A stretch of 64,000 bases of DNA. It comes from Streptomyces fagopyri (GTDB taxonomy: Bacteria > Actinomycetota > Actinomycetes > Streptomycetales > Streptomycetaceae). The stretch covers positions 7,688,001 through 7,752,000 of the forward strand of contig NZ_CP045643.1 of assembly GCF_009498275.1 (NCBI RefSeq). The letters are read 5' to 3'. This document shows, in pieces, positions 1-64,000 of the stretch. Within the stretch, counting starts at the first letter, position 1; each line of letters starts with the position of its first letter. The notes beneath the pieces were generated by a model. It was not told the DNA's origin and made no database searches. It saw only the letters and a list, made by a program, of their open reading frames with translations. The translations under genes and the position numbers were made by a program.

Positions 1-100
1 GTCGGCGCGATCCGGCGGTCCGTGCCGCGGCGACGTGGTGCGGACCGGCGGGGGCGCCTCCGCAGGCGGGCTCGGCGGTGCGCGGCGGAGTACTGGGGCA

Positions 101-123
101 TTGTCAGTGGCGTAGGGCAGCAT
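101..123 (+). promoter_or_regulatory. DNA-damage promoter of RecA-NDp/PafBC type upstream of dinB
   Basis: TTGTCAGTG lies at 101-109, then exactly 8 bases, then CAGCAT at 118-123. The actinobacterial LexA-independent damage promoter is known as TTGTCRGTG-N8-TANNNT. The first element matches fully and the -10 keeps the second A and last T. The GTG start of dinB is 7 nt after the -10, so the transcript should be leaderless. Confidence 0.7.
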
Positions 124-130
124 CAGGGGT

Positions 131-1549
131 GTGAGAAACGCCCCCACGATCCTGCATCTCGACATGGATGCCTTCTTCGCCTCGGCGGAGCAGGCGTCCA
201 AGCCGAGCCTGCGCGGGAAGGCCGTCGTCGTGGGCGGCCTCGGGATGCGCGGCGTGGTCGCCACCGCCTCCTACGAGGCCCGCGTCTTCGGGGTGCACTC
301 GGCGATGCCGATGGCCCAGGCGCGCAGGCTCGCGCCGAACGCCGCGTATCTCGTGCCGCGTTTCGGGCTCTACCGGGAGATCAGTGACCAGGTGATGGGT
401 CTGCTGCGGACCCTGTCCCCCCTGGTGGAGCCGCTGAGCCTGGACGAGGCGTTCGTCGATCTGGAGGCCGGGGGAACCGCCTGGGACGACGCCTCGGCGC
501 GGCTGGCGGGGGCGAAGCTGCGCGCGGACATCAGGGCTGTCACGGGCCTGACGGGATCCGTGGGGCTCGCGGCCTCCAAGATGCTCGCCAAGATCGCCTC
601 CGAGCAGGCCAAGCCCGACGGCCTGGTGGTGATCGAGCCGGGCACGGAGCGGGCGCTGCTCGGGCCGATGCCGGTGCGGACCCTGCCGGGCGTGGGGCCC
701 GCCACCGGGGACCATCTGCGACGGGGCGGGATCACCACCGTCGACGAGATCGCCGAGGCGGGCGAGGACGAGCTCGTACGGCTGCTCGGCAAGGCTCACG
801 GGCACGCGCTGTACGCGATGGCGCTGGCGCGCGACGAGCGGCCCGTGGTGGCCGAGCGGGAGACGAAGTCCGTGTCGGTCGAGGACACCTACGACGTGGA
901 CATCCATGACCGGGTGCGGGTCGGGCTCGAGGTGCAGCGGCTGGCCGACCGGTGTGTGCAGCGGCTGCGCGGGGCCGGCCTGTCGGGACGGACCATCGTG
1001 CTCAAGGTGCGCAGGTACGACTTCTCGACGCTGACCCGGTCCGAGACGCTCCGGGGACCCACGGACGACCCCGCCGTCGTACGGGAGGCGGCGGGCCGGC
1101 TCCTGGAGGCGGTGGACACGACGGGAGGCGTACGTCTGCTGGGCGTCGGGGTGTCAGGGCTCGCCGACTACACGCAGGAGGACCTCTTCGCCCAGGCCCA
1201 GGCCCAGGCGCAGGCGCAGGCCAGGGCCGCCGAGGAGGAGACGGCGGCGCAGGAGCATCCCGACGAGGCCGCGGCGGAGGACCCTGCGGCCGAGCAGGTG
1301 ACGGCGGCCGAGCGGCGCTGGCCCGCGGGGCACGACGTGCACCATGCCGAGTACGGGCACGGCTGGGTGCAGGGCAGCGGGCTGGGAAGGGTGACCGTGC
1401 GATTCGAGACGCCGGACTCGCGACCGGGGCGGGTGCGGACGTTCCGCACCGACGACGCGGCCCTGGAACCGGCGGATCCGCTGCCGTTGGTGCGACGAAG
1501 ACCCGAGGACTCGTCCGGTGTGTGCGCCGGTACGCCCGGGAGGGCTTGA
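131..1549 (+). CDS. dinB: DNA polymerase IV (Y-family translesion polymerase)
   Basis: The 472-aa product is a Y-family DNA polymerase that copies past damaged template bases. Residues 8-20 carry the metal-binding motif LHLDMDAFFASAEQ, and SLDEAFVDLE near residue 105 holds the catalytic Asp-Glu pair. A central helix-hairpin-helix (LPGVGPATGDHL) and the little-finger domain follow. TQEDLF near residue 352 resembles a beta-clamp binding motif. It is followed by an alternating Gln-Ala stretch encoded by a DNA repeat near 1195-1225, an acidic linker, and a C-terminal module (EYGHGWVQGSGLGRVTVRF) seen in actinobacterial DinB proteins. The GTG start has no ribosome site and sits 7 nt after a damage-type -10, which argues for a leaderless damage-induced gene. 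Confidence 0.93.
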   Translation: MRNAPTILHLDMDAFFASAEQASKPSLRGKAVVVGGLGMRGVVATASYEARVFGVHSAMPMAQARRLAPNAAYLVPRFGLYREISDQVMGLLRTLSPLVEPLSLDEAFVDLEAGGTAWDDASARLAGAKLRADIRAVTGLTGSVGLAASKMLAKIASEQAKPDGLVVIEPGTERALLGPMPVRTLPGVGPATGDHLRRGGITTVDEIAEAGEDELVRLLGKAHGHALYAMALARDERPVVAERETKSVSVEDTYDVDIHDRVRVGLEVQRLADRCVQRLRGAGLSGRTIVLKVRRYDFSTLTRSETLRGPTDDPAVVREAAGRLLEAVDTTGGVRLLGVGVSGLADYTQEDLFAQAQAQAQAQARAAEEETAAQEHPDEAAAEDPAAEQVTAAERRWPAGHDVHHAEYGHGWVQGSGLGRVTVRFETPDSRPGRVRTFRTDDAALEPADPLPLVRRRPEDSSGVCAGTPGRA

Positions 1550-1742
1550 GCCCGTTCGGCTCGGCCGCCGGGACGGGCCGACTGCCAGGACGGGCTGGGG
1601 CGCCGGTGGGGCGACCGCCGGGACGGGCTGGGGCGACCGCCGGGAATCGGGCCGGGCGTCGCCCGCCGTCACTGGCCGGCCGACCGGCGAGTCGCGCGGC
1701 CCGCCGTACTTCGGACGCGGCTCAGCGGTCCGAAGGGGTGTC

Positions 1743-2114
1743 TCAGGTCTCGTCCGTTCCCGCCAGACGGCCGAAGTCGTGGTCCGGCGGGAGGGCCGGA
1801 GGCGTCACGTCGAGACCGTAGTGGTGGTAGAGCTGGAGTTCCTGCTCGGGAGAGAGGTGGCGGCCCACGCCGAAGTCGGGGGCGTCCTTGATCAGGGCGC
1901 GTTCGAAGGGGACCCGCAGACTGCCCTCGACGAGTTCGCTGGGCTCCAGGGGCACGAAGGCGTCCCTGCTGAACAGGCCCGTACGTATGGCGGCCCACTC
2001 CGGTATGCCGGTCGCGTCGTCCAGATAGACCTCGTCGACCGTGCCGATCTTGGCGCCGTTGCGGTCGAGCGCCTTGCGGCCGATCAGGTTGCGCGGATCG
2101 ATGTCGGTCTGCAC
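1743..2114 (-). CDS. PRC-barrel domain protein
   Basis: This 123-aa protein begins at a GTG preceded by GGAGGG. The first 75 residues (DPRNLIGRKALDRNGAKIGT, then a YLDDATGIPEWAAIRTG segment) form a PRC-barrel. This is a small beta-barrel found in the ribosome-maturation factor RimM and in the photosynthetic reaction-centre H subunit. The C-terminal part is a Glu- and Pro-rich tail. The open frame continues upstream across the whole antisense strand of gcvP, but only this end has the ribosome site and family similarity. It is divergent from the riboswitch-gcvP unit. Cellular role is unknown; stress or sporulation-linked roles are only guesses for this family. Confidence 0.85.
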   Translation of the reverse strand: MQTDIDPRNLIGRKALDRNGAKIGTVDEVYLDDATGIPEWAAIRTGLFSRDAFVPLEPSELVEGSLRVPFERALIKDAPDFGVGRHLSPEQELQLYHHYGLDVTPPALPPDHDFGRLAGTDET

Positions 2115-2235
2115 GGGCCCTCCAGTCGATTGCAACTCATCCGTAGGCACTACGAAAGAGCACATTCGTGACGGTGGCCACTCGAAAGCTCGTGCGTTGT
2201 TCTCGCTGGTACGCTGGCAAGCGGCTGCTGACCCC

Positions 2236-2442
2236 GTGCGGGAGAGTCCTCCAGACACCATCGGAGGCGCCGAAGGAGCAAATCCTCCCCGGAATCTCTC
2301 AGGCTCACGTACCGCACGGACGAGGTCACTCTGGAAAGCAGGGCGGGGGCCGATGGCTTCCGCTCTCACCGACGGTGAAAGCCGGGTCGCAGCGGGTCGG
2401 CGGTCCGGTGAAGCTCTCAGGTCGAGATGACAGAGGGGGAGG
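2236..2442 (+). promoter_or_regulatory. tandem glycine riboswitch
   Basis: Two consecutive aptamers can be read. The first starts GCGGGAGAGTCCTCC and closes with GGAATCTCTCAGGC. The second runs through CACTCTGGAAAGCAGG and CGACGGTGAAAGCC and closes with GAAGCTCTCAGGTC and a GACAGAGGGGGA tail. GGAGAG/CTCTCAGG and the GGCGCCGAAGGAGCAAA core are the hallmark conserved elements. The riboswitch lies directly before gcvP and should turn it on when glycine is high. A candidate -10, TACGCT, is at 2210-2215. Confidence 0.95.
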
Positions 2443-2504
2443 CCGTCGGGGCACCTACGCCGTGGTGCCCCTCGAAGGTCGTGTGTGACCAGGAGGCCTC
2501 CGCA

Positions 2505-5390
2505 ATGACCGCCCACCGCATTCCGCTCTCCGAGCTCGAACAGGGCATCCCCTTCGAGCAGCGCCACATCGGGCCCGCCCCGGAAGCGCGGGCCAAGATG
2601 CTCGCGCAGGTCGGGTACGGCTCGCTGGACGAGCTGACGGCCGCCGCCGTGCCGGACGTGATCAAGAACGCCGAGGCGCTGGATCTCCCGGGCGCGCGCA
2701 CCGAGGCCGAGGTCCTGGCCGAGCTGCGCTCCCTCGCGGACCGCAACCAGGTCCTCGACTCGATGATCGGCCTCGGTTACTACGGCACCTTCACGCCGCC
2801 GGTGATCCTGCGCAACGTCATGGAGAACCCGGCCTGGTACACCGCGTACACGCCGTACCAGCCGGAGATCTCGCAGGGCCGCCTGGAGGCGCTGCTCAAC
2901 TTCCAGACCGTGGTCGCCGAGCTGACGGGCCTGCCCACCTCCGGCGCCTCGCTGCTGGACGAGGGCACCGCGGCCGCCGAGGCGATGGCGCTGTCCCGGC
3001 GCATGGGCAAGAACAAGAAGGGCCTCTTCCTGATCGACGCGGACGCCCTGCCGCAGACCGTCGCCGTCATCGAGACCCGCGCCGAGCCCACCGGCGTCGA
3101 GGTGGTCGTCGCCGACCTGAGCGAGGGCATCCCGGCCGCGATCGCCGAGCGCGAGATCAACGGTGTGCTCATCCAGTACCCGGGCGCCTCCGGTGCCGTA
3201 CGCGACCTCAAGCCCGTCATCGAGCAGGCGCACGAGCTCGGCGCGGTCGTCACCGTGGCCGCCGACCTGCTCGCGCTGACCCTGCTCACCTCGCCCGGCG
3301 AGCTCGGCGCCGACATCGCGGTCGGCACGACGCAGCGGTTCGGCGTCCCGATGGGCTTCGGCGGTCCGCACGCCGGATACATGGCGGTGCGCGAGAAGTT
3401 CGCGCGCAGCCTGCCCGGCCGACTGGTCGGCGTCTCCGTCGACGCGGACGGACACAAGGCGTACCGGCTCGCCCTGCAGACGCGTGAGCAGCACATCCGC
3501 CGTGAGAAGGCGACCAGCAACATCTGCACCGCTCAGGTGCTGCTCGCCGTGATGGCGGGCATGTACGCGGTCTACCACGGGCCGGACGGACTGAGGACGA
3601 TCGCCCGTCGCACCCACCGCTACGCCACCCTCCTCGCCGAGGGGCTGAAGGCCGGCGGCGTCGAGGTCGTGCACGGCGCGTACTTCGACACCCTGACCGT
3701 CCGGGTGCCGGGCCGGGCCGCCGAGATCGTGACCGGCGCGCGCGACCAGGGCGTCAACCTCCACCTGGTCGACGCCGACCACGTGTCGATCGCCTGTGAC
3801 GAGACCACCGCGCGCAGGCAACTGGCCGCCGTGTGGACCGCGTTCGGAGTCGAGGGCGACATCGAGGCGCTGGACGCGCTCACCGAGGACACGCTTCCCG
3901 CGGCGCGGCTGCGCACCGACGACTACCTCACGCACCCGGTGTTCCACCAGTACCGTTCCGAGACGGCGATGCTGCGCTACCTGCGCAGGCTCTCCGACCG
4001 CGACTACGCGCTGGACCGCGGCATGATCCCGCTGGGCTCCTGCACCATGAAGCTCAACGCGACCACCGAGATGGAGCCGGTCACCTGGCCCGAGTTCGGC
4101 CAGCTGCACCCGTTCGTACCCGCCGAGCAGGCGGGCGGCTATCTCACGCTCATCGAGGAGCTGGAGACGCGGCTCGCCGAGGTCACCGGGTACGACAAGG
4201 TGTCGTTGCAGCCCAACGCCGGTTCGCAGGGCGAGCTGGCCGGTCTGCTCGCCGTCCGCGGCTACCACCGGGCCAACGGCGACGAGCAGCGCACGGTCTG
4301 CCTGATCCCGTCCTCGGCGCACGGCACGAACGCCGCGAGCGCCGTGATGGCCGGCATGAAGGTCGTCGTCGTGAAGACCGCCGAGGACGGCGAGGTCGAC
4401 ATCACGGACCTGCGTGCCAAGATCGAGCAGCACCGTGACGAGCTGTCCGTGCTGATGATCACGTACCCCTCGACGCACGGTGTGTTCGAGGAGCACGTCG
4501 CCGACATCTGCGCCCAGGTGCACGAGGCGGGCGGGCAGGTGTACGTCGACGGCGCCAACCTCAACGCGCTGGTGGGCCTCGCCAAGCCGGGCCACTTCGG
4601 CGGTGACGTCTCCCACCTGAACCTGCACAAGACGTTCTGCATCCCGCACGGCGGCGGCGGTCCGGGTGTCGGCCCGGTCGGTGTGCGCGCGCACCTCGCG
4701 CCGTACCTGCCGAACCACCCGCTCCAGCCCGCCGCCGGTCCCGAGACCGGTGTCGGCCCGATCTCCGCCGCGCCCTGGGGCTCCGCGGGCATCCTGCCCA
4801 TCTCGTGGGCGTACGTCCGCCTGATGGGCGGCGAGGGCCTCAAGCGGGCCACGCAGGTCGCCGTGCTGTCGGCGAACTACATCGCCAAGCGTCTGGAGCC
4901 GCACTACCCGGTGCTGTACACCGGCCCCGGCGGGCTCGTCGCCCACGAGTGCATCATCGATCTGCGTCCGCTGACGAAGGCGACCGGCGTCAGCGTCGAC
5001 GACGTCGCCAAGCGGCTCATCGACTACGGCTTCCACGCGCCCACCATGTCCTTCCCGGTCGCGGGCACGCTGATGATCGAGCCGACCGAGTCCGAGGACC
5101 TGGTCGAGATCGACCGGTTCTGCGAGGCGATGATCGCCATTCGCGCGGAGATCGAGAAGGTCGGTTCGGGCGACTGGACGGTGGACGACAACCCGCTGCG
5201 GGGCGCGCCGCACACCGCCGCCGCGCTCGGCGGTGAGTGGAAGCACGCGTACACGCGCGAGGAGGCCGTCTTCCCGTCCGGTGTCTCGGCCGCGGACAAG
5301 TACTGGCCGCCGGTGCGCCGGATCGACCAGGCGTACGGCGACCGGAACCTGGTCTGCTCCTGCCCGCCGCTGGACGCCTACGAGGACTAG
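2505..5390 (+). CDS. gcvP: glycine dehydrogenase (decarboxylating), P-protein of the glycine cleavage system
   Basis: The 961-aa product is the full-length single-chain P-protein. It decarboxylates glycine with pyridoxal phosphate and passes the aminomethyl group to lipoyl-GcvH. The N-terminal half holds [15 protein letters not shown]. The C-terminal half holds the cofactor lysine in [19 protein letters not shown] (Lys near residue 709) and the family signature [18 protein letters not shown]. The ATG at 2505 follows AGGAGG with good spacing; an in-frame upstream ATG at 2427 lies inside the riboswitch and is rejected. The other cleavage-system genes are not adjacent in this window. Control by the glycine riboswitch is expected. 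Confidence 0.97.
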
Positions 5391-5398
5391 ATCCGACG

Positions 5399-5430
5399 AG
5401 GGCCGGCTCCCGGTGACGGGAGCCGGCCCT
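5399..5430 (+). terminator. hairpin terminator after gcvP
   Basis: A perfect 14-bp inverted repeat (arms AGGGCCGGCTCCCG and CGGGAGCCGGCCCT) closes on a GTGA loop 9 nt after the gcvP stop. There is no U-tract, as is usual in Streptomyces. Confidence 0.85.
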
Positions 5431-5490
5431 CCAGGACCAGGAACGACCGCCGGCCTCCAGGGGCCGGAGGTGCGTGGAATCAGTGGAATC

Positions 5491-5534
5491 AGAGGGGGAC
5501 CTGACCCGGCTTTCTGCCGGACAGGTCCCCCTCT
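5491..5534. terminator. bidirectional hairpin between gcvP and the M23 gene
   Basis: Perfect 13-bp arms AGAGGGGGACCTG and CAGGTCCCCCTCT flank an 18-nt loop. It lies between convergent genes and could end transcription from either side, mainly from the M23 gene on the minus strand. Confidence 0.7.
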
Positions 5535-5623
5535 CGTCTCCGTGTCCGTCTCCCCGTCCGGGCCCGATTCGCGGTGCAGGCGACGCGACCCGTGGGTCCC
5601 TCGCGGTCAGGGGGCGACCGCCG

Positions 5624-6958
5624 TCAGTGGGCGACGGCGAGCCACGGCATCGGATCGGTGTACGCGCCGTCGACGAGCACCTCGAAGTGCAGGTGGGGGC
5701 CTGTCGACAGGCCGGTGGAGCCGACGAACCCGAGCGCGGCTCCCGTCTCGACGCTCTGACCGGCTCCGACCAGCAGGGACGACATGTGGCTGTACGTGGT
5801 CTCCAGCCGTCTGCCGCCGAGCGTGCCGTGGTCGATCACGACGCGGTTGCCGTACGCCTTGGTCATTCCCGCGAACACCACCCGGCCCTGTCGCGCGGCG
5901 GACACCGGCGCGTTCCGCGGAGCGGCGAAGTCCACGCCGGTGTGCAGCTTGGTGACGCCCGTGAGGGGGTGTTTGCGGGACCCGAAGGGGGAGCTGATCA
6001 CGAGGGTGGTGACCGGCAGGGCCAGCACTCCGCTCGCCCTGCCGCTGCCGGGGTTCGTGTCGTCCTCGCGGTCGAAGGTCCGGTACCGCGCGGACAGCTT
6101 CTTGACGTCGGCGAGATACGTCCGCGCCGCCGACGGGACGTTTCCCGCCCGGGTCACGGAGTCCGTGCCCACCGTGTAGGCGGCCAGGGTGAGGTCGAGC
6201 AGGTCCCCCGACACCGTGCCACGGGTCCTGAGCCCGGTGACGTCCTCGGCGAGGGCACAGTCCTGCCGGGCGAGCGCCATGATGGCGTCCACCGGGTCGC
6301 GCGGCGAGGACTTTCCGTTGCCGTCGGAGTCCTTCCCCCAGGTCCGCCACTGGCTCTCCGTGAACCCCGCGATCCCCACGGCGCCCGACAGCGTGGCCGG
6401 GTCGGTGTTCCAGTGCGAACGCCGGTCGATCTGGGCGGCGAGGACGGACGGTTTCAGGAGGGTGCAGGTCCTGGCCGCCGCGCGCAGCCACGGGACGTAC
6501 GAGGCGTCGACGCGGTCCGTCGCCGCGCTGCCCGCGGTCGTCGTGTGCGCGTCGGAGTCGTCCGGCCAGGCCGAGGACAGGCGGCCCGTCGCGGCCATGA
6601 ACGCGGCGAAGCCCACGACGACGGTCAGGCCCGGCAGAGCGAGCAGGGTGAACGGGCCGGGACGGCGACGGCGGCGCGTGGGTTCGGGCCGTTCGTCCGA
6701 CGGTCCTTCGTGCACCGGTCCTACGTCGGTCGGCCTCATGCGGGTCGGTCCCACGTCGGTTGGCCCTATGTGGGTCGGCTCCACGTCGGTCGACCCTATG
6801 TGGGTCGGGTGTGCGCCGACTGGGCTTGCGCCTGTCCGAGCCGTGCCCGGTGTGGGTCCGTCCGCCGGTCTCTCGTGCGGGGCGGGATCCTCCTGCGCCG
6901 TGCGGTCGCCGGGCTTCGGGGGGTGCTGCCCACGATCGGGGGAGTGCAGGAGTCCCAT
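5624..6958 (-). CDS. membrane-anchored M23 peptidase with lytic-transglycosylase-like domain
   Basis: The predicted 444-aa protein acts outside the membrane on peptidoglycan. It has a disordered cytoplasmic N-terminus with degenerate repeats of the PTDVGPTHIGS type, encoded by a ~36-bp DNA repeat at about 6721-6810. An Arg-rich stop and a single membrane helix follow near residues 103-124. Next comes a lytic-transglycosylase-like segment (VGIAGFTESQWRTWG) and a C-terminal LytM/M23 domain with the zinc motifs HTGVDFAAP and HLHFEV. The ATG at 6958 has a modest AAGGCGG upstream; a GTG at 7054 would add 32 residues with no ribosome site. A wall-remodelling role is inferred from the domains. Confidence 0.88.
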   Translation of the reverse strand: MGLLHSPDRGQHPPKPGDRTAQEDPAPHERPADGPTPGTARTGASPVGAHPTHIGSTDVEPTHIGPTDVGPTRMRPTDVGPVHEGPSDERPEPTRRRRRPGPFTLLALPGLTVVVGFAAFMAATGRLSSAWPDDSDAHTTTAGSAATDRVDASYVPWLRAAARTCTLLKPSVLAAQIDRRSHWNTDPATLSGAVGIAGFTESQWRTWGKDSDGNGKSSPRDPVDAIMALARQDCALAEDVTGLRTRGTVSGDLLDLTLAAYTVGTDSVTRAGNVPSAARTYLADVKKLSARYRTFDREDDTNPGSGRASGVLALPVTTLVISSPFGSRKHPLTGVTKLHTGVDFAAPRNAPVSAARQGRVVFAGMTKAYGNRVVIDHGTLGGRRLETTYSHMSSLLVGAGQSVETGAALGFVGSTGLSTGPHLHFEVLVDGAYTDPMPWLAVAH

Positions 6959-7394
6959 GACCGCCTTGCTCGCTTCGGGGGAGGTCCGTAGACGTGGACC
7001 GGACACCGTCGGGGCCGTGCCCGGTAACGGTTTCCCGGACGCCCGGAGGCTCACGAAGGGACGCTAGCGTTTTGTCCGCGGGACTTCAGGAGGTGGAGAG
7101 GCAGAGGGGAATGTCCGTTCGGGCAGACCGTCCTAGCCGGGCGGCCCGGTAGGTAGGTAGGCAGGCAGGCGTCGCGGTAGCCAGGCAGACAGGTGAGGCA
7201 CGCTGGCTGGCTGGCTGGCAGTTAGGGCAGGCGGGTCGGTGTGGGTGGCGCTGGGGGAACCCCGTGCGGACCGGAGGGTTCTCGTGGGGTCACGCGGAGT
7301 GATCATGTCCGGACATGCGTCGGGGCCGGTGCGGAGAGTGCGTCTCCGGCCGGCCCCTCGTTCTGTCCGGGCTTTCGCCCTTCGTGCGTGCGGC
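6959..7394. other. non-coding region with simple tetranucleotide repeats
   Basis: I see no convincing gene. Positions 7149-7238 contain runs of GGTA, GGCA and GGCT tetramers (for example AGGTAGGTAGGCAGGCAGGC and CTGGCTGGCTGGCTGGC). These are prone to replication slippage. The M23 promoter is probably within this region. Confidence 0.6.
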
Positions 7395-7601
7395 TCAGGC
7401 GGCCGTCATCACGTGTTCGCTGCCCAACGGGCGGTGCGGCGCGATGATCTGGCCGTCAGGCAGGAGCTCACCGGTGTCCTCGAACAGCAGAACGCCGTTG
7501 CACAGGAGGCTCCATCCCTGCTCCGGGTGGTGCGCCACGAGACGCGCGGACTCCCGGTCGGCTGATTCGGCTGACGGACAGAGTGGCTGGTGCTGGCACA
7601 T
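7395..7601 (-). CDS. DUF5999 family small protein
   Basis: This 68-aa protein starts MCQHQPLCPSAESADRESA and continues with a LLCNGVLLFEDTGELLPDG segment. Both match a small protein family widespread in Streptomyces (DUF5999 by recollection). It has three cysteines, two as C-x5-C at the very N-terminus and one near residue 33, so metal or disulfide binding is possible. The ATG at 7601 was chosen because the family begins MCQHQP; the longer open frame lacks similarity. GAAAGA about 8 nt upstream is a weak ribosome site. Function is unknown. Confidence 0.8.
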   Translation of the reverse strand: MCQHQPLCPSAESADRESARLVAHHPEQGWSLLCNGVLLFEDTGELLPDGQIIAPHRPLGSEHVMTAA

Positions 7602-8083
7602 GGATGGGATCTTTCGCTGGGTTGAGAGGTGTGTGCTGGTCGTGGTGTCTGATTCGCGGCGCGAACTGCTCATGGCCGCCCCCCGTGGTGTGTGTTTGGA
7701 ACCCAGTGTTGCCCTACGGGCGTCAATCCGCAGGGATTTGGCAGCAGCGCTCCTCACAGGTTGGAGACGCGTCACCCGCGCGGACGGTTCATCGCAACCG
7801 CACCGTCCCTTCGGGGGGTTCGGGGTGGTCGAATGGGGCTAGTCCGGTGCGGTCAGGGAGGCATTTCCCCTCGTAAGAGCAGGGGTTGGCCCGAACGAGC
7901 GGGACGGGCGAGCGGGTCGGACGAGCGGGTCGGGCGAGCGGGTCGGTTCGGGCCCGGTTCGCGCGTTGCCCGGCGGATCGTCGGGCGGCGTGACGCGCGG
8001 CGCGACGACGTGCCCCGCGGCCGGCGGAACGGCTGCGGGGCACGTGGACGAGCGTGGACGGGCGTGGACGGGCGGCGCGGTGG
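7602..8083. other. gene-free region with a 13-bp tandem repeat
   Basis: No gene is supported here. A lower-GC stretch around 7690-7760 probably holds the DUF5999 promoter. Four 13-bp units of the type GCGAGCGGGTCGG lie at 7895-7946 (two units differ by one or two bases), followed by GC-rich low-complexity DNA up to the next stop codon. Confidence 0.55.
7895..7946. repeat. four 13-bp tandem repeats (GCGAGCGGGTCGG)
   Basis: Units at 7895, 7908, 7921 and 7934 differ only at the first base and one internal base. They are intergenic and not part of a coding sequence. Confidence 0.85.
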
Positions 8084-8665
8084 CTACGCGGGGGAACTGA
8101 GCAGCGGGGCGGCGGTCAGGCGATGGGTGAGGAGCGGCAGGAACTCGGCGAAGCGGTGCGGGCGGTGGGAGGCGATACCGGGCGGCGCCGGCGCCAGTGG
8201 CACCAGGAGGTCGGAGGGGGCCGGATGGCCGGTGGCGCCGTCGGCGGCGCAGTCTCCGTGCAGCCAGAGGGTGAGCATGTAGAGCTCGGGCACCGACAGC
8301 AGGCGTGGCTGGAACGACTGCTTCATGTTCTCGGCCTGACGCAGGGCGCGCTCGGTGGCGGTGATGTACGGGCCTTCGAAGAAGTGTGAGAAGGCCCAGC
8401 CGTCGGGGGTGAGCATGGTGTCGGCGGCCGCCACCGAGCGCTCGCCGCAGCGGATCAGGAAGCGCCACGCGGCCAGTCGTGTGGATGTGCCCGCCGGATC
8501 GGTCCGGTCCAGGACGTGTACGGGCAGAGGGAGTTCGGGGGTGACAGGCCCCTCGGCCATCCGCAGGGACGGGGTGCGTGCCTCGCGGACTGCGGTGGGG
8601 GAACCGAGTGCCGTGAGAACGGTGCGCAGGGCGGGCGCGGGAGCCGGGGGTACGTGCAGCGGCAT
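8084..8665 (-). CDS. conserved protein of unknown function
   Basis: A 193-aa soluble protein with consistent GC3 codon use and an AGAGG ribosome site before its ATG. I do not recognise a named domain. Visible features are a Pro/Ala-rich N-terminus, a central block with TRLAAWRFLIRCGERSVAAA and GWAFSHFFEGPYITATERAL, and a Pro-rich C-terminus. The central block looks like a globular alpha-rich fold. It stands alone between two gene-poor stretches. Function cannot be inferred from the neighbours. Confidence 0.7.
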   Translation of the reverse strand: MPLHVPPAPAPALRTVLTALGSPTAVREARTPSLRMAEGPVTPELPLPVHVLDRTDPAGTSTRLAAWRFLIRCGERSVAAADTMLTPDGWAFSHFFEGPYITATERALRQAENMKQSFQPRLLSVPELYMLTLWLHGDCAADGATGHPAPSDLLVPLAPAPPGIASHRPHRFAEFLPLLTHRLTAAPLLSSPA

Positions 8666-9204
8666 GGTGGGTCGCCTCTCATTCGACAGGCACAGTGGCG
8701 CGAGGGGGCGGGGGCGGACGGCGCTGTCAGCTCTCGGGGTCGGAGGGGCGGGAGGTCTGGATCTGCCGACGGGGGTGTCGCCTGCCGCGTGTCACCTCGA
8801 CGGCAGGACCTGGGACCGCGAGCGCCAACTCTCTGCCTCGTTTGCGGAGTTTATACGACAGGTGTTCAGACGGTGTTTCGTCTAGTCGTTCCGAATATGA
8901 AGAGCAAGGCGGTATTCGGTCGGCGAAAGGAGAGGTTCATCCCGGTTCCACGGCGATGTGCGACGGTGACCTCGGAATACTTCGCGCGAGCGGTCGGCCG
9001 ATTCTCGTCGGCGTTTTTCACGAGATCGTGTCAGGCTGAAAACAGGCACTGGTCCATGCCTCGTGAATGTGCCGCTGGACACCTGCTCACAGCGTAGCGG
9101 CCGACGGGGCCCGCCAGGGCGTTATCGATCGGCTTGCCTGGGCATCATCCACCGGGACGGCGGGGGCCCGAGGATCGGCCCGCCCCTCGAGGAGGGACAC
9201 TTCG
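8666..9204. other. regulatory, AT-richer region upstream of the GCS2-like gene
   Basis: No gene is supported. Positions about 8830-9060 are clearly lower in GC than the surroundings (for example GTTTATACGAC, GAATATGAAGAGC, AACAGGCACTGG) and contain stop codons in most frames. This is probably the promoter region for the ligase-like gene that starts at 9205. Confidence 0.5.
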
Positions 9205-10722
9205 ATGGGAGAGAAGGTCGTGGCAGGGTCGTTCGACCTGTCCGATCGCCAGCGCTACCGCGGCAAGCTCCGGGAGTGTCTGGCGGGGCTGGCGCGACTG
9301 CTGGAGGAGAAGCGGTTCGATCGCCCGAAGAATCTCATGGGTCTGGAGATCGAGCTGAATCTCGCCGGACCCGACGGCATGCCCAGGATGATGAATGCGC
9401 AAGTACTCGAAAGGATTGCGAGCCGCGATTTCCAAACAGAACTTGCCATGTTCAATCTGGAAGTCAACATAGCTCCCCATCGATTGGGCGGCCGGGTATT
9501 CGACCAGCTCGCCGAGGAGCTAGGTACTTCACTGGCATATGCGCACCGGAAAGCCGTCGAGGTCGATGCCGGAATCGTGATGATCGGGATTCTGCCGACG
9601 ATCGACCGCGACGACCTGGTGTCGTCGAACCTGTCGGACGGCGACCGCTACACCATGCTCAACGACCAGATCGTGGCCGCCCGCGGTGAGGACTTCGCGC
9701 TCGACATCGAGGGCGTGGAGCACCTGGTGTGCACGTCGAGGTCCATCGCGCCCGAAGCCGCCTGCACCTCGGTGCAGTTGCACCTCCAGGTCACCCCGGC
9801 ACGCTTCGCGGACGTGTGGAACGCGGCGCAGGCGGTGGCCGCCGCGCAGGTCGTGGTCGGGGCCAACTCGCCCTTCCTGTTCGGCCGTGAGCTGTGGCGC
9901 GAGTCGCGGCCGCCGCTGTTCCAGCAGTCCACCGACACCCGCCCGCCCGAACTGCAGGCCCAGGGGGTGCGGCCGCGTACCTGGTTCGGTGAGCGGTGGA
10001 TCTCCTCGGCGTACGACCTCTTCGAGGAGAACCTGCGCTACTTCCCGCCCCTGCTGCCGATCTGCGACGACGAGGGCCCCCTCGAGGTCCTCGACGCCGG
10101 AGGCGTTCCCAAGCTGGCCGAACTCGTCCTGCACAACGGGACGGTGTACCGCTGGAACCGGCCCGTGTACGGCATCGCCGACGGCGTCCCGCATCTGCGC
10201 GTCGAGAACCGGGTGCTGCCCGCGGGTCCCAGCGTCACCGATGTCGTCGCCAACGCCGCCTTCTACTACGGGCTCGTCCGTGCCCTCGCGGAGGAGGCGC
10301 GGCCGGTGTGGACACGGCTGCCGTTCGCCGCCGCCGCCGCGAACTTCGACGCGGCCTGCCGCCACGGGATCGACGCGCGCCTGGAGTGGCCGCGACGGGG
10401 CCGGTACGGCGGCACCGCCGAGGTCGACGCGGTCGGTCTGGTCCGTGACGAACTGCTGCCGCTCGCCGCCGTGGGGCTGGACGCCTGGGGGGTCGAGCCC
10501 GTCGACCGGGACTTCTACCTGGGGGTGATCGAGGACCGGTGCCGGCTGCGTGTCAACGGGGCGACCTGGCAGGCGGCCACCTTCCACCAGGCGCGGGAGA
10601 AGGGTCTGGGCCGGGACGCCGCGCTGGCCGCGACCACCCGGCGCTACGGCGAGTTGATGCACCTCGGGGAGCCGGTGCACACCTGGCCGGTGGGGCTGCC
10701 GGAGCCCGTACCCCTCGGTTGA
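9205..10722 (+). CDS. glutamate-cysteine ligase family (GCS2-like) protein
   Basis: The 505-aa protein contains the GCS2-type carboxylate-amine ligase signature: LMGLEIELNLAG near residue 48, ELAMFNLEVNIAPH near 80, and SVQLHLQVTP near 190. Family enzymes join glutamate to an amine or cysteine with ATP. Actinobacteria use mycothiol instead of glutathione, so true glutathione synthesis is unlikely and the substrate is open; related proteins include EgtA of ergothioneine synthesis. ATG at 9205 follows GGAGGG; upstream in-frame starts lack a ribosome site. No egt genes lie nearby. The N-terminal part uses more AT-ending codons (9370-9600) than the rest. Confidence 0.82.
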   Translation: MGEKVVAGSFDLSDRQRYRGKLRECLAGLARLLEEKRFDRPKNLMGLEIELNLAGPDGMPRMMNAQVLERIASRDFQTELAMFNLEVNIAPHRLGGRVFDQLAEELGTSLAYAHRKAVEVDAGIVMIGILPTIDRDDLVSSNLSDGDRYTMLNDQIVAARGEDFALDIEGVEHLVCTSRSIAPEAACTSVQLHLQVTPARFADVWNAAQAVAAAQVVVGANSPFLFGRELWRESRPPLFQQSTDTRPPELQAQGVRPRTWFGERWISSAYDLFEENLRYFPPLLPICDDEGPLEVLDAGGVPKLAELVLHNGTVYRWNRPVYGIADGVPHLRVENRVLPAGPSVTDVVANAAFYYGLVRALAEEARPVWTRLPFAAAAANFDAACRHGIDARLEWPRRGRYGGTAEVDAVGLVRDELLPLAAVGLDAWGVEPVDRDFYLGVIEDRCRLRVNGATWQAATFHQAREKGLGRDAALAATTRRYGELMHLGEPVHTWPVGLPEPVPLG

Positions 10723-10759
10723 GCGGCGACTCGGCCCGGCCGGGGGCGCGATGCCTCGG

Positions 10760-10881
10760 CCCGGCCGGGTGGTGAGCGCCGCCCCCATCCCCGGCCGTGG
10801 TGGTGACTGTCGCTCTCGGCCCGGGCTGTGGTGGTGAGCGCCGTCCTCACCCCGGCCGTGGACGTGAGTACCGTCCTCAGC
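10760..10881. repeat. four degenerate ~30-bp repeats overlapping the VWA gene stop codon
   Basis: Units of the type CCCGGCCGTGGTGGTGAGCG followed by CCGTCCTCAC begin near 10760, 10790, 10821 and 10852. The last unit contains the stop codon (TCA at 10877-10879 on the plus strand) of the minus-strand VWA gene. Confidence 0.8.
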
Positions 10882-12646
10882 CCCGGCTGAGGGCGGCCGC
10901 ACGCACGATGGCCCTGAGGATCACCGAGTGGATCTGTGAGGGGTCGCTGACCTCCTGGCCCGAGCCGCCGGTCGCCTTGGCGATCTCCTCGACCTCCGCC
11001 TTGTCGGCGTCCGGGCCCACCGCGATGGCGATGAGCGGCACCGGGTGCTGCGGGTCGGCGAGCTGCCGCAGCCGGGAGACGAGATCGGCGCGCGAGATGC
11101 TTCCCGGGTCCTCGTTGACGCCGTCGGTCAGCAGGACCAGTGCGTTGAACCTGCCCTTCGCGTAACCGGAGGTGGCCGCCTCGTACGCGGCGAGGGTGGT
11201 GTCGTACAGGCCTGTCGCCCCGTTCGGCACGGGCTTCAGGCCGTTGAAGGCGGCCGCCAGTCTCGCCCGCTGGGCGTTGCCCCCCTCGCGGTCGCCGAGC
11301 CGCTGTGTGGGCACGAGCACCCGGTAGTCGCGGTCGCCGTCGAGACGGGTGGAGAACTTCCACAGCCCGATCTCGTCCTCCGTGGTGAAGGTGGCGAGCG
11401 CCTGGAGCAGGGCCGCCTTGGTGACGTCCATACGGGTCCGGTCGGTGCCCGGCACCGGCTGCGCCATGGACGCGGACGCGTCGACGACGGCGGTGATCCG
11501 GGCGCTCTGCACGGTGATCGTCCACGTGCCGAGCGTCTCTTCGACCGCCTTCTCCGGGAGCGGTTCGGCCGCGGTTCGGTCGAAGGGCTGCGGGGCGCGG
11601 CCGCCGGCCTTGGCGACCAGCGCGCCGGACACCTCGTCGTCGTCCGTGCGGAACCCGTGCCGCTGAAGGACGCGCTGCCCCGCCGACTCGCCCGAGAGCG
11701 TCATGAAGCGCAGCGCGGCCCGGCTCTCGTCGGTGCTCAGCCGCGGCCGGTCGACGAGGGTGAAGGGGTAGTCGAGCCGCGGTGATCCGTCCTTGGGATA
11801 GAACAGTTCGAGCCCGAGCCCGCGGTCGGACGACGAGTTGTGGACGAACGCCGCCTGTTCGGAGAGGAACAGCGCCTGGTTGCGCTTCGGGTCGGTCTGT
11901 TCGGCACCGGAGGAGTCTCGGGGGAGGGTGTCCAGCACCTGGTGGTCGTTGTCGGACGTGCGTGGCGAGAGGTTCTTGGCCAGGGCCGCGGCCCGGATGC
12001 CACCGCTCCTGGTCCCGTCCGTGGCGCCGCCGAGCCGGGTCAGCGCGAGCAGGCCGGTCGCGCTGTGCGCCGGGTCGGCCGCGCCCAGCCTGAGCCGGTC
12101 GTCCCGCGTCGAGGCGTCGGCCAGTTCGCTCCAGGTGTACGTCTTGGCGGGCCACCCGAGCGACCGGGCGGCGGACGGCACCATCGCGACACCGACCGGC
12201 GAGGACGCGACGTTCCCCGCCTTGGTGACCTGGATGGCCCGGCTTCGCGCGGCGACCCCGTCCACCCACACGTCGGAGTCCGGCACCCACGCCTGGACGC
12301 CGGCACTCCTGCCCGACCCGAGTGAGGCGGCGACCTGGTACGACTCGCGGGCGGTCACGGTGACGTCGATGCAGTGCCCGTCGGACGTGATGTCGCGCTC
12401 GCGGGCCTGGTCGGCGACCTCTCGCAGGGCGGGCGCGACGTCGGGCGACGCGGCGACGGTGATGCGCACGGCGCTGTCCTGGCAGGACGAACCGAAGGAG
12501 AACAGGCCGCCGCCGATCGCGGCCGCCCCGCCCACGGCGACCACCAGCACCAGCACCGTCGCGACGGCCACCGTGCGGCGGCGCGGGCGCGGACGGGGGT
12601 CGGCCGCACCCGCCCCGGACCGGTGGGGCAAGCTGTGACGTCCCAT
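10877..12646 (-). CDS. secreted substrate-binding and von Willebrand factor A domain protein
   Basis: This 589-aa protein has a basic N-terminus and a signal anchor (TVAVATVLVLVVAVGGAAAI, residues 24-43). An extracellular solute-binding-like region of about 300 residues follows (VRITVAASPDVAPALREV, QAWVPDSDVWVDGV). The C-terminal VWA domain has an intact metal-ion adhesion site, DASASM near residue 396, and LLTDGVNED later. VWA domains bind protein partners through a divalent metal. The fusion suggests surface sensing or assembly of a ligand-dependent complex, but no transporter genes are adjacent. GTG or ATG choice at 12646 is supported by the signal sequence; the ribosome site is weak. Confidence 0.85.
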   Translation of the reverse strand: MGRHSLPHRSGAGAADPRPRPRRRTVAVATVLVLVVAVGGAAAIGGGLFSFGSSCQDSAVRITVAASPDVAPALREVADQARERDITSDGHCIDVTVTARESYQVAASLGSGRSAGVQAWVPDSDVWVDGVAARSRAIQVTKAGNVASSPVGVAMVPSAARSLGWPAKTYTWSELADASTRDDRLRLGAADPAHSATGLLALTRLGGATDGTRSGGIRAAALAKNLSPRTSDNDHQVLDTLPRDSSGAEQTDPKRNQALFLSEQAAFVHNSSSDRGLGLELFYPKDGSPRLDYPFTLVDRPRLSTDESRAALRFMTLSGESAGQRVLQRHGFRTDDDEVSGALVAKAGGRAPQPFDRTAAEPLPEKAVEETLGTWTITVQSARITAVVDASASMAQPVPGTDRTRMDVTKAALLQALATFTTEDEIGLWKFSTRLDGDRDYRVLVPTQRLGDREGGNAQRARLAAAFNGLKPVPNGATGLYDTTLAAYEAATSGYAKGRFNALVLLTDGVNEDPGSISRADLVSRLRQLADPQHPVPLIAIAVGPDADKAEVEEIAKATGGSGQEVSDPSQIHSVILRAIVRAAALSRG

Positions 12647-12841
12647 GACGGTGGTGCCCTCCGTGGGTGAGCCGGTGCCGCGCGACAGTCGTATGAGAGC
12701 CGGGGGAGGGCGAGAGGGGGAGGCACGCCCGTACGGCGTCCGTCCCCCAACGGCCTGTCGCGCACGATCTTCGCAACTTCTTTCGAGACCCTAGCGGGGC
12801 GAAGATGGGGATGAGGCGGGATTACTCAACTGGAGGCGGGA

Positions 12842-13642
12842 GTGCAGGTGGAGGCGGGGTCGCCGGCCGGTTCTTTTCCTGGGGAGCGGCTGACGCGAAG
12901 GATTTTCCGGGACGAGACACTGCTCGTCCTCGGGCTCTCGCTCGGTGCGAGCGGAGTGTCCGCGCTGATCAGCTTTGTCGGATCGGTCACCAAACCGGGT
13001 GGTCTCAAGGACCAGGCGGCCACGCTGAACGCGTCGGCCGCGCCGGGCAGGCCCTGGCTGGACCTGGCGTGGCAGCTGTTCGGAATCGCGTCGGCCCTGG
13101 TGCCGGTCGCGCTGGTCGCGCATCTTCTGCTGCGGGAGGGCCAGGGGCTGCGCGTGATCGGGTTCGACCGCACGCGGCCCTGGCCCGACCTCGGACGCGG
13201 GGCCGCCGTCGCGGCGGTGATCGGCAGTACGGGCATCGCCTTCTATCTGCTGGCACGCGGGTTCGGCGCCAACCTCACGGTCGTGCCGGAGGCGCTGCCC
13301 GACGTGTGGTGGAAGTACCCGGTGCTGATTCTCTCGGCCGTGCAGAACGCCGTGCTGGAAGAGGTCATCGTCGTCGGCTATCTGCTGCGCCGGCTGGGCC
13401 AGTTGGGCTGGACGCCGGGCACCGCCCTGGTGGCGAGCGCGGTGCTGCGCGGTTCCTACCACCTGTACCAGGGCATCGGCGGCTTCGTCGGCAACATGGT
13501 GATGGGCGTGGTCTTCGTCTACCTGTACCGGCGGTGGGGCCGGGTCGGTCCCCTCGTGGTCGCGCACTCGCTGCTCGACATCGGGGCGTTCGTCGGGTAC
13601 GCGCTGTTGGCGGGGAAGGTCGGGTGGCTGCCCACGGCGTGA
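12842..13642 (+). CDS. CPBP-family intramembrane protease
   Basis: The 266-aa product is a polytopic membrane protein with about seven or eight hydrophobic segments. It has the CPBP (CAAX protease/bacteriocin-processing) motifs: LEEVIVVGYLLRRL near residue 177, RGSYHLYQG near 203, and VAHSLLDIG near 240. The two glutamates and the later histidines are the expected metal ligands, although the usual EExxxR is spaced by one extra residue. The GTG start follows GGAGGCGGG. Substrate is unknown. Confidence 0.88.
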   Translation: MQVEAGSPAGSFPGERLTRRIFRDETLLVLGLSLGASGVSALISFVGSVTKPGGLKDQAATLNASAAPGRPWLDLAWQLFGIASALVPVALVAHLLLREGQGLRVIGFDRTRPWPDLGRGAAVAAVIGSTGIAFYLLARGFGANLTVVPEALPDVWWKYPVLILSAVQNAVLEEVIVVGYLLRRLGQLGWTPGTALVASAVLRGSYHLYQGIGGFVGNMVMGVVFVYLYRRWGRVGPLVVAHSLLDIGAFVGYALLAGKVGWLPTA

Positions 13643-13735
13643 ACCGCGCGCCGATGCGCGTCGTGGTGCGCCGCGGTGTGTCATGGTGCGTCATGGTGCG
13701 CCGTGATGTGTCGTGGCCGCCTCGTCCGTACGCCG

Positions 13736-14551
13736 TCACACGAGCAGTTCGCCCTCGACGACCGTGACCGCGCCGCCGGTCAGGAGGGTACGGTCGCCGC
13801 GCAGGCCGGTGCGGACGAGGCCGGAGCGCGGGGAGGCCTGCAGGCCCGTCAGGTCGGGGCGGCCGAGACGCTCGGACCAGTAGGGCGCGAGGGCCGTGTG
13901 GGCGCTGCCGGTGACGGGGTCCTCGTCGATGCCGATGTTCGGGAAGAAACACCGCGAGACGAAGTCGTAGCCCCGGGCGGGGTCCGCTGAGCGGGCCGTC
14001 GCGATGATGCCGCGCTCGGAGTACCGGGCCAGGGCCCCGAGGTCGGGAGCCAGTCCGCGCACCGTCTCCTCGTCGGCGACCTCGATCAGCAGGTCTCCGG
14101 TGTTCGGGCCCGTGTCGAAGGCCGTGAGCGGTTCGGCGCCGAGCGCCTCCGCGACACCGTCCGGTACGTCGACCGGGGTCAGCGGCGCGGTCGGGAAGTC
14201 CAGCGTGATGGTGCCGTCCTCCCGGGGCGTGGCGCGGAGCACGCCGCTGCGGGTGGCGAACCGGACCGGTCCCGTGCGGGTGCCCGTCGTGCGCAGGACG
14301 TGGGCGGTGGCCAGTGTCGCGTGCCCGCACATCGCGACCTCGCTGGTGGGAGTGAACCAGCGCAGTGCCCAGTCCGCGTCACCGCCGTCGGGCAGGGGGT
14401 GCGCGAACGCCGTCTCGGCGTGATTGACCTCCAGAGCCACGTTCCGCAGCCAGTCGTCCTCGGGGAAGCCGTCGGGGCCCAGGAGGAGGACCCCGGCCGG
14501 GTTGCCGGTGAAGGGGCGGTCGGTGAAGGCGTCGACGATTCGAATCCGCAT
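13736..14551 (-). CDS. PhzF-family isomerase-like protein
   Basis: The 271-aa protein matches the PhzF/YddE epimerase-isomerase fold. It has RIVDAFTDRPFTGNPAGV at the N-terminus, the catalytic glutamate in NHAETAF (residue 46), and the conserved DEDPVTGSAH region near 215. PhzF catalyses isomerisation in phenazine synthesis, but most PhzF-like proteins in Streptomyces are unlinked to phenazines and no phz genes are present. The start is an ATG with a weak upstream site. It stands alone. Confidence 0.88.
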   Translation of the reverse strand: MRIRIVDAFTDRPFTGNPAGVLLLGPDGFPEDDWLRNVALEVNHAETAFAHPLPDGGDADWALRWFTPTSEVAMCGHATLATAHVLRTTGTRTGPVRFATRSGVLRATPREDGTITLDFPTAPLTPVDVPDGVAEALGAEPLTAFDTGPNTGDLLIEVADEETVRGLAPDLGALARYSERGIIATARSADPARGYDFVSRCFFPNIGIDEDPVTGSAHTALAPYWSERLGRPDLTGLQASPRSGLVRTGLRGDRTLLTGGAVTVVEGELLV

Positions 14552-14734
14552 GTCCCGACGCTAGCCGCCCCGGGGAGCCGGGGAACAAGGCCAATTCCCG
14601 GGTTCTGGCCCGTTTCGGGCGCCCCTCGCGCGGGTCCCGTGTGTCCGGTCCCGGCTCCCGGCCACGCCCGGGACCGAGCCCCGCATCCCGGCTGCCGCGC
14701 CGGCGTCGCGGCCCCCGCCCCCTTCGGTTCCGCC

Positions 14735-14815
14735 CGTACGCGGTGGGTCGTCCTGGTCGTACGCGGTGGGTCGTCCTGTTCGACCAGGCGAGTTGTCCTG
14801 TTCGTACGCGGCGGG
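14735..14815. repeat. degenerate ~24-bp tandem repeats
   Basis: GTACGCGGTGGGTCGTCCTG occurs at 14735 and 14759, followed by more diverged copies (GAGTTGTCCTGTTC and GTACGCGGCGGG). It is intergenic, between the divergent phzF-like and padR genes. Confidence 0.7.
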
Positions 14816-14877
14816 AGGCCTTTCCCCGGCGGCCCTTGACCGTGGCCCATCTTCGAGGGTTGTCAAGCGATCGGTTC

Positions 14878-14887
14878 CGATATATCG
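14878..14887. promoter_or_regulatory. palindrome CGATATATCG upstream of padR
   Basis: A perfect 10-bp palindrome sits in an AT-rich island about 70 bp before the PadR start. It is flanked by CGATCGGTTC and CGTTGAAGCATCGCGACCGATC. PadR regulators commonly repress their own genes from such AT-rich dyads, so this is a plausible operator. Confidence 0.45.
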
Positions 14888-14954
14888 TTGAAGCATCGCG
14901 ACCGATCAACGAACAGATGGGTCGATCAAGGCGCGGACGGATGGAGTGAGGGAG

Positions 14955-15599
14955 ATGCGTTCCGAAGGACAGGAATTCGGATTCGAACGGGGACAGGGCC
15001 GACATGGCGGTCCCGGCCCGCGGGGCAGGGGTCGCTCCGAGGGGCTGCGCGGGGCTTTCGGGCCCTTCGGTCCCGGTGGTCCCGGCGGCTTCGGTGGACC
15101 CGGCTTCGGCCCGGGCCCCTGGGGTGGCGGGCGAGGCGGCCGGGGCGGTCCCAGGGGCAGGGCGCGGCGCGGTGACGTACGCGCGTCGATCCTGGCGCTG
15201 CTCAAGGACCGGCCGATGCACGGCTACGAGATGATCCAGGAGATCGCCGAACGCAGTGGCGGGACGTGGAAGCCCAGCCCGGGTTCGGTCTACCCGACCC
15301 TCCAACTGCTGGAGGACGAAGGTCTCATCGTGAGCGCGGCCGAGGGCGGCAAGAAGCTGTTCTCACTCACCGAGGAAGGCCGCGGCGCGGCCGAGGAGGG
15401 ACCTGACGCTCCCTGGGAAGAGGCCGGGCGCGGGATCGACTGGGAGACGCTGCACGAGATCCGGCAGGCCGGCTTCGGTCTCATGGAGGCCTTCGGCCAG
15501 GTCTGGAAGACCGGCAGCAAGGACCAGCGCGACAAGGCGCTGGCAGTCATCAACGAAGCCCGCAAGAAGCTGTACCTGATCCTCGCCGACGAGGACTGA
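14955..15599 (+). CDS. PadR-family transcriptional regulator
   Basis: The 214-aa protein has a winged-helix PadR domain at about residues 75-145 (RASILALLKDRPMHGYEMIQ, SPGSVYPTLQLLEDEGL). A C-terminal helical part serves for dimer formation. The N-terminal 70 residues are a low-complexity Gly/Pro/Arg/Phe-rich tail, unusual in length. The ATG at 14955 is preceded by GGAG with 8-nt spacing; a GTG at 14946 is an alternative. It lies alone, followed by a terminator, so it probably controls itself and distant genes. Confidence 0.88.
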   Translation: MRSEGQEFGFERGQGRHGGPGPRGRGRSEGLRGAFGPFGPGGPGGFGGPGFGPGPWGGGRGGRGGPRGRARRGDVRASILALLKDRPMHGYEMIQEIAERSGGTWKPSPGSVYPTLQLLEDEGLIVSAAEGGKKLFSLTEEGRGAAEEGPDAPWEEAGRGIDWETLHEIRQAGFGLMEAFGQVWKTGSKDQRDKALAVINEARKKLYLILADED

Positions 15600-15621
15600 C
15601 GGGCATGCTGTGGTACCTGAC

Positions 15622-15657
15622 GGCGCCCCGTGGAAGTGTCTTCGCGGGGCGCCTTTC
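15622..15657 (+). terminator. hairpin terminator after padR
   Basis: Arms GGCGCCCCG and CGGGGCGCC (perfect, 9 bp) enclose a 14-nt loop and are followed by TTTCC. Confidence 0.75.
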
Positions 15658-15700
15658 CGCCTATGGGGGCTGGGTGCGGGCCTCGGAGCAGATGCGGGAC

Positions 15701-16129
15701 TCAGGTCACCAGTCCGCCCAGCTTGCGCAACGACTCGTTGAGGGCGGCCGTCGCCGAGTCCTTGAGCTTGCCGGCCATCAGCGAGACGGCCGCGCCGGTG
15801 AACTCCCCGTCGATGCGCACCGAGGTGGCGTCGCCGTCGGGGGTGAGGGTGTAGCGGGTGGCGACGGTGACGGCCATCGGGCCCTTTCCGCGGATGGCCA
15901 GGACGCGGGCGGGTTCCAGTTCCTCGATGGTCCAGCCGACCTCGGCCGGGAACCCCATGAGCTTCATGTTCTCCTCGAACGTCCCGCCCACCTCGAGTGA
16001 GGCGGGGCCGCCCTTGGGGAAGCTGGTGTGGGTCGAGTTCCACTCGCCGTACGACGAGAAGTCGGTGAGCTGCGCCCACACCTTCTCCGCCGGCGCCTCG
16101 ATCCGTGCTTCCGCGCTGACTTCGGCCAT
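15701..16129 (-). CDS. SRPBCC-family protein (polyketide cyclase/START-like)
   Basis: The 142-aa protein has the helix-grip SRPBCC fold throughout: EARIEAPAEKVWAQLTDFSSY at the start and a C-terminal helix ending LNESLRKLGGLVT. Members bind hydrophobic ligands in a deep cavity, and some act as cyclases or lipid carriers. The ligand here is unknown. The ATG at 16129 is preceded by AAGAGGTGG, a good ribosome site. A dyad at 16214-16228 upstream may be its operator. Confidence 0.85.
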   Translation of the reverse strand: MAEVSAEARIEAPAEKVWAQLTDFSSYGEWNSTHTSFPKGGPASLEVGGTFEENMKLMGFPAEVGWTIEELEPARVLAIRGKGPMAVTVATRYTLTPDGDATSVRIDGEFTGAAVSLMAGKLKDSATAALNESLRKLGGLVT

Positions 16130-16213
16130 GCGACCACCTCTTCGTGTCGGGCGCTGCGCCCGGCGCAGCTACGGTGTCGCGGAAGGTAGCCGCAGGCCCT
16201 GGAAGATTCAAGA

Positions 16214-16228
16214 CTGATGAACCGTCAG
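16214..16228. promoter_or_regulatory. dyad CTGATG-N3-CGTCAG upstream of the SRPBCC gene
   Basis: CTGATGAACCGTCAG is an inverted repeat with 6-bp arms (one mismatch) and a 3-bp centre. The same 6-3-6 plan, perfect, occurs at 23094-23110 beside a PPOX gene. This looks like a TetR-type operator, about 85 bp before the SRPBCC start. Confidence 0.5.
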
Positions 16229-16457
16229 AAAGTGCGGCCGCCTCGGGCCGGGAGGGCCATGCCCCTGAGGGGCGGGAGCCGCCGTGGCGCGGTCGCGTGC
16301 GGGGCCTGGCGCAAGGCGGCGCGCGCCCGGGGGAGAAATCCGTGCGAAGTCATCCTTGAGTAGGAGGATCCGCACACGGTTGCCCACCCTGTGCGGGACG
16401 TGGAAATGCTGCCCTCCGGGGATGCCTCCGACCCTGGGGGCTGATGGGGTAAGGGAT

Positions 16458-17141
16458 GTGCCACCCCGTATCCCCTCGCAGTCGGCCGCCGAGAGCGGCT
16501 CCCGCCGTACGGAACTCGAGGCAGGGCTCAGCGACGAGCTCGCCTCGGTGGTCTCCGCCGCGCGCAGACGGGCGCTGCGGGACGGGGACCGGCAGATCGA
16601 CACGGCCCATCTGCTGCACTCGCTGTTGGAGTCGGACCAGCGGGTGCGCGCCGTCTTCGACGGTGCCCCGCGGATCACCCGGCTGCTCGGCTACCTCGTC
16701 CAGCGCAGCATCGGCTATGGGCTGCGCTGGCAGAGCGCCGTGGAGGACTCGGGTGTCGTGCCGGTGGTGGTCGAGGCGGGCTGGTCGCCGGTGGCGGCCG
16801 GTGCCATGGAGGGCGCGTGCGCCCGCGCCGGACTGCGCGGCGAGGCGCGAGCCCACTGTCTCGACCTGCTCGCCGCGATCGTCGCCGATCCGCAGGCGCG
16901 GGCCGTCGAGGTACTCAGGCGCGCGGGCACGGACCTCGGAGTGCTGCTGCCCCGGATCGAGAACGCGCTGCGGAGCGAATGCGCGGACGGCTACGGGGGC
17001 GAACGCGCGCACGGGTACGAGGGCGAACGTGCGCACGGGTACGCGGACGGCTACGCGGACGAGCGCGCGCACGGGTACGCGGACGTGGACCGGGGCGGGT
17101 GGGGCGGGTGCGGGGCCGGGGCCGGGGAGTCCAGTCGTTGA
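16458..17141 (+). CDS. standalone Clp N-terminal (Clp_N) domain protein
   Basis: The 227-aa protein carries two Clp_N repeats (DTAHLLHSLLESDQRVRAVF near residue 50 and DLLAAIVADPQARAVEVLRR near 140). It has no AAA ATPase module. In ClpC and ClpA this domain docks adaptors and substrates, so a standalone copy could act as an adaptor or decoy; this is inference. The C-terminus is made of imperfect GYADERAHGYEG repeats encoded by tandem DNA repeats at about 16980-17085. GTG at 16458 follows AAGGGA; an ATG at 16422 would add 12 residues. A drug/metabolite transporter follows 46 bp downstream. Confidence 0.8.
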   Translation: MPPRIPSQSAAESGSRRTELEAGLSDELASVVSAARRRALRDGDRQIDTAHLLHSLLESDQRVRAVFDGAPRITRLLGYLVQRSIGYGLRWQSAVEDSGVVPVVVEAGWSPVAAGAMEGACARAGLRGEARAHCLDLLAAIVADPQARAVEVLRRAGTDLGVLLPRIENALRSECADGYGGERAHGYEGERAHGYADGYADERAHGYADVDRGGWGGCGAGAGESSR

Positions 17142-17187
17142 GACAGGTGTCATCGGGGGTGACGCTCATGTCGTCGCCTGTCATCAT

Positions 17188-18225
17188 GTGCCGGTGCATA
17201 CGTCTCAGGGCAGTCAGGGCAATCGTGGAAGAGGCGTCGGCCTGGGCCTCGCCCTCGCGTCGGCGGTCGCCTTCGGTGGATCGGGTGTCGCGGCGAAACC
17301 GCTGATAGAGGCGGGCCTCGACCCGCTCCACGTGGTGTGGCTGCGGGTCACCGGCGCCGCCCTGGTGATGCTGCCGCTCGCCGTACGGCATCGCGCGCTG
17401 CTGCGCCGGCGCCCCGCGCTGCTGGCCGGGTTCGGTCTGCTCGCCGTGGCCGGGGTCCAGGCCTGCTACTTCGCCGCGATCTCCCGGATACCCGTCGGCG
17501 TCGCCCTGCTCGTCGAATACCTCGCGCCCGCGCTCGTGCTCGGCTGGGTGCGGTTCGTGCAGCGCCGGCCCGTGACGCGTGCCGCGGCTCTCGGTGTCGT
17601 CCTCGCGGTGGGCGGACTCGCCTGTGTCGTCGAGGTGTGGTCCGGACTGAGCTTCGACGCGGTCGGGCTGCTGCTCGCCCTGGGCGCCGCCTGCTGCCAG
17701 GTCGGCTACTTCGTCCTGTCCGACCAGGGCAGCGACGCGGGGGACGAGGCACCCGACCCGCTCGGGGTCATCGCGTACGGACTGCTCGTCGGTTCGCTCG
17801 TGCTGACCGTCGTCGCACGGCCCTGGACGATGGACTGGTCGATCCTCGGCGGCGGCGCGGACATGAACGGGACGTCCGTTCCGGCCGCCCTGCTCCTAGG
17901 TTGGATCGTGCTGATCGCGACCGTCGTCGCGTACGTGACCGGGGTGCTCTCGGTGCGCAGGCTCTCCCCGCAGGTCGCGGGTGTCGTGGCCTGTCTGGAG
18001 GCGGTCATCGCCACGGTGCTCGCCTGGGTCCTGCTCGGTGAGCACCTGTCCGCCCCGCAGATCGTCGGCGGTGCCGTCGTGCTGGCCGGCGCCTTCATCG
18101 CGCAGTCGTCGGCGCCGGTGAAGCCTTCCGACGGGCCGGTCCTGGGCGGTGCGGCCGGTGTCGAAGCGGGCGGTCCCGAGGGGGAGTCGACCGCCCGGGG
18201 TGGCGTGGCGCGGACCCGGAGCTGA
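17188..18225 (+). CDS. EamA-family (drug/metabolite) transporter
   Basis: A 345-aa integral membrane protein with about ten hydrophobic helices arranged as two EamA repeats. The first begins GLGLALASAVAFGGSGVAAK and the second includes VAGVVACLEAVIATVLAWVL with LLGEHLSAPQIVGGAVVLAG. EamA proteins export metabolites or amino acids; the substrate is not deducible. The start is uncertain: GTG at 17188 or 17194, neither with a good ribosome site. The last 35 residues are a disordered Gly-rich tail. Confidence 0.85.
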   Translation: MPVHTSQGSQGNRGRGVGLGLALASAVAFGGSGVAAKPLIEAGLDPLHVVWLRVTGAALVMLPLAVRHRALLRRRPALLAGFGLLAVAGVQACYFAAISRIPVGVALLVEYLAPALVLGWVRFVQRRPVTRAAALGVVLAVGGLACVVEVWSGLSFDAVGLLLALGAACCQVGYFVLSDQGSDAGDEAPDPLGVIAYGLLVGSLVLTVVARPWTMDWSILGGGADMNGTSVPAALLLGWIVLIATVVAYVTGVLSVRRLSPQVAGVVACLEAVIATVLAWVLLGEHLSAPQIVGGAVVLAGAFIAQSSAPVKPSDGPVLGGAAGVEAGGPEGESTARGGVARTRS

Positions 18226-18313
18226 CGGACGCCGCCGCACGACCGGGCCCGGGACCGGCACGGGCCGGCCCGGAACCGGCGGACGTCATGGGCGGGCCGG
18301 ACTCCCGGCCTCG

Positions 18314-18341
18314 TGCCGGATCACCGGATCACCGGATCACC
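18314..18341. repeat. CCGGATCA octamer repeat containing the PPOX stop codon
   Basis: CCGGATCA occurs three times in tandem from about 18316, and the TCA of the third copy (18337-18339) is the stop codon of the minus-strand PPOX gene. Confidence 0.85.
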
Positions 18342-19026
18342 GGGCCGTCAGGTAGCCGGGCAGCCGGATGCCGGGGGCTAGGTCGTCGGCGGGGATCGGG
18401 GTGCCCTGTCCCTTGGTGACGGGGACCACGCCGGTCCAGTGGGGGAGGTCCAGGTCCTCGGGGTCGTCGTTCGGGCCGCCGGTGCGGAGCTTCGCCGAGA
18501 CCTCGTCCAGGTCGAGGGCGATCACCGCGGTGGCGGCCAGTTCCTTGGCGTTGGCCGCGCGGGAGTCGGACGAGCGGCCGGGAACGACCTGGTCGACCAG
18601 TGCGTCCAGGGCCGCGCGCTTCTCGTCCGGGTCCGTCACCTGGTGCGCGACGCCGTGCACCACCACGGAGCGGTAGTTGATCGAGTGGTGGAAGGCGGAC
18701 CGGGCGAGGACCAGGCCGTCGACATGGGTGACGGTCACGCAGACCGGCAGCCCGGGGTCGGTCCCGCCGGTCATCCGCAGGGGTCGCGAGCCCGTCGAGC
18801 CGTGCACGTAGAGGCGTCGGCCGACCCGTGCGTAGAGGGTGGGCAGCACGACCGGCGCGCCGTCCCGGACGAAGCCGAGGTGGCAGACGTACCCCTCGTC
18901 GAGTATCGCGTGGACCAGTTCGTGGTCGTACGCGGCGCGCTCCTTGGAGCGGGTGGGGACGGTGCGGTCGGTCGGGGTGTAGGCGGCGGCCCGCGCCGTC
19001 CCTGGCTCTGTGCTCGTCTCCGGCAT
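18337..19026 (-). CDS. pyridoxamine 5'-phosphate oxidase family protein
   Basis: The 229-aa protein has the split-barrel flavin-binding fold of PPOX proteins: HELVHAILDEGYVCHLGFV, GAPVVLPTLYARVGRRLYVH, and FHHSINYRSVVVHG. It is divergent from a MocR-type regulator, 35 bp away, an arrangement typical of MocR targets. ATG at 19026 was chosen over 19038 because a minus-strand -10 (TACAAT) overlaps the upper ATG. The stop codon lies inside three CCGGATCA repeats at 18315-18340. It may act on a vitamin B6-like or F420/FMN-linked substrate. Confidence 0.85.
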   Translation of the reverse strand: MPETSTEPGTARAAAYTPTDRTVPTRSKERAAYDHELVHAILDEGYVCHLGFVRDGAPVVLPTLYARVGRRLYVHGSTGSRPLRMTGGTDPGLPVCVTVTHVDGLVLARSAFHHSINYRSVVVHGVAHQVTDPDEKRAALDALVDQVVPGRSSDSRAANAKELAATAVIALDLDEVSAKLRTGGPNDDPEDLDLPHWTGVVPVTKGQGTPIPADDLAPGIRLPGYLTAR

Positions 19027-19054
19027 TGCACTCTCCATTGTACTAGTGCATAAT
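19026..19054. promoter_or_regulatory. overlapping divergent promoters of the MocR/PPOX pair
   Basis: On the plus strand TTGCAC (19026-19031), 17 bp, CATAAT (19049-19054) precede the MocR GTG by 7 nt, predicting a leaderless transcript. On the minus strand TACAAT (19037-19042) faces it within the spacer. TGTACTAG and TGTGCTAG near 19039 and 19061 form a direct repeat, as MocR operators often do. Confidence 0.7.
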
Positions 19055-19061
19055 CTTCTTT

Positions 19062-20393
19062 GTGCTAGGAGAGTATCGGATCGAAGGGCGTCGCGCAGCG
19101 GACATCGCGGCGAGCGTCGAGCGCGCGGTGGGCGCCGGAGCGCTCGAACCGGGACAACTGCTGCCGCCGATGCGGGAGTTGGCCACGCAGCTGGGGGTGA
19201 ATCCCAATACCGTGGCCGCCGCGTACCGCGTTCTGCGTGAACGCGGGGTGATCGAGACGGACGGCCGTCGAGGCAGCCGAGTCCGCTCCAGGCCCGTCAC
19301 CACGGGGCGCGAGTACATCCGGGTGGAGGTGCCGGACGGTGTGCGGAACCTGGTGGACGGCAACCCGGACCGTGCCCTGCTGCCCGGCCTGGCCGAGGCG
19401 TTCGCCGCGGCGGCGGGAGAGGCGGACCGGGACCCCGTGCTGTACGGGGACGACGCCGTGGAACCCGAACTGTGGCGGCTCGCGCGCGCCGACCTCGACG
19501 CGGACGGGGTGCCGGAGGGCCCGATCGTCGTCACGTCCGGGTCGCTCGACGGCATCGAGCGCGTCCTGGCGGCCCATCTCAAGCCGGGCGACGCGGTCGC
19601 CGTGGAGGACCCGGGGTGGGGCAGCGTGTTCGACCTCGCGCCGGCGCTGGGGCTGCGGACGGTCCCGGTGCGCGTCGACGACGAGGGCCCGCTGCCCGAC
19701 GACGTACAGGGTGCGCTGGAGGCGGGCGCCCGCGCGCTGATCGTCACGGACCGGGCGCAGAACCCGACCGGCGCCGCCGTGACCTCCACCCGTGCGCGTG
19801 CCCTGCGTTCCGTACTGGCGCGGTACCCGCGCACCCTTGTCATCGAGGACGATCACGGGCACCGGATCGTCGACCTGCCCCTGCATCCGCTGGCCGGAGT
19901 GACGGACCACTGGGCCCTGGTGCGCTCCGTCGCCAAGGCGTACGGCCCCGACCTGCGGCTCGCCGTGCTCACCGGGGACGCCGTCACCATGGACCGCGTG
20001 CACGGGCGGCAGCGGCTCGGCCCCGGCTGGGTGAGCCGGCTGCTGCAGCGGGCGGTCGCGCGTCTGTGGGCCGGCGGTGCGGTCGACGTGCCGGCGGTGG
20101 CCGCGGCGTACGGGCGGCGCCGGGACGCGCTGATCGACGCCCTCGCGCGGCGTGGCATCGAGGCCCACGGGCGCAGCGGGATGAACGTCTGGATTCCCGT
20201 CCCGGACGAGACCGGGGCGGTCGCGCGGCTGCTGCACGCGGGCTGGGCGGTCGCGCCGGGAGCACGCTTCCGGATGAGCGCGCCGCCCGGCATCCGGATC
20301 ACCGTCTCGACGCTCACGGCGGACGACATCGGACCGCTGGCGGACGCCGTAGCCTCCGCCGCCGGTCCCGCACCCGCCCGCCGTTACGTGTGA
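19062..20393 (+). CDS. MocR/PdxR-type regulator (GntR HTH fused to an aminotransferase-like domain)
   Basis: The 443-aa protein has a GntR winged helix at residues 12-80 (LLPPMRELATQLGVNPNTVA, YRVLRERGVIETDGRRG). It is followed by a fold-type I aminotransferase domain. NPTG and the probable cofactor lysine in RSVAKAYGPDLRLAVL (near residue 294) are present. MocR proteins sense pyridoxal phosphate or amines and often control PLP synthesis, GABA or taurine genes. The divergent PPOX gene is the probable target. GTG is at the predicted transcription start, so translation would be leaderless. Confidence 0.9.
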   Translation: MLGEYRIEGRRAADIAASVERAVGAGALEPGQLLPPMRELATQLGVNPNTVAAAYRVLRERGVIETDGRRGSRVRSRPVTTGREYIRVEVPDGVRNLVDGNPDRALLPGLAEAFAAAAGEADRDPVLYGDDAVEPELWRLARADLDADGVPEGPIVVTSGSLDGIERVLAAHLKPGDAVAVEDPGWGSVFDLAPALGLRTVPVRVDDEGPLPDDVQGALEAGARALIVTDRAQNPTGAAVTSTRARALRSVLARYPRTLVIEDDHGHRIVDLPLHPLAGVTDHWALVRSVAKAYGPDLRLAVLTGDAVTMDRVHGRQRLGPGWVSRLLQRAVARLWAGGAVDVPAVAAAYGRRRDALIDALARRGIEAHGRSGMNVWIPVPDETGAVARLLHAGWAVAPGARFRMSAPPGIRITVSTLTADDIGPLADAVASAAGPAPARRYV

Positions 20394-20394
20394 G

Positions 20395-21432
20395 TCATCG
20401 GCGGGCCCTGGTCTGGGTGAGCGCCGCGCCGGCCAGGACGATCACCGCGCCGACCGGCGTCGACCAGGTCAGCGACTCGCCGAGGACGGCGACCCCCGCC
20501 GCGGTGGCGATGACCGGGATGAAGTAGGTGACCATCTGCGCGGTGGTCGGGCCGACCTCGGCGACCAGGCCGTACTGGACGAGGACGGCGAAGCCCGTGC
20601 CGAGGGCGCCCAGGGCGGCCGTGGCCAGCAGTGGGACGAGCGGGAAGTGGCTCGGCACGGTGGTGAACAGCGGTACGACCAGAGCCAGTTGGGCGGTGGC
20701 CAGGAGCAACTGGGCGCCGGTCATGGACAGGTGGGAGTGGTCGGAGCCGGCCAGGGTGCGGCGGACGTAGATCCAGCCGACGGGGTAGCTCAGCGAGGCC
20801 AGCAGGGCCATCGCCGTACCCGTGGCGTCCAGGCCGTGGAAACCCTGCCAGGCGCCGAGGACCGTCAGCACGCCGAGGAATCCGAGACCGAGCCCGGCTA
20901 CTCTGCGCCGGGTCGGCCGGTCCTCGGACAGGGCCACCATGGACAGGGCCATGCCCCACAGCGGTGAGGTCGCGTTGCAGATGCCCGCGAGCGTGGAGGG
21001 GATCGTCAGCTCCGCGTAGGCGAAGAGCGAGAACGGCAGCGCGTTCAGCAGGAGGGCCGCGACCGCGAGATGTCCCCAGGTGCGCGCCCCGCGTGGCAGG
21101 CGCTCCCGCTTGACCGCCATCGCGACCGCGAGCACCGCGGTTCCGAACACCAGCCGCCCTAGGGTGACTTGGAACGGCGCGTAGCTCTCCGTGCCGACCT
21201 TGATGAGCAAGAAGCTGAATCCCCAGATGAGCGAGAGGGCGCCGAAGCGGATCCGCCAGTCGAGCGCGGCGCGGCGGCGCGGCCCGTGGCCGGTCGGAGC
21301 CGGGGTTGCGGAGGCCGGCTCTGTGGAGATCGGCTCGGCGGAGGCCGGCTCGGCGGAGGCCGGCTCAGTGGACATCGGGTCGGGGGAGGCGGGGTCGGGG
21401 GAGGCGGTGCCCGGCGTGGCGACGGTGGTCAT
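20395..21432 (-). CDS. EamA-family transporter
   Basis: The 345-aa protein has ten predicted membrane helices from about residue 57 (IRFGALSLIWGFSFLLIKVG) to the end, with two EamA repeats. The N-terminal 50 residues are a disordered Ser/Pro/Glu repeat tail (SPDPASPDP, STEPASAEP), matching a DNA repeat at 21320-21400. It converges on the MocR gene with one base between them and is divergent from a LysR regulator 75 bp away that probably controls it. No ribosome site is obvious, so the leader may be very short. Confidence 0.85.
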   Translation of the reverse strand: MTTVATPGTASPDPASPDPMSTEPASAEPASAEPISTEPASATPAPTGHGPRRRAALDWRIRFGALSLIWGFSFLLIKVGTESYAPFQVTLGRLVFGTAVLAVAMAVKRERLPRGARTWGHLAVAALLLNALPFSLFAYAELTIPSTLAGICNATSPLWGMALSMVALSEDRPTRRRVAGLGLGFLGVLTVLGAWQGFHGLDATGTAMALLASLSYPVGWIYVRRTLAGSDHSHLSMTGAQLLLATAQLALVVPLFTTVPSHFPLVPLLATAALGALGTGFAVLVQYGLVAEVGPTTAQMVTYFIPVIATAAGVAVLGESLTWSTPVGAVIVLAGAALTQTRARR

Positions 21433-21455
21433 GGAGTCAACGATGGAGCAGAACG

Positions 21456-21500
21456 ATCTCGTAGCACAAGCGAGATTTTTCGACCGGTATCTCGTAGCCT
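21456..21500. promoter_or_regulatory. LysR-type operator and leaderless promoter
   Basis: ATCTCG-N9-CGAGAT (21456-21476) is a perfect inverted repeat, and ATCTCGTAGC recurs at 21489. TAGCCT (21495-21500) is 7 nt before the LysR ATG at 21508 and serves as -10. The site lies between divergent transporter and regulator genes, as expected for autoregulation and target control. Confidence 0.65.
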
Positions 21501-21507
21501 TGCTTAC

Positions 21508-22410
21508 ATGTTGAATCTGGAGCGCCTGCGCACCCTCGACGCCCTGGCCCGGCACGGATCGGTGAGCGGGGCGGCCGAAGGGCTGCATGTGACGACCTCG
21601 GCCGTGTCCCAGCAGATGTCCAAGCTGGAACGCGAGGTGGGCCAGCAGCTCCTCGCCAAGAACGGACGGGGGGTGCGGCTGACGGACGCGGGCCGGCTCC
21701 TCGCCGACCACGCGGCGCGCATCCTCTCGCAGGTCGAACTCGCCCAGTCCGACCTGGAGGCGCAGCGCGGACAGGTCGTCGGCGAGCTGCGCCTCTCGGC
21801 GTTCCCGACCGCCGCACGCGGGCTGTTCCCCACGGCGCTCGCGGCCCTGCGCGCCGACCATCCGGGGCTGCGGGTGCGCTCGTGCGAGCTGGAGCCCGAG
21901 GCCGGGGTCGCCGGAGTGGTGCGCGGTGACCTCGACCTGGCGGTGGTGCTCGACTGGTACAACAGGCCGATGCCGTTGCCCGACGGCCTGGTGAAGGCGG
22001 CGATCCTCGACGACCCGGCCGATGTGGCGATGCCGGTCGGCCACCGGCTCGCGGACCGCGCGGAGGTCGACCTGGCGGAGTTCGCCGAGGACGAGTGGAT
22101 CACCTGGGGTGAGGGCGAGTTCTGCCACGAGTGGCTGATGTTCACGCTGCGCTCCAAGGGCGTCGAGCCGCACGTCGGCCATCGCGCCGCCGAGACGCAC
22201 ACCCAGCTCAGCATGGTCGCCGCGGGGCTCGGCGTCTGTATCGCGCCGGTGCTCGGACGCCGCCCGATGGCGGAGGGGGTCGTCACGGTCCCGCTGCGCC
22301 AGCGCGTACAGCGCCATGTGTACGTCGTCTGGCGGGCGGACGCCGACCGCCGCCCGTCGATCAGGGCGGCGGTGGAGGCACTGCGGGCGGCCGGAGAAGG
22401 TGTCCACTGA
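21508..22410 (+). CDS. LysR-family transcriptional regulator
   Basis: The 300-aa protein has the LysR helix-turn-helix at residues 3-60 (LERLRTLDALARHGSVSGAA, TTSAVSQQMSKLEREVGQQL). A periplasmic-binding-protein-like effector domain runs from about 90 to 290. It is divergent from the EamA transporter, so it probably responds to the exported or toxic compound. The ATG is leaderless by position. Its stop codon begins a CTGACGGAC tandem repeat. Confidence 0.92.
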   Translation: MLNLERLRTLDALARHGSVSGAAEGLHVTTSAVSQQMSKLEREVGQQLLAKNGRGVRLTDAGRLLADHAARILSQVELAQSDLEAQRGQVVGELRLSAFPTAARGLFPTALAALRADHPGLRVRSCELEPEAGVAGVVRGDLDLAVVLDWYNRPMPLPDGLVKAAILDDPADVAMPVGHRLADRAEVDLAEFAEDEWITWGEGEFCHEWLMFTLRSKGVEPHVGHRAAETHTQLSMVAAGLGVCIAPVLGRRPMAEGVVTVPLRQRVQRHVYVVWRADADRRPSIRAAVEALRAAGEGVH

Positions 22411-22515
22411 CGGACCTGACGGACCTCAGGGACCTGGCGGACCTGCCTGGCGGACCTGACCAACCTGATCGACCCGAGTGATCCGACCGACTCGACCGAC
22501 TCGACCGACCTGGCC
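22407..22515 (+). repeat. 9-bp tandem repeats starting at the LysR stop codon
   Basis: CTGACGGAC at 22407 contains the TGA stop, followed by CTGACGGAC (22416), CTCAGGGAC (22425) and CTGGCGGAC (22434), then further degenerate copies. CGACTCGAC repeats follow around 22490-22515. Confidence 0.85.
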
Positions 22516-22578
22516 GACTGGTGTGGCATCGGGTCGATCGATGTGCGCCGGCCGGACCCGCGTGACACCGGCCCGCTC

Positions 22579-23046
22579 CTACAGCGGCGGCAGCTTCCGG
22601 AAGTCCCAGGAGGCGATCGCCGTCGGAGTCAGCCGCGCCCACGCGTGACGGCCGTCGTGCGGCATCTCCTCCAGGCCGAAGTTCTTGCGGGCGAACAGGG
22701 TCTCGGGGACGTCGAGTTCGGCGCACAGATCCCCGGTGCGCGGGACCTCGCCCACGAACTCCACCGTGCCGGACAGCTCGACGCCCCGCAACTGGTCGTA
22801 CTCCTCACCGGAGTCGACCACCACCGCGACCCGCGGGTCACGCCGCAACTGCGTCCACCGCTTGCTGCGCACCACGGAGTACAGCCACAACGAGGTGCCG
22901 TCCCAGGCGAACCAGAGGGCACTCACATGGGGGACGCCGTCCTGCGACACCGTCGCGACGCGGCACGTGCGCTGGGTGGTGAGGAACTCGTCCAGTTCGC
23001 CGGGGGTCATCATGATCTTCCGACCCCTGCGCTGAGTGACGGTCAT
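22579..23046 (-). CDS. PPOX-class (flavin or F420-dependent) enzyme
   Basis: The 155-aa split-barrel protein fits the PPOX/deazaflavin family: MMTPGELDEFLTTQRTCRVA, GVPHVSALWFAWDGTSLWLY, and KRWTQLRRDPRVAVVVDSG. Such enzymes bind FMN or F420 and reduce varied substrates. The ATG at 23046 follows GAAGAGG at good spacing; MMTPGE 10 residues later is the other candidate. A perfect dyad in the intergenic region toward the isochorismatase-like gene suggests shared control. Confidence 0.88.
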   Translation of the reverse strand: MTVTQRRGRKIMMTPGELDEFLTTQRTCRVATVSQDGVPHVSALWFAWDGTSLWLYSVVRSKRWTQLRRDPRVAVVVDSGEEYDQLRGVELSGTVEFVGEVPRTGDLCAELDVPETLFARKNFGLEEMPHDGRHAWARLTPTAIASWDFRKLPPL

Positions 23047-23092
23047 ACGGGCACCTCTTCTTCCACGTCGGCCTGGTACGTCGACAGAGATC

Positions 23093-23111
23093 TTCTGACG
23101 TAGCGTCAGAA
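23093..23111. promoter_or_regulatory. perfect palindrome TTCTGACG-tag-CGTCAGAA
   Basis: Perfect 8-bp arms with a 3-bp centre lie between the divergent PPOX and isochorismatase-like genes. The core CTGACG-N3-CGTCAG matches the dyad at 16214-16228. A TetR-type operator is likely. Confidence 0.7.
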
Positions 23112-23190
23112 AAAAGGATGGGGCGTCTTCCGTCCCCACGCAATGGTCGTTACGCTCCCCCACCCCGACCCTCGACGACAAGGGGAAGCC

Positions 23191-23829
23191 GTGCCGTCGT
23201 ACGAACAGCTCCGTGAACTCCTCGATCCGGCCACCACCGTGCTGCTCACCATCGAGTGCCAGCAGGGTGTGGTGGGTCCCGGCAGCGCACTGCCCGAACT
23301 CGCCGAAGAGGCCCGCTCCTCGGGGGCGTTGGCCCAGGTTGCGCGGCTGGTGGGTGCGGCGCACGAGAGCGGGGTGCAGGTGATCCACGCCGTCGCGGAG
23401 CGCCGGCCCGACGGGCGCGGCGCCAACCGCAACGCCCGGCTCTTCCGCGCGGCCGAACGGCTTCCCGTGCGCCAGTTGCCCGGGACGGCGGCGGTCCGGG
23501 TGGCCGCCCCGATCGAGGTCGCCGAGGAGGACCTCGTCGTACGCCGACTGCACGGACTGTCACCGATCGCGGGGACGGACGTCGACGCGCTGCTGCGCAA
23601 CCTGGGCTGCCGCACCCTCGTGGTGACCGGTGTCTCCGCCAACGTGGCCGTCCCGAATGCCGTCTTCGATGCCGTGAACCGCGGCTACACCGTCGTGGTG
23701 CCCGCGGACGCCATCGCGGGAGTGCCTGCCGACTACACCCCCGCGATGATCCGCAACACGCTCGCCCTGGTCGCCACCGTCACCACCACCGAAGACGTGC
23801 TGGCCTGTCTCGCAAGCCCGCGCCGCTGA
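23191..23829 (+). CDS. isochorismatase-like protein with substituted catalytic residues
   Basis: The 212-aa protein has the isochorismatase (cysteine hydrolase) fold, and family motifs are readable but altered. The catalytic Asp position (usually LLVIDMQ) reads LLTIECQQG. The Lys position (usually VVRK) reads VVRRLHGLSP. The Cys position (usually TNVCV) reads GVSANVAVPNAVFDAV. So the Asp/Lys/Cys triad appears replaced by Glu/Arg/Ala. True isochorismatases also lack the Cys but keep Asp and Lys. It may be a non-catalytic or differently acting protein. GTG at 23191 follows GGGGAAG. It is divergent from the PPOX gene. Confidence 0.83.
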   Translation: MPSYEQLRELLDPATTVLLTIECQQGVVGPGSALPELAEEARSSGALAQVARLVGAAHESGVQVIHAVAERRPDGRGANRNARLFRAAERLPVRQLPGTAAVRVAAPIEVAEEDLVVRRLHGLSPIAGTDVDALLRNLGCRTLVVTGVSANVAVPNAVFDAVNRGYTVVVPADAIAGVPADYTPAMIRNTLALVATVTTTEDVLACLASPRR

Positions 23830-23841
23830 CACGCGCGGGGG

Positions 23842-24318
23842 TCACGCGAGTTTGATCGAGTCCCCGTCCACGCTGATGGTGGCGGCGGCCAGGGCCTGCG
23901 TCGCGGGTCCCTTCTTCACGCTGCCGTCCGTCGCGGAGAACTGGCTGTTGTGGCACGGACAGGTGATCACGCCGTTCGCGATGTCCTTCACGGCGCAGCC
24001 CTGGTGGGTGCACTTGGACGAGAACGCCTTGAAGGTGCCCGCCGTGGGCTGCGTGACCACCACGCCCTGGTCGGCGAAGACCTTGCCGCCGCCCTCCGGG
24101 ATGTCGGCGGTCTTGGCGAGGACCGTGCCGCCCGCGTTCCCGGCCACGCCGTTGTCGCCGCCGCCCGAACCCCCGCTGCTCGCGCTGGAGGAGGAGTCGG
24201 ACGATTTGTCGTCCGACCCGCACGCGGTCAGCGCGACGGCGAGTCCCGCCGCGCCGACCGCCGCCACGACGGTGCGGCGTGCCGGAGCCGGGGCGGGGTG
24301 AAGCGATTCGCTGGTCAT
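23842..24318 (-). CDS. Rieske [2Fe-2S] lipoprotein
   Basis: The 158-aa protein starts with a twin-arginine signal (ARRTVVAAVGAAGLAVALTAC) ending in a lipobox Cys near residue 33, so it is a membrane-anchored outer-surface lipoprotein. A Ser/Gly-rich linker follows, then a Rieske domain with cluster ligands CTHQGC (about residue 101) and CPCHNSQF (about 120). It likely carries electrons at the membrane surface; no partner oxidoreductase is adjacent. ATG at 24318 has GGAGGG upstream; 24357 is a longer alternative. Confidence 0.92.
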   Translation of the reverse strand: MTSESLHPAPAPARRTVVAAVGAAGLAVALTACGSDDKSSDSSSSASSGGSGGGDNGVAGNAGGTVLAKTADIPEGGGKVFADQGVVVTQPTAGTFKAFSSKCTHQGCAVKDIANGVITCPCHNSQFSATDGSVKKGPATQALAAATISVDGDSIKLA

Positions 24319-24522
24319 GCTGACGGTCCCTCCGACGGACGTGATGGGTTGATCCATACATGAGTACGCTCCGCGGTCGTGACCTGTTCAAGGGGTGGTG
24401 ACTTCTTGACCTGATCGACAGCGGGCGGACAGCAGGGTCGCACCCGTCGACAGCTTGCCGACAGGTGAGGTCAGGCGGCGTGCGGGTGCCCCGGGCCCGC
24501 GAAAAGGTCGTAAAGGGGTGGA

Positions 24523-24551
24523 TTGCACCACCTGCGAGGCGATCCTATGGT
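24523..24551 (+). promoter_or_regulatory. sigma-HrdB-type promoter for the leader ORF and maleylpyruvate-isomerase-like gene
   Basis: TTGCAC (24523-24528), exactly 17 bp, TATGGT (24546-24551). The ATG at 24558 follows by 6 nt, predicting that the transcript begins at or next to that ATG. Confidence 0.7.
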
Positions 24552-24557
24552 TTATTC

Positions 24558-24641
24558 ATGGCTATTTCGACCATGAACGCGGTGACAGGTGAGATCGTGT
24601 GGGCCAGGACCTCAGGATCGGTCAGGACTCCTCGACGATGA
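24558..24641 (+). CDS. possible 27-aa leaderless leader ORF
   Basis: An ATG 6 nt after a consensus promoter opens a 27-codon ORF (MAISTMNAVTGEIVWARTSG and then SVRTPRR). Its TGA overlaps the ATG of the downstream gene as ATGA at 24638-24641. The overlap and the lack of a ribosome site for the leader ORF suggest a leaderless, translationally coupled leader. Function and expression are unproven. An alternative is that the downstream gene starts at a GTG at 24599. Confidence 0.4.
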   Translation: MAISTMNAVTGEIVWARTSGSVRTPRR

Positions 24642-25435
24642 CCCGCGCCGGCCTCGTCTCCGCGCGCGTGAGCACCGGGCAGCTGGCGGACGTCGTCGCC
24701 CTGGTGGACGACGGCCAGTGGGACCTGCCGTCCGCCTGTGCGGGCTGGCGCGTCATCGACGTGATCGCCCACTTGGGGGCCCTCGCCCACGAGGCCGTCG
24801 AACCCCCCGCCCCGGACCCCAGCCTGCCGGCGAACCGCGAGCGTTACCACGACCTGCGGGTCGACGAGCGTCGGGCCTGGAGCCACGCCGAGGTCGTCGA
24901 CGAGTGGCGCGCGTTCACCCCGAGGCAGCTGGAGATCCTGGAGGCGGCCCAGGAGCCGCCGCGGTCCGGGCAGCCGGTAGAGGTGCCGGGCCTGGGGACC
25001 TACCCGCGACATCTCCTGGCGAACACCATGGCGTTCAACGTCCTGTGTCACCTCCGCCACGACATGCTTGCCCCGGACGGTCCGCTCCCGTTCGCCGTCC
25101 CCGAAGAGACCGACGCCCTGGTCGCACCCGCGGTCGAGTTCATGCTGGCCGGCCTGCCCCAGATGCAGGGGCCCGAACTCGCCGCCACCGTCGCCCAACC
25201 GCTCGTCCTCGACCTGACCGGACCGGGCGCCACCACCGTCACCGTTCTCCCCGCCACCCGGCAGGACGCACGCCTGACCGTGCGGCCAGGAGCCGGTGGC
25301 GCCACCAGGATCACCAGTACGGCATCCGACTTCATCGCGTGGGGCACCACCCGCGAACCCTGGCGCGACCACTGCCGCGTCACCGGAGACACATCCGCCG
25401 CGACGCCGTTCCTCGACCGCCTCGACATCATCTGA
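24638..25435 (+). CDS. mycothiol-dependent maleylpyruvate isomerase family protein
   Basis: The 265-aa protein has the MDMPI/DinB-like helical N-domain with CAGWRVIDVIAHLGALAHEA near residue 40 and VLCHLRHDML near 145. The His residues are the expected metal ligands. A C-terminal SCP2-like domain follows (PLVLDLTGPGATTVTVLPA). Members use mycothiol, the actinobacterial thiol, in isomerisation or detoxification. The ATG at 24638 has AGGA upstream, and it overlaps a short upstream ORF. The stop codon lies in a 25-bp repeat. Confidence 0.82.
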   Translation: MTRAGLVSARVSTGQLADVVALVDDGQWDLPSACAGWRVIDVIAHLGALAHEAVEPPAPDPSLPANRERYHDLRVDERRAWSHAEVVDEWRAFTPRQLEILEAAQEPPRSGQPVEVPGLGTYPRHLLANTMAFNVLCHLRHDMLAPDGPLPFAVPEETDALVAPAVEFMLAGLPQMQGPELAATVAQPLVLDLTGPGATTVTVLPATRQDARLTVRPGAGGATRITSTASDFIAWGTTREPWRDHCRVTGDTSAATPFLDRLDII

Positions 25436-25510
25436 GCACGCACCGCGCAGACCGGGATGAGCACGCACCGCGCAGACCCTGACGTGCACCGAGCAGACCT
25501 GGACGTGCAC
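25433..25510 (+). repeat. ~25-bp tandem repeat starting at a stop codon
   Basis: TGAGCACGCACCGCGCAGAC occurs at 25433 (containing the gene stop) and 25458, followed by diverged copies GTGCACCGAGCAGACC and GTGCACACCG. Confidence 0.85.
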
Positions 25511-25636
25511 ACCGCGTACGCCCGGCCGAGGTGCGCACCTGGACGGCCCGTGGATTCCCGAACGGGCCGTCCAGGTGCGCGCTGTCACGCGAGGACCTGT
25601 CACGCGAGGAACGCGCTGCCACCCGATGACACGCGG

Positions 25637-26710
25637 TCAGTCGAAGACGATGACCTGCCGCCCGATGACTTCGCCGCGCCCCAGTGCCTCCAGGTTCTCG
25701 TTGATGTCCTCCAGTCCGACTTTGGTGACGTTGTGCTTGACGAGGCCGGCTTCGGAGAGGGAGAGCACCTCGACGAGGTCCAGATGGTTGCCCCAGAAGG
25801 AACCGAGATAGGACAGCTCCGTACCCACGAAGGGGAACTGGTTGTGCTCGACGCGGTGGCTCATGAGGCCCACGGCCGCCAGCGCGCCTTCGGGGCCCAG
25901 CAGATCGAAGCCCATGGAGATGGACGCCTCGCTGCCGACACAGTCCAGGATGGCGTCGACCGTCCTGCGGCCGGTGAGGCTCTCCAGTTCGTCCTGGATG
26001 GCCTCGGTGGACTTGTCCCTGACGTTGACCCCGTGGTCCGCGCCGTTCTCCTTCGCGACGTCCAGCTTGCTGTCCGTGCGCGCGAGGGCCACCACGGTCG
26101 CCCCGCTTCCCAGCAGCTTCGCGTACTGGACCGCGTAGCTGCCCAGACCACCGATTCCCGTGACGGCGACGGTGCGGGCCGGTCCGAGCTTGCCCGCGTC
26201 CCGGAGCTTTCTCATCCCGCGGTACGGGGTCATGCCCGCGTCTGTCATGGGAGCCAGGAGCTCGGGGGCCTTCGCGGCCTCCTCCGAGACCGGGACCGCG
26301 TGACGGTACTCCACCGCCATGTACTCGGCGAAGCCTCCCGGAGGGCCGAAGCCCACCCACCTGCCGTTGCCGCTGCACAGTTGTTCGTTGCCCTCGCGGC
26401 ACTGGCGGCATGTGCCGTCACCCCAGCTGGGGTTGACCACGACCATGTCCCCCTCCGCGTAGCCGACCGATTTCGGTACGCCGCTGCCCAGTCCCGCCAC
26501 CCGGCCCGTGACCTCATGGCCGGGGATGTAGGGAAGGTCGACGGGAAAGGGGCCTTTGAAGTAGCCCTCGACGAGCTGGTAGTCGCTTCGGCACATACCG
26601 GTCGCGGCGACCTTCAGCAGAATCTCGTCCGGCGCGGGTTCGGGCACGGATACCTCTTCGATGCGAAGGGGCTCGTTGTATCCGTGCATCCGGGCTGCTC
26701 GCATCCGCAT
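25637..26710 (-). CDS. zinc-dependent alcohol dehydrogenase (MDR family)
   Basis: The 357-aa protein is a medium-chain dehydrogenase. GMCRSDYQLVEG carries the catalytic Cys near residue 39, GHEVTGRV the catalytic His-Glu, and GIGGLGSYAVQYAK the NAD(P) loop near 180. The structural zinc cluster is incomplete: TCRQCREGNEQLC has three cysteines where four are usual. ATG at 26710 follows GAGG at 8 nt; a start at 26740 is less supported. It acts on alcohols or aldehydes of unknown identity. A CTGTCACGCGAGGA direct repeat lies just beyond its 3' end. Confidence 0.9.
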   Translation of the reverse strand: MRMRAARMHGYNEPLRIEEVSVPEPAPDEILLKVAATGMCRSDYQLVEGYFKGPFPVDLPYIPGHEVTGRVAGLGSGVPKSVGYAEGDMVVVNPSWGDGTCRQCREGNEQLCSGNGRWVGFGPPGGFAEYMAVEYRHAVPVSEEAAKAPELLAPMTDAGMTPYRGMRKLRDAGKLGPARTVAVTGIGGLGSYAVQYAKLLGSGATVVALARTDSKLDVAKENGADHGVNVRDKSTEAIQDELESLTGRRTVDAILDCVGSEASISMGFDLLGPEGALAAVGLMSHRVEHNQFPFVGTELSYLGSFWGNHLDLVEVLSLSEAGLVKHNVTKVGLEDINENLEALGRGEVIGRQVIVFD

Positions 26711-27055
26711 GGGTGTGCCTCGCTTTCGCCCCGCGGGCAATGGTGCGCACCGTGCGGCGGGACGGGACCCGGACTCCGTCGCCGGTCACCGGCCGCCGCC
26801 TTCCGATATCACCAGGTTCCTGCGCCCGCTCCTTCCGCGCATCCCGAACGTGGCCCGAATTGCCGCCCAGCAGTGCTGGTCATAGCGTTGGACCGCGGCT
26901 TTCGCACACCCCTGACCCGGTGCACCGCAGCGGCCGTTCGGCAGGCGTCCCGCCGGGCGGAGTGCACGTCCGGTCGTGCGGCGCGGCAGGTGAGCACGGG
27001 AGCACCGGGATCTCTCGTCCTCTTCCATCGCTGACCGTGGATGCGAGGGATCGTC
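26711..27055. other. intergenic region, no gene seen
   Basis: Divergent promoter region between the dehydrogenase and PEBP genes. It has a slightly lower GC island at 26860-26890 with TAGCGT as a possible -10 for the plus strand. Open frames here have poor codon bias and no ribosome sites. Confidence 0.5.
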
Positions 27056-27583
27056 ATGATCAAACCCTATGGTCCGTACGACTTCATGCCGCCGATCAGG
27101 ACCTTCTCGCTGACCTCGGAGTCAGTGGTCGACGGTGGCCCACTGGCCGCCGCGCAGGTGAGCGGCATTCTGGGGGCGGGTGGTTCGGACATCTCGCCGC
27201 AGCTGAGCTGGTCCGGCTTTCCCGAGGAGACGCGAAGTTTCACGGTCGCGATGTTCGATCCCGACGTGCCCACCGCCTCCGGCTTCTGGCACTGGGCCGT
27301 CGCCAACCTGCCCGCCTCCGTGACCGGCCTTCCGGCCGGGGCGGGAGACGGTGGTGATCTGCCCGGCGGCGCGGTGACGCTGTCGAACGACGCCGGTTAC
27401 CGGAGGTACCTCGGTCCGGCGACGCCGCCCGGCAACGGCCCGGACCGCTACTTCCTCGTGGTCCACGCCGTCGACGTCGAAGAACTGGAGGTGTCGGAGG
27501 CGACGACCCCGGCCCTCATGGACTTCCTGCTGTTCACGCACGCCCTCGCGCGGGCGACCATGTTCGGCACCGCCGAGCGCTGA
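27056..27583 (+). CDS. YbhB/YbcL-type PEBP (Raf-kinase-inhibitor-like) protein
   Basis: The 175-aa protein fits the phosphatidylethanolamine-binding protein family: [26 protein letters not shown] (residues about 45-70), [12 protein letters not shown], and [19 protein letters not shown]. The fold binds phosphate- or carboxylate-containing ligands. No bacterial role is established. ATG at 27056 follows GAGGGA at 5 nt. The last codons and stop are duplicated immediately downstream. Confidence 0.9.
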
Positions 27584-27611
27584 GCGGGTTCGGCACCGCC
27601 GAGCGGTGAGG
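27564..27611 (+). repeat. duplication of the PEBP gene 3' end including the stop codon
   Basis: TTCGGCACCGCCGAGCGCTG at 27562 onward (with the TGA stop at 27581-27583) recurs as TTCGGCACCGCCGAGCGGTG starting near 27589, with one base difference. Confidence 0.85.
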
Positions 27612-27870
27612 TGACCTGGCTCTCCGCACCGGCTGTCACGCTCGGTTACTATGCTCACTTGACGCCGGAGGCCGGGGGAAGAGACGCCCGGGGGTGAGGA
27701 GCGCACCGCGGCCGACGGGCCGCTCGGAGACCCGGGGGGTCGGCGTGCCGGTCGGGACTCCCCGGATTCCCACACCCCGGACGTTCCCCGGGACGTGTCC
27801 GGGCCGGCTCCCCGAAGTACGCGCGTCTGACCGTAGATTGTGGGGCCAGGGAATTAGGGAGCCGGGGAAA

Positions 27871-28716
27871 GTGCTCAAAGAAGTCGCCGCGACCCGTTAC
27901 ATCACGCCGCTGCGTGAGGGCGGTTCGCTGCCGGGGCTCGTCGAGGCCGACGATCTGCGGACGTATGTCATGAAGTTCACCGGTGCGGGACAGGGGCGCA
28001 AGACGCTCGTCGCGGAGGTCGTCTGCGGTGAACTCGCCCGCCGGCTGGGCCTGCGCGTGCCCGGACTGGTGACGATCGGCCTCGATACGGTCCTGGGGCT
28101 CGGCGAACCCGACCAGGAGGTCCAGGAACTGCTCAAGTCGAGCGGGGGGTTGAACCTCGGCATGGACTTCCTCTCCCGTGCCGTCGGCTTCGACTCCCTC
28201 GCCTTCGAGGTGAGCGCGCGGGAGGCCGGACGCGTCGTCTGGTTCGACGCGCTGGTCAACAACGTCGACCGCTCCTGGCGCAACCCCAACCTGCTGATGT
28301 GGCATGGTGATCTGTGGCTCATCGACCACGGCGCCACCATGATCTGGCACCACCACTGGCCCGGAGCCCGGGCCTCCGCCGCCAAGCCGTACGACGCCTC
28401 CGACCACGCGCTCGCGCCGTTCGGTCCGGACATCGCCTCGGCGGCCGCCGAGCTGGCACCACTGGTGACCGCGGAACTGCTCGCCGAGGTGACCGCCGCG
28501 ATCCCGGAGGAGTGGCTGGCCGACGAGCCGGGCTTCGACTCCACCGAGGCGCTGCGGCACGCCTACGCGGAGCCGCTCCTCGCCCGCGCGCCCGCCATCC
28601 ACGAACGGATCAGGGGTATCCAGGGGCGCGAAGCCGGGGAGGGCCGCGGGAGCGGCGAGGGTCCCGGGAGCGGCGGAGGAACCAAGGGCGTCAAGGTCGG
28701 CGAGGGGGACAGGTGA
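27871..28716 (+). CDS. HipA-like kinase family protein
   Basis: The 281-aa protein belongs to the HipA family of serine/threonine-like kinases. YVMKFTGAGQGRKTL supplies the nucleotide-loop lysine (near residue 33). DALVNNVDRSWRNPNLLMW is the catalytic loop, and WLIDHG replaces the metal-binding DFG-like motif. The C-terminal 30 residues are a Gly-rich repeat tail (GEGRGSGEGPGSGGG). It lacks the N-terminal HipA subdomain and has no HipB-type HTH partner; instead it overlaps a DUF3037 gene by 4 bp. GTG at 27871 was chosen from similarity and a GGGGAAA upstream; a -10 TAGATT is at 27834. A toxin role is inferred only. Confidence 0.82.
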   Translation: MLKEVAATRYITPLREGGSLPGLVEADDLRTYVMKFTGAGQGRKTLVAEVVCGELARRLGLRVPGLVTIGLDTVLGLGEPDQEVQELLKSSGGLNLGMDFLSRAVGFDSLAFEVSAREAGRVVWFDALVNNVDRSWRNPNLLMWHGDLWLIDHGATMIWHHHWPGARASAAKPYDASDHALAPFGPDIASAAAELAPLVTAELLAEVTAAIPEEWLADEPGFDSTEALRHAYAEPLLARAPAIHERIRGIQGREAGEGRGSGEGPGSGGGTKGVKVGEGDR

Positions 28717-29096
28717 ACGAGCGGGACGTCTTCGAGTACACGCTGCTGCGGGTGGTGCCGCGCGTCGAACGCGGCGAGTGTTTCAACGCGGGTGTACTGG
28801 TGTACTGCCGCGCCCAGTCCTTCGTGGCGGCGCGCACCCATCTGGACGAGACGAAACTGCGGGCCCTGGACCCGGAGGCCGACGTGGTGGGCGTACGGGC
28901 CGCGCTGCGTGCCGTGGAAGGGATCTGCGCGGGTGGGAAAGCGGCAGGTCAGGCAGCAGGTGACGATGCCGGCCGGCGTTTTCGGTGGTTGATCGCGCCG
29001 CGCTCGACGGTGGTCCAGCCCGGGCCCGTGCACACAGGGCTCACCGCCGATCCGGAGGCGGAGACCGAGCGGTTGCTCGCGCTGCTGGTCAGGTAA
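28713..29096 (+). CDS. DUF3037 family protein
   Basis: The 127-aa protein starts MNERDVFEYTLLRVVPRVER and has GECFNAGVLVYCRA, matching the DUF3037 pattern by recollection. Its GTG overlaps the HipA-like gene stop (GTGA), so the two are translationally coupled and probably form one functional pair. No DNA-binding motif is visible, so it is not a classical HipB antitoxin. Function is unknown. Confidence 0.8.
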   Translation: MNERDVFEYTLLRVVPRVERGECFNAGVLVYCRAQSFVAARTHLDETKLRALDPEADVVGVRAALRAVEGICAGGKAAGQAAGDDAGRRFRWLIAPRSTVVQPGPVHTGLTADPEAETERLLALLVR

Positions 29097-29121
29097 TGGA
29101 TCACACCCGCGCCGTGTGCCG

Positions 29122-29182
29122 TTGACACCGGGTGCCAGGGCTTCTAGCGTCACGTCTGCTGAAGGTACTAAGCGGTCGCTCA
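29122..29182 (+). promoter_or_regulatory. consensus promoter and downstream dyad before the fabG operon
   Basis: TTGACA (29122-29127), 17 bp, TAGCGT (29145-29150) is close to consensus. AAGCGGTCGCT (29170-29180), within CTAAGCG-N2-CGCTCAC, lies just after the expected start site and would suit a TetR-type repressor of fatty-acid genes. Confidence 0.7.
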
Positions 29183-29255
29183 CCGGACGGGCGTACCGTG
29201 TGAGCCGCAGGGCATGTCAGGCCGCAGGGCTTTTCAAGGGCGAGGAGAACCAGCA

Positions 29256-30017
29256 ATGTCCACCACTGAGCAGCGCGTCGCCGTAGTCACCGGTGCCGCG
29301 CGCGGCATCGGCGCCGCGACCGCCGTACGACTGGCCGCCGAGGGCCGCGCCGTCGCGGTGATCGACCTCGACGAGGCCGCGTGCAAGGACACCGTGGAGA
29401 AGATCACCACCGCCGGTGGCCGCGCCCTCGCGGTCGGCTGTGACGTCTCCGACGAAGCCCAGGTCGAGGCCGCCGTCGCGCGGATCGCCGAGGAGCTCGG
29501 TGCGCCGACCGTCCTGGTGAACAACGCGGGCGTGCTCCGCGACAACCTGCTGTTCAAGATGGCCGCGTCCGACTGGGACACCGTCATGAACGTGCACCTG
29601 CGCGGCGCCTTCCTGATGGCGAAGGCCTGTCAGAAGTACATGGTGGAAGCGAAGTTCGGCCGGATCGTCAACCTGTCGTCCTCCTCGGCCCTCGGCAACC
29701 GCGGCCAGGCCAACTACTCCGCCGCCAAGGCCGGTCTGCAGGGCCTGACGAAGACGCTCGCCATCGAGCTCGGCAAGTTCGGCGTCACCGCGAACGCCGT
29801 CGCGCCCGGCTTCATCGCCACCGACATGACCGCCGCCACCGCCGCCCGCGTCGGCATGGGCTTCGAGGACTTCCAGGCCGCCGCCGCCACCCAGATCCCC
29901 GTGCAGCGCGTCGGCAACCCCGACGACATCGCCAACGCCATCGCCTTCTTCACCGGCGAGGCCGCCGGGTTCGTCTCCGGCCAGGTGCTGTACGTGGCCG
30001 GCGGACCGCTCAACTAG
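29256..30017 (+). CDS. 3-oxoacyl-ACP reductase-like SDR (FabG type)
   Basis: The 253-aa protein is a classical short-chain dehydrogenase: TGAARGIGAATAV binds the nucleotide (residues 13-25), NNAGV is at about 88, and the Ser with YSAAKAG forms the catalytic triad near 150-155. FabG-type enzymes reduce 3-ketoacyl groups with NADPH. This copy is first in a two-gene operon with another SDR and a TetR-like operator, pointing to fatty-acid degradation or a branched acyl pathway rather than the housekeeping fab cluster. ATG follows GAGGAGA. Confidence 0.92.
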   Translation: MSTTEQRVAVVTGAARGIGAATAVRLAAEGRAVAVIDLDEAACKDTVEKITTAGGRALAVGCDVSDEAQVEAAVARIAEELGAPTVLVNNAGVLRDNLLFKMAASDWDTVMNVHLRGAFLMAKACQKYMVEAKFGRIVNLSSSSALGNRGQANYSAAKAGLQGLTKTLAIELGKFGVTANAVAPGFIATDMTAATAARVGMGFEDFQAAAATQIPVQRVGNPDDIANAIAFFTGEAAGFVSGQVLYVAGGPLN

Positions 30018-30034
30018 GGCCGGGGACACAGACA

Positions 30035-30796
30035 ATGACCGCACTTCCCGAACTCTCCGGCAAGGTCGCCCTCGTCACCGGCGCGAGCCGCGGCATCGGC
30101 TACGGCGTCGCGGAGGCACTCATCGCCCGCGGTGACCGCGTGTGCATCACCGGCCGCAACGAGGACGCCCTCAAGGAGGCCGTCGAGACACTCGGTGCCG
30201 ACCGCGTCATCGGTGTCGCGGGCAAGGCGCACGACGAGGCCCACCAGGCCGTCGCCGTCGAGCGCACCATGGAGGCCTTCGGACGCGTCGACTACCTGGT
30301 CAACAACGCCGGTACGAACCCGGTGTTCGGCCCGATGGCCGACCTGGACCTCAACGTGGCGCGCAAGGTCTTCGAGACGAACGTCGTCTCGGCGCTCGGA
30401 TTCGCGCAGCTGACCTGGAAGGCATGGCAGAGCGAGAACGGCGGCGCGATCGTCAACATCGCGTCCGTCGCGGGCATCGCCCCCTCGCCGTTCATCGGCG
30501 CGTACGGCATGAGCAAGGCCGCCATGATCAACCTGACCGTGCAGCTGGCGCACGAGTTCGCGCCCAAGGTGCGGGTCAACGCGATCGCGCCCGCCGTCGT
30601 CAAGACCAAGTTCGCGCAGGCCCTGTACGAGGGCCGCGAGGAGGAGGCGGCCGCGTCCTATCCGCTCGCCCGGCTCGGCGTGCCCTCCGACATCGGAGGG
30701 GCCGCCGCGTTCCTCACCTCGGCACAGTCGGACTGGATCACCGGGCAGACGCTCGTGGTCGACGGCGGCATCTTCCTGAACGCCGGAGTGGGCTGA
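30035..30796 (+). CDS. short-chain dehydrogenase/reductase
   Basis: The 253-aa protein has TGASRGIGYGVAEAL, NNAG, and the catalytic Tyr-Lys in YGMSKAAM near residue 160. It is 17 bp after the FabG-type gene and likely co-transcribed. The two SDRs are diverged paralogues. Substrate is unknown; a 3-oxoacyl or hydroxyacyl compound is likely from context. Confidence 0.9.
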   Translation: MTALPELSGKVALVTGASRGIGYGVAEALIARGDRVCITGRNEDALKEAVETLGADRVIGVAGKAHDEAHQAVAVERTMEAFGRVDYLVNNAGTNPVFGPMADLDLNVARKVFETNVVSALGFAQLTWKAWQSENGGAIVNIASVAGIAPSPFIGAYGMSKAAMINLTVQLAHEFAPKVRVNAIAPAVVKTKFAQALYEGREEEAAASYPLARLGVPSDIGGAAAFLTSAQSDWITGQTLVVDGGIFLNAGVG

Positions 30797-30898
30797 CGGA
30801 CCCCTGGACGCGGACGCTTCCGAACCTGGACGGCGCCCGCGTCCGGGCACCACGGTCGTCCGCGTTCACTCCCACGCGGTCACCGACGCGCTGACCAA

Positions 30899-30935
30899 GT
30901 GCCCCGCCGGCAACACGGGTTGCCCGGCGGGGCAC
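30899..30935 (+). terminator. hairpin terminator after the SDR operon
   Basis: Arms GTGCCCCGCCGG and CCGGCGGGGCAC, with a one-base bulge near the loop, lie about 100 bp after the operon. Confidence 0.75.
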
Positions 30936-31334
30936 CGCCGTGCGGTCCGCCGGCTCTCGGGGACGGACCGAGGTCCCGGCGAGGAACAACGGCCGTCCCG
31001 GTGGGGTGAGCGTTTTCCGCTGAAGAGATGGGCTTCTCGTGCGTCGTGGGACGCGAGGGGGCGCTGGGACGAGCCGGTCGGGCGGTCGACCGGCGCCGGC
31101 TCGGACGGGCGGCGCGGCCTCCAGAATCGTGGGCCCGGTGCGGGCCGGGGGAGCGGACCCGCGGCCGAGGGCTGTCCCGTGATGCGCGACGTGGGATGCG
31201 GTGCGTCGCGAGGCGGAGGGTCGTCCTCGTACCGGGTGTGTCCGGGCGACCCCGACAGCGCGGTGCCGGTCGGGGGGACGGCATCTGGCGGACGGCAGGG
31301 GAGGATCCGCTGGTGGCGAGGGGTGCGGGGACGA
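30936..31334. other. gene-free region
   Basis: Frames here have irregular codon use and no ribosome sites. I see no RNA gene, only GC-rich sequence before the ung promoter. Confidence 0.5.
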
Positions 31335-31357
31335 GTGTCAGTGGTCGCCTGTAGGTT
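31335..31357 (+). promoter_or_regulatory. DNA-damage (RecA-NDp/PafBC-type) promoter of ung
   Basis: GTGTCAGTG, exactly 8 bp, TAGGTT. The known element is TTGTCRGTG-N8-TANNNT; only the first base differs. Start would be near 31364, and ung begins at 31397 with its own ribosome site. Confidence 0.7.
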
Positions 31358-31396
31358 CTGAGGCCTGGAAGTGACCGTACATCGGAGGAAGTTGAC

Positions 31397-32080
31397 GTGA
31401 CCGACACCGCCATGCTGCCCGAGTCCTGGCGCGGCGTCCTCGGCGAGGAACTGCAGCAGCCCTACTTCAAGGAACTCACCGAGTTCGTCGAGGAGGAGCG
31501 AGCCAAGGGTCCCGTCTACCCTCCGCGCGAGGAGGTCTTCGCCGCGCTGGACGCGACACCGTACGAGCGGGTGAAGGTGCTGGTCCTCGGCCAGGACCCG
31601 TACCACGGTGAGGGCCAGGGACACGGCCTGTGCTTCTCGGTGCGCCCCGGGGTGCGGACCCCGCCCTCCCTGCGGAACATCTACAAGGAGATGAAGGAGG
31701 AGCTGGGCACCCCGATCCCGGACAACGGCTATCTGATGCCGTGGGCCGAGCAGGGCGTCCTGCTGCTCAACGCGGTGCTGACGGTGCGCTCCGGTGAGGC
31801 CAACTCCCACAAGGGCAAGGGCTGGGAGAAGTTCACGGACGCGGTGATCCGCTCCGTGGCCGACCGGCCCGACCCGGCGGTCTTCGTTCTGTGGGGGAAC
31901 TACGCCCAGAAGAAGCTCCCGCTCATCGACGAGGACCGGCACATCGTCGTGAAGGGCGCGCATCCCTCGCCGCTCTCCGCCAAGAAGTTCTTCGGCTCCC
32001 GGCCGTTCACGCGGATCAACGAGGCCGTGGCACAGCAGGGCCACGAACCGATCGACTGGCGGATTCCGGACCTCGGCTGA
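31397..32080 (+). CDS. ung: uracil-DNA glycosylase
   Basis: The 227-aa family-1 enzyme removes uracil from DNA to start base-excision repair. The water-activating loop GQDPYHGEGQGHG is at about residue 61, and the HPSPLSAKKFF loop is near 192. The GTG start follows GGAGGAAG. A damage-type promoter suggests induction together with dinB. Confidence 0.95.
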   Translation: MTDTAMLPESWRGVLGEELQQPYFKELTEFVEEERAKGPVYPPREEVFAALDATPYERVKVLVLGQDPYHGEGQGHGLCFSVRPGVRTPPSLRNIYKEMKEELGTPIPDNGYLMPWAEQGVLLLNAVLTVRSGEANSHKGKGWEKFTDAVIRSVADRPDPAVFVLWGNYAQKKLPLIDEDRHIVVKGAHPSPLSAKKFFGSRPFTRINEAVAQQGHEPIDWRIPDLG

Positions 32081-32224
32081 CGCGGGGTGGGGGCCGGCTG
32101 GGCCGGGCGGGGGCCCTCCCCGGCCCTCCCCGGCCCGGTCCGGCCGTGTACGGGGGCGCCTGAGCCGGTTTGGCGGTGGCTGCGGTTAGCGTCACAGGAG
32201 ACAGAGACGAGCCTGGAGGACGCG

Positions 32225-32788
32225 GTGGCGGAGCAGCAGGAGCAGACGGCGCCGGACGCCATGATGACCCGGATCGGGCAGGCCGTCATGCTGCACCACG
32301 GAGGCGACCGCGAGGAGGCCCGGGGTCGTTTCCTGGACCTGTGGTCGGAGATCGGCGAGGACGGCGATCCGCTGCACCGGTGCACCCTGGCGCACTACAT
32401 GGCGGACACCCAGGACGACCCCTCGGACGAGCTGGCGTGGGACCTGCGCGCGCTGTCGGCCGCCGACGAACTCGGGGACGACAGGGTCGAGGAGCACCAC
32501 CGGTCGCCCGCCGTAAGGGCGTTCTACCCGTCGCTGCACCTGAACCTGGCGGCCGACTACGTGAAACTCGGCCGTTCCGACGCCGCCCGCAGCCATCTGC
32601 GGCGGGCCCGTGGCGCGGTCGGTTTCCTCGGGGACGACCGCTACGGAGACGGGGTACGCGCGGCGATCGGACGACTGGAGCTGAGGCTCGACGGGGAGGG
32701 GCCGGCGGAGGGGACACCGGGGGAGGGCCCCGGCCGGTTCGGCGGGCCGGGAGGGGAGACACTGGGGCCGCCGCGCCGGCGGCCCTGA
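32225..32788 (+). CDS. conserved TPR-like protein
   Basis: The 187-aa protein has helical repeats resembling tetratricopeptides (MLHHGGDREEARGRFLDLWS; HLNLAADYVKLGRSDAARSH). It ends in a Gly/Pro-rich tail. GTG at 32225 follows GGAGGA. TPR folds mediate protein contacts; the partner is unknown. Confidence 0.75.
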   Translation: MAEQQEQTAPDAMMTRIGQAVMLHHGGDREEARGRFLDLWSEIGEDGDPLHRCTLAHYMADTQDDPSDELAWDLRALSAADELGDDRVEEHHRSPAVRAFYPSLHLNLAADYVKLGRSDAARSHLRRARGAVGFLGDDRYGDGVRAAIGRLELRLDGEGPAEGTPGEGPGRFGGPGGETLGPPRRRP

Positions 32789-32882
32789 CGGCTGCCGCCC
32801 GCTCACCGGCGGCTGTCGCGTGCTCACCGGTGAACCGGCGCGCGGCGCCGGATGCGGGTGTTCCGCCCGGCGGAGGGGTGCG

Positions 32883-32942
32883 GGGGTCTGCTCGTACGGG
32901 GTCTGCTCGTACGGGGTCTGCTCGTACGGGGTCTGCTCGTAC
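32883..32942 (+). repeat. four perfect 15-bp tandem repeats (GGGGTCTGCTCGTAC)
   Basis: Copies at 32883, 32898, 32913 and 32928 are identical. A shorter GGGACCCTC-type repeat follows at about 32975-33010. Both lie in the gap between the TPR-like gene and the convergent lipoprotein gene. Confidence 0.92.
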
Positions 32943-33069
32943 GGGTGTGTTCGGAGCCCGCGGAACCCTCGGAGCTTTCGGGACCCTCAGGACCCTCGGG
33001 ACCCTCAGAGCCTCCGGAACCCCACGAACGACCGCAACCCCGGGGGCCCGAGGCGGGGCGTCGGGCTGG

Positions 33070-33543
33070 TCAACGGCCGTACGCCCCCTTGCAGATGACC
33101 GCTTCGGGACTGCCCGGCTTCCACCCCCCGTACTTCCTGCCCAGGGCGCACACGTCCGGGGCCTTCGGCGGATTCGTCGCCGGGGGCGGGGCGGCGTGGT
33201 GGGCGGGTCGGTGCGGTTTCGGTCCGGGGTGCGGCGCGACCGGGGCGTGACGTGGGGCGGGCACCCGCGGCGCGGCCTGCGCGGGCGCGGCGGGGTGATG
33301 GCGCGTCCCGGCCCGGGACGGTTCCGGTGAAGGCTTCCGCGGTGGCCCGACGAGCTCCAGCGCCTCCCGCGCCGGAGCCTGTACGACCCGCTCCGCGGCT
33401 TTGCCGTCCGGACGCGGCGACGCCGGGGAGGGAGCGGGGGGTGGGCCGGGGGCGGTCGGCCGCTGGACGGTCACACAGCCGGCGAGGGCGGTGACCGCCA
33501 CGGTGACCAGAAGTGTCGCGGTCGTCGTCGTTGTTCGATGCAC
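33070..33543 (-). CDS. secreted Pro-rich lipoprotein
   Basis: The 157-aa protein starts with a signal peptide (TTTTTATLLVTVAVTALAGC) whose lipobox LAGC places Cys near residue 20. A long Pro/Ala/His-rich linker follows and ends in a small C-terminal motif with two Cys (VCALGRKYGGW and AVICKGAYGR). This tail recurs in Streptomyces exported proteins by recollection. The start is a GTG with a weak ribosome site; the open frame extends upstream without similarity. Function unknown. Confidence 0.72.
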   Translation of the reverse strand: MHRTTTTTATLLVTVAVTALAGCVTVQRPTAPGPPPAPSPASPRPDGKAAERVVQAPAREALELVGPPRKPSPEPSRAGTRHHPAAPAQAAPRVPAPRHAPVAPHPGPKPHRPAHHAAPPPATNPPKAPDVCALGRKYGGWKPGSPEAVICKGAYGR

Positions 33544-33805
33544 CCGCGCAACTCTGCTGCGTCCGGACCGCTTTGGGGAGCCGACAACCGCAGGATGCCC
33601 CGCACGGGTGATCCTTCCGCTCCTCCGGCGGCTGCCGGTGGCGGCAGGGTGACCCGCGGTCACCGGCAGCCGGGTTCGCGCCCGGGGACGTGTGGCGCAC
33701 GACCCGTCGGTCCGCCGGAAGGGGGTGCCGGGTGTCGCGTGGCCCGTCGTCCGCCGGGAGGACGCGCCGGGCGTCGCGCGGCGACCGGGACTCGCGTGAG
33801 CCGCC

Positions 33806-34318
33806 CTAGTCGCCGGTGGCTCCGTCGATCCGCTCACGGATCAGATCGGCGTGACCGTTGTGGCGGGCGTACTCCTCGATCATGTGGGTGTAGATCCACC
33901 GCAGGTTGAACGGGGTGTCCGTGAGCCTGCTCCTGCCCTTGGAGGTGTCGTCCAGGGCGAAGCGGGCCGCGTTGTCGCGGGCGACCGCGATCTCGGCCTG
34001 CCAGGCGGCGTACGCCTCGTCCCAGGTGTCCGCCTCGGTGAGATGGAACTCCCCGTCCGGGTCCTCGTCGCTGTAGTAGAGGGGGCCCGCGTCGTCGTCC
34101 GCCAGGACCTTGCGGAACCAGCCCCGTTCCACCTCCGTCATGTGCCGCACCAGACCGAGCAGGGACAGCTCGGACGGCTCGACCGAGGCGGTCCTGAGCT
34201 GCGCGTCGTCCAGGCCCTCACACTTCGATTCGAGGGTCCGGCGATGGTAGTCCAGCCAGCCCTCCAGCATGGCTCGTTCGCCGGCGTCGGTGGCGGGTTC
34301 GGTGCGCTCGATCGTCAT
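33806..34318 (-). CDS. DinB-fold (DUF664) protein
   Basis: The 170-aa four-helix-bundle protein has RHMTEVERGWF near residue 60 and THMIEEYARHNGHADLIRE near 145. These supply the His triad that binds a metal ion in DinB-superfamily enzymes, some of which use mycothiol or bacillithiol. The upstream frame includes a longer ORF, but ATG at 34318 fits the family start. Not related to the polymerase gene dinB. Confidence 0.88.
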   Translation of the reverse strand: MTIERTEPATDAGERAMLEGWLDYHRRTLESKCEGLDDAQLRTASVEPSELSLLGLVRHMTEVERGWFRKVLADDDAGPLYYSDEDPDGEFHLTEADTWDEAYAAWQAEIAVARDNAARFALDDTSKGRSRLTDTPFNLRWIYTHMIEEYARHNGHADLIRERIDGATGD

Positions 34319-34479
34319 GGCCGCATCATCCAGGAGTGGGCTGCCGGACACCACGGGATTTTCTCCCCGGGACCAGGGCCGCCCGGTCGTCCGGGCGTCC
34401 GGCCGGCACGGCCGACCGACGGCCGCGTGGCGCCCGTATGCTTCCGAGCAGGCCAGCATCGGCGAACGAAGGAGATCTC

Positions 34480-35391
34480 GTGAAGGTCGGCTGCATCGGG
34501 CTGGGCGACATCGCGCGGAAGGCGTATCTGCCGGTGCTCGGCGTCCACCCCGGGGTCGAGCTGCATCTGCAGACCCGGACGCCCGCGACGCTCGCGGAGG
34601 TCGCCGACAGCCTCCACCTTCCGCCGGGGCAGCGGCACACCGACCTGACGGAGCTGCTGGCCCAGGACCTCGACGCGGCCTTCGTGCACGCTGCCACCGT
34701 GGCGCACCCCGAGATCGTCGCGCGGCTCCTGGAAGCGGGCGTACCGACGTTCGTCGACAAGCCCCTCGCCTACGAACTCGACGCCTCGGAAGGGCTGGTC
34801 CGGCTCGCGGAGGAGCGGAACGTCAGCCTCGCCGTCGGCTTCAACCGCCGCCACGCACCCGGGTACGCGCAGTGCCTGGAGCATCCGCGCGAGCTGATCC
34901 TGATGCAGAAGAACCGCACAGGGCTGCCGGAGGTGCCGCGCACGATGATCCTCGACGACTTCATCCATGTCGTGGACACCCTGCGGTTCCTGGTGCCCGG
35001 CCCGGTCGACGACGTGACGGTACGGGCCCGCGTCGAGGACGGCCTGCTCCACCACGTCGTACTCCAGCTCGCGGGCGACGGCTTCACGGCGCTCGGGGTG
35101 ATGAACCGGCTGAGCGGCTCGGCGGAGGAGATCCTGGAGGTCTCCGGTCAGGACACCAAGCGGCAGGTGCTCAACCTCGCCGAGGTGATCGACCACAAGG
35201 GCCAGCCGAGCGTGCGACGGCGCGGTGACTGGGTGCCGGTGGCCCGCCAGCGCGGTATCGAGCAGGGGGTGCTCGTCTTCCTCGACGCCGTACGCGCGGG
35301 CAAGGTGCTCAGCGCCCGGGACGCACTGGCGACTCACGAACTGTGCGAGCGGGTGGTGCGAGCGGTCCAGGAGCGCTCCGCCGCAGCCTGA
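34480..35391 (+). CDS. Gfo/Idh/MocA-family oxidoreductase
   Basis: The 303-aa protein has an N-terminal Rossmann fold (VKVGCIGLGDIARKAYLPVL) with the GxGxxA-type nucleotide loop. It also has the FVDKPLAYEL motif (EKP-like) near residue 90. The family oxidises sugars, inositol or related compounds. GTG at 34480 follows GAAGGAGAT. The 3' end overlaps the convergent lnt gene by 83 nt. Confidence 0.9.
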   Translation: MKVGCIGLGDIARKAYLPVLGVHPGVELHLQTRTPATLAEVADSLHLPPGQRHTDLTELLAQDLDAAFVHAATVAHPEIVARLLEAGVPTFVDKPLAYELDASEGLVRLAEERNVSLAVGFNRRHAPGYAQCLEHPRELILMQKNRTGLPEVPRTMILDDFIHVVDTLRFLVPGPVDDVTVRARVEDGLLHHVVLQLAGDGFTALGVMNRLSGSAEEILEVSGQDTKRQVLNLAEVIDHKGQPSVRRRGDWVPVARQRGIEQGVLVFLDAVRAGKVLSARDALATHELCERVVRAVQERSAAA

Positions 35392-36901
35392 GCGCGCGGA
35401 CCCCCTCCGTCGCGCACAGCGCTGCCAGGACGAGCAGCGCCCCGTGCACCGGCCAGTCGCCGTACCGGACGTACGGGGTGACCCCGCGCGCGAGAGGGAC
35501 CTCGTACACCGCCGCCTCGCTCGCGTCCGTGCCGAGCCAGGAGCCGAGCCGCTCACCGCTGGGCCCGTAGACGGCGGAGACACCGGTCAGGGTCGCGTGC
35601 ACCATCGGGCGGCCGGTCTCGGCCGCCCGCAGCGCGGCCAGCGAGGCATGCTGTTCGGGTGCCCAGCTGTGCTGGAACGAAGAGGTCGACGACTGGGCGA
35701 GCAGTACTTCCGCGCCGTCCTGCGCGAGATGCCGGCTCATGTCCGGGAACGCCGTCTCGAAGCAGATCATCGGTCCGACCCGCAGTCCGTGCCCGGCGTC
35801 CATCACCACCTGCTCGGTGCCGCGCCTGCGGTCCTCGCCCGCCGCCTTGCCGACCGAGGTCGCCCAGCCGAGGAGGGAACGCGCCGGTATGTACTCGCCG
35901 AAGGGGACGAGACGCATCTTGTCGTAGCGGGCGCCGGTCGGTCCCCCCGCTCCCACCAGCACCGAACTCTTGTATATCCCGGGCCGGTCGGAGCGCCGCG
36001 CGTCGACGTTCACGAGGATGTCGGCGCCGGTCTCCCGGGACAGCGCGCTGATGCGCTCCGCCAGGTCGGGGCGGCCGGCCAGGTCGACGCCGACACTGCT
36101 CTCGCCCCAGACGACGAGGTCGACGTGGCGCCCGGCGAGTGCGCGGGTGAGCGCCTCCTCGCGCGCGAAGCGCTTCTCCGCGCCGGCTCCGGCGCCGCCG
36201 CCGATGACGCCGGGCTGTACGACGGCGACGCGCACCTGGCCGTCGGCGTCGGGGCGCGGGGACCACATCCAGGCCGCCGAGGTGGCGGCCGCGGTGGCGA
36301 CGAGTCCGGTGACGGCGGTGGCGACGGCGGGGACACGCGACCGGCGTACGGCCGTCAGGACCGCGACCGCGACGTTGACGGCCACCACCAGGAAGCTCAG
36401 CAGCCACACCCCGCCGACCGAGGCGAGCCGCAGCGCGGGCGCCACCTGCCACTGGCTCGACCCGAGCAGACCCCACGGTCCGCCGAGTCCCTGCCAGGAC
36501 CGGACGAGCTCGACACCCAGCCAGCCCGACGGCAGCACCACGAGCGCGGCCCCGACCCGCCCCGCCGAGGGCACACCGCCGAGGAGCCGTCGTACGAGCC
36601 AGCCCCAGGGCGCCCACAGCGTCCCGAGCAGTGCCGCGATGACGACCGTGAAGACATTGAGGCTCGGCAGCAGCCAGTGGTGCACGGCCAGCATGAATCC
36701 CAGGCCGCCGAACCAGCCGTCGTACGCGGCGCGTCCGCCGGTCGGGGCGGTGCGGGCCAGCAGGATCCAGGGCACGAGGGCGACGTGGGCGAACCACCAC
36801 CACGACGGGGCCGGGAAGGCGAACACCGGCAGCGAGCCCGCCAGCGCGGCGATGACGGCGCGCCGCCAGGGAGAGACGAGCCAGCGGTCGAACCTCGTCA
36901 T
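35309..36901 (-). CDS. lnt: apolipoprotein N-acyltransferase
   Basis: The 530-aa membrane enzyme adds the third acyl chain to diacylglyceryl lipoproteins. About seven N-terminal helices precede a nitrilase-like catalytic domain. WGESSVGVDLAG holds the Glu (near residue 260), YDKMRLVPFGEY the Lys, and MICFETAFPDMSRHL the Cys. This is one of two lnt-like genes expected in Streptomyces, from memory. The ATG follows GGAGGGAA. It overlaps Gfo/Idh at the 3' end. Confidence 0.92.
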   Translation of the reverse strand: MTRFDRWLVSPWRRAVIAALAGSLPVFAFPAPSWWWFAHVALVPWILLARTAPTGGRAAYDGWFGGLGFMLAVHHWLLPSLNVFTVVIAALLGTLWAPWGWLVRRLLGGVPSAGRVGAALVVLPSGWLGVELVRSWQGLGGPWGLLGSSQWQVAPALRLASVGGVWLLSFLVVAVNVAVAVLTAVRRSRVPAVATAVTGLVATAAATSAAWMWSPRPDADGQVRVAVVQPGVIGGGAGAGAEKRFAREEALTRALAGRHVDLVVWGESSVGVDLAGRPDLAERISALSRETGADILVNVDARRSDRPGIYKSSVLVGAGGPTGARYDKMRLVPFGEYIPARSLLGWATSVGKAAGEDRRRGTEQVVMDAGHGLRVGPMICFETAFPDMSRHLAQDGAEVLLAQSSTSSFQHSWAPEQHASLAALRAAETGRPMVHATLTGVSAVYGPSGERLGSWLGTDASEAAVYEVPLARGVTPYVRYGDWPVHGALLVLAALCATEGVRALRLRRSAPGPLAPPARTVRESPVRPGR

Positions 36902-36971
36902 ACGGCGCTTCCCTCCCCGGTGGTCCCTCCAGTGTGCGCTTCGAAGACGATCTCCGACAGGGTGCCTGCGG

Positions 36972-37457
36972 TCAGCCGGCCGAGGGTTCCTGACGGGGCG
37001 GCGGCATGCGCCGCCACTTCTCCTGGACGACCACCTCGCGCAGGCGCCAGCCGAGGTCGGTGCGCACCAGTCGGAAGACGTAGCGGCCGCCGCACACGAA
37101 ATCTGGTGCGGTGGAAGTGCCGTCCTGGCCCGCGAGGCGCATCGGATTGATGTAGTCGGCCCGGACCCGGGCGGTGTCGCCGCTGTCCTGGTCCAGTACG
37201 CCGAACAGCAGCTGTCGGTTGACGATCAGATGCTGGCGCATGGCGAAGAGTTCCATGCTCCGCGCGAGCCATCCCGCGACCTCGTCGGCGTCCCCCTCGA
37301 TACCGCCCGCGGAGCGGTAGTCCGCGCGGCCGTCCGGCGCGAACAGCCGTCGGTACGCCTCCCAGTCGCCGTCGTCGACGGCCACCGCGTACTCGGTGAC
37401 GAGTCCGTCCACGGCGAACCGGTCCATCACGGTCGCGAGCTCCACACGCTGCGTCAT
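36972..37457 (-). CDS. NTF2-like (SnoaL-type) protein
   Basis: The 161-aa protein has the cone-shaped NTF2-like fold: ATVMDRFAVDGLVTEYAVAV, DDGDWEAYRRLFAPDGRADY, and NRQLLFGVLDQD. Members act as dehydratases, isomerases or ligand binders. ATG at 37457 matches the family start; the upstream antisense frame is a shadow. Ribosome site is weak. It is on the same strand as lnt (about 70 bp apart) and the LLM gene and may share transcription. Confidence 0.85.
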   Translation of the reverse strand: MTQRVELATVMDRFAVDGLVTEYAVAVDDGDWEAYRRLFAPDGRADYRSAGGIEGDADEVAGWLARSMELFAMRQHLIVNRQLLFGVLDQDSGDTARVRADYINPMRLAGQDGTSTAPDFVCGGRYVFRLVRTDLGWRLREVVVQEKWRRMPPPRQEPSAG

Positions 37458-37561
37458 CGGCTCAGTGTTGGCCACCGGGACTGCGCAGCCAAGGGGCGTG
37501 CAGCGACATTCGGTGCCGGCACCGCGGGTGTCCGCGGCGGGCCGGCGACCCGCCGCGGGGG

Positions 37562-38545
37562 CTACTCCGCCGGTGCCATGACGTGCCGTCGGACGAGTTC
37601 GTAGGACTTCAGACGATCCGTCAGCGCGTGGACGGGTGTCACCAGCATGAGTTCGTCCGCACCGGTCGCCTCCGCCAGGTCCGCCAGTCGGGTCGCGACC
37701 GTGTCGGGTGTGCCGTGCGCCTGGTGGGCGCGGAAACCGGCCAGGGCCCGCGTCTCCTGCGCGGTGAACGGGTGGACGGCCGCCTGCTCGGGCGTCGGGA
37801 AGGGGATGTCGCCCTTCCCCTTGAGCAGTCCGGCCTTGACGACGTCCATCGGGCCCGCGAGCCGGGCGGCCTCCTCCCCGGTTGTGGCGCACACCGTCTC
37901 GACGCAGACCAGGACCCGGGGACGGTCGCACCAGCGGGAGGGGGAGAAGTGCTCCCGGTAGTGGCGGAGCGCGGGGAGGGTGTTGTCGGGACGGATGTGA
38001 TGGGCGAAGGCGACGGGCAGCCCGAGTTCGGCGGCGAGCGCGGCCCCGGCCGTGCTCGACGACAGCAGCCACGGCTCCGGGAGCGGGTCGAGTGCGACCT
38101 CCTCCACCAGGAACCGCAGCGTATTCGACACGTCGTCGCGGTACTCGTCGTCCGTCGTCGGTCCGGCCCCGCGCCGCAGGGCCCGTGCCGTGGACTCGTC
38201 GAAGGTGCCCGGCCCGCGACCGATGCCCAGGTCGATCCGGCCCGCGTGCAGCGCGGCCAGCGTGCCGAACTGCTCGGCCAGCATGATCGGAGCGTGGTTG
38301 GGGGCGAGGACGCCGCCGGATCCGAGACGGAGGGACGAGGTCGACGCGGCCGCGTGGGCGGTCAGGACGACGGGCGGGAACGCCCCGATGGCGGGGGAGT
38401 GGTGGTGCTCGGCGTACCAGAGCCGCCGGTATCCGAGTTCGTCGAGCCGCCGGGCGAACTCGGTGGTGTCGCGCAACGTGTCGGCGGCCCGCGTGCCCGC
38501 CTGGACCATGGCTACTTCCAGCGCGCTGAGCGGCACAGTGATCAT
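37562..38545 (-). CDS. LLM-class flavin-dependent oxidoreductase
   Basis: The 327-aa protein has the luciferase-like (LLM) barrel: FARRLDELGYRRLWYAEHHH, SLRLGSGGVLAPNHAP, and DLGIGRGPG. These are typical FMN or F420-dependent monooxygenases or reductases. TATACT lies 6 nt before its ATG, so the message is probably leaderless. Confidence 0.9.
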   Translation of the reverse strand: MITVPLSALEVAMVQAGTRAADTLRDTTEFARRLDELGYRRLWYAEHHHSPAIGAFPPVVLTAHAAASTSSLRLGSGGVLAPNHAPIMLAEQFGTLAALHAGRIDLGIGRGPGTFDESTARALRRGAGPTTDDEYRDDVSNTLRFLVEEVALDPLPEPWLLSSSTAGAALAAELGLPVAFAHHIRPDNTLPALRHYREHFSPSRWCDRPRVLVCVETVCATTGEEAARLAGPMDVVKAGLLKGKGDIPFPTPEQAAVHPFTAQETRALAGFRAHQAHGTPDTVATRLADLAEATGADELMLVTPVHALTDRLKSYELVRRHVMAPAE

Positions 38546-38738
38546 CCGCTCAGTATAGGAAGCGGGCACGCGAGGCCATGGGTGTTTCGTCGGTCGGGGG
38601 CGGGCCGGGACCGGCGTCGGCCCGCGCTGTACGGGGGTCGAACAAGCCCTGGGGGCAGCCGAGTTCGTACCGGATGCCCTCGTAGGCCGTGAGGTGCGGG
38701 ACCGGACGTCGGTGACGACGGCCGGTCCTGACGCCCGA

Positions 38739-40184
38739 TCAGACGGCCGGTACCGGGTAGGTCGGGTACTCGACCCCGGAGACGTGCTGGACGACCCGGA
38801 TGACCTGGCAGGAGTAGCCGAACTCGTTGTCGTACCAGAGGTAGAGGATCGCGTTGTCGCCGTCGACCTTGGTGGCACCGGCGTCGACGATCGAGGCGTG
38901 GCGAGAGCCGATGAAGTCGCTCGACACCGCGTCAGGAGCGGTGGTGAAGTCGATCTGACGCTTGAGCGGCGAGGTCAGCGACACCTCGCGGAGGTGGTCG
39001 AGGACCTCCTCGCGGGTGGTCTCGCGCCCCAGCCGCAGGCTGAGGATGGCGATCGAGACGTCCGGCACCGGGACCCGGATCGAACTGCCCGTGATGGGGG
39101 CCTGGAGGTCGGGCAGTGCCTTGGCGACGGCGGAGGCGGCCCCCGTCTCCGTGATCACCATGTTGAGCGGCGCGGAGCGGCCACGGCGGTCGGAGCTGTG
39201 GTAATTGTCCAGCAGGTTCTGGTCGTTGGTGAACGAGTGGACGGTCTCGACATGACCGCGCAGGACGCCGTACTCGTCGGCCATCGCCTTCAGCGGCGGG
39301 ACGATCGCGTTGGTGGTGCAGGAGGCGCAGGACAGGATCTGCTCGTCCGGCTTGATCGTGTCGTGGTTGACGCCGTGCACGATGTTGGGGACGTCGCCCT
39401 TGCCGGGCGCGGTGAGGACGACCTTGTCGATCCCGGGGCGCAGGTGCTTCGACAGGCCCTCGCGGTCACGCCACTTGCCGGTGTTGTCGATGAGGATGGC
39501 GTCGTTGATGCCGTACGCCGTGTAGTCGACCTCGCTCGGGTCGCCGGCGTAGATCACCTTGATCTCGTTGCCGTTGGCGATGATCGTGCTGTTCGCCTCG
39601 TCGACGGTGATCGTGCCCTGGAACTGGCCGTGGATGGAGTCGCGGCGCAGCAACGAGGCGCGCTTGACGATGTCCTGGTCCCCGCCCTGGCGGACGACTA
39701 CGGCGCGCAGCCGCAGGCCGTTGCCGGAGCCGGCCTTCTCGATGAGCAGGCGGGCGACGAGCCGGCCGATGCGGCCGAAACCGTAGAGGACGACGTCGCG
39801 CGGCGCGCGGCGCTCGATCTTGTCCGCGCCCGTGGCGCCGGCGACGGCCCTGGCGGTGAACTCCTGTACGGAGAGCCCGAGATCGTCGGTCCGGTACGTC
39901 GCGGCGAGCATGCCGAGGTCGATCTGGGACGGCCCGAGATCGAGCGTGGTCAGCGCCTGGAGGAACGGCAGTGTCTCGGTGACGGAGAGCTCCGCACCGG
40001 CGATCTGCCGGGCGAACCGGTGGGTCTTGAGAAGGCTGACCACCGACTTGTTCACCAAGGAGCGGCTGTGGAGGAGGACCGTGACGTCCCGCTCCCGGTG
40101 CAGCTTCCCGATGATCGGGATCATCGACTCCGCGATCTCCTCGCGGGTCTTCCAGTTGGTGAACGAGTCGTCGTTGACAGTCAC
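38739..40184 (-). CDS. gap: glyceraldehyde-3-phosphate dehydrogenase, long form
   Basis: The 481-aa protein has an N-terminal extension of about 125 residues before the Rossmann motif YGFGRIGRLVARLL (about residue 134). The catalytic Cys is in LSCASCTTNAIVPP (near 290), and WYDNEFGYS is near the end. Long GapB-type enzymes are known from actinobacteria and often act in gluconeogenesis with NADP, but the cofactor is not deducible here. GTG at 40184 follows GAAAGATAG. Confidence 0.93.
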   Translation of the reverse strand: MTVNDDSFTNWKTREEIAESMIPIIGKLHRERDVTVLLHSRSLVNKSVVSLLKTHRFARQIAGAELSVTETLPFLQALTTLDLGPSQIDLGMLAATYRTDDLGLSVQEFTARAVAGATGADKIERRAPRDVVLYGFGRIGRLVARLLIEKAGSGNGLRLRAVVVRQGGDQDIVKRASLLRRDSIHGQFQGTITVDEANSTIIANGNEIKVIYAGDPSEVDYTAYGINDAILIDNTGKWRDREGLSKHLRPGIDKVVLTAPGKGDVPNIVHGVNHDTIKPDEQILSCASCTTNAIVPPLKAMADEYGVLRGHVETVHSFTNDQNLLDNYHSSDRRGRSAPLNMVITETGAASAVAKALPDLQAPITGSSIRVPVPDVSIAILSLRLGRETTREEVLDHLREVSLTSPLKRQIDFTTAPDAVSSDFIGSRHASIVDAGATKVDGDNAILYLWYDNEFGYSCQVIRVVQHVSGVEYPTYPVPAV

Positions 40185-40341
40185 AGTCTATCTTTCGAGC
40201 TAGGAGGCGCTCATATGGTAACCCGTCCGTCGTTCCGATCGTCCGAGGGGTGTACGGCCGGGGTCGTGGAGGGGTACGGAGGCCGGAGCCATGATCGAGG
40301 GCGGGCGTAATGTGGGAGTCGCCCGTCAGAAGGAGACACGC

Positions 40342-41082
40342 ATGACACGCCCGGTCACTGTGGTCACGGGCGGCAGTCGGGGGATCGGCGCCGCGATGTG
40401 CGCCCGCCTGGCGGCGGACGGACACGACGTGGTGGTGGGCTACGTGCGTGACGGCGCTGCCGCGGACTCGACCGCGGCAGCCGTCCGCGCCGCGGGTGCG
40501 CGCTGTGTCACGGTACGGGTGGACACCTCGGACGCGGACGACGTGGAGCGGCTCTTCGACACGGCGGCGGACCGTCTCGGGCCCGTCACCGGGCTGGTGA
40601 ACAACGCCGGTGTGACGGGTCCGCTCGGGCGGCTCGCGGACACCGACCCCGCCGACCTGCGGCACGTGGTGGACGTCAACCTGCTGGGCACGCTGCTGTG
40701 TTCGCGGCGGGCCGCCCGGTCCATGGCGGCCTGGGGGAGCGGTGTCATCGTGAACGTGTCCTCGGCCGCGGCGACGCTCGGCAGCCCTGGCGAGTTCGTC
40801 CACTACGCGGCCACGAAGGCCGCGGTCGACGCCCTGACGCTGGGCCTCGCGAAGGAACTCGGCCCGGACGGCATCCGGGTCAACGCGGTCGCGCCCGGCA
40901 TGATCGACACCGAGATGCACGCGGCGATGGGCGACCCGGGCCGCGCCGAGCGCGCCGCCTCCTCGATTCCGCTGCGCCGCGTCGGCCGGGCGGAGGAAGT
41001 CGCCGCCGCCGTCTCGTGGTTGATGTCGCCCGACGCGTCGTACGCCACGGGGGCCGTGCTGCGGGTGTCGGGAGGCCGCTGA
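40342..41082 (+). CDS. short-chain dehydrogenase/reductase
   Basis: The 246-aa classical SDR has TGGSRGIGAAMCARL at residues 9-22, NNAGV near 87, VNVSSAAA, and catalytic YAATKAAVD near 150. ATG follows AGGAGA. It stands alone. The TGA stop lies in a GGGAGGCCG-type repeat. Confidence 0.9.
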   Translation: MTRPVTVVTGGSRGIGAAMCARLAADGHDVVVGYVRDGAAADSTAAAVRAAGARCVTVRVDTSDADDVERLFDTAADRLGPVTGLVNNAGVTGPLGRLADTDPADLRHVVDVNLLGTLLCSRRAARSMAAWGSGVIVNVSSAAATLGSPGEFVHYAATKAAVDALTLGLAKELGPDGIRVNAVAPGMIDTEMHAAMGDPGRAERAASSIPLRRVGRAEEVAAAVSWLMSPDASYATGAVLRVSGGR

Positions 41083-41165
41083 GCCGGTGGCGGGCGCGGC
41101 GCGCGAGGTGGTGTGGGCGCGGGGAGGCCGGTGAGCCTGCGGCGGGCGCGTGGTGGTGCGGGGTT
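41070..41165 (+). repeat. ~50-bp duplication including the SDR stop codon
   Basis: GGAGGCCGCTGAGCCGGTGG (with TGA at 41080-41082) is repeated as GGAGGCCGGTGAGCCTGCGG near 41120, each followed by GCGGGCGCG and GTGGTG elements. Confidence 0.75.
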
Positions 41166-41358
41166 CGCGGGGCGATTCCGGCGGCGGTCGGTCTCCGTGC
41201 GTACCGGTCTCGACGCGTTCCACGGAAGCAACCGGAGGGGCGCGAGCGCGGGGGGACCGTCCGCGGGGCCTGACGGCTGACCTCGGTGTACTCCCTGGGC
41301 GGTTACGGTATCCGCCGCCGCGCACCGGCTGGAGCGCCGTCCCGCGGGGCGAGGCGGG

Positions 41359-41538
41359 TCAGGCCGCCTCGATGACCTCTCCGCGGATCGCTTCCGCCCA
41401 TTTCACGACCAACAGCTCGTACTCCGCGCGCTCCTGGGCGGACAGGGAGCCGCCCGAGCGCATCCACAGGGCGCGGATCTGCTCGTTCAACGCGGCAGCG
41501 GACCGCACGGAACCAGAGAACGTGAAGTCGGGGGACAT
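41359..41538 (-). CDS. small conserved protein (59 aa), possibly DNA-damage induced
   Basis: A short protein starting MSPDFTFSGSVRSAAALNEQ and ending with AEYELLVVKWAEAIRGEVIE. Codon third positions are strongly GC, and the ATG at 41538 is 7 nt after TAGGCT, so translation would be leaderless. The fold is helical. I do not recognise a domain. A damage-type promoter precedes it. Confidence 0.68.
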   Translation of the reverse strand: MSPDFTFSGSVRSAAALNEQIRALWMRSGGSLSAQERAEYELLVVKWAEAIRGEVIEAA

Positions 41539-41545
41539 GCGCACC

Positions 41546-41568
41546 AGCCTAGGGGCATGGACTGACAC
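41546..41568 (-). promoter_or_regulatory. candidate damage-type promoter of the 59-aa gene
   Basis: Read on the minus strand: GTGTCAGTC, exactly 8 bp, TAGGCT. It differs from TTGTCRGTG-N8-TANNNT at the first and last bases of the first element. The ATG lies 7 nt downstream of the -10. Confidence 0.55.
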
Positions 41569-41846
41569 TGCGCTACCGGTCGGCTACGCGTGCCGTATGC
41601 GGTTCGTCACGGCTTCTGTCCTCCGGGTCCGGGCGGCGTCGTACGGGAGCGGCCGGACCGGATCGCGGCACCACCCCGGCGTCGGCGCACGCTTCTCCGT
41701 CCTCGACGGGGGACGAGTGGGAGAACGAGTGGGAGAACCGGTCTTTCGAAACGCTCCGCCGACCGGCGCGATAGCGCGGCTCGAAGCGGGACGCGGTACG
41801 TGGTACCGCCGCGCGGGACGCCCGCGGAACCCGTGGAACGGCCGCC
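41569..41846. other. gene-free region
   Basis: No supported gene. Frames have poor codon bias and no ribosome site. This is the 3' flank of the UppP gene. Confidence 0.5.
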
Positions 41847-42722
41847 TCAGCCCGCGGATTCCGCCGCGTGAGGGCTGAGGACGTCCGCGCCGACCAGGGC
41901 GATGATGACGATGCCGAGCGCGATCCGGTACCAGACGAACGGCATGAAGCTCTTGTGGGAGATGAACTTCATGAACCACGCGATCACGGCGTACCCGACG
42001 ACGAACGCGATGACCGTCGCGAAGATGGTCGGCCCCCAGGAGACATGACCGCTCTCGGTGGCGTCCTTCACCTCGAAGGTTCCCGAGGCGAGCACGGCCG
42101 GCATGGCGAGGAGGAAGGAGTAACGGGCCGCCGCCTCGCGGGTGTAGCCCATGAAGAGGCCGCCGCTGATGGTCGCGCCGGACCGGGAGACGCCGGGGAC
42201 CAGGGCCATCGCCTGGCAGAGGCCGAAGAGCAGGCCGTCCTTGGTGTTGAGGCTCTCGATGGTCTTGCGCTGCTTGGGGGCACGGTGCTTGCCGCCCGAC
42301 TCGTCGCGTGCCGCGAGCCGGTCCGCGACACCGATGACCACGCCGATCACGATCAGCATGGTCGCGGTGACCCGCAGATCGCGGAAAGGACCCTCGATCT
42401 GGTCCTTGAGCGTCACCCCGAGCACGCCGATCGGTATGGAGCCGACGATGACGAGCCAGCCCATCTGGGCGTCGTGGTCCTGGCGCATCGCCTTGCTCGT
42501 GAGGGAGCGGAACCACGCCACGAGGATCCGCCCCACGTCCTTGCGGAAGTAGATCAGCACCGCGGCCTCCGTGCCGAGCTGCGTGATCGCGGTGAAGGCG
42601 GCGCCGGGGTCGTGCCAGCCGGAGAACGCCGCGGTCAGGCGCAGATGCGCGCTGGAGGAGACGGGGAGGAACTCGGTCAGCCCCTGGACGAGTCCGAGGA
42701 TGAGGGATTCAAACCAAGACAT
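41847..42722 (-). CDS. uppP: undecaprenyl-diphosphatase (UppP/BacA)
   Basis: The 291-aa membrane enzyme recycles undecaprenyl pyrophosphate to the phosphate carrier used in wall synthesis and gives bacitracin tolerance. The signatures ILGLVQGLTEFLPVSSSAHL (residues 8-27) and PGVSRSGATISGGLFMGY (about 175) are intact. The ATG at 42722 has only a weak ribosome site. Streptomyces usually carry more than one copy. Confidence 0.95.
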   Translation of the reverse strand: MSWFESLILGLVQGLTEFLPVSSSAHLRLTAAFSGWHDPGAAFTAITQLGTEAAVLIYFRKDVGRILVAWFRSLTSKAMRQDHDAQMGWLVIVGSIPIGVLGVTLKDQIEGPFRDLRVTATMLIVIGVVIGVADRLAARDESGGKHRAPKQRKTIESLNTKDGLLFGLCQAMALVPGVSRSGATISGGLFMGYTREAAARYSFLLAMPAVLASGTFEVKDATESGHVSWGPTIFATVIAFVVGYAVIAWFMKFISHKSFMPFVWYRIALGIVIIALVGADVLSPHAAESAG

Positions 42723-43027
42723 GAAGTGAGGTGGTCCAAGCGCTGATCGAGGACGGGCCGACGGGCACGCCGTGTCGCGGTTCGCGGAGCGCGCTGATCA
42801 CGGCTGTTGGAGGCAGCGTAGCGCCCCGCCGGGACGTTCCGGCCATGGGGGTTTGCCTTAACTAGAGGAACTGTTCGATTGGTCGTACGAACGTGGGAGT
42901 GCCCCGGGAGGCGGTCCGGCCGGTCCAGGGGGCCGGGGTGTCGACCGGTCACCGCGCCCAGTCCCGGGTGACGCGCCCGAGGGGGAGCGGGAACGGATCG
43001 TCCGGGACCGGCGCGATCCGGCCGTCT
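42723..43027. other. intergenic region with weak dyad
   Basis: No gene seen. GTTCG-N10-CGAAC (42873-42892) is an inverted repeat. TACGCT near 42820 on the minus strand might serve as the uppP -10. Confidence 0.4.
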
Positions 43028-43510
43028 TTACTCCACCGGGTCCTGTGTCCACGCCACCGCGGGTCCCGTCACCGTCCAGCCGGGGGACTGCGGGTGGGCC
43101 GACAGGTCGCCGTGCCCGACCTCCTGGCGGCACTCCGCGCAGACCAGCCGTGGGACCAGCTCGTGGCCGCACGTGTGCTCCATCACCATCGGGCGGAAGC
43201 CGTCCTCCTGGAGATGGCGGTCGCCCCACTCCATCAGCGTCAGCAGCACCGGCTGCAGCTCCCGCCCGGCCCGGGTGGCCCGGTACTCGTAGCGCTTCGG
43301 CCGGTCGCTGTACTCGGCCTTCTCCAGTACGCCGATGTCGACGAGTCGCTTCAGGCGCGCGGTGAGCACATCGCGCGGGGCGCCGATGTTGCGGGCGAGC
43401 TGGTCGAAGCGGGTGACGCCGAGCGACACCTCCCGCATGACCAGCAGGGAGTACTTCTCGCCGACGAGCGCCAGGGTCCCGGCGATCGAGCAGGGGCGGG
43501 GGTCCTTCAT
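43028..43510 (-). CDS. HxlR-family transcriptional regulator
   Basis: The 160-aa protein has the HxlR winged helix (PRPCSIAGTLALVGEKYSLL near residue 5; GAPRDVLTARLKRLVDIGVL near 43). Cys7 is at the site used by redox-sensing relatives such as HypR. A C-terminal Cys cluster (TCGHELVPRLVCAECR) may bind zinc. It is divergent from a thiolase and probably represses it through the dyads between them. Confidence 0.9.
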   Translation of the reverse strand: MKDPRPCSIAGTLALVGEKYSLLVMREVSLGVTRFDQLARNIGAPRDVLTARLKRLVDIGVLEKAEYSDRPKRYEYRATRAGRELQPVLLTLMEWGDRHLQEDGFRPMVMEHTCGHELVPRLVCAECRQEVGHGDLSAHPQSPGWTVTGPAVAWTQDPVE

Positions 43511-43526
43511 GGCTCCAGTCTAAAGG

Positions 43527-43591
43527 GTGGGTTGGAAAGTCCAACCCACTGGGTTACCGTGGAGTCACTTAGCAAGTTTGGAAAGCAAACT
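43527..43591. promoter_or_regulatory. two HxlR operator dyads in the HxlR/thiolase intergenic region
   Basis: GTGGGTTGGA-aag-TCCAACCCAC (43527-43549) is a perfect 23-bp inverted repeat. AGTTTG-gaaag-CAAACT (43575-43591) is a second dyad sharing the TTGGAAAG core. The first is 17 bp from the regulator start. Confidence 0.75.
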
Positions 43592-43612
43592 CCATGAGTT
43601 CGGAGAGCAGCC

Positions 43613-44782
43613 ATGCGTGACGCCGTGATCGTCGAAGCCGTCCGTACGCCCGTCGGCAAGGGCAAACCGAACGGTTCTCTCGCCCATGTCCATCCGGTGG
43701 AGCTCCTCGCGCACACCCTGCGCGCCCTCGTCGAGCGCTCCGGGGTCGACCCGGCGCTGATCGACGACGTCATCGGCGGCACGGTCACCCAGGTCGGGGA
43801 ACAGGCCGCGAACCTCACCCGGTACGCGGTGCTCTCGGCCGGCTTCCCGGAGACGGTGCCCGCGACCACCGTGGACCGTCAGTGCGGCTCCTCCCAGCAG
43901 GCCGTGCACTTCGCGGCGCAGGGCGTCATGTCGGGGGCGTACGACATCGCGGTGGCCTGTGGTGTGGAGTCCATGAGCCGTGTGCCGATGGGGTCGAACG
44001 TCCTCGGTACCGAGGGCCCGTTCGGCCCCGGGATCGCCGAGCGCTACCCCGAGGGCCTGGTGCCGCAGGGCATCAGTGCCGAACTGATCAACGCGAAGTG
44101 GGGCCTGTCGCGCGAGCAGTTGGACACGTACGCGGTGGGTTCGCACCAGAAGGCTGCCGCGGCCTGGGACGAGGGCCGCTTCGACGCCGAGGTCGCGCCT
44201 CTCCAGGGGGTGGCACGCGACGAGAGCGTCCGCCCCGCCAGTACCACGGAGACCCTCGCCGGGCTCAAGCCCGCCTACTACCACCCGGCCTTCGCCGAGC
44301 GCTTCCCGCAGATCGACTGGTCCGTCACGGCGGGCAACGCGAGCCCCATCAACGACGGCGCGTCGGCCGTGCTCATCATGTCGAGCGAGACCGCGGCCCG
44401 CCTCGGCCTGCGCCCGCTGGCGCGTCTGCACAGCTTCGCCGTCACCGGCTCCGACCCCCTGCTGATGCTCACGGGCGTCATCCCGGCCACCGAGAAGGTG
44501 CTCCGCAGGGCCGGGCTCTCACTCGGTGACATCGACCTCTTCGAGGTCAACGAGGCCTTCGCGAGCGTCGTCCTGGCCTGGCAGCAGGAGACGGGCGCCG
44601 ACCTCTCCCGGGTCAACGTGCACGGCGGGGCGATCGCGCTCGGCCACCCGCTCGGCGCGAGCGGCACCCGGCTGACGACCACCCTCGTGCACGCCCTGCG
44701 CGCCCGCGGAGCCCGCTACGGACTCCAGACGATGTGTGAGGCGGGCGGGCTCGCCAACGCGATGATCCTGGAAGCGGTGTAG
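43613..44782 (+). CDS. acetyl-CoA C-acyltransferase (thiolase)
   Basis: The 389-aa thiolase has the nucleophile Cys in TVDRQCGSSQQAVHF (about residue 90), then VNEAFASV, GGAIALGHPLGASG with the catalytic His near 345, and the second Cys in MCEAGGLANAM. It cleaves or condenses acyl-CoA in fatty acid metabolism. Regulation by the divergent HxlR gene, perhaps redox- or aldehyde-sensitive, is inferred. Its stop lies in a 10-bp repeat. Confidence 0.93.
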   Translation: MRDAVIVEAVRTPVGKGKPNGSLAHVHPVELLAHTLRALVERSGVDPALIDDVIGGTVTQVGEQAANLTRYAVLSAGFPETVPATTVDRQCGSSQQAVHFAAQGVMSGAYDIAVACGVESMSRVPMGSNVLGTEGPFGPGIAERYPEGLVPQGISAELINAKWGLSREQLDTYAVGSHQKAAAAWDEGRFDAEVAPLQGVARDESVRPASTTETLAGLKPAYYHPAFAERFPQIDWSVTAGNASPINDGASAVLIMSSETAARLGLRPLARLHSFAVTGSDPLLMLTGVIPATEKVLRRAGLSLGDIDLFEVNEAFASVVLAWQQETGADLSRVNVHGGAIALGHPLGASGTRLTTTLVHALRARGARYGLQTMCEAGGLANAMILEAV

Positions 44783-44820
44783 TTCGGTGTAGTTCGGTGT
44801 AGTCCGGTGTAGTCCGGTGT
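44779..44820 (+). repeat. 10-bp tandem repeat TGTAGTYCGG containing the thiolase stop codon
   Basis: Four copies run from 44779, the first holding the TAG stop at 44780-44782. Copies one and two have TT, three and four have TC. Confidence 0.9.
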
Positions 44821-44880
44821 GGCGCGGATGGGTGGCGCGCCCGGCGGGTACGGGTCCTGGGTTCCGTTCCGTGGTGTTCG

Positions 44881-44990
44881 GTGGTGCTCGTGCGGGTTCC
44901 GGAGCCCGTGGTGCCGGGTGGTGCTCGTGCGGGTTCCGGAGCCCGAGGTGCCGGGTGGTGCTCGTGCGGGTCCAGGGTTCCGTTCCGGGG
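44881..44990. repeat. three 37-bp tandem repeats
   Basis: GGTGGTGCTCGTGCGGGTTC occurs at 44881, 44918 and (with a one-base deletion in the third unit) 44955, each followed by CGGAGCCCGTGGTGCCG or close variants. Confidence 0.9.
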
Positions 44991-45067
44991 TGTCGGGACG
45001 TGTCCGGGCACGTCCCGGCATCCGGCGGCATCCGGCGGCGTCCCCGGTCACCCCGGGTCGTGTGGTG

Positions 45068-45865
45068 TCAGTTTCCGCGGAGGTGGTGGCGCTTGCGCCA
45101 GGCCACGACGGCACCGGCCAGCGCCGGCAGCGCGATGAAGCCCATCGCGATCAGGAACGCGGGCGACGTCGGTGCCGAGGCGCGGGCGCCGGCGACGGCG
45201 TACGCGGCGGTGTTCGGGATCGAACCCAGGGCCGTGGCCAGGAGGAACGGCAGCCAGCCCATGCGCGAGACGGCGGCACAGTAGTTCGCCGCCCAGAACG
45301 GCACTCCGGGGAACAGGCGGGCCATCATCATCGTGCGGAAGCCGTGCCGGCTGAGCTGCCCGTCGGCCGCCTTCAGCCAGCGGGCGCGCAGCAGCGGGCG
45401 CAGCGCGTCCTGCCCGAGGATCCGGCCGAGCCCGAAGGCGATCCCGGCGCCGAGCACCGTACCCGCGAGGGCGGTGGCGAGGCCGAGCTGGGAGCCGAAC
45501 AGGGCGCCGGCGGCGAGATTGAGCAGCGGCCGGGGCACGAACGCCACCGTGCACAGCCCGTACGCCACCCCGAAGACCACGGCGGCCGCGGCACCGCTGA
45601 GCTGCGGTGGCCAGCCGTCCGACAGCAGCCGCTGCGGTTCGAAGAGGAGCACGCTCGACGCGGACGCCGCGAGCAGCACCAGCAACAGGGAGAGCCGGGA
45701 CCAGGGCGAGAGCAGGACTCTCGTGCACCGGGCGGCGAGGCCCGTGCGAGTGGCGACGGCGAGCTCCGCGGCGGGGGAGAGCTCCGCGGTGAGTGAGAGC
45801 TCCGTGGCGGGGGCCGTGGGGACGGCCGTGACGGTGCCCCCAGAGCGGGTGGTGGCATCGAGCAT
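45068..45865 (-). CDS. TVP38/TMEM64-family membrane protein
   Basis: The 265-aa protein has five to six membrane helices. The family core VPRPLLNLAAGALFGSQLGL and GIAFGLGRILGQDALRP is at about residues 115-150, and MARLFPGVPFWAANY is at 180. Members (DedA-like superfamily) are thought to scramble or transport lipids. TACTGT is 6 nt before the ATG, so the transcript may be leaderless. Confidence 0.88.
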   Translation of the reverse strand: MLDATTRSGGTVTAVPTAPATELSLTAELSPAAELAVATRTGLAARCTRVLLSPWSRLSLLLVLLAASASSVLLFEPQRLLSDGWPPQLSGAAAAVVFGVAYGLCTVAFVPRPLLNLAAGALFGSQLGLATALAGTVLGAGIAFGLGRILGQDALRPLLRARWLKAADGQLSRHGFRTMMMARLFPGVPFWAANYCAAVSRMGWLPFLLATALGSIPNTAAYAVAGARASAPTSPAFLIAMGFIALPALAGAVVAWRKRHHLRGN

Positions 45866-46627
45866 TCGGCGACAGTAACCGACCCGTGTGTGTGATCGCC
45901 GTATGGTTCGTGCCAAGGGCGTCACAGCTTCCTGAACACCGGCCGCCCGGTTCGACATGTCGGACGGCGCCCTCGAAGACAGGGTGCCGGCGCGGGGCGC
46001 CGTCACCGGCGTCGCGGCAGCCGATCCGCAACGCGCCGTGGCCGAGGGGCCGTACATGAACGACGTCGTCCCTTCCCCGGTCCGACCACGCCCGATCGCC
46101 GCGCGTCGTTGCGCCCGGCCCTTCCCGGGACCGCGGCCCCGGCGGACGCGTACCGCACCACCGTCACGCGGCGCGGCAGGCCGGCCGGCCGCGCGCCGGC
46201 TCCCCCGCCTCGCCGCCGGTCGGCCGTACGGCCGTGTGAGGCAACTCTCCCCGGCGGACCGGCCGGTGACCCGTCACGATCACATGGGCCCCTGGGCCGT
46301 ACGTCCCTGACGTACCGGCAGCACCACGTGCCACCGCGCGACCCGGTGGCGTGAAAAACCATTCGACGTGGCCGGACATGTCGGCGATGATCGCCTCATG
46401 TTCCGGCACGCCTTCCACTTCGCAGCATCCGCGGTCGCGGATGCCCCGAAGGCTGCCGTCCCGATCATCGTGGCAGCCGTCGACGGCGCCCGAAGCTGAC
46501 CCTTCCCGGATTGTCCGGCGGACCCCGCAGGGGGAGGGTCGGCAGATCCTCGGGGTCCCCGTCCCGGCCGTGAGCGCCGGGGCCCTCACTCAGCTCCGCT
46601 GACACGAAGAGGCTTCGAGGTACAGCC
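45866..46627. other. long gene-poor region before tuf3
   Basis: I find no confident gene in these 762 bases. A 43-codon frame (GTG 46368, ATG 46398, stop 46499; DGARS end) shows good GC3 bias but no clear family and is too short to call. The tuf3 promoter should be near the 3' end of the region; there is a GC-lower stretch around 46350-46420. Confidence 0.45.
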
Positions 46628-47809
46628 ATGCCCAAGACGGCTTACGTGCGGACCAAGCCGCACCTGAACATCGGCACCATGGGTCATGTCGACCACGGCA
46701 AGACCACCCTGACCGCCGCCATCACCAAGGTTCTCGCCGAGCGCGGTTCCGGCACGTTCGTGCCCTTCGACCGCATCGACCGCGCCCCGGAGGAGGCCGC
46801 GCGCGGCATCACCATCAACATCGCGCACGTCGAGTACGAGACCGACACCCGCCACTACGCGCATGTCGACATGCCGGGTCACGCCGACTACGTCAAGAAC
46901 ATGGTCACCGGCGCGGCGCAGCTCGACGGGGCGATCCTCGTCGTCTCCGCGCTCGACGGGATCATGCCGCAGACCGCCGAGCACGTGCTGCTCGCCCGGC
47001 AGGTGGGCGTCGACCACATCGTCGTCGCCCTGAACAAGGCCGACGCCGTCGACGACGGCGAGGACACCGTGCTCACCGACCTCGTGGAGCTGGAGGTCCG
47101 CGAACTGCTCTCCGCGCACGGATACGGAGGCGAGTCCGTCCCCGTCGTCCGGGTGTCCGGCCTCAGGGCGCTGGAGGGCGACCCCCGCTGGACCGCGGCG
47201 ATCGACGCGCTGCTCGACGCGGTGGACACCTATGTGCCGATGCCCGAGCGGTACGTCGACGCGCCGTTCCTGCTGCCGGTCGAGAACGTGCTCACCATCA
47301 CCGGGCGCGGGATCGTCGTCACGGGAGCCGTCGAGCGCGGCACGATCCGGGTCGGCGACCGCGTCGAAGTGCTCGGCGCCGCCGTCGACACGGTGGTCAC
47401 GGGACTGGAGACCTTCGGCAAGCCCATGGCGGAGGCGCAGGCCGGGGACAACGTGGCGCTGCTGCTGCGCGGCGTGCCCCGGGACGCCGTACGGCGCGGG
47501 CACATCGTCGCCGCGCCCGGCAGCGTCGTGCCCAGCCGGCGTTTCTCGGCGCGGGTGTACGTCCTGTCGTCGGGCGAGGGCGGACGGACGACGCCGGTCG
47601 CCACCGGGTACCGGCCGCAGTTCTACATCCGTACCGCGGACGTGGTCGGCGACGTCGACCTCGGCGAGCGGGCGGTCGCCCGGCCCGGCGACACCGTCAC
47701 GATGAGGGTGGAGCTGGGACGCGAGGTGCCGCTGGAGCCGGGCCTGGGATTCGCGATCCGCGAGGGCGGCCGGACGGTCGGCGCGGGGACGGTGACCTCG
47801 GTCGACTGA
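46628..47809 (+). CDS. tuf3: elongation factor Tu, divergent EF-Tu3 type
   Basis: The 393-aa protein is an EF-Tu paralogue. Switch and nucleotide motifs are intact: GHVDHGKTT (P-loop), [26 protein letters not shown] (usual DCPGHADYIKNM), and NKAD. It is slightly shorter than standard EF-Tu and diverges in domains II and III ([38 protein letters not shown]). From published work on S. ramocissimus, EF-Tu3 resists kirromycin-type inhibitors, and Streptomyces tuf3 is stringent-response linked. That applies here by analogy. RBS is weak (GAGGTAC near 46617). Confidence 0.95.
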
Positions 47810-47833
47810 CGGCCGGGGGCGGTACGGGGGTAC

Positions 47834-47861
47834 GGGTGCCCGCCTGAAAGGGCGGGCACCC
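47834..47861 (+). terminator. hairpin terminator after tuf3
   Basis: Perfect 11-bp arms GGGTGCCCGCC and GGCGGGCACCC flank a 6-nt loop TGAAAG, 24 nt after the tuf3 stop. Confidence 0.88.
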
Positions 47862-47864
47862 GGG

Positions 47865-47908
47865 CGCTGCCGCTGCCGCTGCCGCTGCCGCTGCCGCTGC
47901 CGCTGCCG
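47865..47908 (+). repeat. about seven copies of the hexamer GCTGCC
   Basis: A (GCTGCC)n tract directly after the tuf3 terminator. The rest of 47810-48232 is GC-rich without a gene. Confidence 0.9.
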
Positions 47909-48232
47909 GTGTCGCAGCCTGTGCCCGCGCGCGTGCCGCAGTTGGGTCGGGGGTGGACCGGCGCGCGGTCGGTCGTGGATGGTCCGACGAGGGGATCGGC
48001 AGGAGGTCGGTCGGCGGCCCGGGTCTGCTCGGTGCCGCATCGACAGGCCGTCCGCCGTGGGGGGACCGGCCGGTCCACCGGCAGGCGGCCCGGTCGCGGG
48101 TCGGTCGGCGGGGCGCCCGGATGTGCCGTGGGGCCGGGACGGGGGCCGGGTCCCGGGGGCGCGCCGTCGTGTGGCGTCGGCCGTGGCCGGGCACCGGGCC
48201 GTGGGCGCACGCCGGGGCGGCACAATGGACGG
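47909..48232. other. gene-free GC-rich spacer
   Basis: No gene supported. CACAAT at 48221-48226 is a candidate -10 for the gene that follows. Confidence 0.45.
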
Positions 48233-49078
48233 GTGGACGAGCCGATACCCGTGATGCGGGCCGTGGATCACGGGACCGCCAAGCTGATGCCGGACGTCGA
48301 CCGGAAGCGGGCCTGGCTGTTGACGGTCGACGGGGCACCGCAGTCGTACGTGGACCTGGACGAACCCACGCATCTGGAGTTCGAGTACGCGCGACGGCTC
48401 GGGCACGTGCTGGACACGGTCGTCGCGCCAGGACGCGCACCGGACGTGCTGCACCTCGGCGGGGGCGCCCTGACGCTGCCCCGCTACGTGGCCGCGACCA
48501 GGCCGGGCGCACGTCAGGACGTGGTCGAGGCCGACCGGGGCCTGCTGGCCCTGATCGGCGAACACCTGCCGGTGGCCGACGACGCCGGGATCACCGTGCA
48601 CGGCGCGGACGCCCGGGAGTGGCTCGAATCCGCCGCGCCCGCCTCCGCCGACATCGTGATCGCGGATGTCTTCGGCGGCTCGCGCGTCCCCGCGCACCTG
48701 ACGTCCACGGCGTACGCCCGGGCCGCCGCGCGCGTCCTGCGTACCGACGGCGTCTACCTGGCCAACCTGGCGGACTCCGCCCCCTTCACCTTTCTGCGCT
48801 CCCAACTCGCCACGTTCTCGGCGGTGTTCGAGGAACTCGCGGTGATCGCCGAACCGGGCGTGCTGCGCGGGCGGCGTTTCGGCAACGCGGTGCTGGTGGC
48901 CTCCCAGCATCCGTTCGACACGGCGACCCTGGCCCGCCGCACGGCCTCCGACGCGTTCCCGGCGCGGGTGGAACACGGCCCCGCGCTGCGCCGGTTCATC
49001 GGCGCCGCCGCACCCGTCCGCGACGAGGACGCGGTCCCCTCACCCGAGCCGCCCGGCGGCGCCTTCGGCATCGGCTGA
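48233..49078 (+). CDS. spermidine-synthase-fold (polyamine aminopropyltransferase-like) protein
   Basis: The 281-aa protein has a Rossmann methyltransferase-like fold. HLEFEYARRLGHVLD, VLHLGGGALTLPRYVAATRP and the acidic VVEADRGL near residue 100 follow the spermidine synthase family. The family-specific DxxD propylamine residues are not clearly conserved, and no amine genes are nearby. CACAAT lies 6 nt before the GTG, implying a leaderless transcript. Its 3' end overlaps the MFS gene by 39 nt. Confidence 0.82.
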   Translation: MDEPIPVMRAVDHGTAKLMPDVDRKRAWLLTVDGAPQSYVDLDEPTHLEFEYARRLGHVLDTVVAPGRAPDVLHLGGGALTLPRYVAATRPGARQDVVEADRGLLALIGEHLPVADDAGITVHGADAREWLESAAPASADIVIADVFGGSRVPAHLTSTAYARAAARVLRTDGVYLANLADSAPFTFLRSQLATFSAVFEELAVIAEPGVLRGRRFGNAVLVASQHPFDTATLARRTASDAFPARVEHGPALRRFIGAAAPVRDEDAVPSPEPPGGAFGIG

Positions 49079-50362
49079 CGCGCGCTCCACGTCCACCGGC
49101 GGCGATCCCTGCGCGACCGGCCTGGTCCGCCGGGTCAGGTTCCGTACATCCGGTACGAACAGCACCGCCGCCGTGACCACCACGACCAGGACCGAACAGC
49201 CCCACAGGGCCGACGTCCGGCCGAAGGCCTGTTCCGCCGGGCCCGCCAGGGCCGTGGCCAGCGGGACCATCGCGATCGACCCGAACCAGTCGTACGCCGA
49301 GACGCGGGAGAGCTTGTCCTCGGGGATCTCCTGGTGCAGCGCGGTCATCCAGGAGACGCCGAACACCTCTATCGCCGCCCCGCTGACGAACATCACGGCG
49401 CACAGCGGCACCACCTGCACCGGCACCGCGAGCGCGGCGGCCGGCGCGGCGAGCGGGAAGACACAGAGGGTGCCCGCGAGCAGCAGCCGGCGTGGCTTCC
49501 AGCGGGTCATCAGCAGCGCGCCGCCGACCGTGCCCGCACCGAACGCGCCGAGGGCCAGGCCCCAGGGCCCGGGACCGCCGAGACTGTCCCGGGCGACGAG
49601 CGGGCCGTAGACCGCGTCCGCGGCGCCCACCACCGCGACGACCACGGAGAACTGCGCGACGACCGTCCACAGCCAGGGCCGTCCGACGAACTCCCGCCAG
49701 CCCTCGCGGAGGTCGGAGAGCAGCCCGTCGCCGGGCCGGCGCGGCGGTATGTGGCTCACGTCGAGGAACGAGCGCAGTGCCCCGGCGAGGGCGAACGCCA
49801 CGGCGTCCACCGCGAGCACCCAGCCGGGACCGATCACCGCCACCATCGCCCCGCCGAGCGCCGCCCCGCCCAGTCCCGCACCCTGCATCGCCATCCGGAA
49901 CATGGCGAACGCGCGACTCGCCTGCTCTCCGTCGACCGAGGACATCAGCATGCCCTCGGCGGCCGGGCTGAAGAACGCCTGCCCGGTGCCGCCGAGCGCG
50001 GACAGCAGCAGCATCTGCCACAGCCGCGGTTCGCCGGACAGCACCAGAAGCGCGAACGCCGCCTGGGAGACGCAGTTGAGGGCGTTGGCCGCGACCATCA
50101 CCCGATGGCGCGGCAGCCGGTCCGCCACCGCGCCGCCGATCAGCAGGAAGAGGACCAGCGGCAGTGTCCGCGCCGCCGCCACGAGGCCGACGTCACCCCC
50201 GTCGCCGCCCGTTTCGAGCACCGCGAACGCCGAGGCGATCAGCGCGCCCTGGCTGCCCAGGTTGGTCACGACCGCGGCGGCGGTCAGCAGGGTGTAGTTC
50301 CGGCCCGCCCAGGAGGGACGGCGCGGGTGTCGAAGGGAGTCGGCGGCAGAGGTCACCGGCAC
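49040..50362 (-). CDS. MFS transporter
   Basis: The 440-aa protein has 12 predicted membrane helices and the motif A-like ADRLPRHRVM loop after helix 2 (about residue 75). It resembles the MFS exporters of the MefA/DHA3 type. GTG at 50362 was chosen because the upstream extension uses rare codons (TTG, AGA) and has no similarity. It is convergent with the aminopropyltransferase-like gene. Confidence 0.87.
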   Translation of the reverse strand: MPVTSAADSLRHPRRPSWAGRNYTLLTAAAVVTNLGSQGALIASAFAVLETGGDGGDVGLVAAARTLPLVLFLLIGGAVADRLPRHRVMVAANALNCVSQAAFALLVLSGEPRLWQMLLLSALGGTGQAFFSPAAEGMLMSSVDGEQASRAFAMFRMAMQGAGLGGAALGGAMVAVIGPGWVLAVDAVAFALAGALRSFLDVSHIPPRRPGDGLLSDLREGWREFVGRPWLWTVVAQFSVVVAVVGAADAVYGPLVARDSLGGPGPWGLALGAFGAGTVGGALLMTRWKPRRLLLAGTLCVFPLAAPAAALAVPVQVVPLCAVMFVSGAAIEVFGVSWMTALHQEIPEDKLSRVSAYDWFGSIAMVPLATALAGPAEQAFGRTSALWGCSVLVVVVTAAVLFVPDVRNLTRRTRPVAQGSPPVDVERASADAEGAAGRLG

Positions 50363-50488
50363 ACTTTCGCCGCCCGGTGCCCGTCTTGCCAAACCCGGAG
50401 CACGCCGTCCGGACACAGCTCGGGCGTCCGGACGGCTGCTCAGGGAACCCGGGGGTCACTCACGACCCCTCGGTTCACCGCGCGGTGC

Positions 50489-51526
50489 TCACGATCCGGT
50501 CGGCTCACCGTGGAGCCGGACGGTGCTCAATATCTTCCGCACCGTGGCGTCGGGCACCTCCTCGCCGACCCCCTTCGCGCCGTAGAGCGTCCAGGACACG
50601 AAGTCGCCCGCCGAGTTCTTGAAGGCGAACGTGGTCGCCTTGCCGTCCGAGTCGCACTTGCCCTTCTTCGGGACGCCGCTCGAATACGTCGTGGCGACGC
50701 TGCCCGTGATCCCGGAAGCCGTCGTGTACGCCGTGGGCTTGCCGATCCTGAGCAGCTTCTTCGAGGCGTCCTTCTGGTCGGTGTAGCCGCCGAAGACCCA
50801 CCAGGCCGAGTCGTTGCGCGCGACGTCGCCGGTGTTCTTGGCGCCGCTCTGTCCCTTGGTGCCGGCGGCGGCCAGCGCCGTGTCGTCCGTACGACCGTCC
50901 TTGTCGTCGTCGGACGTGCACCACTTCTCCTTGAGGAAGGCGGGCGCGGACATGCCGATGACCGCGGAACCGTCGCCCTTCTTCTCGTCCTCGAAGCCGA
51001 TGAAGGTGCCGGGCGTGCGGACGTTCCAGTCGGCCGGTACGTCGAACGCGGTGCCCCACTTGGGGTTGACCACGACCTTCCAGCCCGCGACGGTCGGCTT
51101 CTCGTCGTCGGTGCCGCGCGGGTTGTCGTCGTTCCCGCTCGCGCTCGCCGACTTCGAGACGGACGTCTTCGGGGACGTGGACGGATCGCCGCCCGCGTTG
51201 TCGTCCTTGCCCTTGCCGCCCAGGACGAGGAAACCGGTGACGCCCGCCGCGATCACGACGGCCGAGGCCGCGACGATGGCGGTGATCTTGGTCTTGTTGC
51301 CGCCGCCCCCGTTCCCGGCCCCTGGCCCGCCGGCCGGTCCGGGCACCCCGGGCGACTCCGGTACGGTCCCCCACTGCGGCTGCCCGTAGGGATTGGGCTG
51401 CTGGTATCCGGGCTGCTGATACGGATTCGGCTGTTGGTACCCCGGCTGCTGGTAGGGGTTGGGCTGCTGCGGATTCTGGTTCTGCGGGTTCTGCTCGCCC
51501 CCGGGCGGCTGCTGTCCTGGCCACAT
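50489..51526 (-). CDS. single-pass membrane protein with Gln-rich repeat tail
   Basis: The 345-aa protein begins with a cytoplasmic Pro/Gln-rich tail of QQPNPYQQPG repeats (about residues 10-50). A membrane helix ITAIVAASAVVIAAGVTGFL near residue 80 follows. The extracellular domain of about 200 residues (AGWKVVVNPKWGTAFDVPAD; KEKWCTSDDDKDG) may be globular. No named family is recognised. A DNA repeat encodes the tail. TAGGGT 8 nt before the ATG may be the -10. Confidence 0.78.
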   Translation of the reverse strand: MWPGQQPPGGEQNPQNQNPQQPNPYQQPGYQQPNPYQQPGYQQPNPYGQPQWGTVPESPGVPGPAGGPGAGNGGGGNKTKITAIVAASAVVIAAGVTGFLVLGGKGKDDNAGGDPSTSPKTSVSKSASASGNDDNPRGTDDEKPTVAGWKVVVNPKWGTAFDVPADWNVRTPGTFIGFEDEKKGDGSAVIGMSAPAFLKEKWCTSDDDKDGRTDDTALAAAGTKGQSGAKNTGDVARNDSAWWVFGGYTDQKDASKKLLRIGKPTAYTTASGITGSVATTYSSGVPKKGKCDSDGKATTFAFKNSAGDFVSWTLYGAKGVGEEVPDATVRKILSTVRLHGEPTGS

Positions 51527-51675
51527 GGCCGGTAACCCTAGTAGCGGCTGTGCCACGTTTGGGTCACCGCTCTTCTTCAGCCATGTACCGGTCAGGGATC
51601 GAGTCCGGATTTTTTCGATTTCTTCACATGCCCGGGTGCTGGTCAAGATTTTCTACTCATGGGTAACATTCGACC

Positions 51676-52128
51676 ATGAGTGCAGACCAGATGACGATCG
51701 GCGAGATGCTCGCCGCCACGGTGCCGATGGCCCGGACCCTCAATCTCGATTTCGTGGAGACCACGCCGGAGAAGGCCGTGGTGAGGCTCCCGGACCAGAG
51801 CGACTACCACAACCACGTCGGCGGCCCGCACGCCGGAGCGATGTTCACGCTGGGCGAGTCGGCGAGCGGGGCGATCGTCCTCGCCGCCTTCGGGGAGCAG
51901 CTCTCGCGTGCCGTGCCGCTCGCGGTGAGCGCCGAGATCGCCTACAGGAAGCTGGCGATGGGACCGGTCACCGCCACCGCCACCCTCGGCCGGCCGGCCG
52001 CCGACGTCGTGGCCGAACTCGACGCGGGGCGGCGGCCCGAGTTCCCCGTCGCCATCGCCATCCAGCGCGCGGACGGCGCTGTGACCGGGGAGATGACCGT
52101 TGTGTGGACCCTCCGGCCGAACGGCTGA
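51676..52128 (+). CDS. hotdog-fold thioesterase (PaaI/DUF4442 type)
   Basis: The 150-aa protein has NHVGGPHAGAMFTLGESASG near residues 45-65, typical of hotdog acyl-CoA thioesterases. ATG at 51676 has TAACAT 6 nt upstream and no ribosome site, so it is probably leaderless. It may cleave acyl-CoA or similar thioesters. Confidence 0.83.
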   Translation: MSADQMTIGEMLAATVPMARTLNLDFVETTPEKAVVRLPDQSDYHNHVGGPHAGAMFTLGESASGAIVLAAFGEQLSRAVPLAVSAEIAYRKLAMGPVTATATLGRPAADVVAELDAGRRPEFPVAIAIQRADGAVTGEMTVVWTLRPNG

Positions 52129-52276
52129 GCGGACCACCCGCCATGGCGGACGGCCCCCTCCGGTACCGGGCCGGGCGGCGGGTCCGTCCGCCGTTCCGCC
52201 GTCTGACGTTCTGACGCCCGTCGTCCGTCGTCCGTCGTCCTGCCGTGCTGCCCGTGCTGCCGTGCTGTCCTCCCCC

Positions 52277-52360
52277 CGTTCGCCGTTCGCCGTTCGCCGT
52301 TCGCCGTTCGCCGTTCGCCGTTCGCCGTTCGCCGTTCGCCGTTCGCCGTTCGCCGTTCGC
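52277..52360 (+). repeat. 12 perfect copies of a 7-bp unit (CGTTCGC)
   Basis: Twelve identical tandem heptamers between the thioesterase and cyanase genes, followed by an imperfect copy. All six frames stay open through it, producing spurious long ORFs. It is a highly unstable-looking microsatellite. Confidence 0.97.
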
Positions 52361-52422
52361 CGTTCCGCCGGGCGCGACGCGTCCGCTCGCGACCCCGCGG
52401 TGTCGGCGGACACCCCGCGCCA

Positions 52423-52451
52423 TTGTCGGAGAATGAGCGTTCTCCTAGGCT
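52423..52451 (+). promoter_or_regulatory. cynS promoter with an operator filling the spacer
   Basis: TTGTCG (52423-52428), 17 bp, TAGGCT (52446-52451). The inverted repeat GGAGAA-tgagcg-TTCTCC occupies 52428-52445, almost exactly the spacer, so a bound repressor would block RNA polymerase. Confidence 0.75.
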
Positions 52452-52494
52452 GGGCCGACGTTGTCGACGTCGTTCTCCAGGAACGGAGATGTGC

Positions 52495-52938
52495 ATGCTC
52501 AGCAAGAGCGAAGCCGCCGAAGCCGTCCGTCGTGCCAAGGTCAGGACAGGGGTCACATGGGCCCAGCTCGCCGAAGCGGTCGGCAAGCCCCTCGCGTGGA
52601 CGACAGCCGCGCTGCTGGGGCAGCACCCCATGCGCGAGGAGGAGGCGACGACGGCCGCGGCGCTCCTCGAACTCGGCGACGACGCCGTCCTCGCCTTCCA
52701 GCTCCAGCCGACCCGAGGTGCCCTGGACGCCGCGGTCCCCGTGGACCCCACGATCTACCGGCTCTACGAGGTCGTGCAGGTCTACGGTCCGACGATCAAG
52801 GAGCTGATCCACGAGCAGTGCGGCGACGGCATCATGAGCGCGATCAACTTCCGCCTCGACGTGCGGCGCGTGCCCGACCCCGCCGGTGACCGGGTCGTCG
52901 TCACTCTCGACGGGAAATACCTCCCCTACCAGTGGTAG
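52495..52938 (+). CDS. cynS: cyanate hydratase (cyanase)
   Basis: The 147-aa enzyme converts cyanate and bicarbonate to ammonia and carbon dioxide. An N-terminal HTH-like domain (GVTWAQLAEAVGKPLAWTTA) precedes the catalytic domain. The Arg, Glu and Ser of the active site fit YRLYEVVQVYG and GDGIMSAINF. ATG at 52495 follows GGAG at 6 nt. No cyn transporter gene is adjacent. Confidence 0.95.
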   Translation: MLSKSEAAEAVRRAKVRTGVTWAQLAEAVGKPLAWTTAALLGQHPMREEEATTAAALLELGDDAVLAFQLQPTRGALDAAVPVDPTIYRLYEVVQVYGPTIKELIHEQCGDGIMSAINFRLDVRRVPDPAGDRVVVTLDGKYLPYQW

Positions 52939-53013
52939 CGCGCCCCCTGCCCGTGGGGGCGGCCACCGGTGCCCCTCACCGGACTCCGCCGCGCCCGGCC
53001 GAGCGGTAGGCTT

Positions 53014-53045
53014 CCCGGCATGCGCTCGTGCGAGCGCATGCCGGG
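53014..53045. promoter_or_regulatory. perfect 15-bp inverted repeat at the dedA transcription start region
   Basis: CCCGGCATGCGCTCG-TG-CGAGCGCATGCCGGG. TAGGCT at 53007-53012 is a likely -10, which places the start at about 53019, within the left arm. It could be an operator, a 5' mRNA stabilising hairpin, or a terminator of cynS. Confidence 0.6.
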
Positions 53046-53070
53046 AATGACGTAACGGGAGGAACCGGCG

Positions 53071-53721
53071 TTGCACGTCCAGGATTGGCTCGAGACGGTG
53101 CCCGCGGTCAGCATCTACGCGCTGGTGGCCCTGGTCATCGGCCTGGAGAGCCTGGGTATACCCCTGCCCGGCGAGATCATCCTGGTCTCGGCGGCGCTGC
53201 TGTCCTCCCAGCACTCGGGGATCAACCCCGTCATCCTCGGGGCGTGCGCCAGTGTCGGCGCGATCGTCGGCGACTCCATCGGCTACGCGATCGGCCGCAA
53301 GGGCGGACGACCACTGCTGGCCTGGCTCGGTAGGAAGTTCCCACGGCACTTCGGTCCGGGACACGTCGCGACGGCCGAGCGGTCGTTCCAGAAGTGGGGC
53401 ATGTGGGCCGTCTTCTTCGGCCGCTTCATCGCCCTGCTGCGCATCTTCGCGGGACCGCTCGCCGGTGTGCTGAAGATGCCCTACTGGAAGTTCCTCATCG
53501 CCAACGTGCTCGGCGGGATCATCTGGGCCGGGGGCACCACCGCCGTCATCTACTACGTCGGTGTCGTCGCGGAGTCCTGGCTGAAGCGGTTCTCGTGGGT
53601 CGGGCTGGTGGTGGCGGTGCTCATCGGGCTCGCCTCGATGCTGGTCGTCAGGCGCCGGGCGAAGCGGGTGTCCGCCGAGATGGACGAGGCGCGGCCGGAG
53701 CCGGTCGCCGCCGCCGAATAG
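53071..53721 (+). CDS. DedA-family membrane protein
   Basis: The 216-aa protein has the DedA motifs ESLGIPLPGE near residue 27 and FFGRFIALLRIFAGPLAGVL near 115. It has five or so helices. DedA proteins move lipids across membranes (undecaprenyl phosphate, phosphatidylethanolamine). The start is a TTG preceded by GGGAGGA, so TTG initiation is likely. Confidence 0.9.
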   Translation: MHVQDWLETVPAVSIYALVALVIGLESLGIPLPGEIILVSAALLSSQHSGINPVILGACASVGAIVGDSIGYAIGRKGGRPLLAWLGRKFPRHFGPGHVATAERSFQKWGMWAVFFGRFIALLRIFAGPLAGVLKMPYWKFLIANVLGGIIWAGGTTAVIYYVGVVAESWLKRFSWVGLVVAVLIGLASMLVVRRRAKRVSAEMDEARPEPVAAAE

Positions 53722-53793
53722 GTCCTGTCACCGGGACGGGCGGGCCGGCCGCGACCGGTCACGCGGGTCCCCGCGCCCCCGGAGGGGTGCCTC

Positions 53794-54333
53794 TCAGCTC
53801 CCGGAGTTCTCCGACGCGTCCTTGTGGGCCTTGGCGAGCTCGACGTAGAAGGTGCCGTTGAGCGTGAGGCCCTCGCGCTCCTCCTCCGTCAACGGGCGCT
53901 TGACCTTCGCGGGCACGCCCGCCACCAGTGAGCCGGGCGGGACCCGCATCCCCTGCGGGACCAGGGCCTGGGCCGCGACCAGCGAACCGGCGCCGATCAC
54001 CGCGCCGTTGAGGACCGTGGCCCCCATCCCGATCAGGCAGTCGTCCTCGACGGTGGCCCCGTGCAGTACGGCGTTGTGCCCGATCGAGACACGCTCGCCC
54101 ACGGTGACGGGAAAGCCGGGATCGACGTGCAGGGTGCAGTTGTCCTGGACGTTGCTGTCGGCGCCTATGACGATCGGCCCGCAGTCCGCCCGCAGCACCG
54201 CGCCGTACCAGACACTCGCGCCCGCCCGCAGGGTGACGTCCCCGATGACCACCGCCGTGCGCGCCGTGAACGCCTCCGGGTCCACCCGCGGATCCTTGCC
54301 GCCGATCCCCATGATCAGCGCCTGCTGCGTCAT
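53794..54333 (-). CDS. gamma-carbonic anhydrase-like hexapeptide protein (YrdA/CaiE type)
   Basis: The 179-aa protein is a left-handed beta-helix of hexapeptide repeats. The metal-binding His residues are in NCTLHVDPG and IGHNAVLHGA (about residues 68-90), spaced as in gamma-carbonic anhydrase. Catalysis is unproven, as many YrdA homologues are inactive. ATG follows GAGGAGG. Confidence 0.87.
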   Translation of the reverse strand: MTQQALIMGIGGKDPRVDPEAFTARTAVVIGDVTLRAGASVWYGAVLRADCGPIVIGADSNVQDNCTLHVDPGFPVTVGERVSIGHNAVLHGATVEDDCLIGMGATVLNGAVIGAGSLVAAQALVPQGMRVPPGSLVAGVPAKVKRPLTEEEREGLTLNGTFYVELAKAHKDASENSGS

Positions 54334-54450
54334 CGCCGCCTCCTCGTCGTCGGTACACCGGCACCGTATGCCATGATCCCCGACCCGGTGGGGCGAAGAT
54401 CACAGCCGTGATCTCTGCTGGCCCCTCCCGCCCCTGAGTACCGTGAGCGA

Positions 54451-55248
54451 GTGCCCAGCAACAGGAACGCGTTCTCGTCATGGCGGCGCCGTCTCGTGCA
54501 GAACGCCGTCCACGCGGGCTGGGCCTGGGTGCAGCGCACGGCCTCGGTCACGGCCGAACACCCGGGGCGGCTGCGCTTCGGGGCGATCGGAACAGGTACC
54601 AGACTCGCCTTCCCGCTCGGCACCGTGTTCGGTGAACCGTGGATCCACCTCGGCGACCACTGCATCGTCGGCGAACAGGTCACCCTCACCGCGGGGCTGA
54701 TGCCCGACCTCGACCTCGGCCCCGACCCGATCCTGCGCCTGGGTGACGGTGTGGTGCTCGGCCGCGGCAGCCATGTCATCGCCGACACGACGGTCACCAT
54801 CGGCAGCGACTGCTACTTCGGGCCGTACGTGTACGTGACGTCCACCAACCACTCGTACGACGATCCGCACGAGCCCATCGGCAAGCAGTGGCCGCGGATG
54901 GAGCCGGTGGAGATCGGTCCCGGCTGCTGGATCGGCACCGGGGCGGTGATCCTGCCCGGAGCACGGATCGGGCGGAACGTCGTGGTGGCGGCCGGTGCGG
55001 TGGTACGCGGCACGGTCCCCGACCACGCGGTCGTGGCGGGCGCTCCCGCCCGGGTCGTGCGGCGCTGGGATGCGGCGGCCGGATGGCAGCCGCCGCTGCG
55101 GACGCCGGCGCCGGTGCCGATCCCCGACGGTGTCACGCCGGAGCAACTGCTCGCGCTGTCGGGACTGGACGAGGCGGCCGTCGCACGGCTCGCGGAGCTG
55201 GACCTCGCGGCCGGGGAGGCCGCCGGGGACGTACGCGCCGAGTCCTGA
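54451..55248 (+). CDS. hexapeptide-repeat acyltransferase (WbbJ-like)
   Basis: The 265-aa protein has hexapeptide repeats from about residue 60 (LGDHCIVGEQVTLTAGL, LRLGDGVVLGRGSHVIADTT) to 200. The catalytic NHS-like His sits in TSTNHSYDDPHEP. It likely transfers acetyl or acyl groups to a sugar or lipid. TACCGT is 6 nt before the GTG, so it is probably leaderless. It is divergent from the gamma-carbonic anhydrase gene. Confidence 0.88.
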   Translation: MPSNRNAFSSWRRRLVQNAVHAGWAWVQRTASVTAEHPGRLRFGAIGTGTRLAFPLGTVFGEPWIHLGDHCIVGEQVTLTAGLMPDLDLGPDPILRLGDGVVLGRGSHVIADTTVTIGSDCYFGPYVYVTSTNHSYDDPHEPIGKQWPRMEPVEIGPGCWIGTGAVILPGARIGRNVVVAAGAVVRGTVPDHAVVAGAPARVVRRWDAAAGWQPPLRTPAPVPIPDGVTPEQLLALSGLDEAAVARLAELDLAAGEAAGDVRAES

Positions 55249-55255
55249 CCCGGCC

Positions 55256-55385
55256 CCGAACCGTCGTGAGCGTGACGGTCGCGGCTCAACCGTCGTGACC
55301 GTCACCGGGTCGGTTCGTCGCGAGCGTCACCGGGTCGACCCGTGGTGAGCGTGACCGTCCCGGCTCAACCCGTCGCGAGCATGAC
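55256..55385. repeat. degenerate ~25-30-bp repeats containing the EamA stop codon
   Basis: CCGTCGTGAGCGTGACGGTC at 55261 is followed by four variants, the last overlapping the C-terminal codons and TCA stop (55365-55367) of the minus-strand EamA gene. Confidence 0.8.
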
Positions 55386-56222
55386 CGTGCCGATCAGTGC
55401 CAGGCCCGCGCCCGCCGCCTGGACGCCGCGCAGCCGTTCGCTGAGGAAGCCGCGGGCGGCCAGGGCCGTGACCACCGGGTAGAGCGAGGCGAGCACGGCG
55501 GCCACCGTCACCGGGCCGAGGTGGGCGGCGACGGAGTACGTGCCGTTGGCCGCCACGTCGGCGAGCCCGACGAAGGCGAACGACGGGAGCGCCCGCCAGG
55601 GGAAGCCGTCGCCGGGGAGCCCCGCGGAGCCGCGCCGCACCGAGGCCCACAACGCGGTGCCGCCGGCGACCACGTTGGTCACGCGCTGCACGAACAGGGC
55701 GAGGAACAGCCCCGTGACCGACGAGGACGCCTCCGCGATCAGGACGAACACCGTGCCGAAGCCCAGCGCGGCGAGCAGCGTCAGCAGGATCGCCTGCCGC
55801 TGCACGGGGGCGCCCCTGAACTGCGGGCCGCCCGCGAGGACCACACCGGCGACGGCGACCGCGATGCCCGCGAACTGCAGCGGCCCGGGACGCTCGCCGA
55901 GGACGAGTCCGACGGTGAGCGGGACAGCGACCCCCAGGGAGCCGAGCGGCGAGACCACACCCATCGGCCCCAGGGCGAGGGCCTTGTAGAACGAGAAGAG
56001 TGCGACCGGTCCCACCAGGCCGGCCGCGACCGCGAACCACAGGCGCGGTCCCGCCTCGCCCCAGGCGCCGGTCGCGACCACGATCACGCCGAGGACGGCC
56101 GCGGCGACCGCCTGGGAGACGACGACCACGGTGAGGGCGGGCGTCCGCCGGGTCAGCAGGCCTCCGCCGAAGTCGGCCAGGCCCCACAGGAGGCTGGTGG
56201 CCAGGGCGAAGAGCGCTGTCAT
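55365..56222 (-). CDS. EamA-family transporter
   Basis: The 285-aa protein has ten membrane helices in two EamA repeats (FALATSLLWGLADFGGGLLT at the start and AAVLASLYPVVTALAARGFL near 235). It is divergent from an XRE-cupin regulator, with paired dyads between them, so the regulator probably controls it. Substrate unknown. Confidence 0.88.
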   Translation of the reverse strand: MTALFALATSLLWGLADFGGGLLTRRTPALTVVVVSQAVAAAVLGVIVVATGAWGEAGPRLWFAVAAGLVGPVALFSFYKALALGPMGVVSPLGSLGVAVPLTVGLVLGERPGPLQFAGIAVAVAGVVLAGGPQFRGAPVQRQAILLTLLAALGFGTVFVLIAEASSSVTGLFLALFVQRVTNVVAGGTALWASVRRGSAGLPGDGFPWRALPSFAFVGLADVAANGTYSVAAHLGPVTVAAVLASLYPVVTALAARGFLSERLRGVQAAGAGLALIGTVMLATG

Positions 56223-56240
56223 GAGTCGCCTCGCAGTACA

Positions 56241-56289
56241 GTTCGGTGAACGATCGGGTGCACCACACCATAGTTCACTCTATTGAACT
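56241..56289. promoter_or_regulatory. paired dyads between EamA and XRE-cupin genes
   Basis: GTTCGGTGAAC (56241-56251) and AGTTCA-N6-TGAACT (56272-56289) share the GTTC/GAAC half-site. Both lie in the shared promoter region. Confidence 0.65.
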
Positions 56290-56315
56290 CTGTCATTCAT
56301 GATATTGGACGGAAT

Positions 56316-56888
56316 GTGTCGGATCTCGACCTGCTGACCCAGTCCCTGGGGCGCAACGTGAAGCGCTGGCGCACCGAGCGCGGCTTCACCCTGGAAGCAC
56401 TCGCCGCCCGCGCCGGAGTCAGCCGTGGCATGCTCATCCAGATCGAGCAGGCCAGGACCAACCCCAGCCTCGGAACCGTCGTCAAGATCGGCGACGCGCT
56501 CGGCGTCAGCATCACCACGCTTCTCGACTACGAACAGGGCCCCAAGGTCCGTATCGTCCCGGCCGAGCAGGCCGTACGGCTGTGGCACACCGACGCGGGC
56601 AGCTACAACCGGCTGCTCGCGGGCACCGAGGCGCCCGGCCCGCTGGAGATGTGGGACTGGCGCCTGATGCCGGGCGAGGGCAGCCCCTCCGACCCGCACC
56701 CCACGGGCACCGTGGAGCTCGTCCATGTCACGGCGGGCGATCTGACCCTCACCGTGGACGGCGTGGCCCACCGCGTACCGGCGGGAGCGAGCGCCTCCTT
56801 CGAGGCCAACACCCCGCACCGGTACGGCAATGACGGCGACGTACCCGTGGAGATGGTCATGGCGGTATCGGTCCCGCTCGTGCACTGA
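56316..56888 (+). CDS. XRE-family regulator with cupin domain
   Basis: The 190-aa protein has an HTH at residues 14-70 (LGRNVKRWRTERGFTLEALA, AGVSRGMLIQIEQARTNPSL). A C-terminal cupin beta-barrel follows (HPTGTVELVHVTAGDLTLTV). Such regulators bind small ligands through the cupin. GTG at 56316 with GGACGG upstream was chosen; a TTG at 56283 would add 11 residues. It probably controls the divergent EamA gene. Confidence 0.9.
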   Translation: MSDLDLLTQSLGRNVKRWRTERGFTLEALAARAGVSRGMLIQIEQARTNPSLGTVVKIGDALGVSITTLLDYEQGPKVRIVPAEQAVRLWHTDAGSYNRLLAGTEAPGPLEMWDWRLMPGEGSPSDPHPTGTVELVHVTAGDLTLTVDGVAHRVPAGASASFEANTPHRYGNDGDVPVEMVMAVSVPLVH

Positions 56889-56931
56889 GACCGCCGGCCG
56901 GGCACCCCCGAGCGGCTGTTACCGTGCGGGC

Positions 56932-57489
56932 ATGCGCGCCCCCATCGGACACTTCGACCACGCCACGCCCGCTCCCGAGTGCCTCGGCGAACTCGTCGGC
57001 CCGGTCGCCGACGCCGTACGCGCCTGGCGGGGCACCGTCCCCGCCGAGCAGATCGTGTACGTCGACACGGACCCCGATCGGGCCGACACCGCGACCTTCG
57101 TCGAGCACTACGGCAAGGAACTGCTCGAACAGTCCGCCAACTGCGTGGTCGTCGCGGGCAAGAGGGGCGCGGAGACCACGCTCGCCGCGTGCCTGGTCCT
57201 CTCCACCACCCGGGTCGACGTCAACGGTGTCGTCCGCCGCCGACTCGGCGCCCGCAAGGCCTCGTTCGCGTCGATGGACATGGCGACCGGTGAAACCGGC
57301 ATGGAGTACGGCGGCATCACCCCAGTCGGGCTGCCCGGTGGCTGGCCCCTGCTGGTGGACTCCGCGGTCGTCGAACTGCCGTACGTCCTGGTCGGCAGCG
57401 GCCGGCGGCGCGGAAAACTGCTGGTGCCGGGCAAGGCGTTCGGGGAGCTGCCGAACGCCGTGGTGATCGAGGGGCTCGGGATCGGCTGA
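56932..57489 (+). CDS. YbaK/EbsC-type aminoacyl-tRNA deacylase
   Basis: The 185-aa protein has the YbaK-like fold: QSANCVVVAGKRGAETTLAA near residue 70, ARKASFASMDMATGETGMEY near 110, and GGITPVGLPGGWPLLVD. The family hydrolyses mischarged tRNA such as Cys-tRNAPro. TACCGT lies 6 nt before the ATG, suggesting a leaderless message. Confidence 0.87.
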   Translation: MRAPIGHFDHATPAPECLGELVGPVADAVRAWRGTVPAEQIVYVDTDPDRADTATFVEHYGKELLEQSANCVVVAGKRGAETTLAACLVLSTTRVDVNGVVRRRLGARKASFASMDMATGETGMEYGGITPVGLPGGWPLLVDSAVVELPYVLVGSGRRRGKLLVPGKAFGELPNAVVIEGLGIG

Positions 57490-57548
57490 CCGGCCCGTCG
57501 CGGGTCGACCGCTTGCCCTGGTCGGCGCACGCTCAGGAGGATGACGTC

Positions 57549-58397
57549 ATGCCGACCTTCTCCGCCCCCGACGGAACCACGCTCGCCCACCACGCCGTGG
57601 GGGAGGGCGAGCCGCTGCTCTGTCTGCCCGGCGGCCCCATGCGGGCCTCCGCCTACCTCGGTGAACTCGGCGGACTGGCACGGCACCGCCGCCTCCACCT
57701 GCTCGATCTGCGCGGAACCGGCGACTCCGCCGCTCCGGCCGACCCGGCGACGTACCGCTGCGACCGGCAGGTCGGTGACGTCGAGGCCTTCCGCGCACAC
57801 CTGGGGCTCGACCGCGTCGATGTCCTCGCCCACTCGGCGGCCGGCGACCTCGCCCTGCTGCACGCGGCCGCGCATCCGCACCGTGTGCGCAGCCTCACCC
57901 TGGTGACCGCCCGTGCGCGGGCGCTCGGCGTCGACTTCACCCCGGAGCACCGCCGGGAGGCGGCCCTGACGCGCCGGTCGGAACCGTGGTTCGAGGAGGC
58001 GTACGAGGCCTTCGAAAGGATCTGGGCCGGCTCGTCCGCCGACGCCGACTGGGACGCCGTCGCCCCCTTCTTCTACGGCCGCTGGGACGCGACCGCGCGG
58101 GCGCACGCCGCGGGCGAGGTCGGACAGACCAATGAGGAGGCCGCGGATCTGTACGCGTCCGCCGGTGCCTTCCGGCCCGGCGCGGCCCGCGCCGCCGTCG
58201 CCGCGCTGGACGCACGGGTCCTGCTGCTCGTGGGCGCGCTGGACGGCGGACCGCTGCCGCGGGTGGCCGCCGGCGTCGCGGAGCTGATCCCCGGGGCGGG
58301 ACTGGTCGTCCAGCCGGGTGCCGGGCACTTCCCGTGGCTCGACGACCCGCGGTTCTTCACGGAGACCGTCGTGGCCTTCCTCGACCGGGAGCGGTGA
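57549..58397 (+). CDS. alpha/beta hydrolase
   Basis: The 282-aa protein has the oxyanion motif CLPGGP near residue 25, DLRGTGDS, the nucleophile Ser in LAHSAAGD (near 97), and the catalytic His in GAGHFPWLDD. It resembles proline iminopeptidase-like hydrolases. ATG at 57549 follows AGGAGG at 9 nt. Substrate unknown. Confidence 0.9.
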   Translation: MPTFSAPDGTTLAHHAVGEGEPLLCLPGGPMRASAYLGELGGLARHRRLHLLDLRGTGDSAAPADPATYRCDRQVGDVEAFRAHLGLDRVDVLAHSAAGDLALLHAAAHPHRVRSLTLVTARARALGVDFTPEHRREAALTRRSEPWFEEAYEAFERIWAGSSADADWDAVAPFFYGRWDATARAHAAGEVGQTNEEAADLYASAGAFRPGAARAAVAALDARVLLLVGALDGGPLPRVAAGVAELIPGAGLVVQPGAGHFPWLDDPRFFTETVVAFLDRER

Positions 58398-58407
58398 CGA
58401 GCGAGGG

Positions 58408-58430
58408 TCCTGCCGGGTGACCCGGCGGGA
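58408..58430. terminator. bidirectional hairpin between hydrolase and GNAT genes
   Basis: TCC-T-GCCGGGT-G-ACCCGGC-G-GGA forms an imperfect stem in the 33-bp convergent gap. Confidence 0.65.
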
Positions 58431-58871
58431 TCAGGCCAGCCGCAGGTCGATCCACTCCGCGGTGTCGCCCGGCAGCACGTAGCGCTCGGTCTCGGCGAAC
58501 CCGTGCTTCAGGGCGAAGCGCAGCCCGTCCTCGTTCGAGGCGAGGACGACCGTCTCGATCACCGCGGCGCCCAGCGCCCGCGCCTGCTCCAGTCCGCGCT
58601 CGTACAACTCCTCGCCGAATCCCCGGCCGCGGTGCTCGGGCAGCACCCGGGCGATCACCGTGGCCGTCGAGGTGTCCTCCTTCGGCGGGCGCACGGTCGT
58701 GCAGCCCACCAGCACGTCACCGAGGTGGACGACCTCCAGGAGGTTGCGGCCGGCCCGCTCCCGGACCTCGTCGAGCGACATGGCGGCGGGAGGGACGATC
58801 ACGTTGTGGACGTGACGCCAGGCTTCGAGGGCGGGTTCGTCGACCGGCCGCCGGAAGAGAAGAGTGGGCAC
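58431..58871 (-). CDS. GNAT-family N-acetyltransferase
   Basis: The 146-aa protein has the acetyl-CoA loop ARVLPEHRGRGFGEELY near residue 85 and VVLASNEDGLRFALKHGF near 118. The start is uncertain: GTG at 58871, or TTG at 58907 inside an inverted repeat. No ribosome site is clear. Substrate unknown. Confidence 0.85.
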   Translation of the reverse strand: MPTLLFRRPVDEPALEAWRHVHNVIVPPAAMSLDEVRERAGRNLLEVVHLGDVLVGCTTVRPPKEDTSTATVIARVLPEHRGRGFGEELYERGLEQARALGAAVIETVVLASNEDGLRFALKHGFAETERYVLPGDTAEWIDLRLA

Positions 58872-58878
58872 CGCAGCA

Positions 58879-58917
58879 GCAAACCCGGCCGCCGCGCGCG
58901 TCGTCAACCGGGTTTGC
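58879..58917. terminator. inverted repeat between CoA-binding and GNAT genes
   Basis: GCAAACCCGG and CCGGGTTTGC (perfect 10 bp) flank 19 nt. On the minus strand it follows the CoA-binding stop (58945), so it may be its terminator or a mRNA boundary. Confidence 0.55.
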
Positions 58918-58944
58918 CGGAAGGGTCCGGGACGGCGGGGCCGG

Positions 58945-59352
58945 TCAGCCGAGGCGGGGGATCTCTATGGCGGGGCAGCGGTCCATGACCATGTCGAGCC
59001 CGGCGGCGCGGGTACGGTCGTACGCGGCCTCGTCGACGACGCCGAGCTGGAACCAGACGGCCTCGGCCCCGATCGCGACGGCCTCGTCGGCCACGGTCCC
59101 GGCGAGGTCGCTGTTGACGAAGACGTCGACGACATCGACGTCGAACGGGATCGCGTCGAGCGAGGGATAGCCCTTCTCGCCGTGGACGGTCTCGGCCTTC
59201 GGGTGCACGGGGACGATCCGCTTGCCGTGACGCCGCAGGACGTCGGCGACTCCGTACGCCGCGCGCCCCTCGTTCGACGAGAGGCCGACGATCGCCCAGG
59301 TGTCGCCGAGTTCGTTCAGGATCCTGCGGATGGTCGCCTGGTCGCCGTACAC
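58945..59352 (-). CDS. CoA-binding domain protein (YccU-like)
   Basis: The 135-aa protein has the CoA-binding Rossmann fold: WAIVGLSSNEGRAAYGVADV near residue 20, VDVVDVFVNSDLAG, and VWFQLGVVDEAAYDRTRAAG. GTG at 59352 follows AGGAGGA; the upstream frame lacks a ribosome site. Role unknown. Confidence 0.88.
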   Translation of the reverse strand: MYGDQATIRRILNELGDTWAIVGLSSNEGRAAYGVADVLRRHGKRIVPVHPKAETVHGEKGYPSLDAIPFDVDVVDVFVNSDLAGTVADEAVAIGAEAVWFQLGVVDEAAYDRTRAAGLDMVMDRCPAIEIPRLG

Positions 59353-59496
59353 GGTCGTCCTCCTGGGGTGCCTGCCGTCGAATGTCCTCGCTGTCCAGCG
59401 GGAGAACAGCGGACGGCGCACGGTGATTCCCCCGGCCCGCCGGGGAGCGCGCGGGGGCCCGGCCGTGAGGGCGGGGTACCGGGCAGCGCCGGGGAA

Positions 59497-60366
59497 TCAG
59501 GCGCGGTCCGCCGCCGCGTCCAGCAGGGTCATCGCGTCGTACCCGGGCGTGCCGCGCTCGGCGTAGTAGGCGACCAGCCGGTGGCCGGCGGTGTCGTCGA
59601 GGTGCATGGACTGGTAGCCGAGGGTCAGGTCGCCGACCTCCGGATGGTGGAACGTCCTGTGGCCGTGGGAGCGCAGCCGTACGTCGTAGTGGTCCCACAG
59701 GCGGGCGAAATCGGGGCTCTTCAGGAGGAGTTCGTCGACCAGTTCGGCCAGGTCGGGGGCGTCCGGGTCGGTGCCGGCGAGCGCGCGCATCCGGCCGACG
59801 CAGGCGCGGACCTGCTCGTCCCAGTCGTCGAACAGCGAGGGCGCGTCCGGGTACAGGAAGACGTAGCGCGCCACGTTGCGCCTGCGCACGGGCCACTCGT
59901 CCAGGCCGGCCAGGAGTCGCATCCCGCCCGGGTTGCAGGCGAGCACGTCCGATGTACGGCTGACCACGTGTGCCGGGTTGGGCCGCAGGTTCTCCAGGAG
60001 CAGCCTGACGCCGGGCCGCACGGACCGGGTGGGTGTCGCCGGTGCCTCGCGCGCGCCGCCGGCGGCGCGCGCGACGAGGTCACGCAGATGCTCGTGCTCC
60101 TGCGCGTCCAGCCGGAGGGCACCGGCGAGGGCGTCCACGACCGCGGGGCCGGGACGGTTCTCCCGGCCGCGCTCCAGCCGCGTGTAGTACTCGATGCTCA
60201 CCCCGGCGAGCATGGCCAGCTCCTCGCGGCGCAGTCCGGGCGCGCGGCGCAGGGCGGGGCCGATCCTGAGCCCGGCCTCCTCCGGGGACACATGGGCGCG
60301 GCGGGCGCGCAGGAAGCTCCCCAGATCCGTGCCGCCGCCGCTGCCGTTCTGCCGCTCGCGTGCCAT
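59497..60366 (-). CDS. XRE-family regulator with MmyB-like C-terminal domain
   Basis: The 289-aa protein has an HTH at residues 14-80 (LGSFLRARRAHVSPEEAGLR, GVSIEYYTRLERGRENRPGP). A PAS-like MmyB ligand domain follows (DVLACNPGGMRLLAGLDEWP; NVARYVFLYPDAPSLFDDWD). CACACT lies 7 nt before the ATG at 60366; GTG at 60372 is an alternative. It is divergent from an SDR gene that it may control. Confidence 0.9.
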   Translation of the reverse strand: MARERQNGSGGGTDLGSFLRARRAHVSPEEAGLRIGPALRRAPGLRREELAMLAGVSIEYYTRLERGRENRPGPAVVDALAGALRLDAQEHEHLRDLVARAAGGAREAPATPTRSVRPGVRLLLENLRPNPAHVVSRTSDVLACNPGGMRLLAGLDEWPVRRRNVARYVFLYPDAPSLFDDWDEQVRACVGRMRALAGTDPDAPDLAELVDELLLKSPDFARLWDHYDVRLRSHGHRTFHHPEVGDLTLGYQSMHLDDTAGHRLVAYYAERGTPGYDAMTLLDAAADRA

Positions 60367-60696
60367 GGGCACCAGTGTGGCAGCCCTGTGACCTGCGGGG
60401 CCGGAGAGTGAGGGGCCGTGTCACGCCCCGAACACTCTTCCCCGGACGGGGCGGTCTGCCGGGATGCGGGTGGGGACGGCAGGCGGGAAGCTCGGTGAGG
60501 GTGCCCCCGTGGAAGCCGACGCGGGCCGCGGTCCAGCCGCCCTCCGCGGACGGGGCGGGCGCAGCCGGAACGCCGGCTCCGCTTCGTACCCCTGCTCGGA
60601 TTCACGCACCTCCTCCGGCACATGCTCCGGCACCTCCTGCGACTTGTACGCTCGCCCGGATTCGTACGCCCGCCCCGAAACCACCCGAGGAAGACC
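60367..60696. other. divergent intergenic region
   Basis: No gene seen. TACGCTCGCCCGGATTCGTA and related direct repeats near 60645-60675 precede the SDR gene. The region presumably holds both promoters. Confidence 0.45.
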
Positions 60697-61362
60697 ATGA
60701 CCACCATCGCCATCGTCGGAGCCGGACCCGGCCTCGGAGCCGCGGTCGCGCGGCGGTTCGGCCGCGCGGGATTCGACGTCGCCCTCATCTCGCGCGACGC
60801 GGACCGGACGCGCGCGTTCGCGGCCGAGCTGGCCGGCGAGGGGCTGACGGCGAGCGGATTCGCCGCCGACGTCCGCGACCCGGCCGCCCTGGGGGCGGCT
60901 CTCGACGCCGCCACCGCGACACTGGGGCCCATCGAGGTCCTGCAGTACAGCCCGGTCCCGCACCGGGACTTCATGCGACCCGTCCTGGAGACCGACGCCG
61001 CCGACCTCGTGGGCCCGATCGAGTTCTCGGTGTACGGTCCCGTCGTCGCCGTGCGTCACGTGCTGCCCGGCATGCGGGAACTCGGCCGGGGGACCGTGCT
61101 CCTCGTCAACGGCGGCACCGCCGCGATTCCGCACACCGAGCGCGCCGGAACGTCCATCGCCTTCGCCGCCGAGAGCGCCTACGGCCATCTGCTGCACGAG
61201 GCGCTCGCCCCCGACGGCATCCACGTCGCCCAGTTCGTCATCCCCGGCGCGATCGTCCCCGGGCACCCGAGGAAGGACCCCGACGCCCTGGCGGACGCCC
61301 TGTGGACCATCCACCGGGACCGGCACGGGTACCGGCACTTCGCCGACGACCTCGACGCCTGA
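60697..61362 (+). CDS. atypical SDR-fold protein
   Basis: The 221-aa protein has the nucleotide motif IVGAGPGLGAAVARRFG at the start. It lacks the usual NNAG (LQYSPVPH instead), Ser (VNGGTAAIP) and YxxxK (SAYGHLLHEA, with His at the Lys position). It may be a non-catalytic or altered NAD(P)-binding protein. ATG follows GAGGAAG. Its GACGCC-TGA end is duplicated as GACGCC-CTG just downstream. Control by the divergent HTH regulator is inferred. Confidence 0.82.
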   Translation: MTTIAIVGAGPGLGAAVARRFGRAGFDVALISRDADRTRAFAAELAGEGLTASGFAADVRDPAALGAALDAATATLGPIEVLQYSPVPHRDFMRPVLETDAADLVGPIEFSVYGPVVAVRHVLPGMRELGRGTVLLVNGGTAAIPHTERAGTSIAFAAESAYGHLLHEALAPDGIHVAQFVIPGAIVPGHPRKDPDALADALWTIHRDRHGYRHFADDLDA

Positions 61363-61550
61363 CCCGACGCCCTGCCGGCCGGCGGTCACGCGTGACCGGC
61401 AGGCCGGTGGCACCGCCGTCCACCGTCGCCCACGGCCGCCCTCCGTCGTCCACCGCCGTCCTCCCGATCGGCCCGGCGGTCGGCGGGCCGACTGTCCGGA
61501 ATGGTGGCCGCCTTCCTGCGCCCGGCCCCCGGGCCGCCTACGCTCACCTC

Positions 61551-62525
61551 GTGCTGCGTATCACCGACGCCCGAACGGGCGAGACCGTCGACGCCGTCCG
61601 TGCCCGCAGGGGCCTGACCCGCGTCGAGGCGCACGTGGAGCGTGACGACCTGTCCGCACTGAGAGTGCTGCTGGTCGCCGACGTGCTCGCCAGGGCCCTG
61701 GAACTCGGCGGAACCCCTGTCGTCACGGTGGCCGACCCGCCCGCGGGGCTCAGGGCGCGCGCGGACGCGCTCGGCATCCGCCGGGCCGAGGGGGAGCGGG
61801 GTGGCGCGGGGCCGGCCCTGCACGTGCTCGTGTCCGCGGGCGGCGCCCCCGAGGACCCCGGACCCGAGGACCCCGGACCCGAGGGCTCCGGACCTGCGGG
61901 CTCCGGACCTGCGGCCTTCGGACCCGCGGCCTCGGGGGAGACGGTCCCGGGGGAGGCGGCCGGCGGCGAGACAACCGCTATGGATGCGACGACCATGGAT
62001 GCGACCTCTATGGGCGCGGCATCCATGGCCCCGGCATCGATGGGCCAGGCCCCCACGGACCCGGTCCCCGTCGATCAGAACTCCGTCGATCAGAACTCCG
62101 TCGACGAGGACCCCGTGATCCCGGGACTGTTCACGGCGGATCCCGACGGCGTCCGCGTCGAGGTCGCCCCGGTGCGCGGCAGCGCCGATCACTCGCTGCT
62201 GCGGATGATCCTGCTCGCGACCCCGCGCCGGCAGCCCCTCGACCTCGCCGCCGCCGACCTCGACGGTGCCAGCGAGACGCTCGGGCGCTGGCGCAAGGCC
62301 GTCGCCGGCTGGGCCACCCGGCCGTCCAGGCCCGTTCCCGAGCACGTACGCCAGGAGTTGCGCGCCGCGTGGGAGGACGACCTCGACGTACCCGCCGTGC
62401 TGGAGGCCCTGCGGCGTGTCGAGCACGCCGGGGACATCCCGGACGGCGCCCGCTTCGAGACGTACGCCTACGCGGACCGGCTGCTCGGACTCGAACTCAC
62501 CCGTGACATCGGGACGCAGTGGTGA
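61551..62525 (+). CDS. degenerate CysRS/MshC-like protein
   Basis: The 324-aa protein has two parts that resemble cysteinyl-tRNA synthetase and MshC. The N-terminal part (LRITDARTGETVDAV; VLLVADVLARALELGG followed by TPVVTV) aligns with the Rossmann entry. AHVERDDL replaces the HIGH region. The C-terminal part (LGRWRKAVAGW; LRAAWEDDLDVPAVLEALRR) aligns with the CysRS helical domain. KMSKS is absent. A ~90-aa Pro/Gly/Ser/Met low-complexity insert (61850-62110) encoded by DNA repeats lies between. TACGCT is 6 nt before the GTG (leaderless). It overlaps the SixA gene by 4 nt. Confidence 0.7.
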   Translation: MLRITDARTGETVDAVRARRGLTRVEAHVERDDLSALRVLLVADVLARALELGGTPVVTVADPPAGLRARADALGIRRAEGERGGAGPALHVLVSAGGAPEDPGPEDPGPEGSGPAGSGPAAFGPAASGETVPGEAAGGETTAMDATTMDATSMGAASMAPASMGQAPTDPVPVDQNSVDQNSVDEDPVIPGLFTADPDGVRVEVAPVRGSADHSLLRMILLATPRRQPLDLAAADLDGASETLGRWRKAVAGWATRPSRPVPEHVRQELRAAWEDDLDVPAVLEALRRVEHAGDIPDGARFETYAYADRLLGLELTRDIGTQW

Positions 62526-63067
62526 TCGCACGCGCCGGAGCGGGTCCCCTGCGCAGACTCGTCGTGCTCAGACACGCCAAGTCCGCCTGGCCCACCGGCG
62601 TGGACGACCACGACCGGCCCCTCGCCCCGCGCGGCCGCCGTGACGCCCCCGCGGCCGGGCGTGCCCTCGCGGACGCCGACTGCCTGCCCGACCTCGCCCT
62701 GTGCTCCACCGCCGTACGGGCCCGTCAGACATGGGAGTTGGCGGCGCAGCAGTGGGGCACCCCGCCGCTCGCGCGGTTCGACCGGCGGCTGTACGGCGCC
62801 GGCGTACCGGAGTTGCTCGCGGCCGTGCGCGAAGTACCCGACCAGATGATGACGTTGCTGCTGATCGGGCACAACCCGGGGCTTCAGGAACTGGTCCTCG
62901 AACTGGCCGGTGACAGTCTCGACGACGCGCTCGACGACGTACGGACGAAGTTCCCGACCTGCGCCATGGCCGTGCTGGCCTGGCACGGAGGTTCCTGGGA
63001 CGCGCTGACCCCGGGTGTGGCCCTGCTGACGTGCGTGACCGTGCCGCGAGGCAGGAAGAAGCCCTGA
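62522..63067 (+). CDS. SixA-type histidine phosphatase
   Basis: The 181-aa protein has the RHG motif LVVLRHAKSAWP near residue 14 and the second His in LLIGHNPGLQEL near 116. SixA-like enzymes remove phosphate from phosphohistidine or small substrates. GTG at 62522 overlaps the upstream stop (GTGA), so the two are translationally coupled. The link between a CysRS-like protein and a phosphatase is unexplained. Confidence 0.88.
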   Translation: MIARAGAGPLRRLVVLRHAKSAWPTGVDDHDRPLAPRGRRDAPAAGRALADADCLPDLALCSTAVRARQTWELAAQQWGTPPLARFDRRLYGAGVPELLAAVREVPDQMMTLLLIGHNPGLQELVLELAGDSLDDALDDVRTKFPTCAMAVLAWHGGSWDALTPGVALLTCVTVPRGRKKP

Positions 63068-63070
63068 GGA

Positions 63071-64000
63071 TCAGCCGACGTGGACGCGCGGCCGCCGTTC
63101 CGGGTCGGGCTCGGCGCGGCGGAGCACCTCGCGGGTGACGGGGGCGACCTCGCCGTCGCCGAAGACCAGGAAACGGACCAGGTGGCTCAGCGGGTTGCCC
63201 TCGGTCCAGTTGAAGTAGGCGTGCGGGACCTGGCCGGTGCGGTCGCGCAGCCGCATCATGACGGCCGCGATGGTGTTGGGCACGGTGGCGCCCTCGACGC
63301 GCAGCCTGCGCACCCCGTGCTTCTCGTCGCCGTGCACCGCGACGTCGGCCGTGAAGTCCGAGGAGTCGGTCACGAAGATCTCCAGGAACAGCACGGGACG
63401 GCCGTCCGGTATGTGCGTCTGCTCGCGCTGGCTGTACTCCTTGGCGCGGTACTCCCGCGTGCTGTGCTCGTGCGGTTCGTTCGCTATCAGCAGCAGCGGT
63501 CCGCTCGCCGCCGCCTCGTCGACGAACCGGGCCGCGGCCTCGTCGAACGTGACCTCGGCGGCCCGGAGTTCGAAGGCGCGGCGCACACGGGACGCGAACG
63601 AGGTGGACAGGATCGCCAGGATGAAGATCAGTGCGATCTTGATGCCGTCGGGACGTTCGATGACGTTGGTGACCAGCGTGTAGCCGAACACCGCGGTGAT
63701 CGCGCCGAAGCCGATCGCGGCGGCGCGGTGGCCGCGCTGGTGCACGGCGACCGCCGAGGCGAACGACGCGGAGAGCATCAGGACCAGCACACCGGTCGCG
63801 TACGCGCCGCTCTGGTCGTCGACGTTCGCGTCGAACCACAGGGTGATGAGCACCGCGGCCGCCATGAAGACGAGCACCAGGGGACGGACGGCGCGGGTCC
63901 ACTCGGGAGCCATGCCGTAGCGGGGCAGATAGCGCGGGACGAGGTTGAGGAGGCCGGCGAGCGCCGAGGCCCCGGCGAACCACAGGATCGCGATGGTCGA
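63071..64000 (-). CDS. APC-family permease, partial (N-terminal part outside window)
   Basis: The 309 residues in the window are the C-terminal portion of a large membrane transporter. They comprise the last few helices ([40 protein letters not shown]) and a long cytoplasmic tail with [16 protein letters not shown] and [20 protein letters not shown]. The frame is open to the window edge with no start visible. The family transports amino acids or related compounds. It is convergent with SixA, 3 bp away. Confidence 0.82.

Follow-up and report, generated by a model that had tools for sequence, protein, structure and literature searches.

Short tandem repeats that contain the stop codon of a gene recur along one stretch of the Streptomyces fagopyri chromosome, which raises the question of whether duplication is directed to gene ends or is simply retained there. 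The window, meaning the whole 64,000-nucleotide stretch analyzed, covers bases 7,688,001 to 7,752,000 of the 8.88-Mb single-contig genome (NZ_CP045643.1). A first-pass annotation made from the sequence had listed nine genes whose stops lie in, or at the start of, repeats copying their last codons, and had proposed that this bias toward stop codons exceeds random slippage, perhaps reflecting either some process lengthening genes at their 3′ ends or relaxed selection immediately after the stop.

Repeats at stop codons and between genes

The names given to the nine genes were all supported by Pfam, and their stop codons lie where they had been placed. For each stop, the best local direct repeat touching it was compared with 300 dinucleotide shuffles, with coding and non-coding sides shuffled separately. 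Eight stops (VWA, PPOX, LysR, MDMPI-like, PEBP, SDR, thiolase, and EamA) scored 18 to 35.5, higher than any of the shuffles (P = 0.003 for each, the lowest value the test can give); the atypical SDR stop is the weak member of the original nine, with a score of 12 that equals the maximum of its 300 shuffles (P = 0.007). Best shifts at the nine stops ranged from 8 to 79 bp, and some are probably multiples of a shorter unit. TRF reports arrays at seven of the nine (missing PEBP and the SDR at 41080). A stricter tandem finder (score of at least 12, near-adjacent copies) keeps only six, PEBP included, so the number of stops counted depends on threshold. These stops, followed by four arrays in the gaps between genes, are as follows.

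10760..10887, minus strand: about four degenerate copies of an approximately 31-bp unit across the stop (10877-10879) of an SBP/VWA gene (TRF, shuffles)
18316..18343, minus strand: 3.5 perfect copies of an 8-bp unit across the stop (18337-18339) of a Pyridox_ox_2 (PPOX) gene
22407..22519, plus strand: decaying 9-bp-based array running from the LysR stop (22408-22410) onward
25433..25510, plus strand: 25-bp/21-bp array starting at the stop of an MDMPI_N-domain gene
27562..27610, plus strand: 26-bp duplication that takes in the PEBP stop and the last codons before it (not in TRF output)
41056..41150, plus strand: spaced pair at the SDR stop (41080-41082), two copies of about 43 bp with 52 bp between, the first across the stop (not in TRF output)
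44775..44820, plus strand: 10-bp unit, 4.6 copies from the last thiolase codons on, with TAG repeated
55290..55392, minus strand: degenerate 25- to 30-bp array at the EamA stop, similar to copies of the 3′ end of the EamA coding sequence
61348..61371, plus strand: 12-bp unit, about two copies across the atypical SDR stop (weak)
32883..32945, no strand: 15-bp unit, 4.2 perfect copies, purely intergenic, in a convergent gap
44869..44971, no strand: 37-bp unit, 2.8 copies (TRF), in the convergent gap behind thiolase
47865..47919, no strand: purely intergenic 6-bp array between an EF-Tu-family gene and its convergent neighbor
52276..52370, no strand: 7-bp-based array, purely intergenic, upstream of a cyanate lyase gene

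All of the intergenic repeats noted earlier (at 7895, 14735, 32883, 44869, 47865, and 52276) appear in the TRF output. Searched against the whole genome at E ≤ 0.001, the array at 52276..52370 matched only itself. One Rfam family was present in the window at the gathering threshold, a glycine riboswitch unrelated to the arrays.

Beyond the window, 80 pieces of 20 kb were sampled, 60 of them chromosome-wide and 20 from 7.46 to 7.98 Mb, for a total, with the window, of 1.664 Mb and 1,415 called genes. The gene caller used a codon model fitted to the window plus the first 40 pieces, and it places starts imprecisely. Tandem arrays were identified with an ungapped shift-match finder (score of at least 12, period 6 to 120) that returned no arrays from one shuffled copy of the window. 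In the 1.664 Mb, this finder detected 596 arrays: 250 within genes, 297 intergenic, 46 crossing a stop, and 3 crossing a start; one of the 46 also spans a start, giving 4 start crossings in the placement test. Array-bearing stops were more frequent in the window (6 of 60) than in the rest of the sample (40 of 1,300; Fisher P = 0.013), a difference biased by the window having been chosen because the pattern was noticed in it.

Placement of arrays relative to genes

The placement nulls included arrays placed anywhere in the genome, arrays required to touch non-coding DNA, and arrays uniform within the gaps behind genes with an overlap of one unit. The 46 stop crossings exceeded the 25.5 ± 4.6 expected for placement anywhere in the 1.66 Mb but did not exceed the 51.6 ± 6.0 expected for placement touching non-coding DNA, a generous null in that arrays may reach any distance into a gene. 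The comparison with shuffled positions that had been suggested for this locus, run here on the 1.66 Mb, gives a clear excess only against the first null, which ignores coding constraint, and the bias sensed in the window is that excess. For start codons, 4 crossings were observed against 53.9 ± 5.9 expected for placement touching non-coding DNA. Under the stricter uniform null, 45 stop crossings compared with 36.9 expected (P = 0.07); subtracting gap growth caused by other arrays raised the expectation to 39.3 (P = 0.16), and leaving out the window from this corrected test gave 39 observed and 35.3 expected (P = 0.26).

The density of left array edges also lacks a peak at the stop. It is 0 per kb at −40 to −30 bp, rises through 0.65, 1.31, and 2.05 on reaching the stop, and then varies between 1.3 and 2.5 per kb out to +200 bp. 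In an 864-kb subset, repeat coverage was 3% in the last 25 bp before stops, highest (about 9%) at 50 to 100 bp past them, and under 1% at distances of up to 25 bp from starts. Local repeats scoring at least 12 were found at 10.9% of 1,331 stops, compared with 15.5% of positions at +30 and 17.1% at +60 and +100, which is no excess at stops. The repeat richness of the window is likewise not confined to stops, because its enrichment over the rest was 2.3-fold at the stop and 2.5-, 2.0-, and 1.7-fold at +30, +60, and +100. Measured against the adjacent non-coding flank (46 versus 51.6, no edge peak), the proposal that the bias exceeds random slippage therefore fails.

Most stop-crossing arrays (41 of 46) enter the gene by 1.2 units or less, and among those entering by no more than 1.0 unit the penetration fits a uniform distribution (KS P = 0.65); a limit of about one unit is expected if the stop has to be preserved in the first copy. 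Periods were a multiple of three in 244 of 250 arrays within coding sequence versus 15 of 46 at stops, and in 9 of 21 stop-crossing arrays from related genomes; the pooled value of 24 of 67 is at chance level (P = 0.70). Because these periods ignore frame, they point neither to selection for longer genes nor to selection for backup stops in frame. Intergenic periods were a multiple of three in 137 of 297 cases, above one-third, perhaps from missed coding sequence.

Together with the conserved protein ends and lineage specificity described below, the observed placement and absence of frame lead us to favor, at a probability of about 0.83, the reading that stop-crossing arrays are neutral short tandem duplications that have been purged from coding and start regions. 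Under this model, duplications with units of mostly about 6 to 60 bp would form locally all over this GC-rich genome, the likeliest mechanism being slippage during replication or unequal copying where short direct repeats occur. Within genes nearly all survivors are in frame, and near start codons almost none survive. From one unit before the stop onward, a duplication would leave the first stop copy and the protein intact, and would presumably be neutral and hence retained; it would persist at gene ends because the protein stays unchanged. Later slippage could lengthen an array while point mutations decay it, so that the apparent capture of stop codons would mark where a uniform neutral zone begins on its left side. 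The second of the two processes proposed at the outset, relaxed selection just past the stop, is supported by an edge density that stays flat, by the scarcity of arrays at starts, by the indifference to frame, and by the one-unit limit into genes.

The first of those processes, in which proteins grow longer as duplications shift the stop outward, could account for units that copy the last codons in several cases and for the 5 of 46 arrays reaching more than 1.2 units into the gene. It is poorly matched by the shallow entry of the other 41 and by chance-level periods. Orthologs in the syntenic relatives allowed a comparison of C termini for seven of the nine, and all seven proteins end where these orthologs do: there was no difference in length in six and a median difference of +2 amino acids in VWA. 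Extension of 3′ ends is largely refuted by these data, and we consider it highly improbable.

The same gaps in related genomes

Five syntenic 80-kb stretches from relatives (85.7 to 88.1% identity over aligned lengths of 24 to 46 kb) allowed 12 convergent gaps of the window to be compared in at least two relatives each; the gaps behind PPOX, the MDMPI-like gene, PEBP, and the atypical SDR lie outside this comparison. Five gaps, behind VWA, LysR, SDR, thiolase, and EamA, exceed the median of the relatives by 102 to 218 bp, and all five have arrays at the stop. For example, the VWA gap is 154 bp versus 45 to 113 bp in four relatives, the LysR gap is 168 bp versus 31 to 69 bp in four, and the SDR gap is 276 bp versus 63 and 86 bp in two. 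The EamA gap is 116 bp versus 1 to 49 bp in five relatives, and its sequence resembles decaying copies of the conserved EamA coding end; by eye, small duplications peculiar to two relatives (G382 and G248) lie where the gene opposite EamA has its stop. Local repeats fill between 28% (SDR) and 93% (EamA) of the five longer gaps, compared with 1 to 8% in shuffles, as would be expected if gaps between convergent genes grow by such duplication. The other seven gaps differ from the relatives by only −19 to +14 bp. One of the seven, at 13643-13735, carries an array and yet is 11 bp shorter than in the relatives, whose long hairpin is not visible here by eye; a tandem array stands in its place.

A wider survey of the thiolase gap used 42 loci out of 177 of 392 genomes with a match, representing 39 genomes of the same genus, including the source, and 3 of another family. 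The next gene, scored by orientation rather than by identity in each genome, was always convergent. Gap lengths ranged from −4 to 285 bp, the 285-bp gap of this genome, at 44783-45067, being the longest among the 42. Eleven of the gaps hold an array (score of at least 11), and in five the array crosses the thiolase stop, with periods of 10, 17, 21, 23, and 33 and five different units, although two of these arrays are weak (scores of 12 and 13). Variation between lineages at an orthologous site is characteristic of a minisatellite (VNTR), as is the construction of these arrays from adjacent direct copies of a local unit beyond chance. The unit is also site specific, with 297 of 343 non-coding arrays finding no match elsewhere in the 1.66-Mb sample; among 25 listed arrays from the 46 that match something, 20 have a period of 12 bp or less.

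MIRU repeats of mycobacteria are a dispersed related family with tandem units that overlap stop codons, and start codons as well. A family of that type inserting at stops is one alternative, but units here are unrelated local copies, most of the listed arrays with matches are of short period, and genomes differ in their unit at the same thiolase stop. A related unit at many loci was not found in the 1.66-Mb sample, and a dispersed repeat family was rejected, its probability being close to nil.

Arrays might instead be functional, as terminators, backup stops, or RNA-binding sites maintained by selection. Folding energies of 70 arrays of 35 to 140 bp, drawn at random from the 343 non-coding arrays, were slightly below those of shuffles (mean z of −0.98, with 24% below −2), a weak shift from a comparison run without an array-free control. 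Against function, this genome's unit was not seen by eye in any relative at the six gaps inspected or at the thiolase gap, second stops are in frame at chance level as judged by period, and at 13643-13735 an array occupies the place of the relatives' hairpin. Maintenance by selection is accordingly very unlikely.

A further alternative is a mutation process with a mild preference for gene ends or for the space between convergent genes, as might result from transcription collision or terminators. Restricting arrays to scores of at least 20 gave 27 stop crossings in this genome against 18.1 expected under the uniform null (P = 0.013), or 19.8 after growth correction (P = 0.04). Outside the window the corrected values were 22 versus 18.5 (P = 0.20); without correction, the window alone had 5 versus 1.2 and the remainder 22 versus 16.9 (P = 0.09). 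Convergent gaps alone at this threshold had 18 versus 11.7 (P = 0.019). In the relatives, 20 crossings at scores of at least 12 compared with 13.0 expected (P = 0.011), with 12.7 after growth correction (P = 0.008), and with 15.6 under a wider exclusion around starts (P = 0.08). This excess lay mainly in stretches syntenic with the window (16 versus 10.1), and elsewhere the count was 4 versus 2.9 (P = 0.31). A stop preference of up to about 1.6-fold may therefore exist.

Edge density in 3′ flanks was also about 1.8 times higher in convergent than in co-directional gaps (summed over bins from −20 to +200), at 1.9 to 3.1 versus 1.0 to 1.9 per kb in individual bins. This difference may come from transcription collision, or from promoters, whose constraint predicts the same difference between gap types. 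With no edge peak at the stop, no significant excess once the window is removed, and little excess in relatives beyond the syntenic stretch, a mutational preference for gene ends appears improbable. Duplication targeted to stops was rejected under several nulls, save for the small residual excesses in some subsets.

Array load, known systems, and significance

Array load differs among genomes. The non-coding DNA of the spread pieces, 222.5 kb, contained 254 arrays, while four genomes of the same genus (G009, G013, G005, and G052) had 27 in 60.6 kb when pooled, making the load here about 2.6 times higher (P = 2 × 10⁻⁷); expressed per 100 kb, this genome has 114 arrays versus 25 to 81 in the four. 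In the syntenic stretch the window has 27 arrays, as does G224, compared with 11 in G052 (P = 0.014), 8 in G382, 6 in G279, and 8 in G248; G052 is 93% identical to G224 and yet has fewer. The raised load is a lead rather than a result, as the genomes differ in assembly quality and the model used to call genes was trained on this one. Loss of NucS (PF01939), Ku (PF02735), or SbcD (TIGR00619), the repair genes searched, was rejected as its cause, each being matched in all nine genomes examined. In the available portion of an account of S. ambofaciens mutation-accumulation lines, the wild type acquired 9 indels of 1 to 4 bp and lines without NucS acquired 19 of 1 to 2 bp, and no duplications of the size found here are mentioned in that portion (PMC11109965). 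It is possible, though unlikely, that short tandem duplications form at a raised rate in this lineage, as in G224 but not G052 over the syntenic stretch, and that they are rewriting the DNA behind genes and may replace old terminators, with convergent gene ends perhaps favored up to about 1.6-fold, perhaps by transcription collision.

Arrays of this kind have been described in other systems. According to the sections available, tandem repeats of Borgs are lineage specific, recent, and independently arisen, some regions begin inside a gene end, and units are divisible by three within genes but mostly not between them (PMC9879509). The arrays here share these features; the perfect, A-rich units described there contrast with the GC-rich and often decayed units of this bacterial chromosome. 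Among Yersinia pestis VNTRs, 10 of 88 loci cross stops and 6 cross starts, one of the six being a CRISPR; the part of that report consulted reasons that a gene may be less affected when the change falls at its stop, yet diversity at stop loci was low (PMC3689786). Copy number there was typed within one species, whereas the present arrays were compared between species. In Beggiatoaceae, 14 sets of TAACTGA heptamer arrays cross the end of the upstream gene, as stated in the excerpt at hand (PMC4679880), but that one shared heptamer lies mostly just before starts, while units here are mostly site specific and avoid starts. In the available portion of a 2025 survey, short tandem repeats are reported not to be enriched on average in the genomes of bacteria. 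No account of stop-crossing arrays in Streptomyces was found among the titles and abstract openings listed, a search in which subscription journals fell mostly outside. This kind of array is already known; what is added here is this instance and a quantified neutral zone.

Neutral retention behind genes carries a general rule, in that stop-crossing repeats are to be expected wherever duplication is neutral, since the first copy keeps the stop. The appropriate null for such repeats is the adjacent non-coding flank and not the whole genome. Neutral retention also provides a concrete route by which gaps behind converging genes would grow, with duplicated coding ends supplying part of the added length. 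Should the higher array load hold up, the genome would be useful for studying what sets the duplication rate in this group of bacteria.

Periods of intergenic repeats

Among the 297 intergenic short tandem repeats in our 1.664-Mb sample of the Streptomyces fagopyri genome, 137 had a repeat unit whose length was a multiple of three, exceeding the expected one-third. The same tilt was found in convergent gaps (those between the 3' ends of two genes) of up to 400 bp, where 26 of 55 repeats had such a unit length. Coding sequence missed by gene prediction is a possible source of this surplus.

A convergent gap compared across relatives

In four related genomes (G224, G052, G382, and G248), the gap syntenic to 13643-13735 contains a long, terminator-like hairpin. 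Inspected in the same way, by eye, the convergent gap of the window has no visible counterpart of this hairpin and carries a tandem repeat instead. Visual comparison also revealed about 130 bp of extra sequence with inverted ends in the G224 gap, near the stop codon of the next gene and missing from the close relative G052. This segment looks like a small mobile element.

Other repeats and features of the window

2229-2324, plus strand: glycine riboswitch (RF00504, 69.4 bits)
2505-5390: large predicted gene downstream of the riboswitch
46628-47809, plus strand: 393-amino-acid EF-Tu-family protein in which the three Pfam domains of EF-Tu are all present
52184-52370: heptamer-based repeats, spanning about 187 bp, on the upstream side of a cyanate lyase gene
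61551-62525: predicted gene with no match in a Pfam search
61848-62104: long 15-bp-based repeats within the predicted gene at 61551-62525, forming a repetitive protein tail

By the gene predictions used here, the convergent gap behind the EF-Tu-family gene is very long, at 1,230 bp; it contains a tandem repeat with a 6-bp unit and possibly a missed gene. Copy number changes in the heptamer repeats could cause expression of the cyanate lyase gene to vary.
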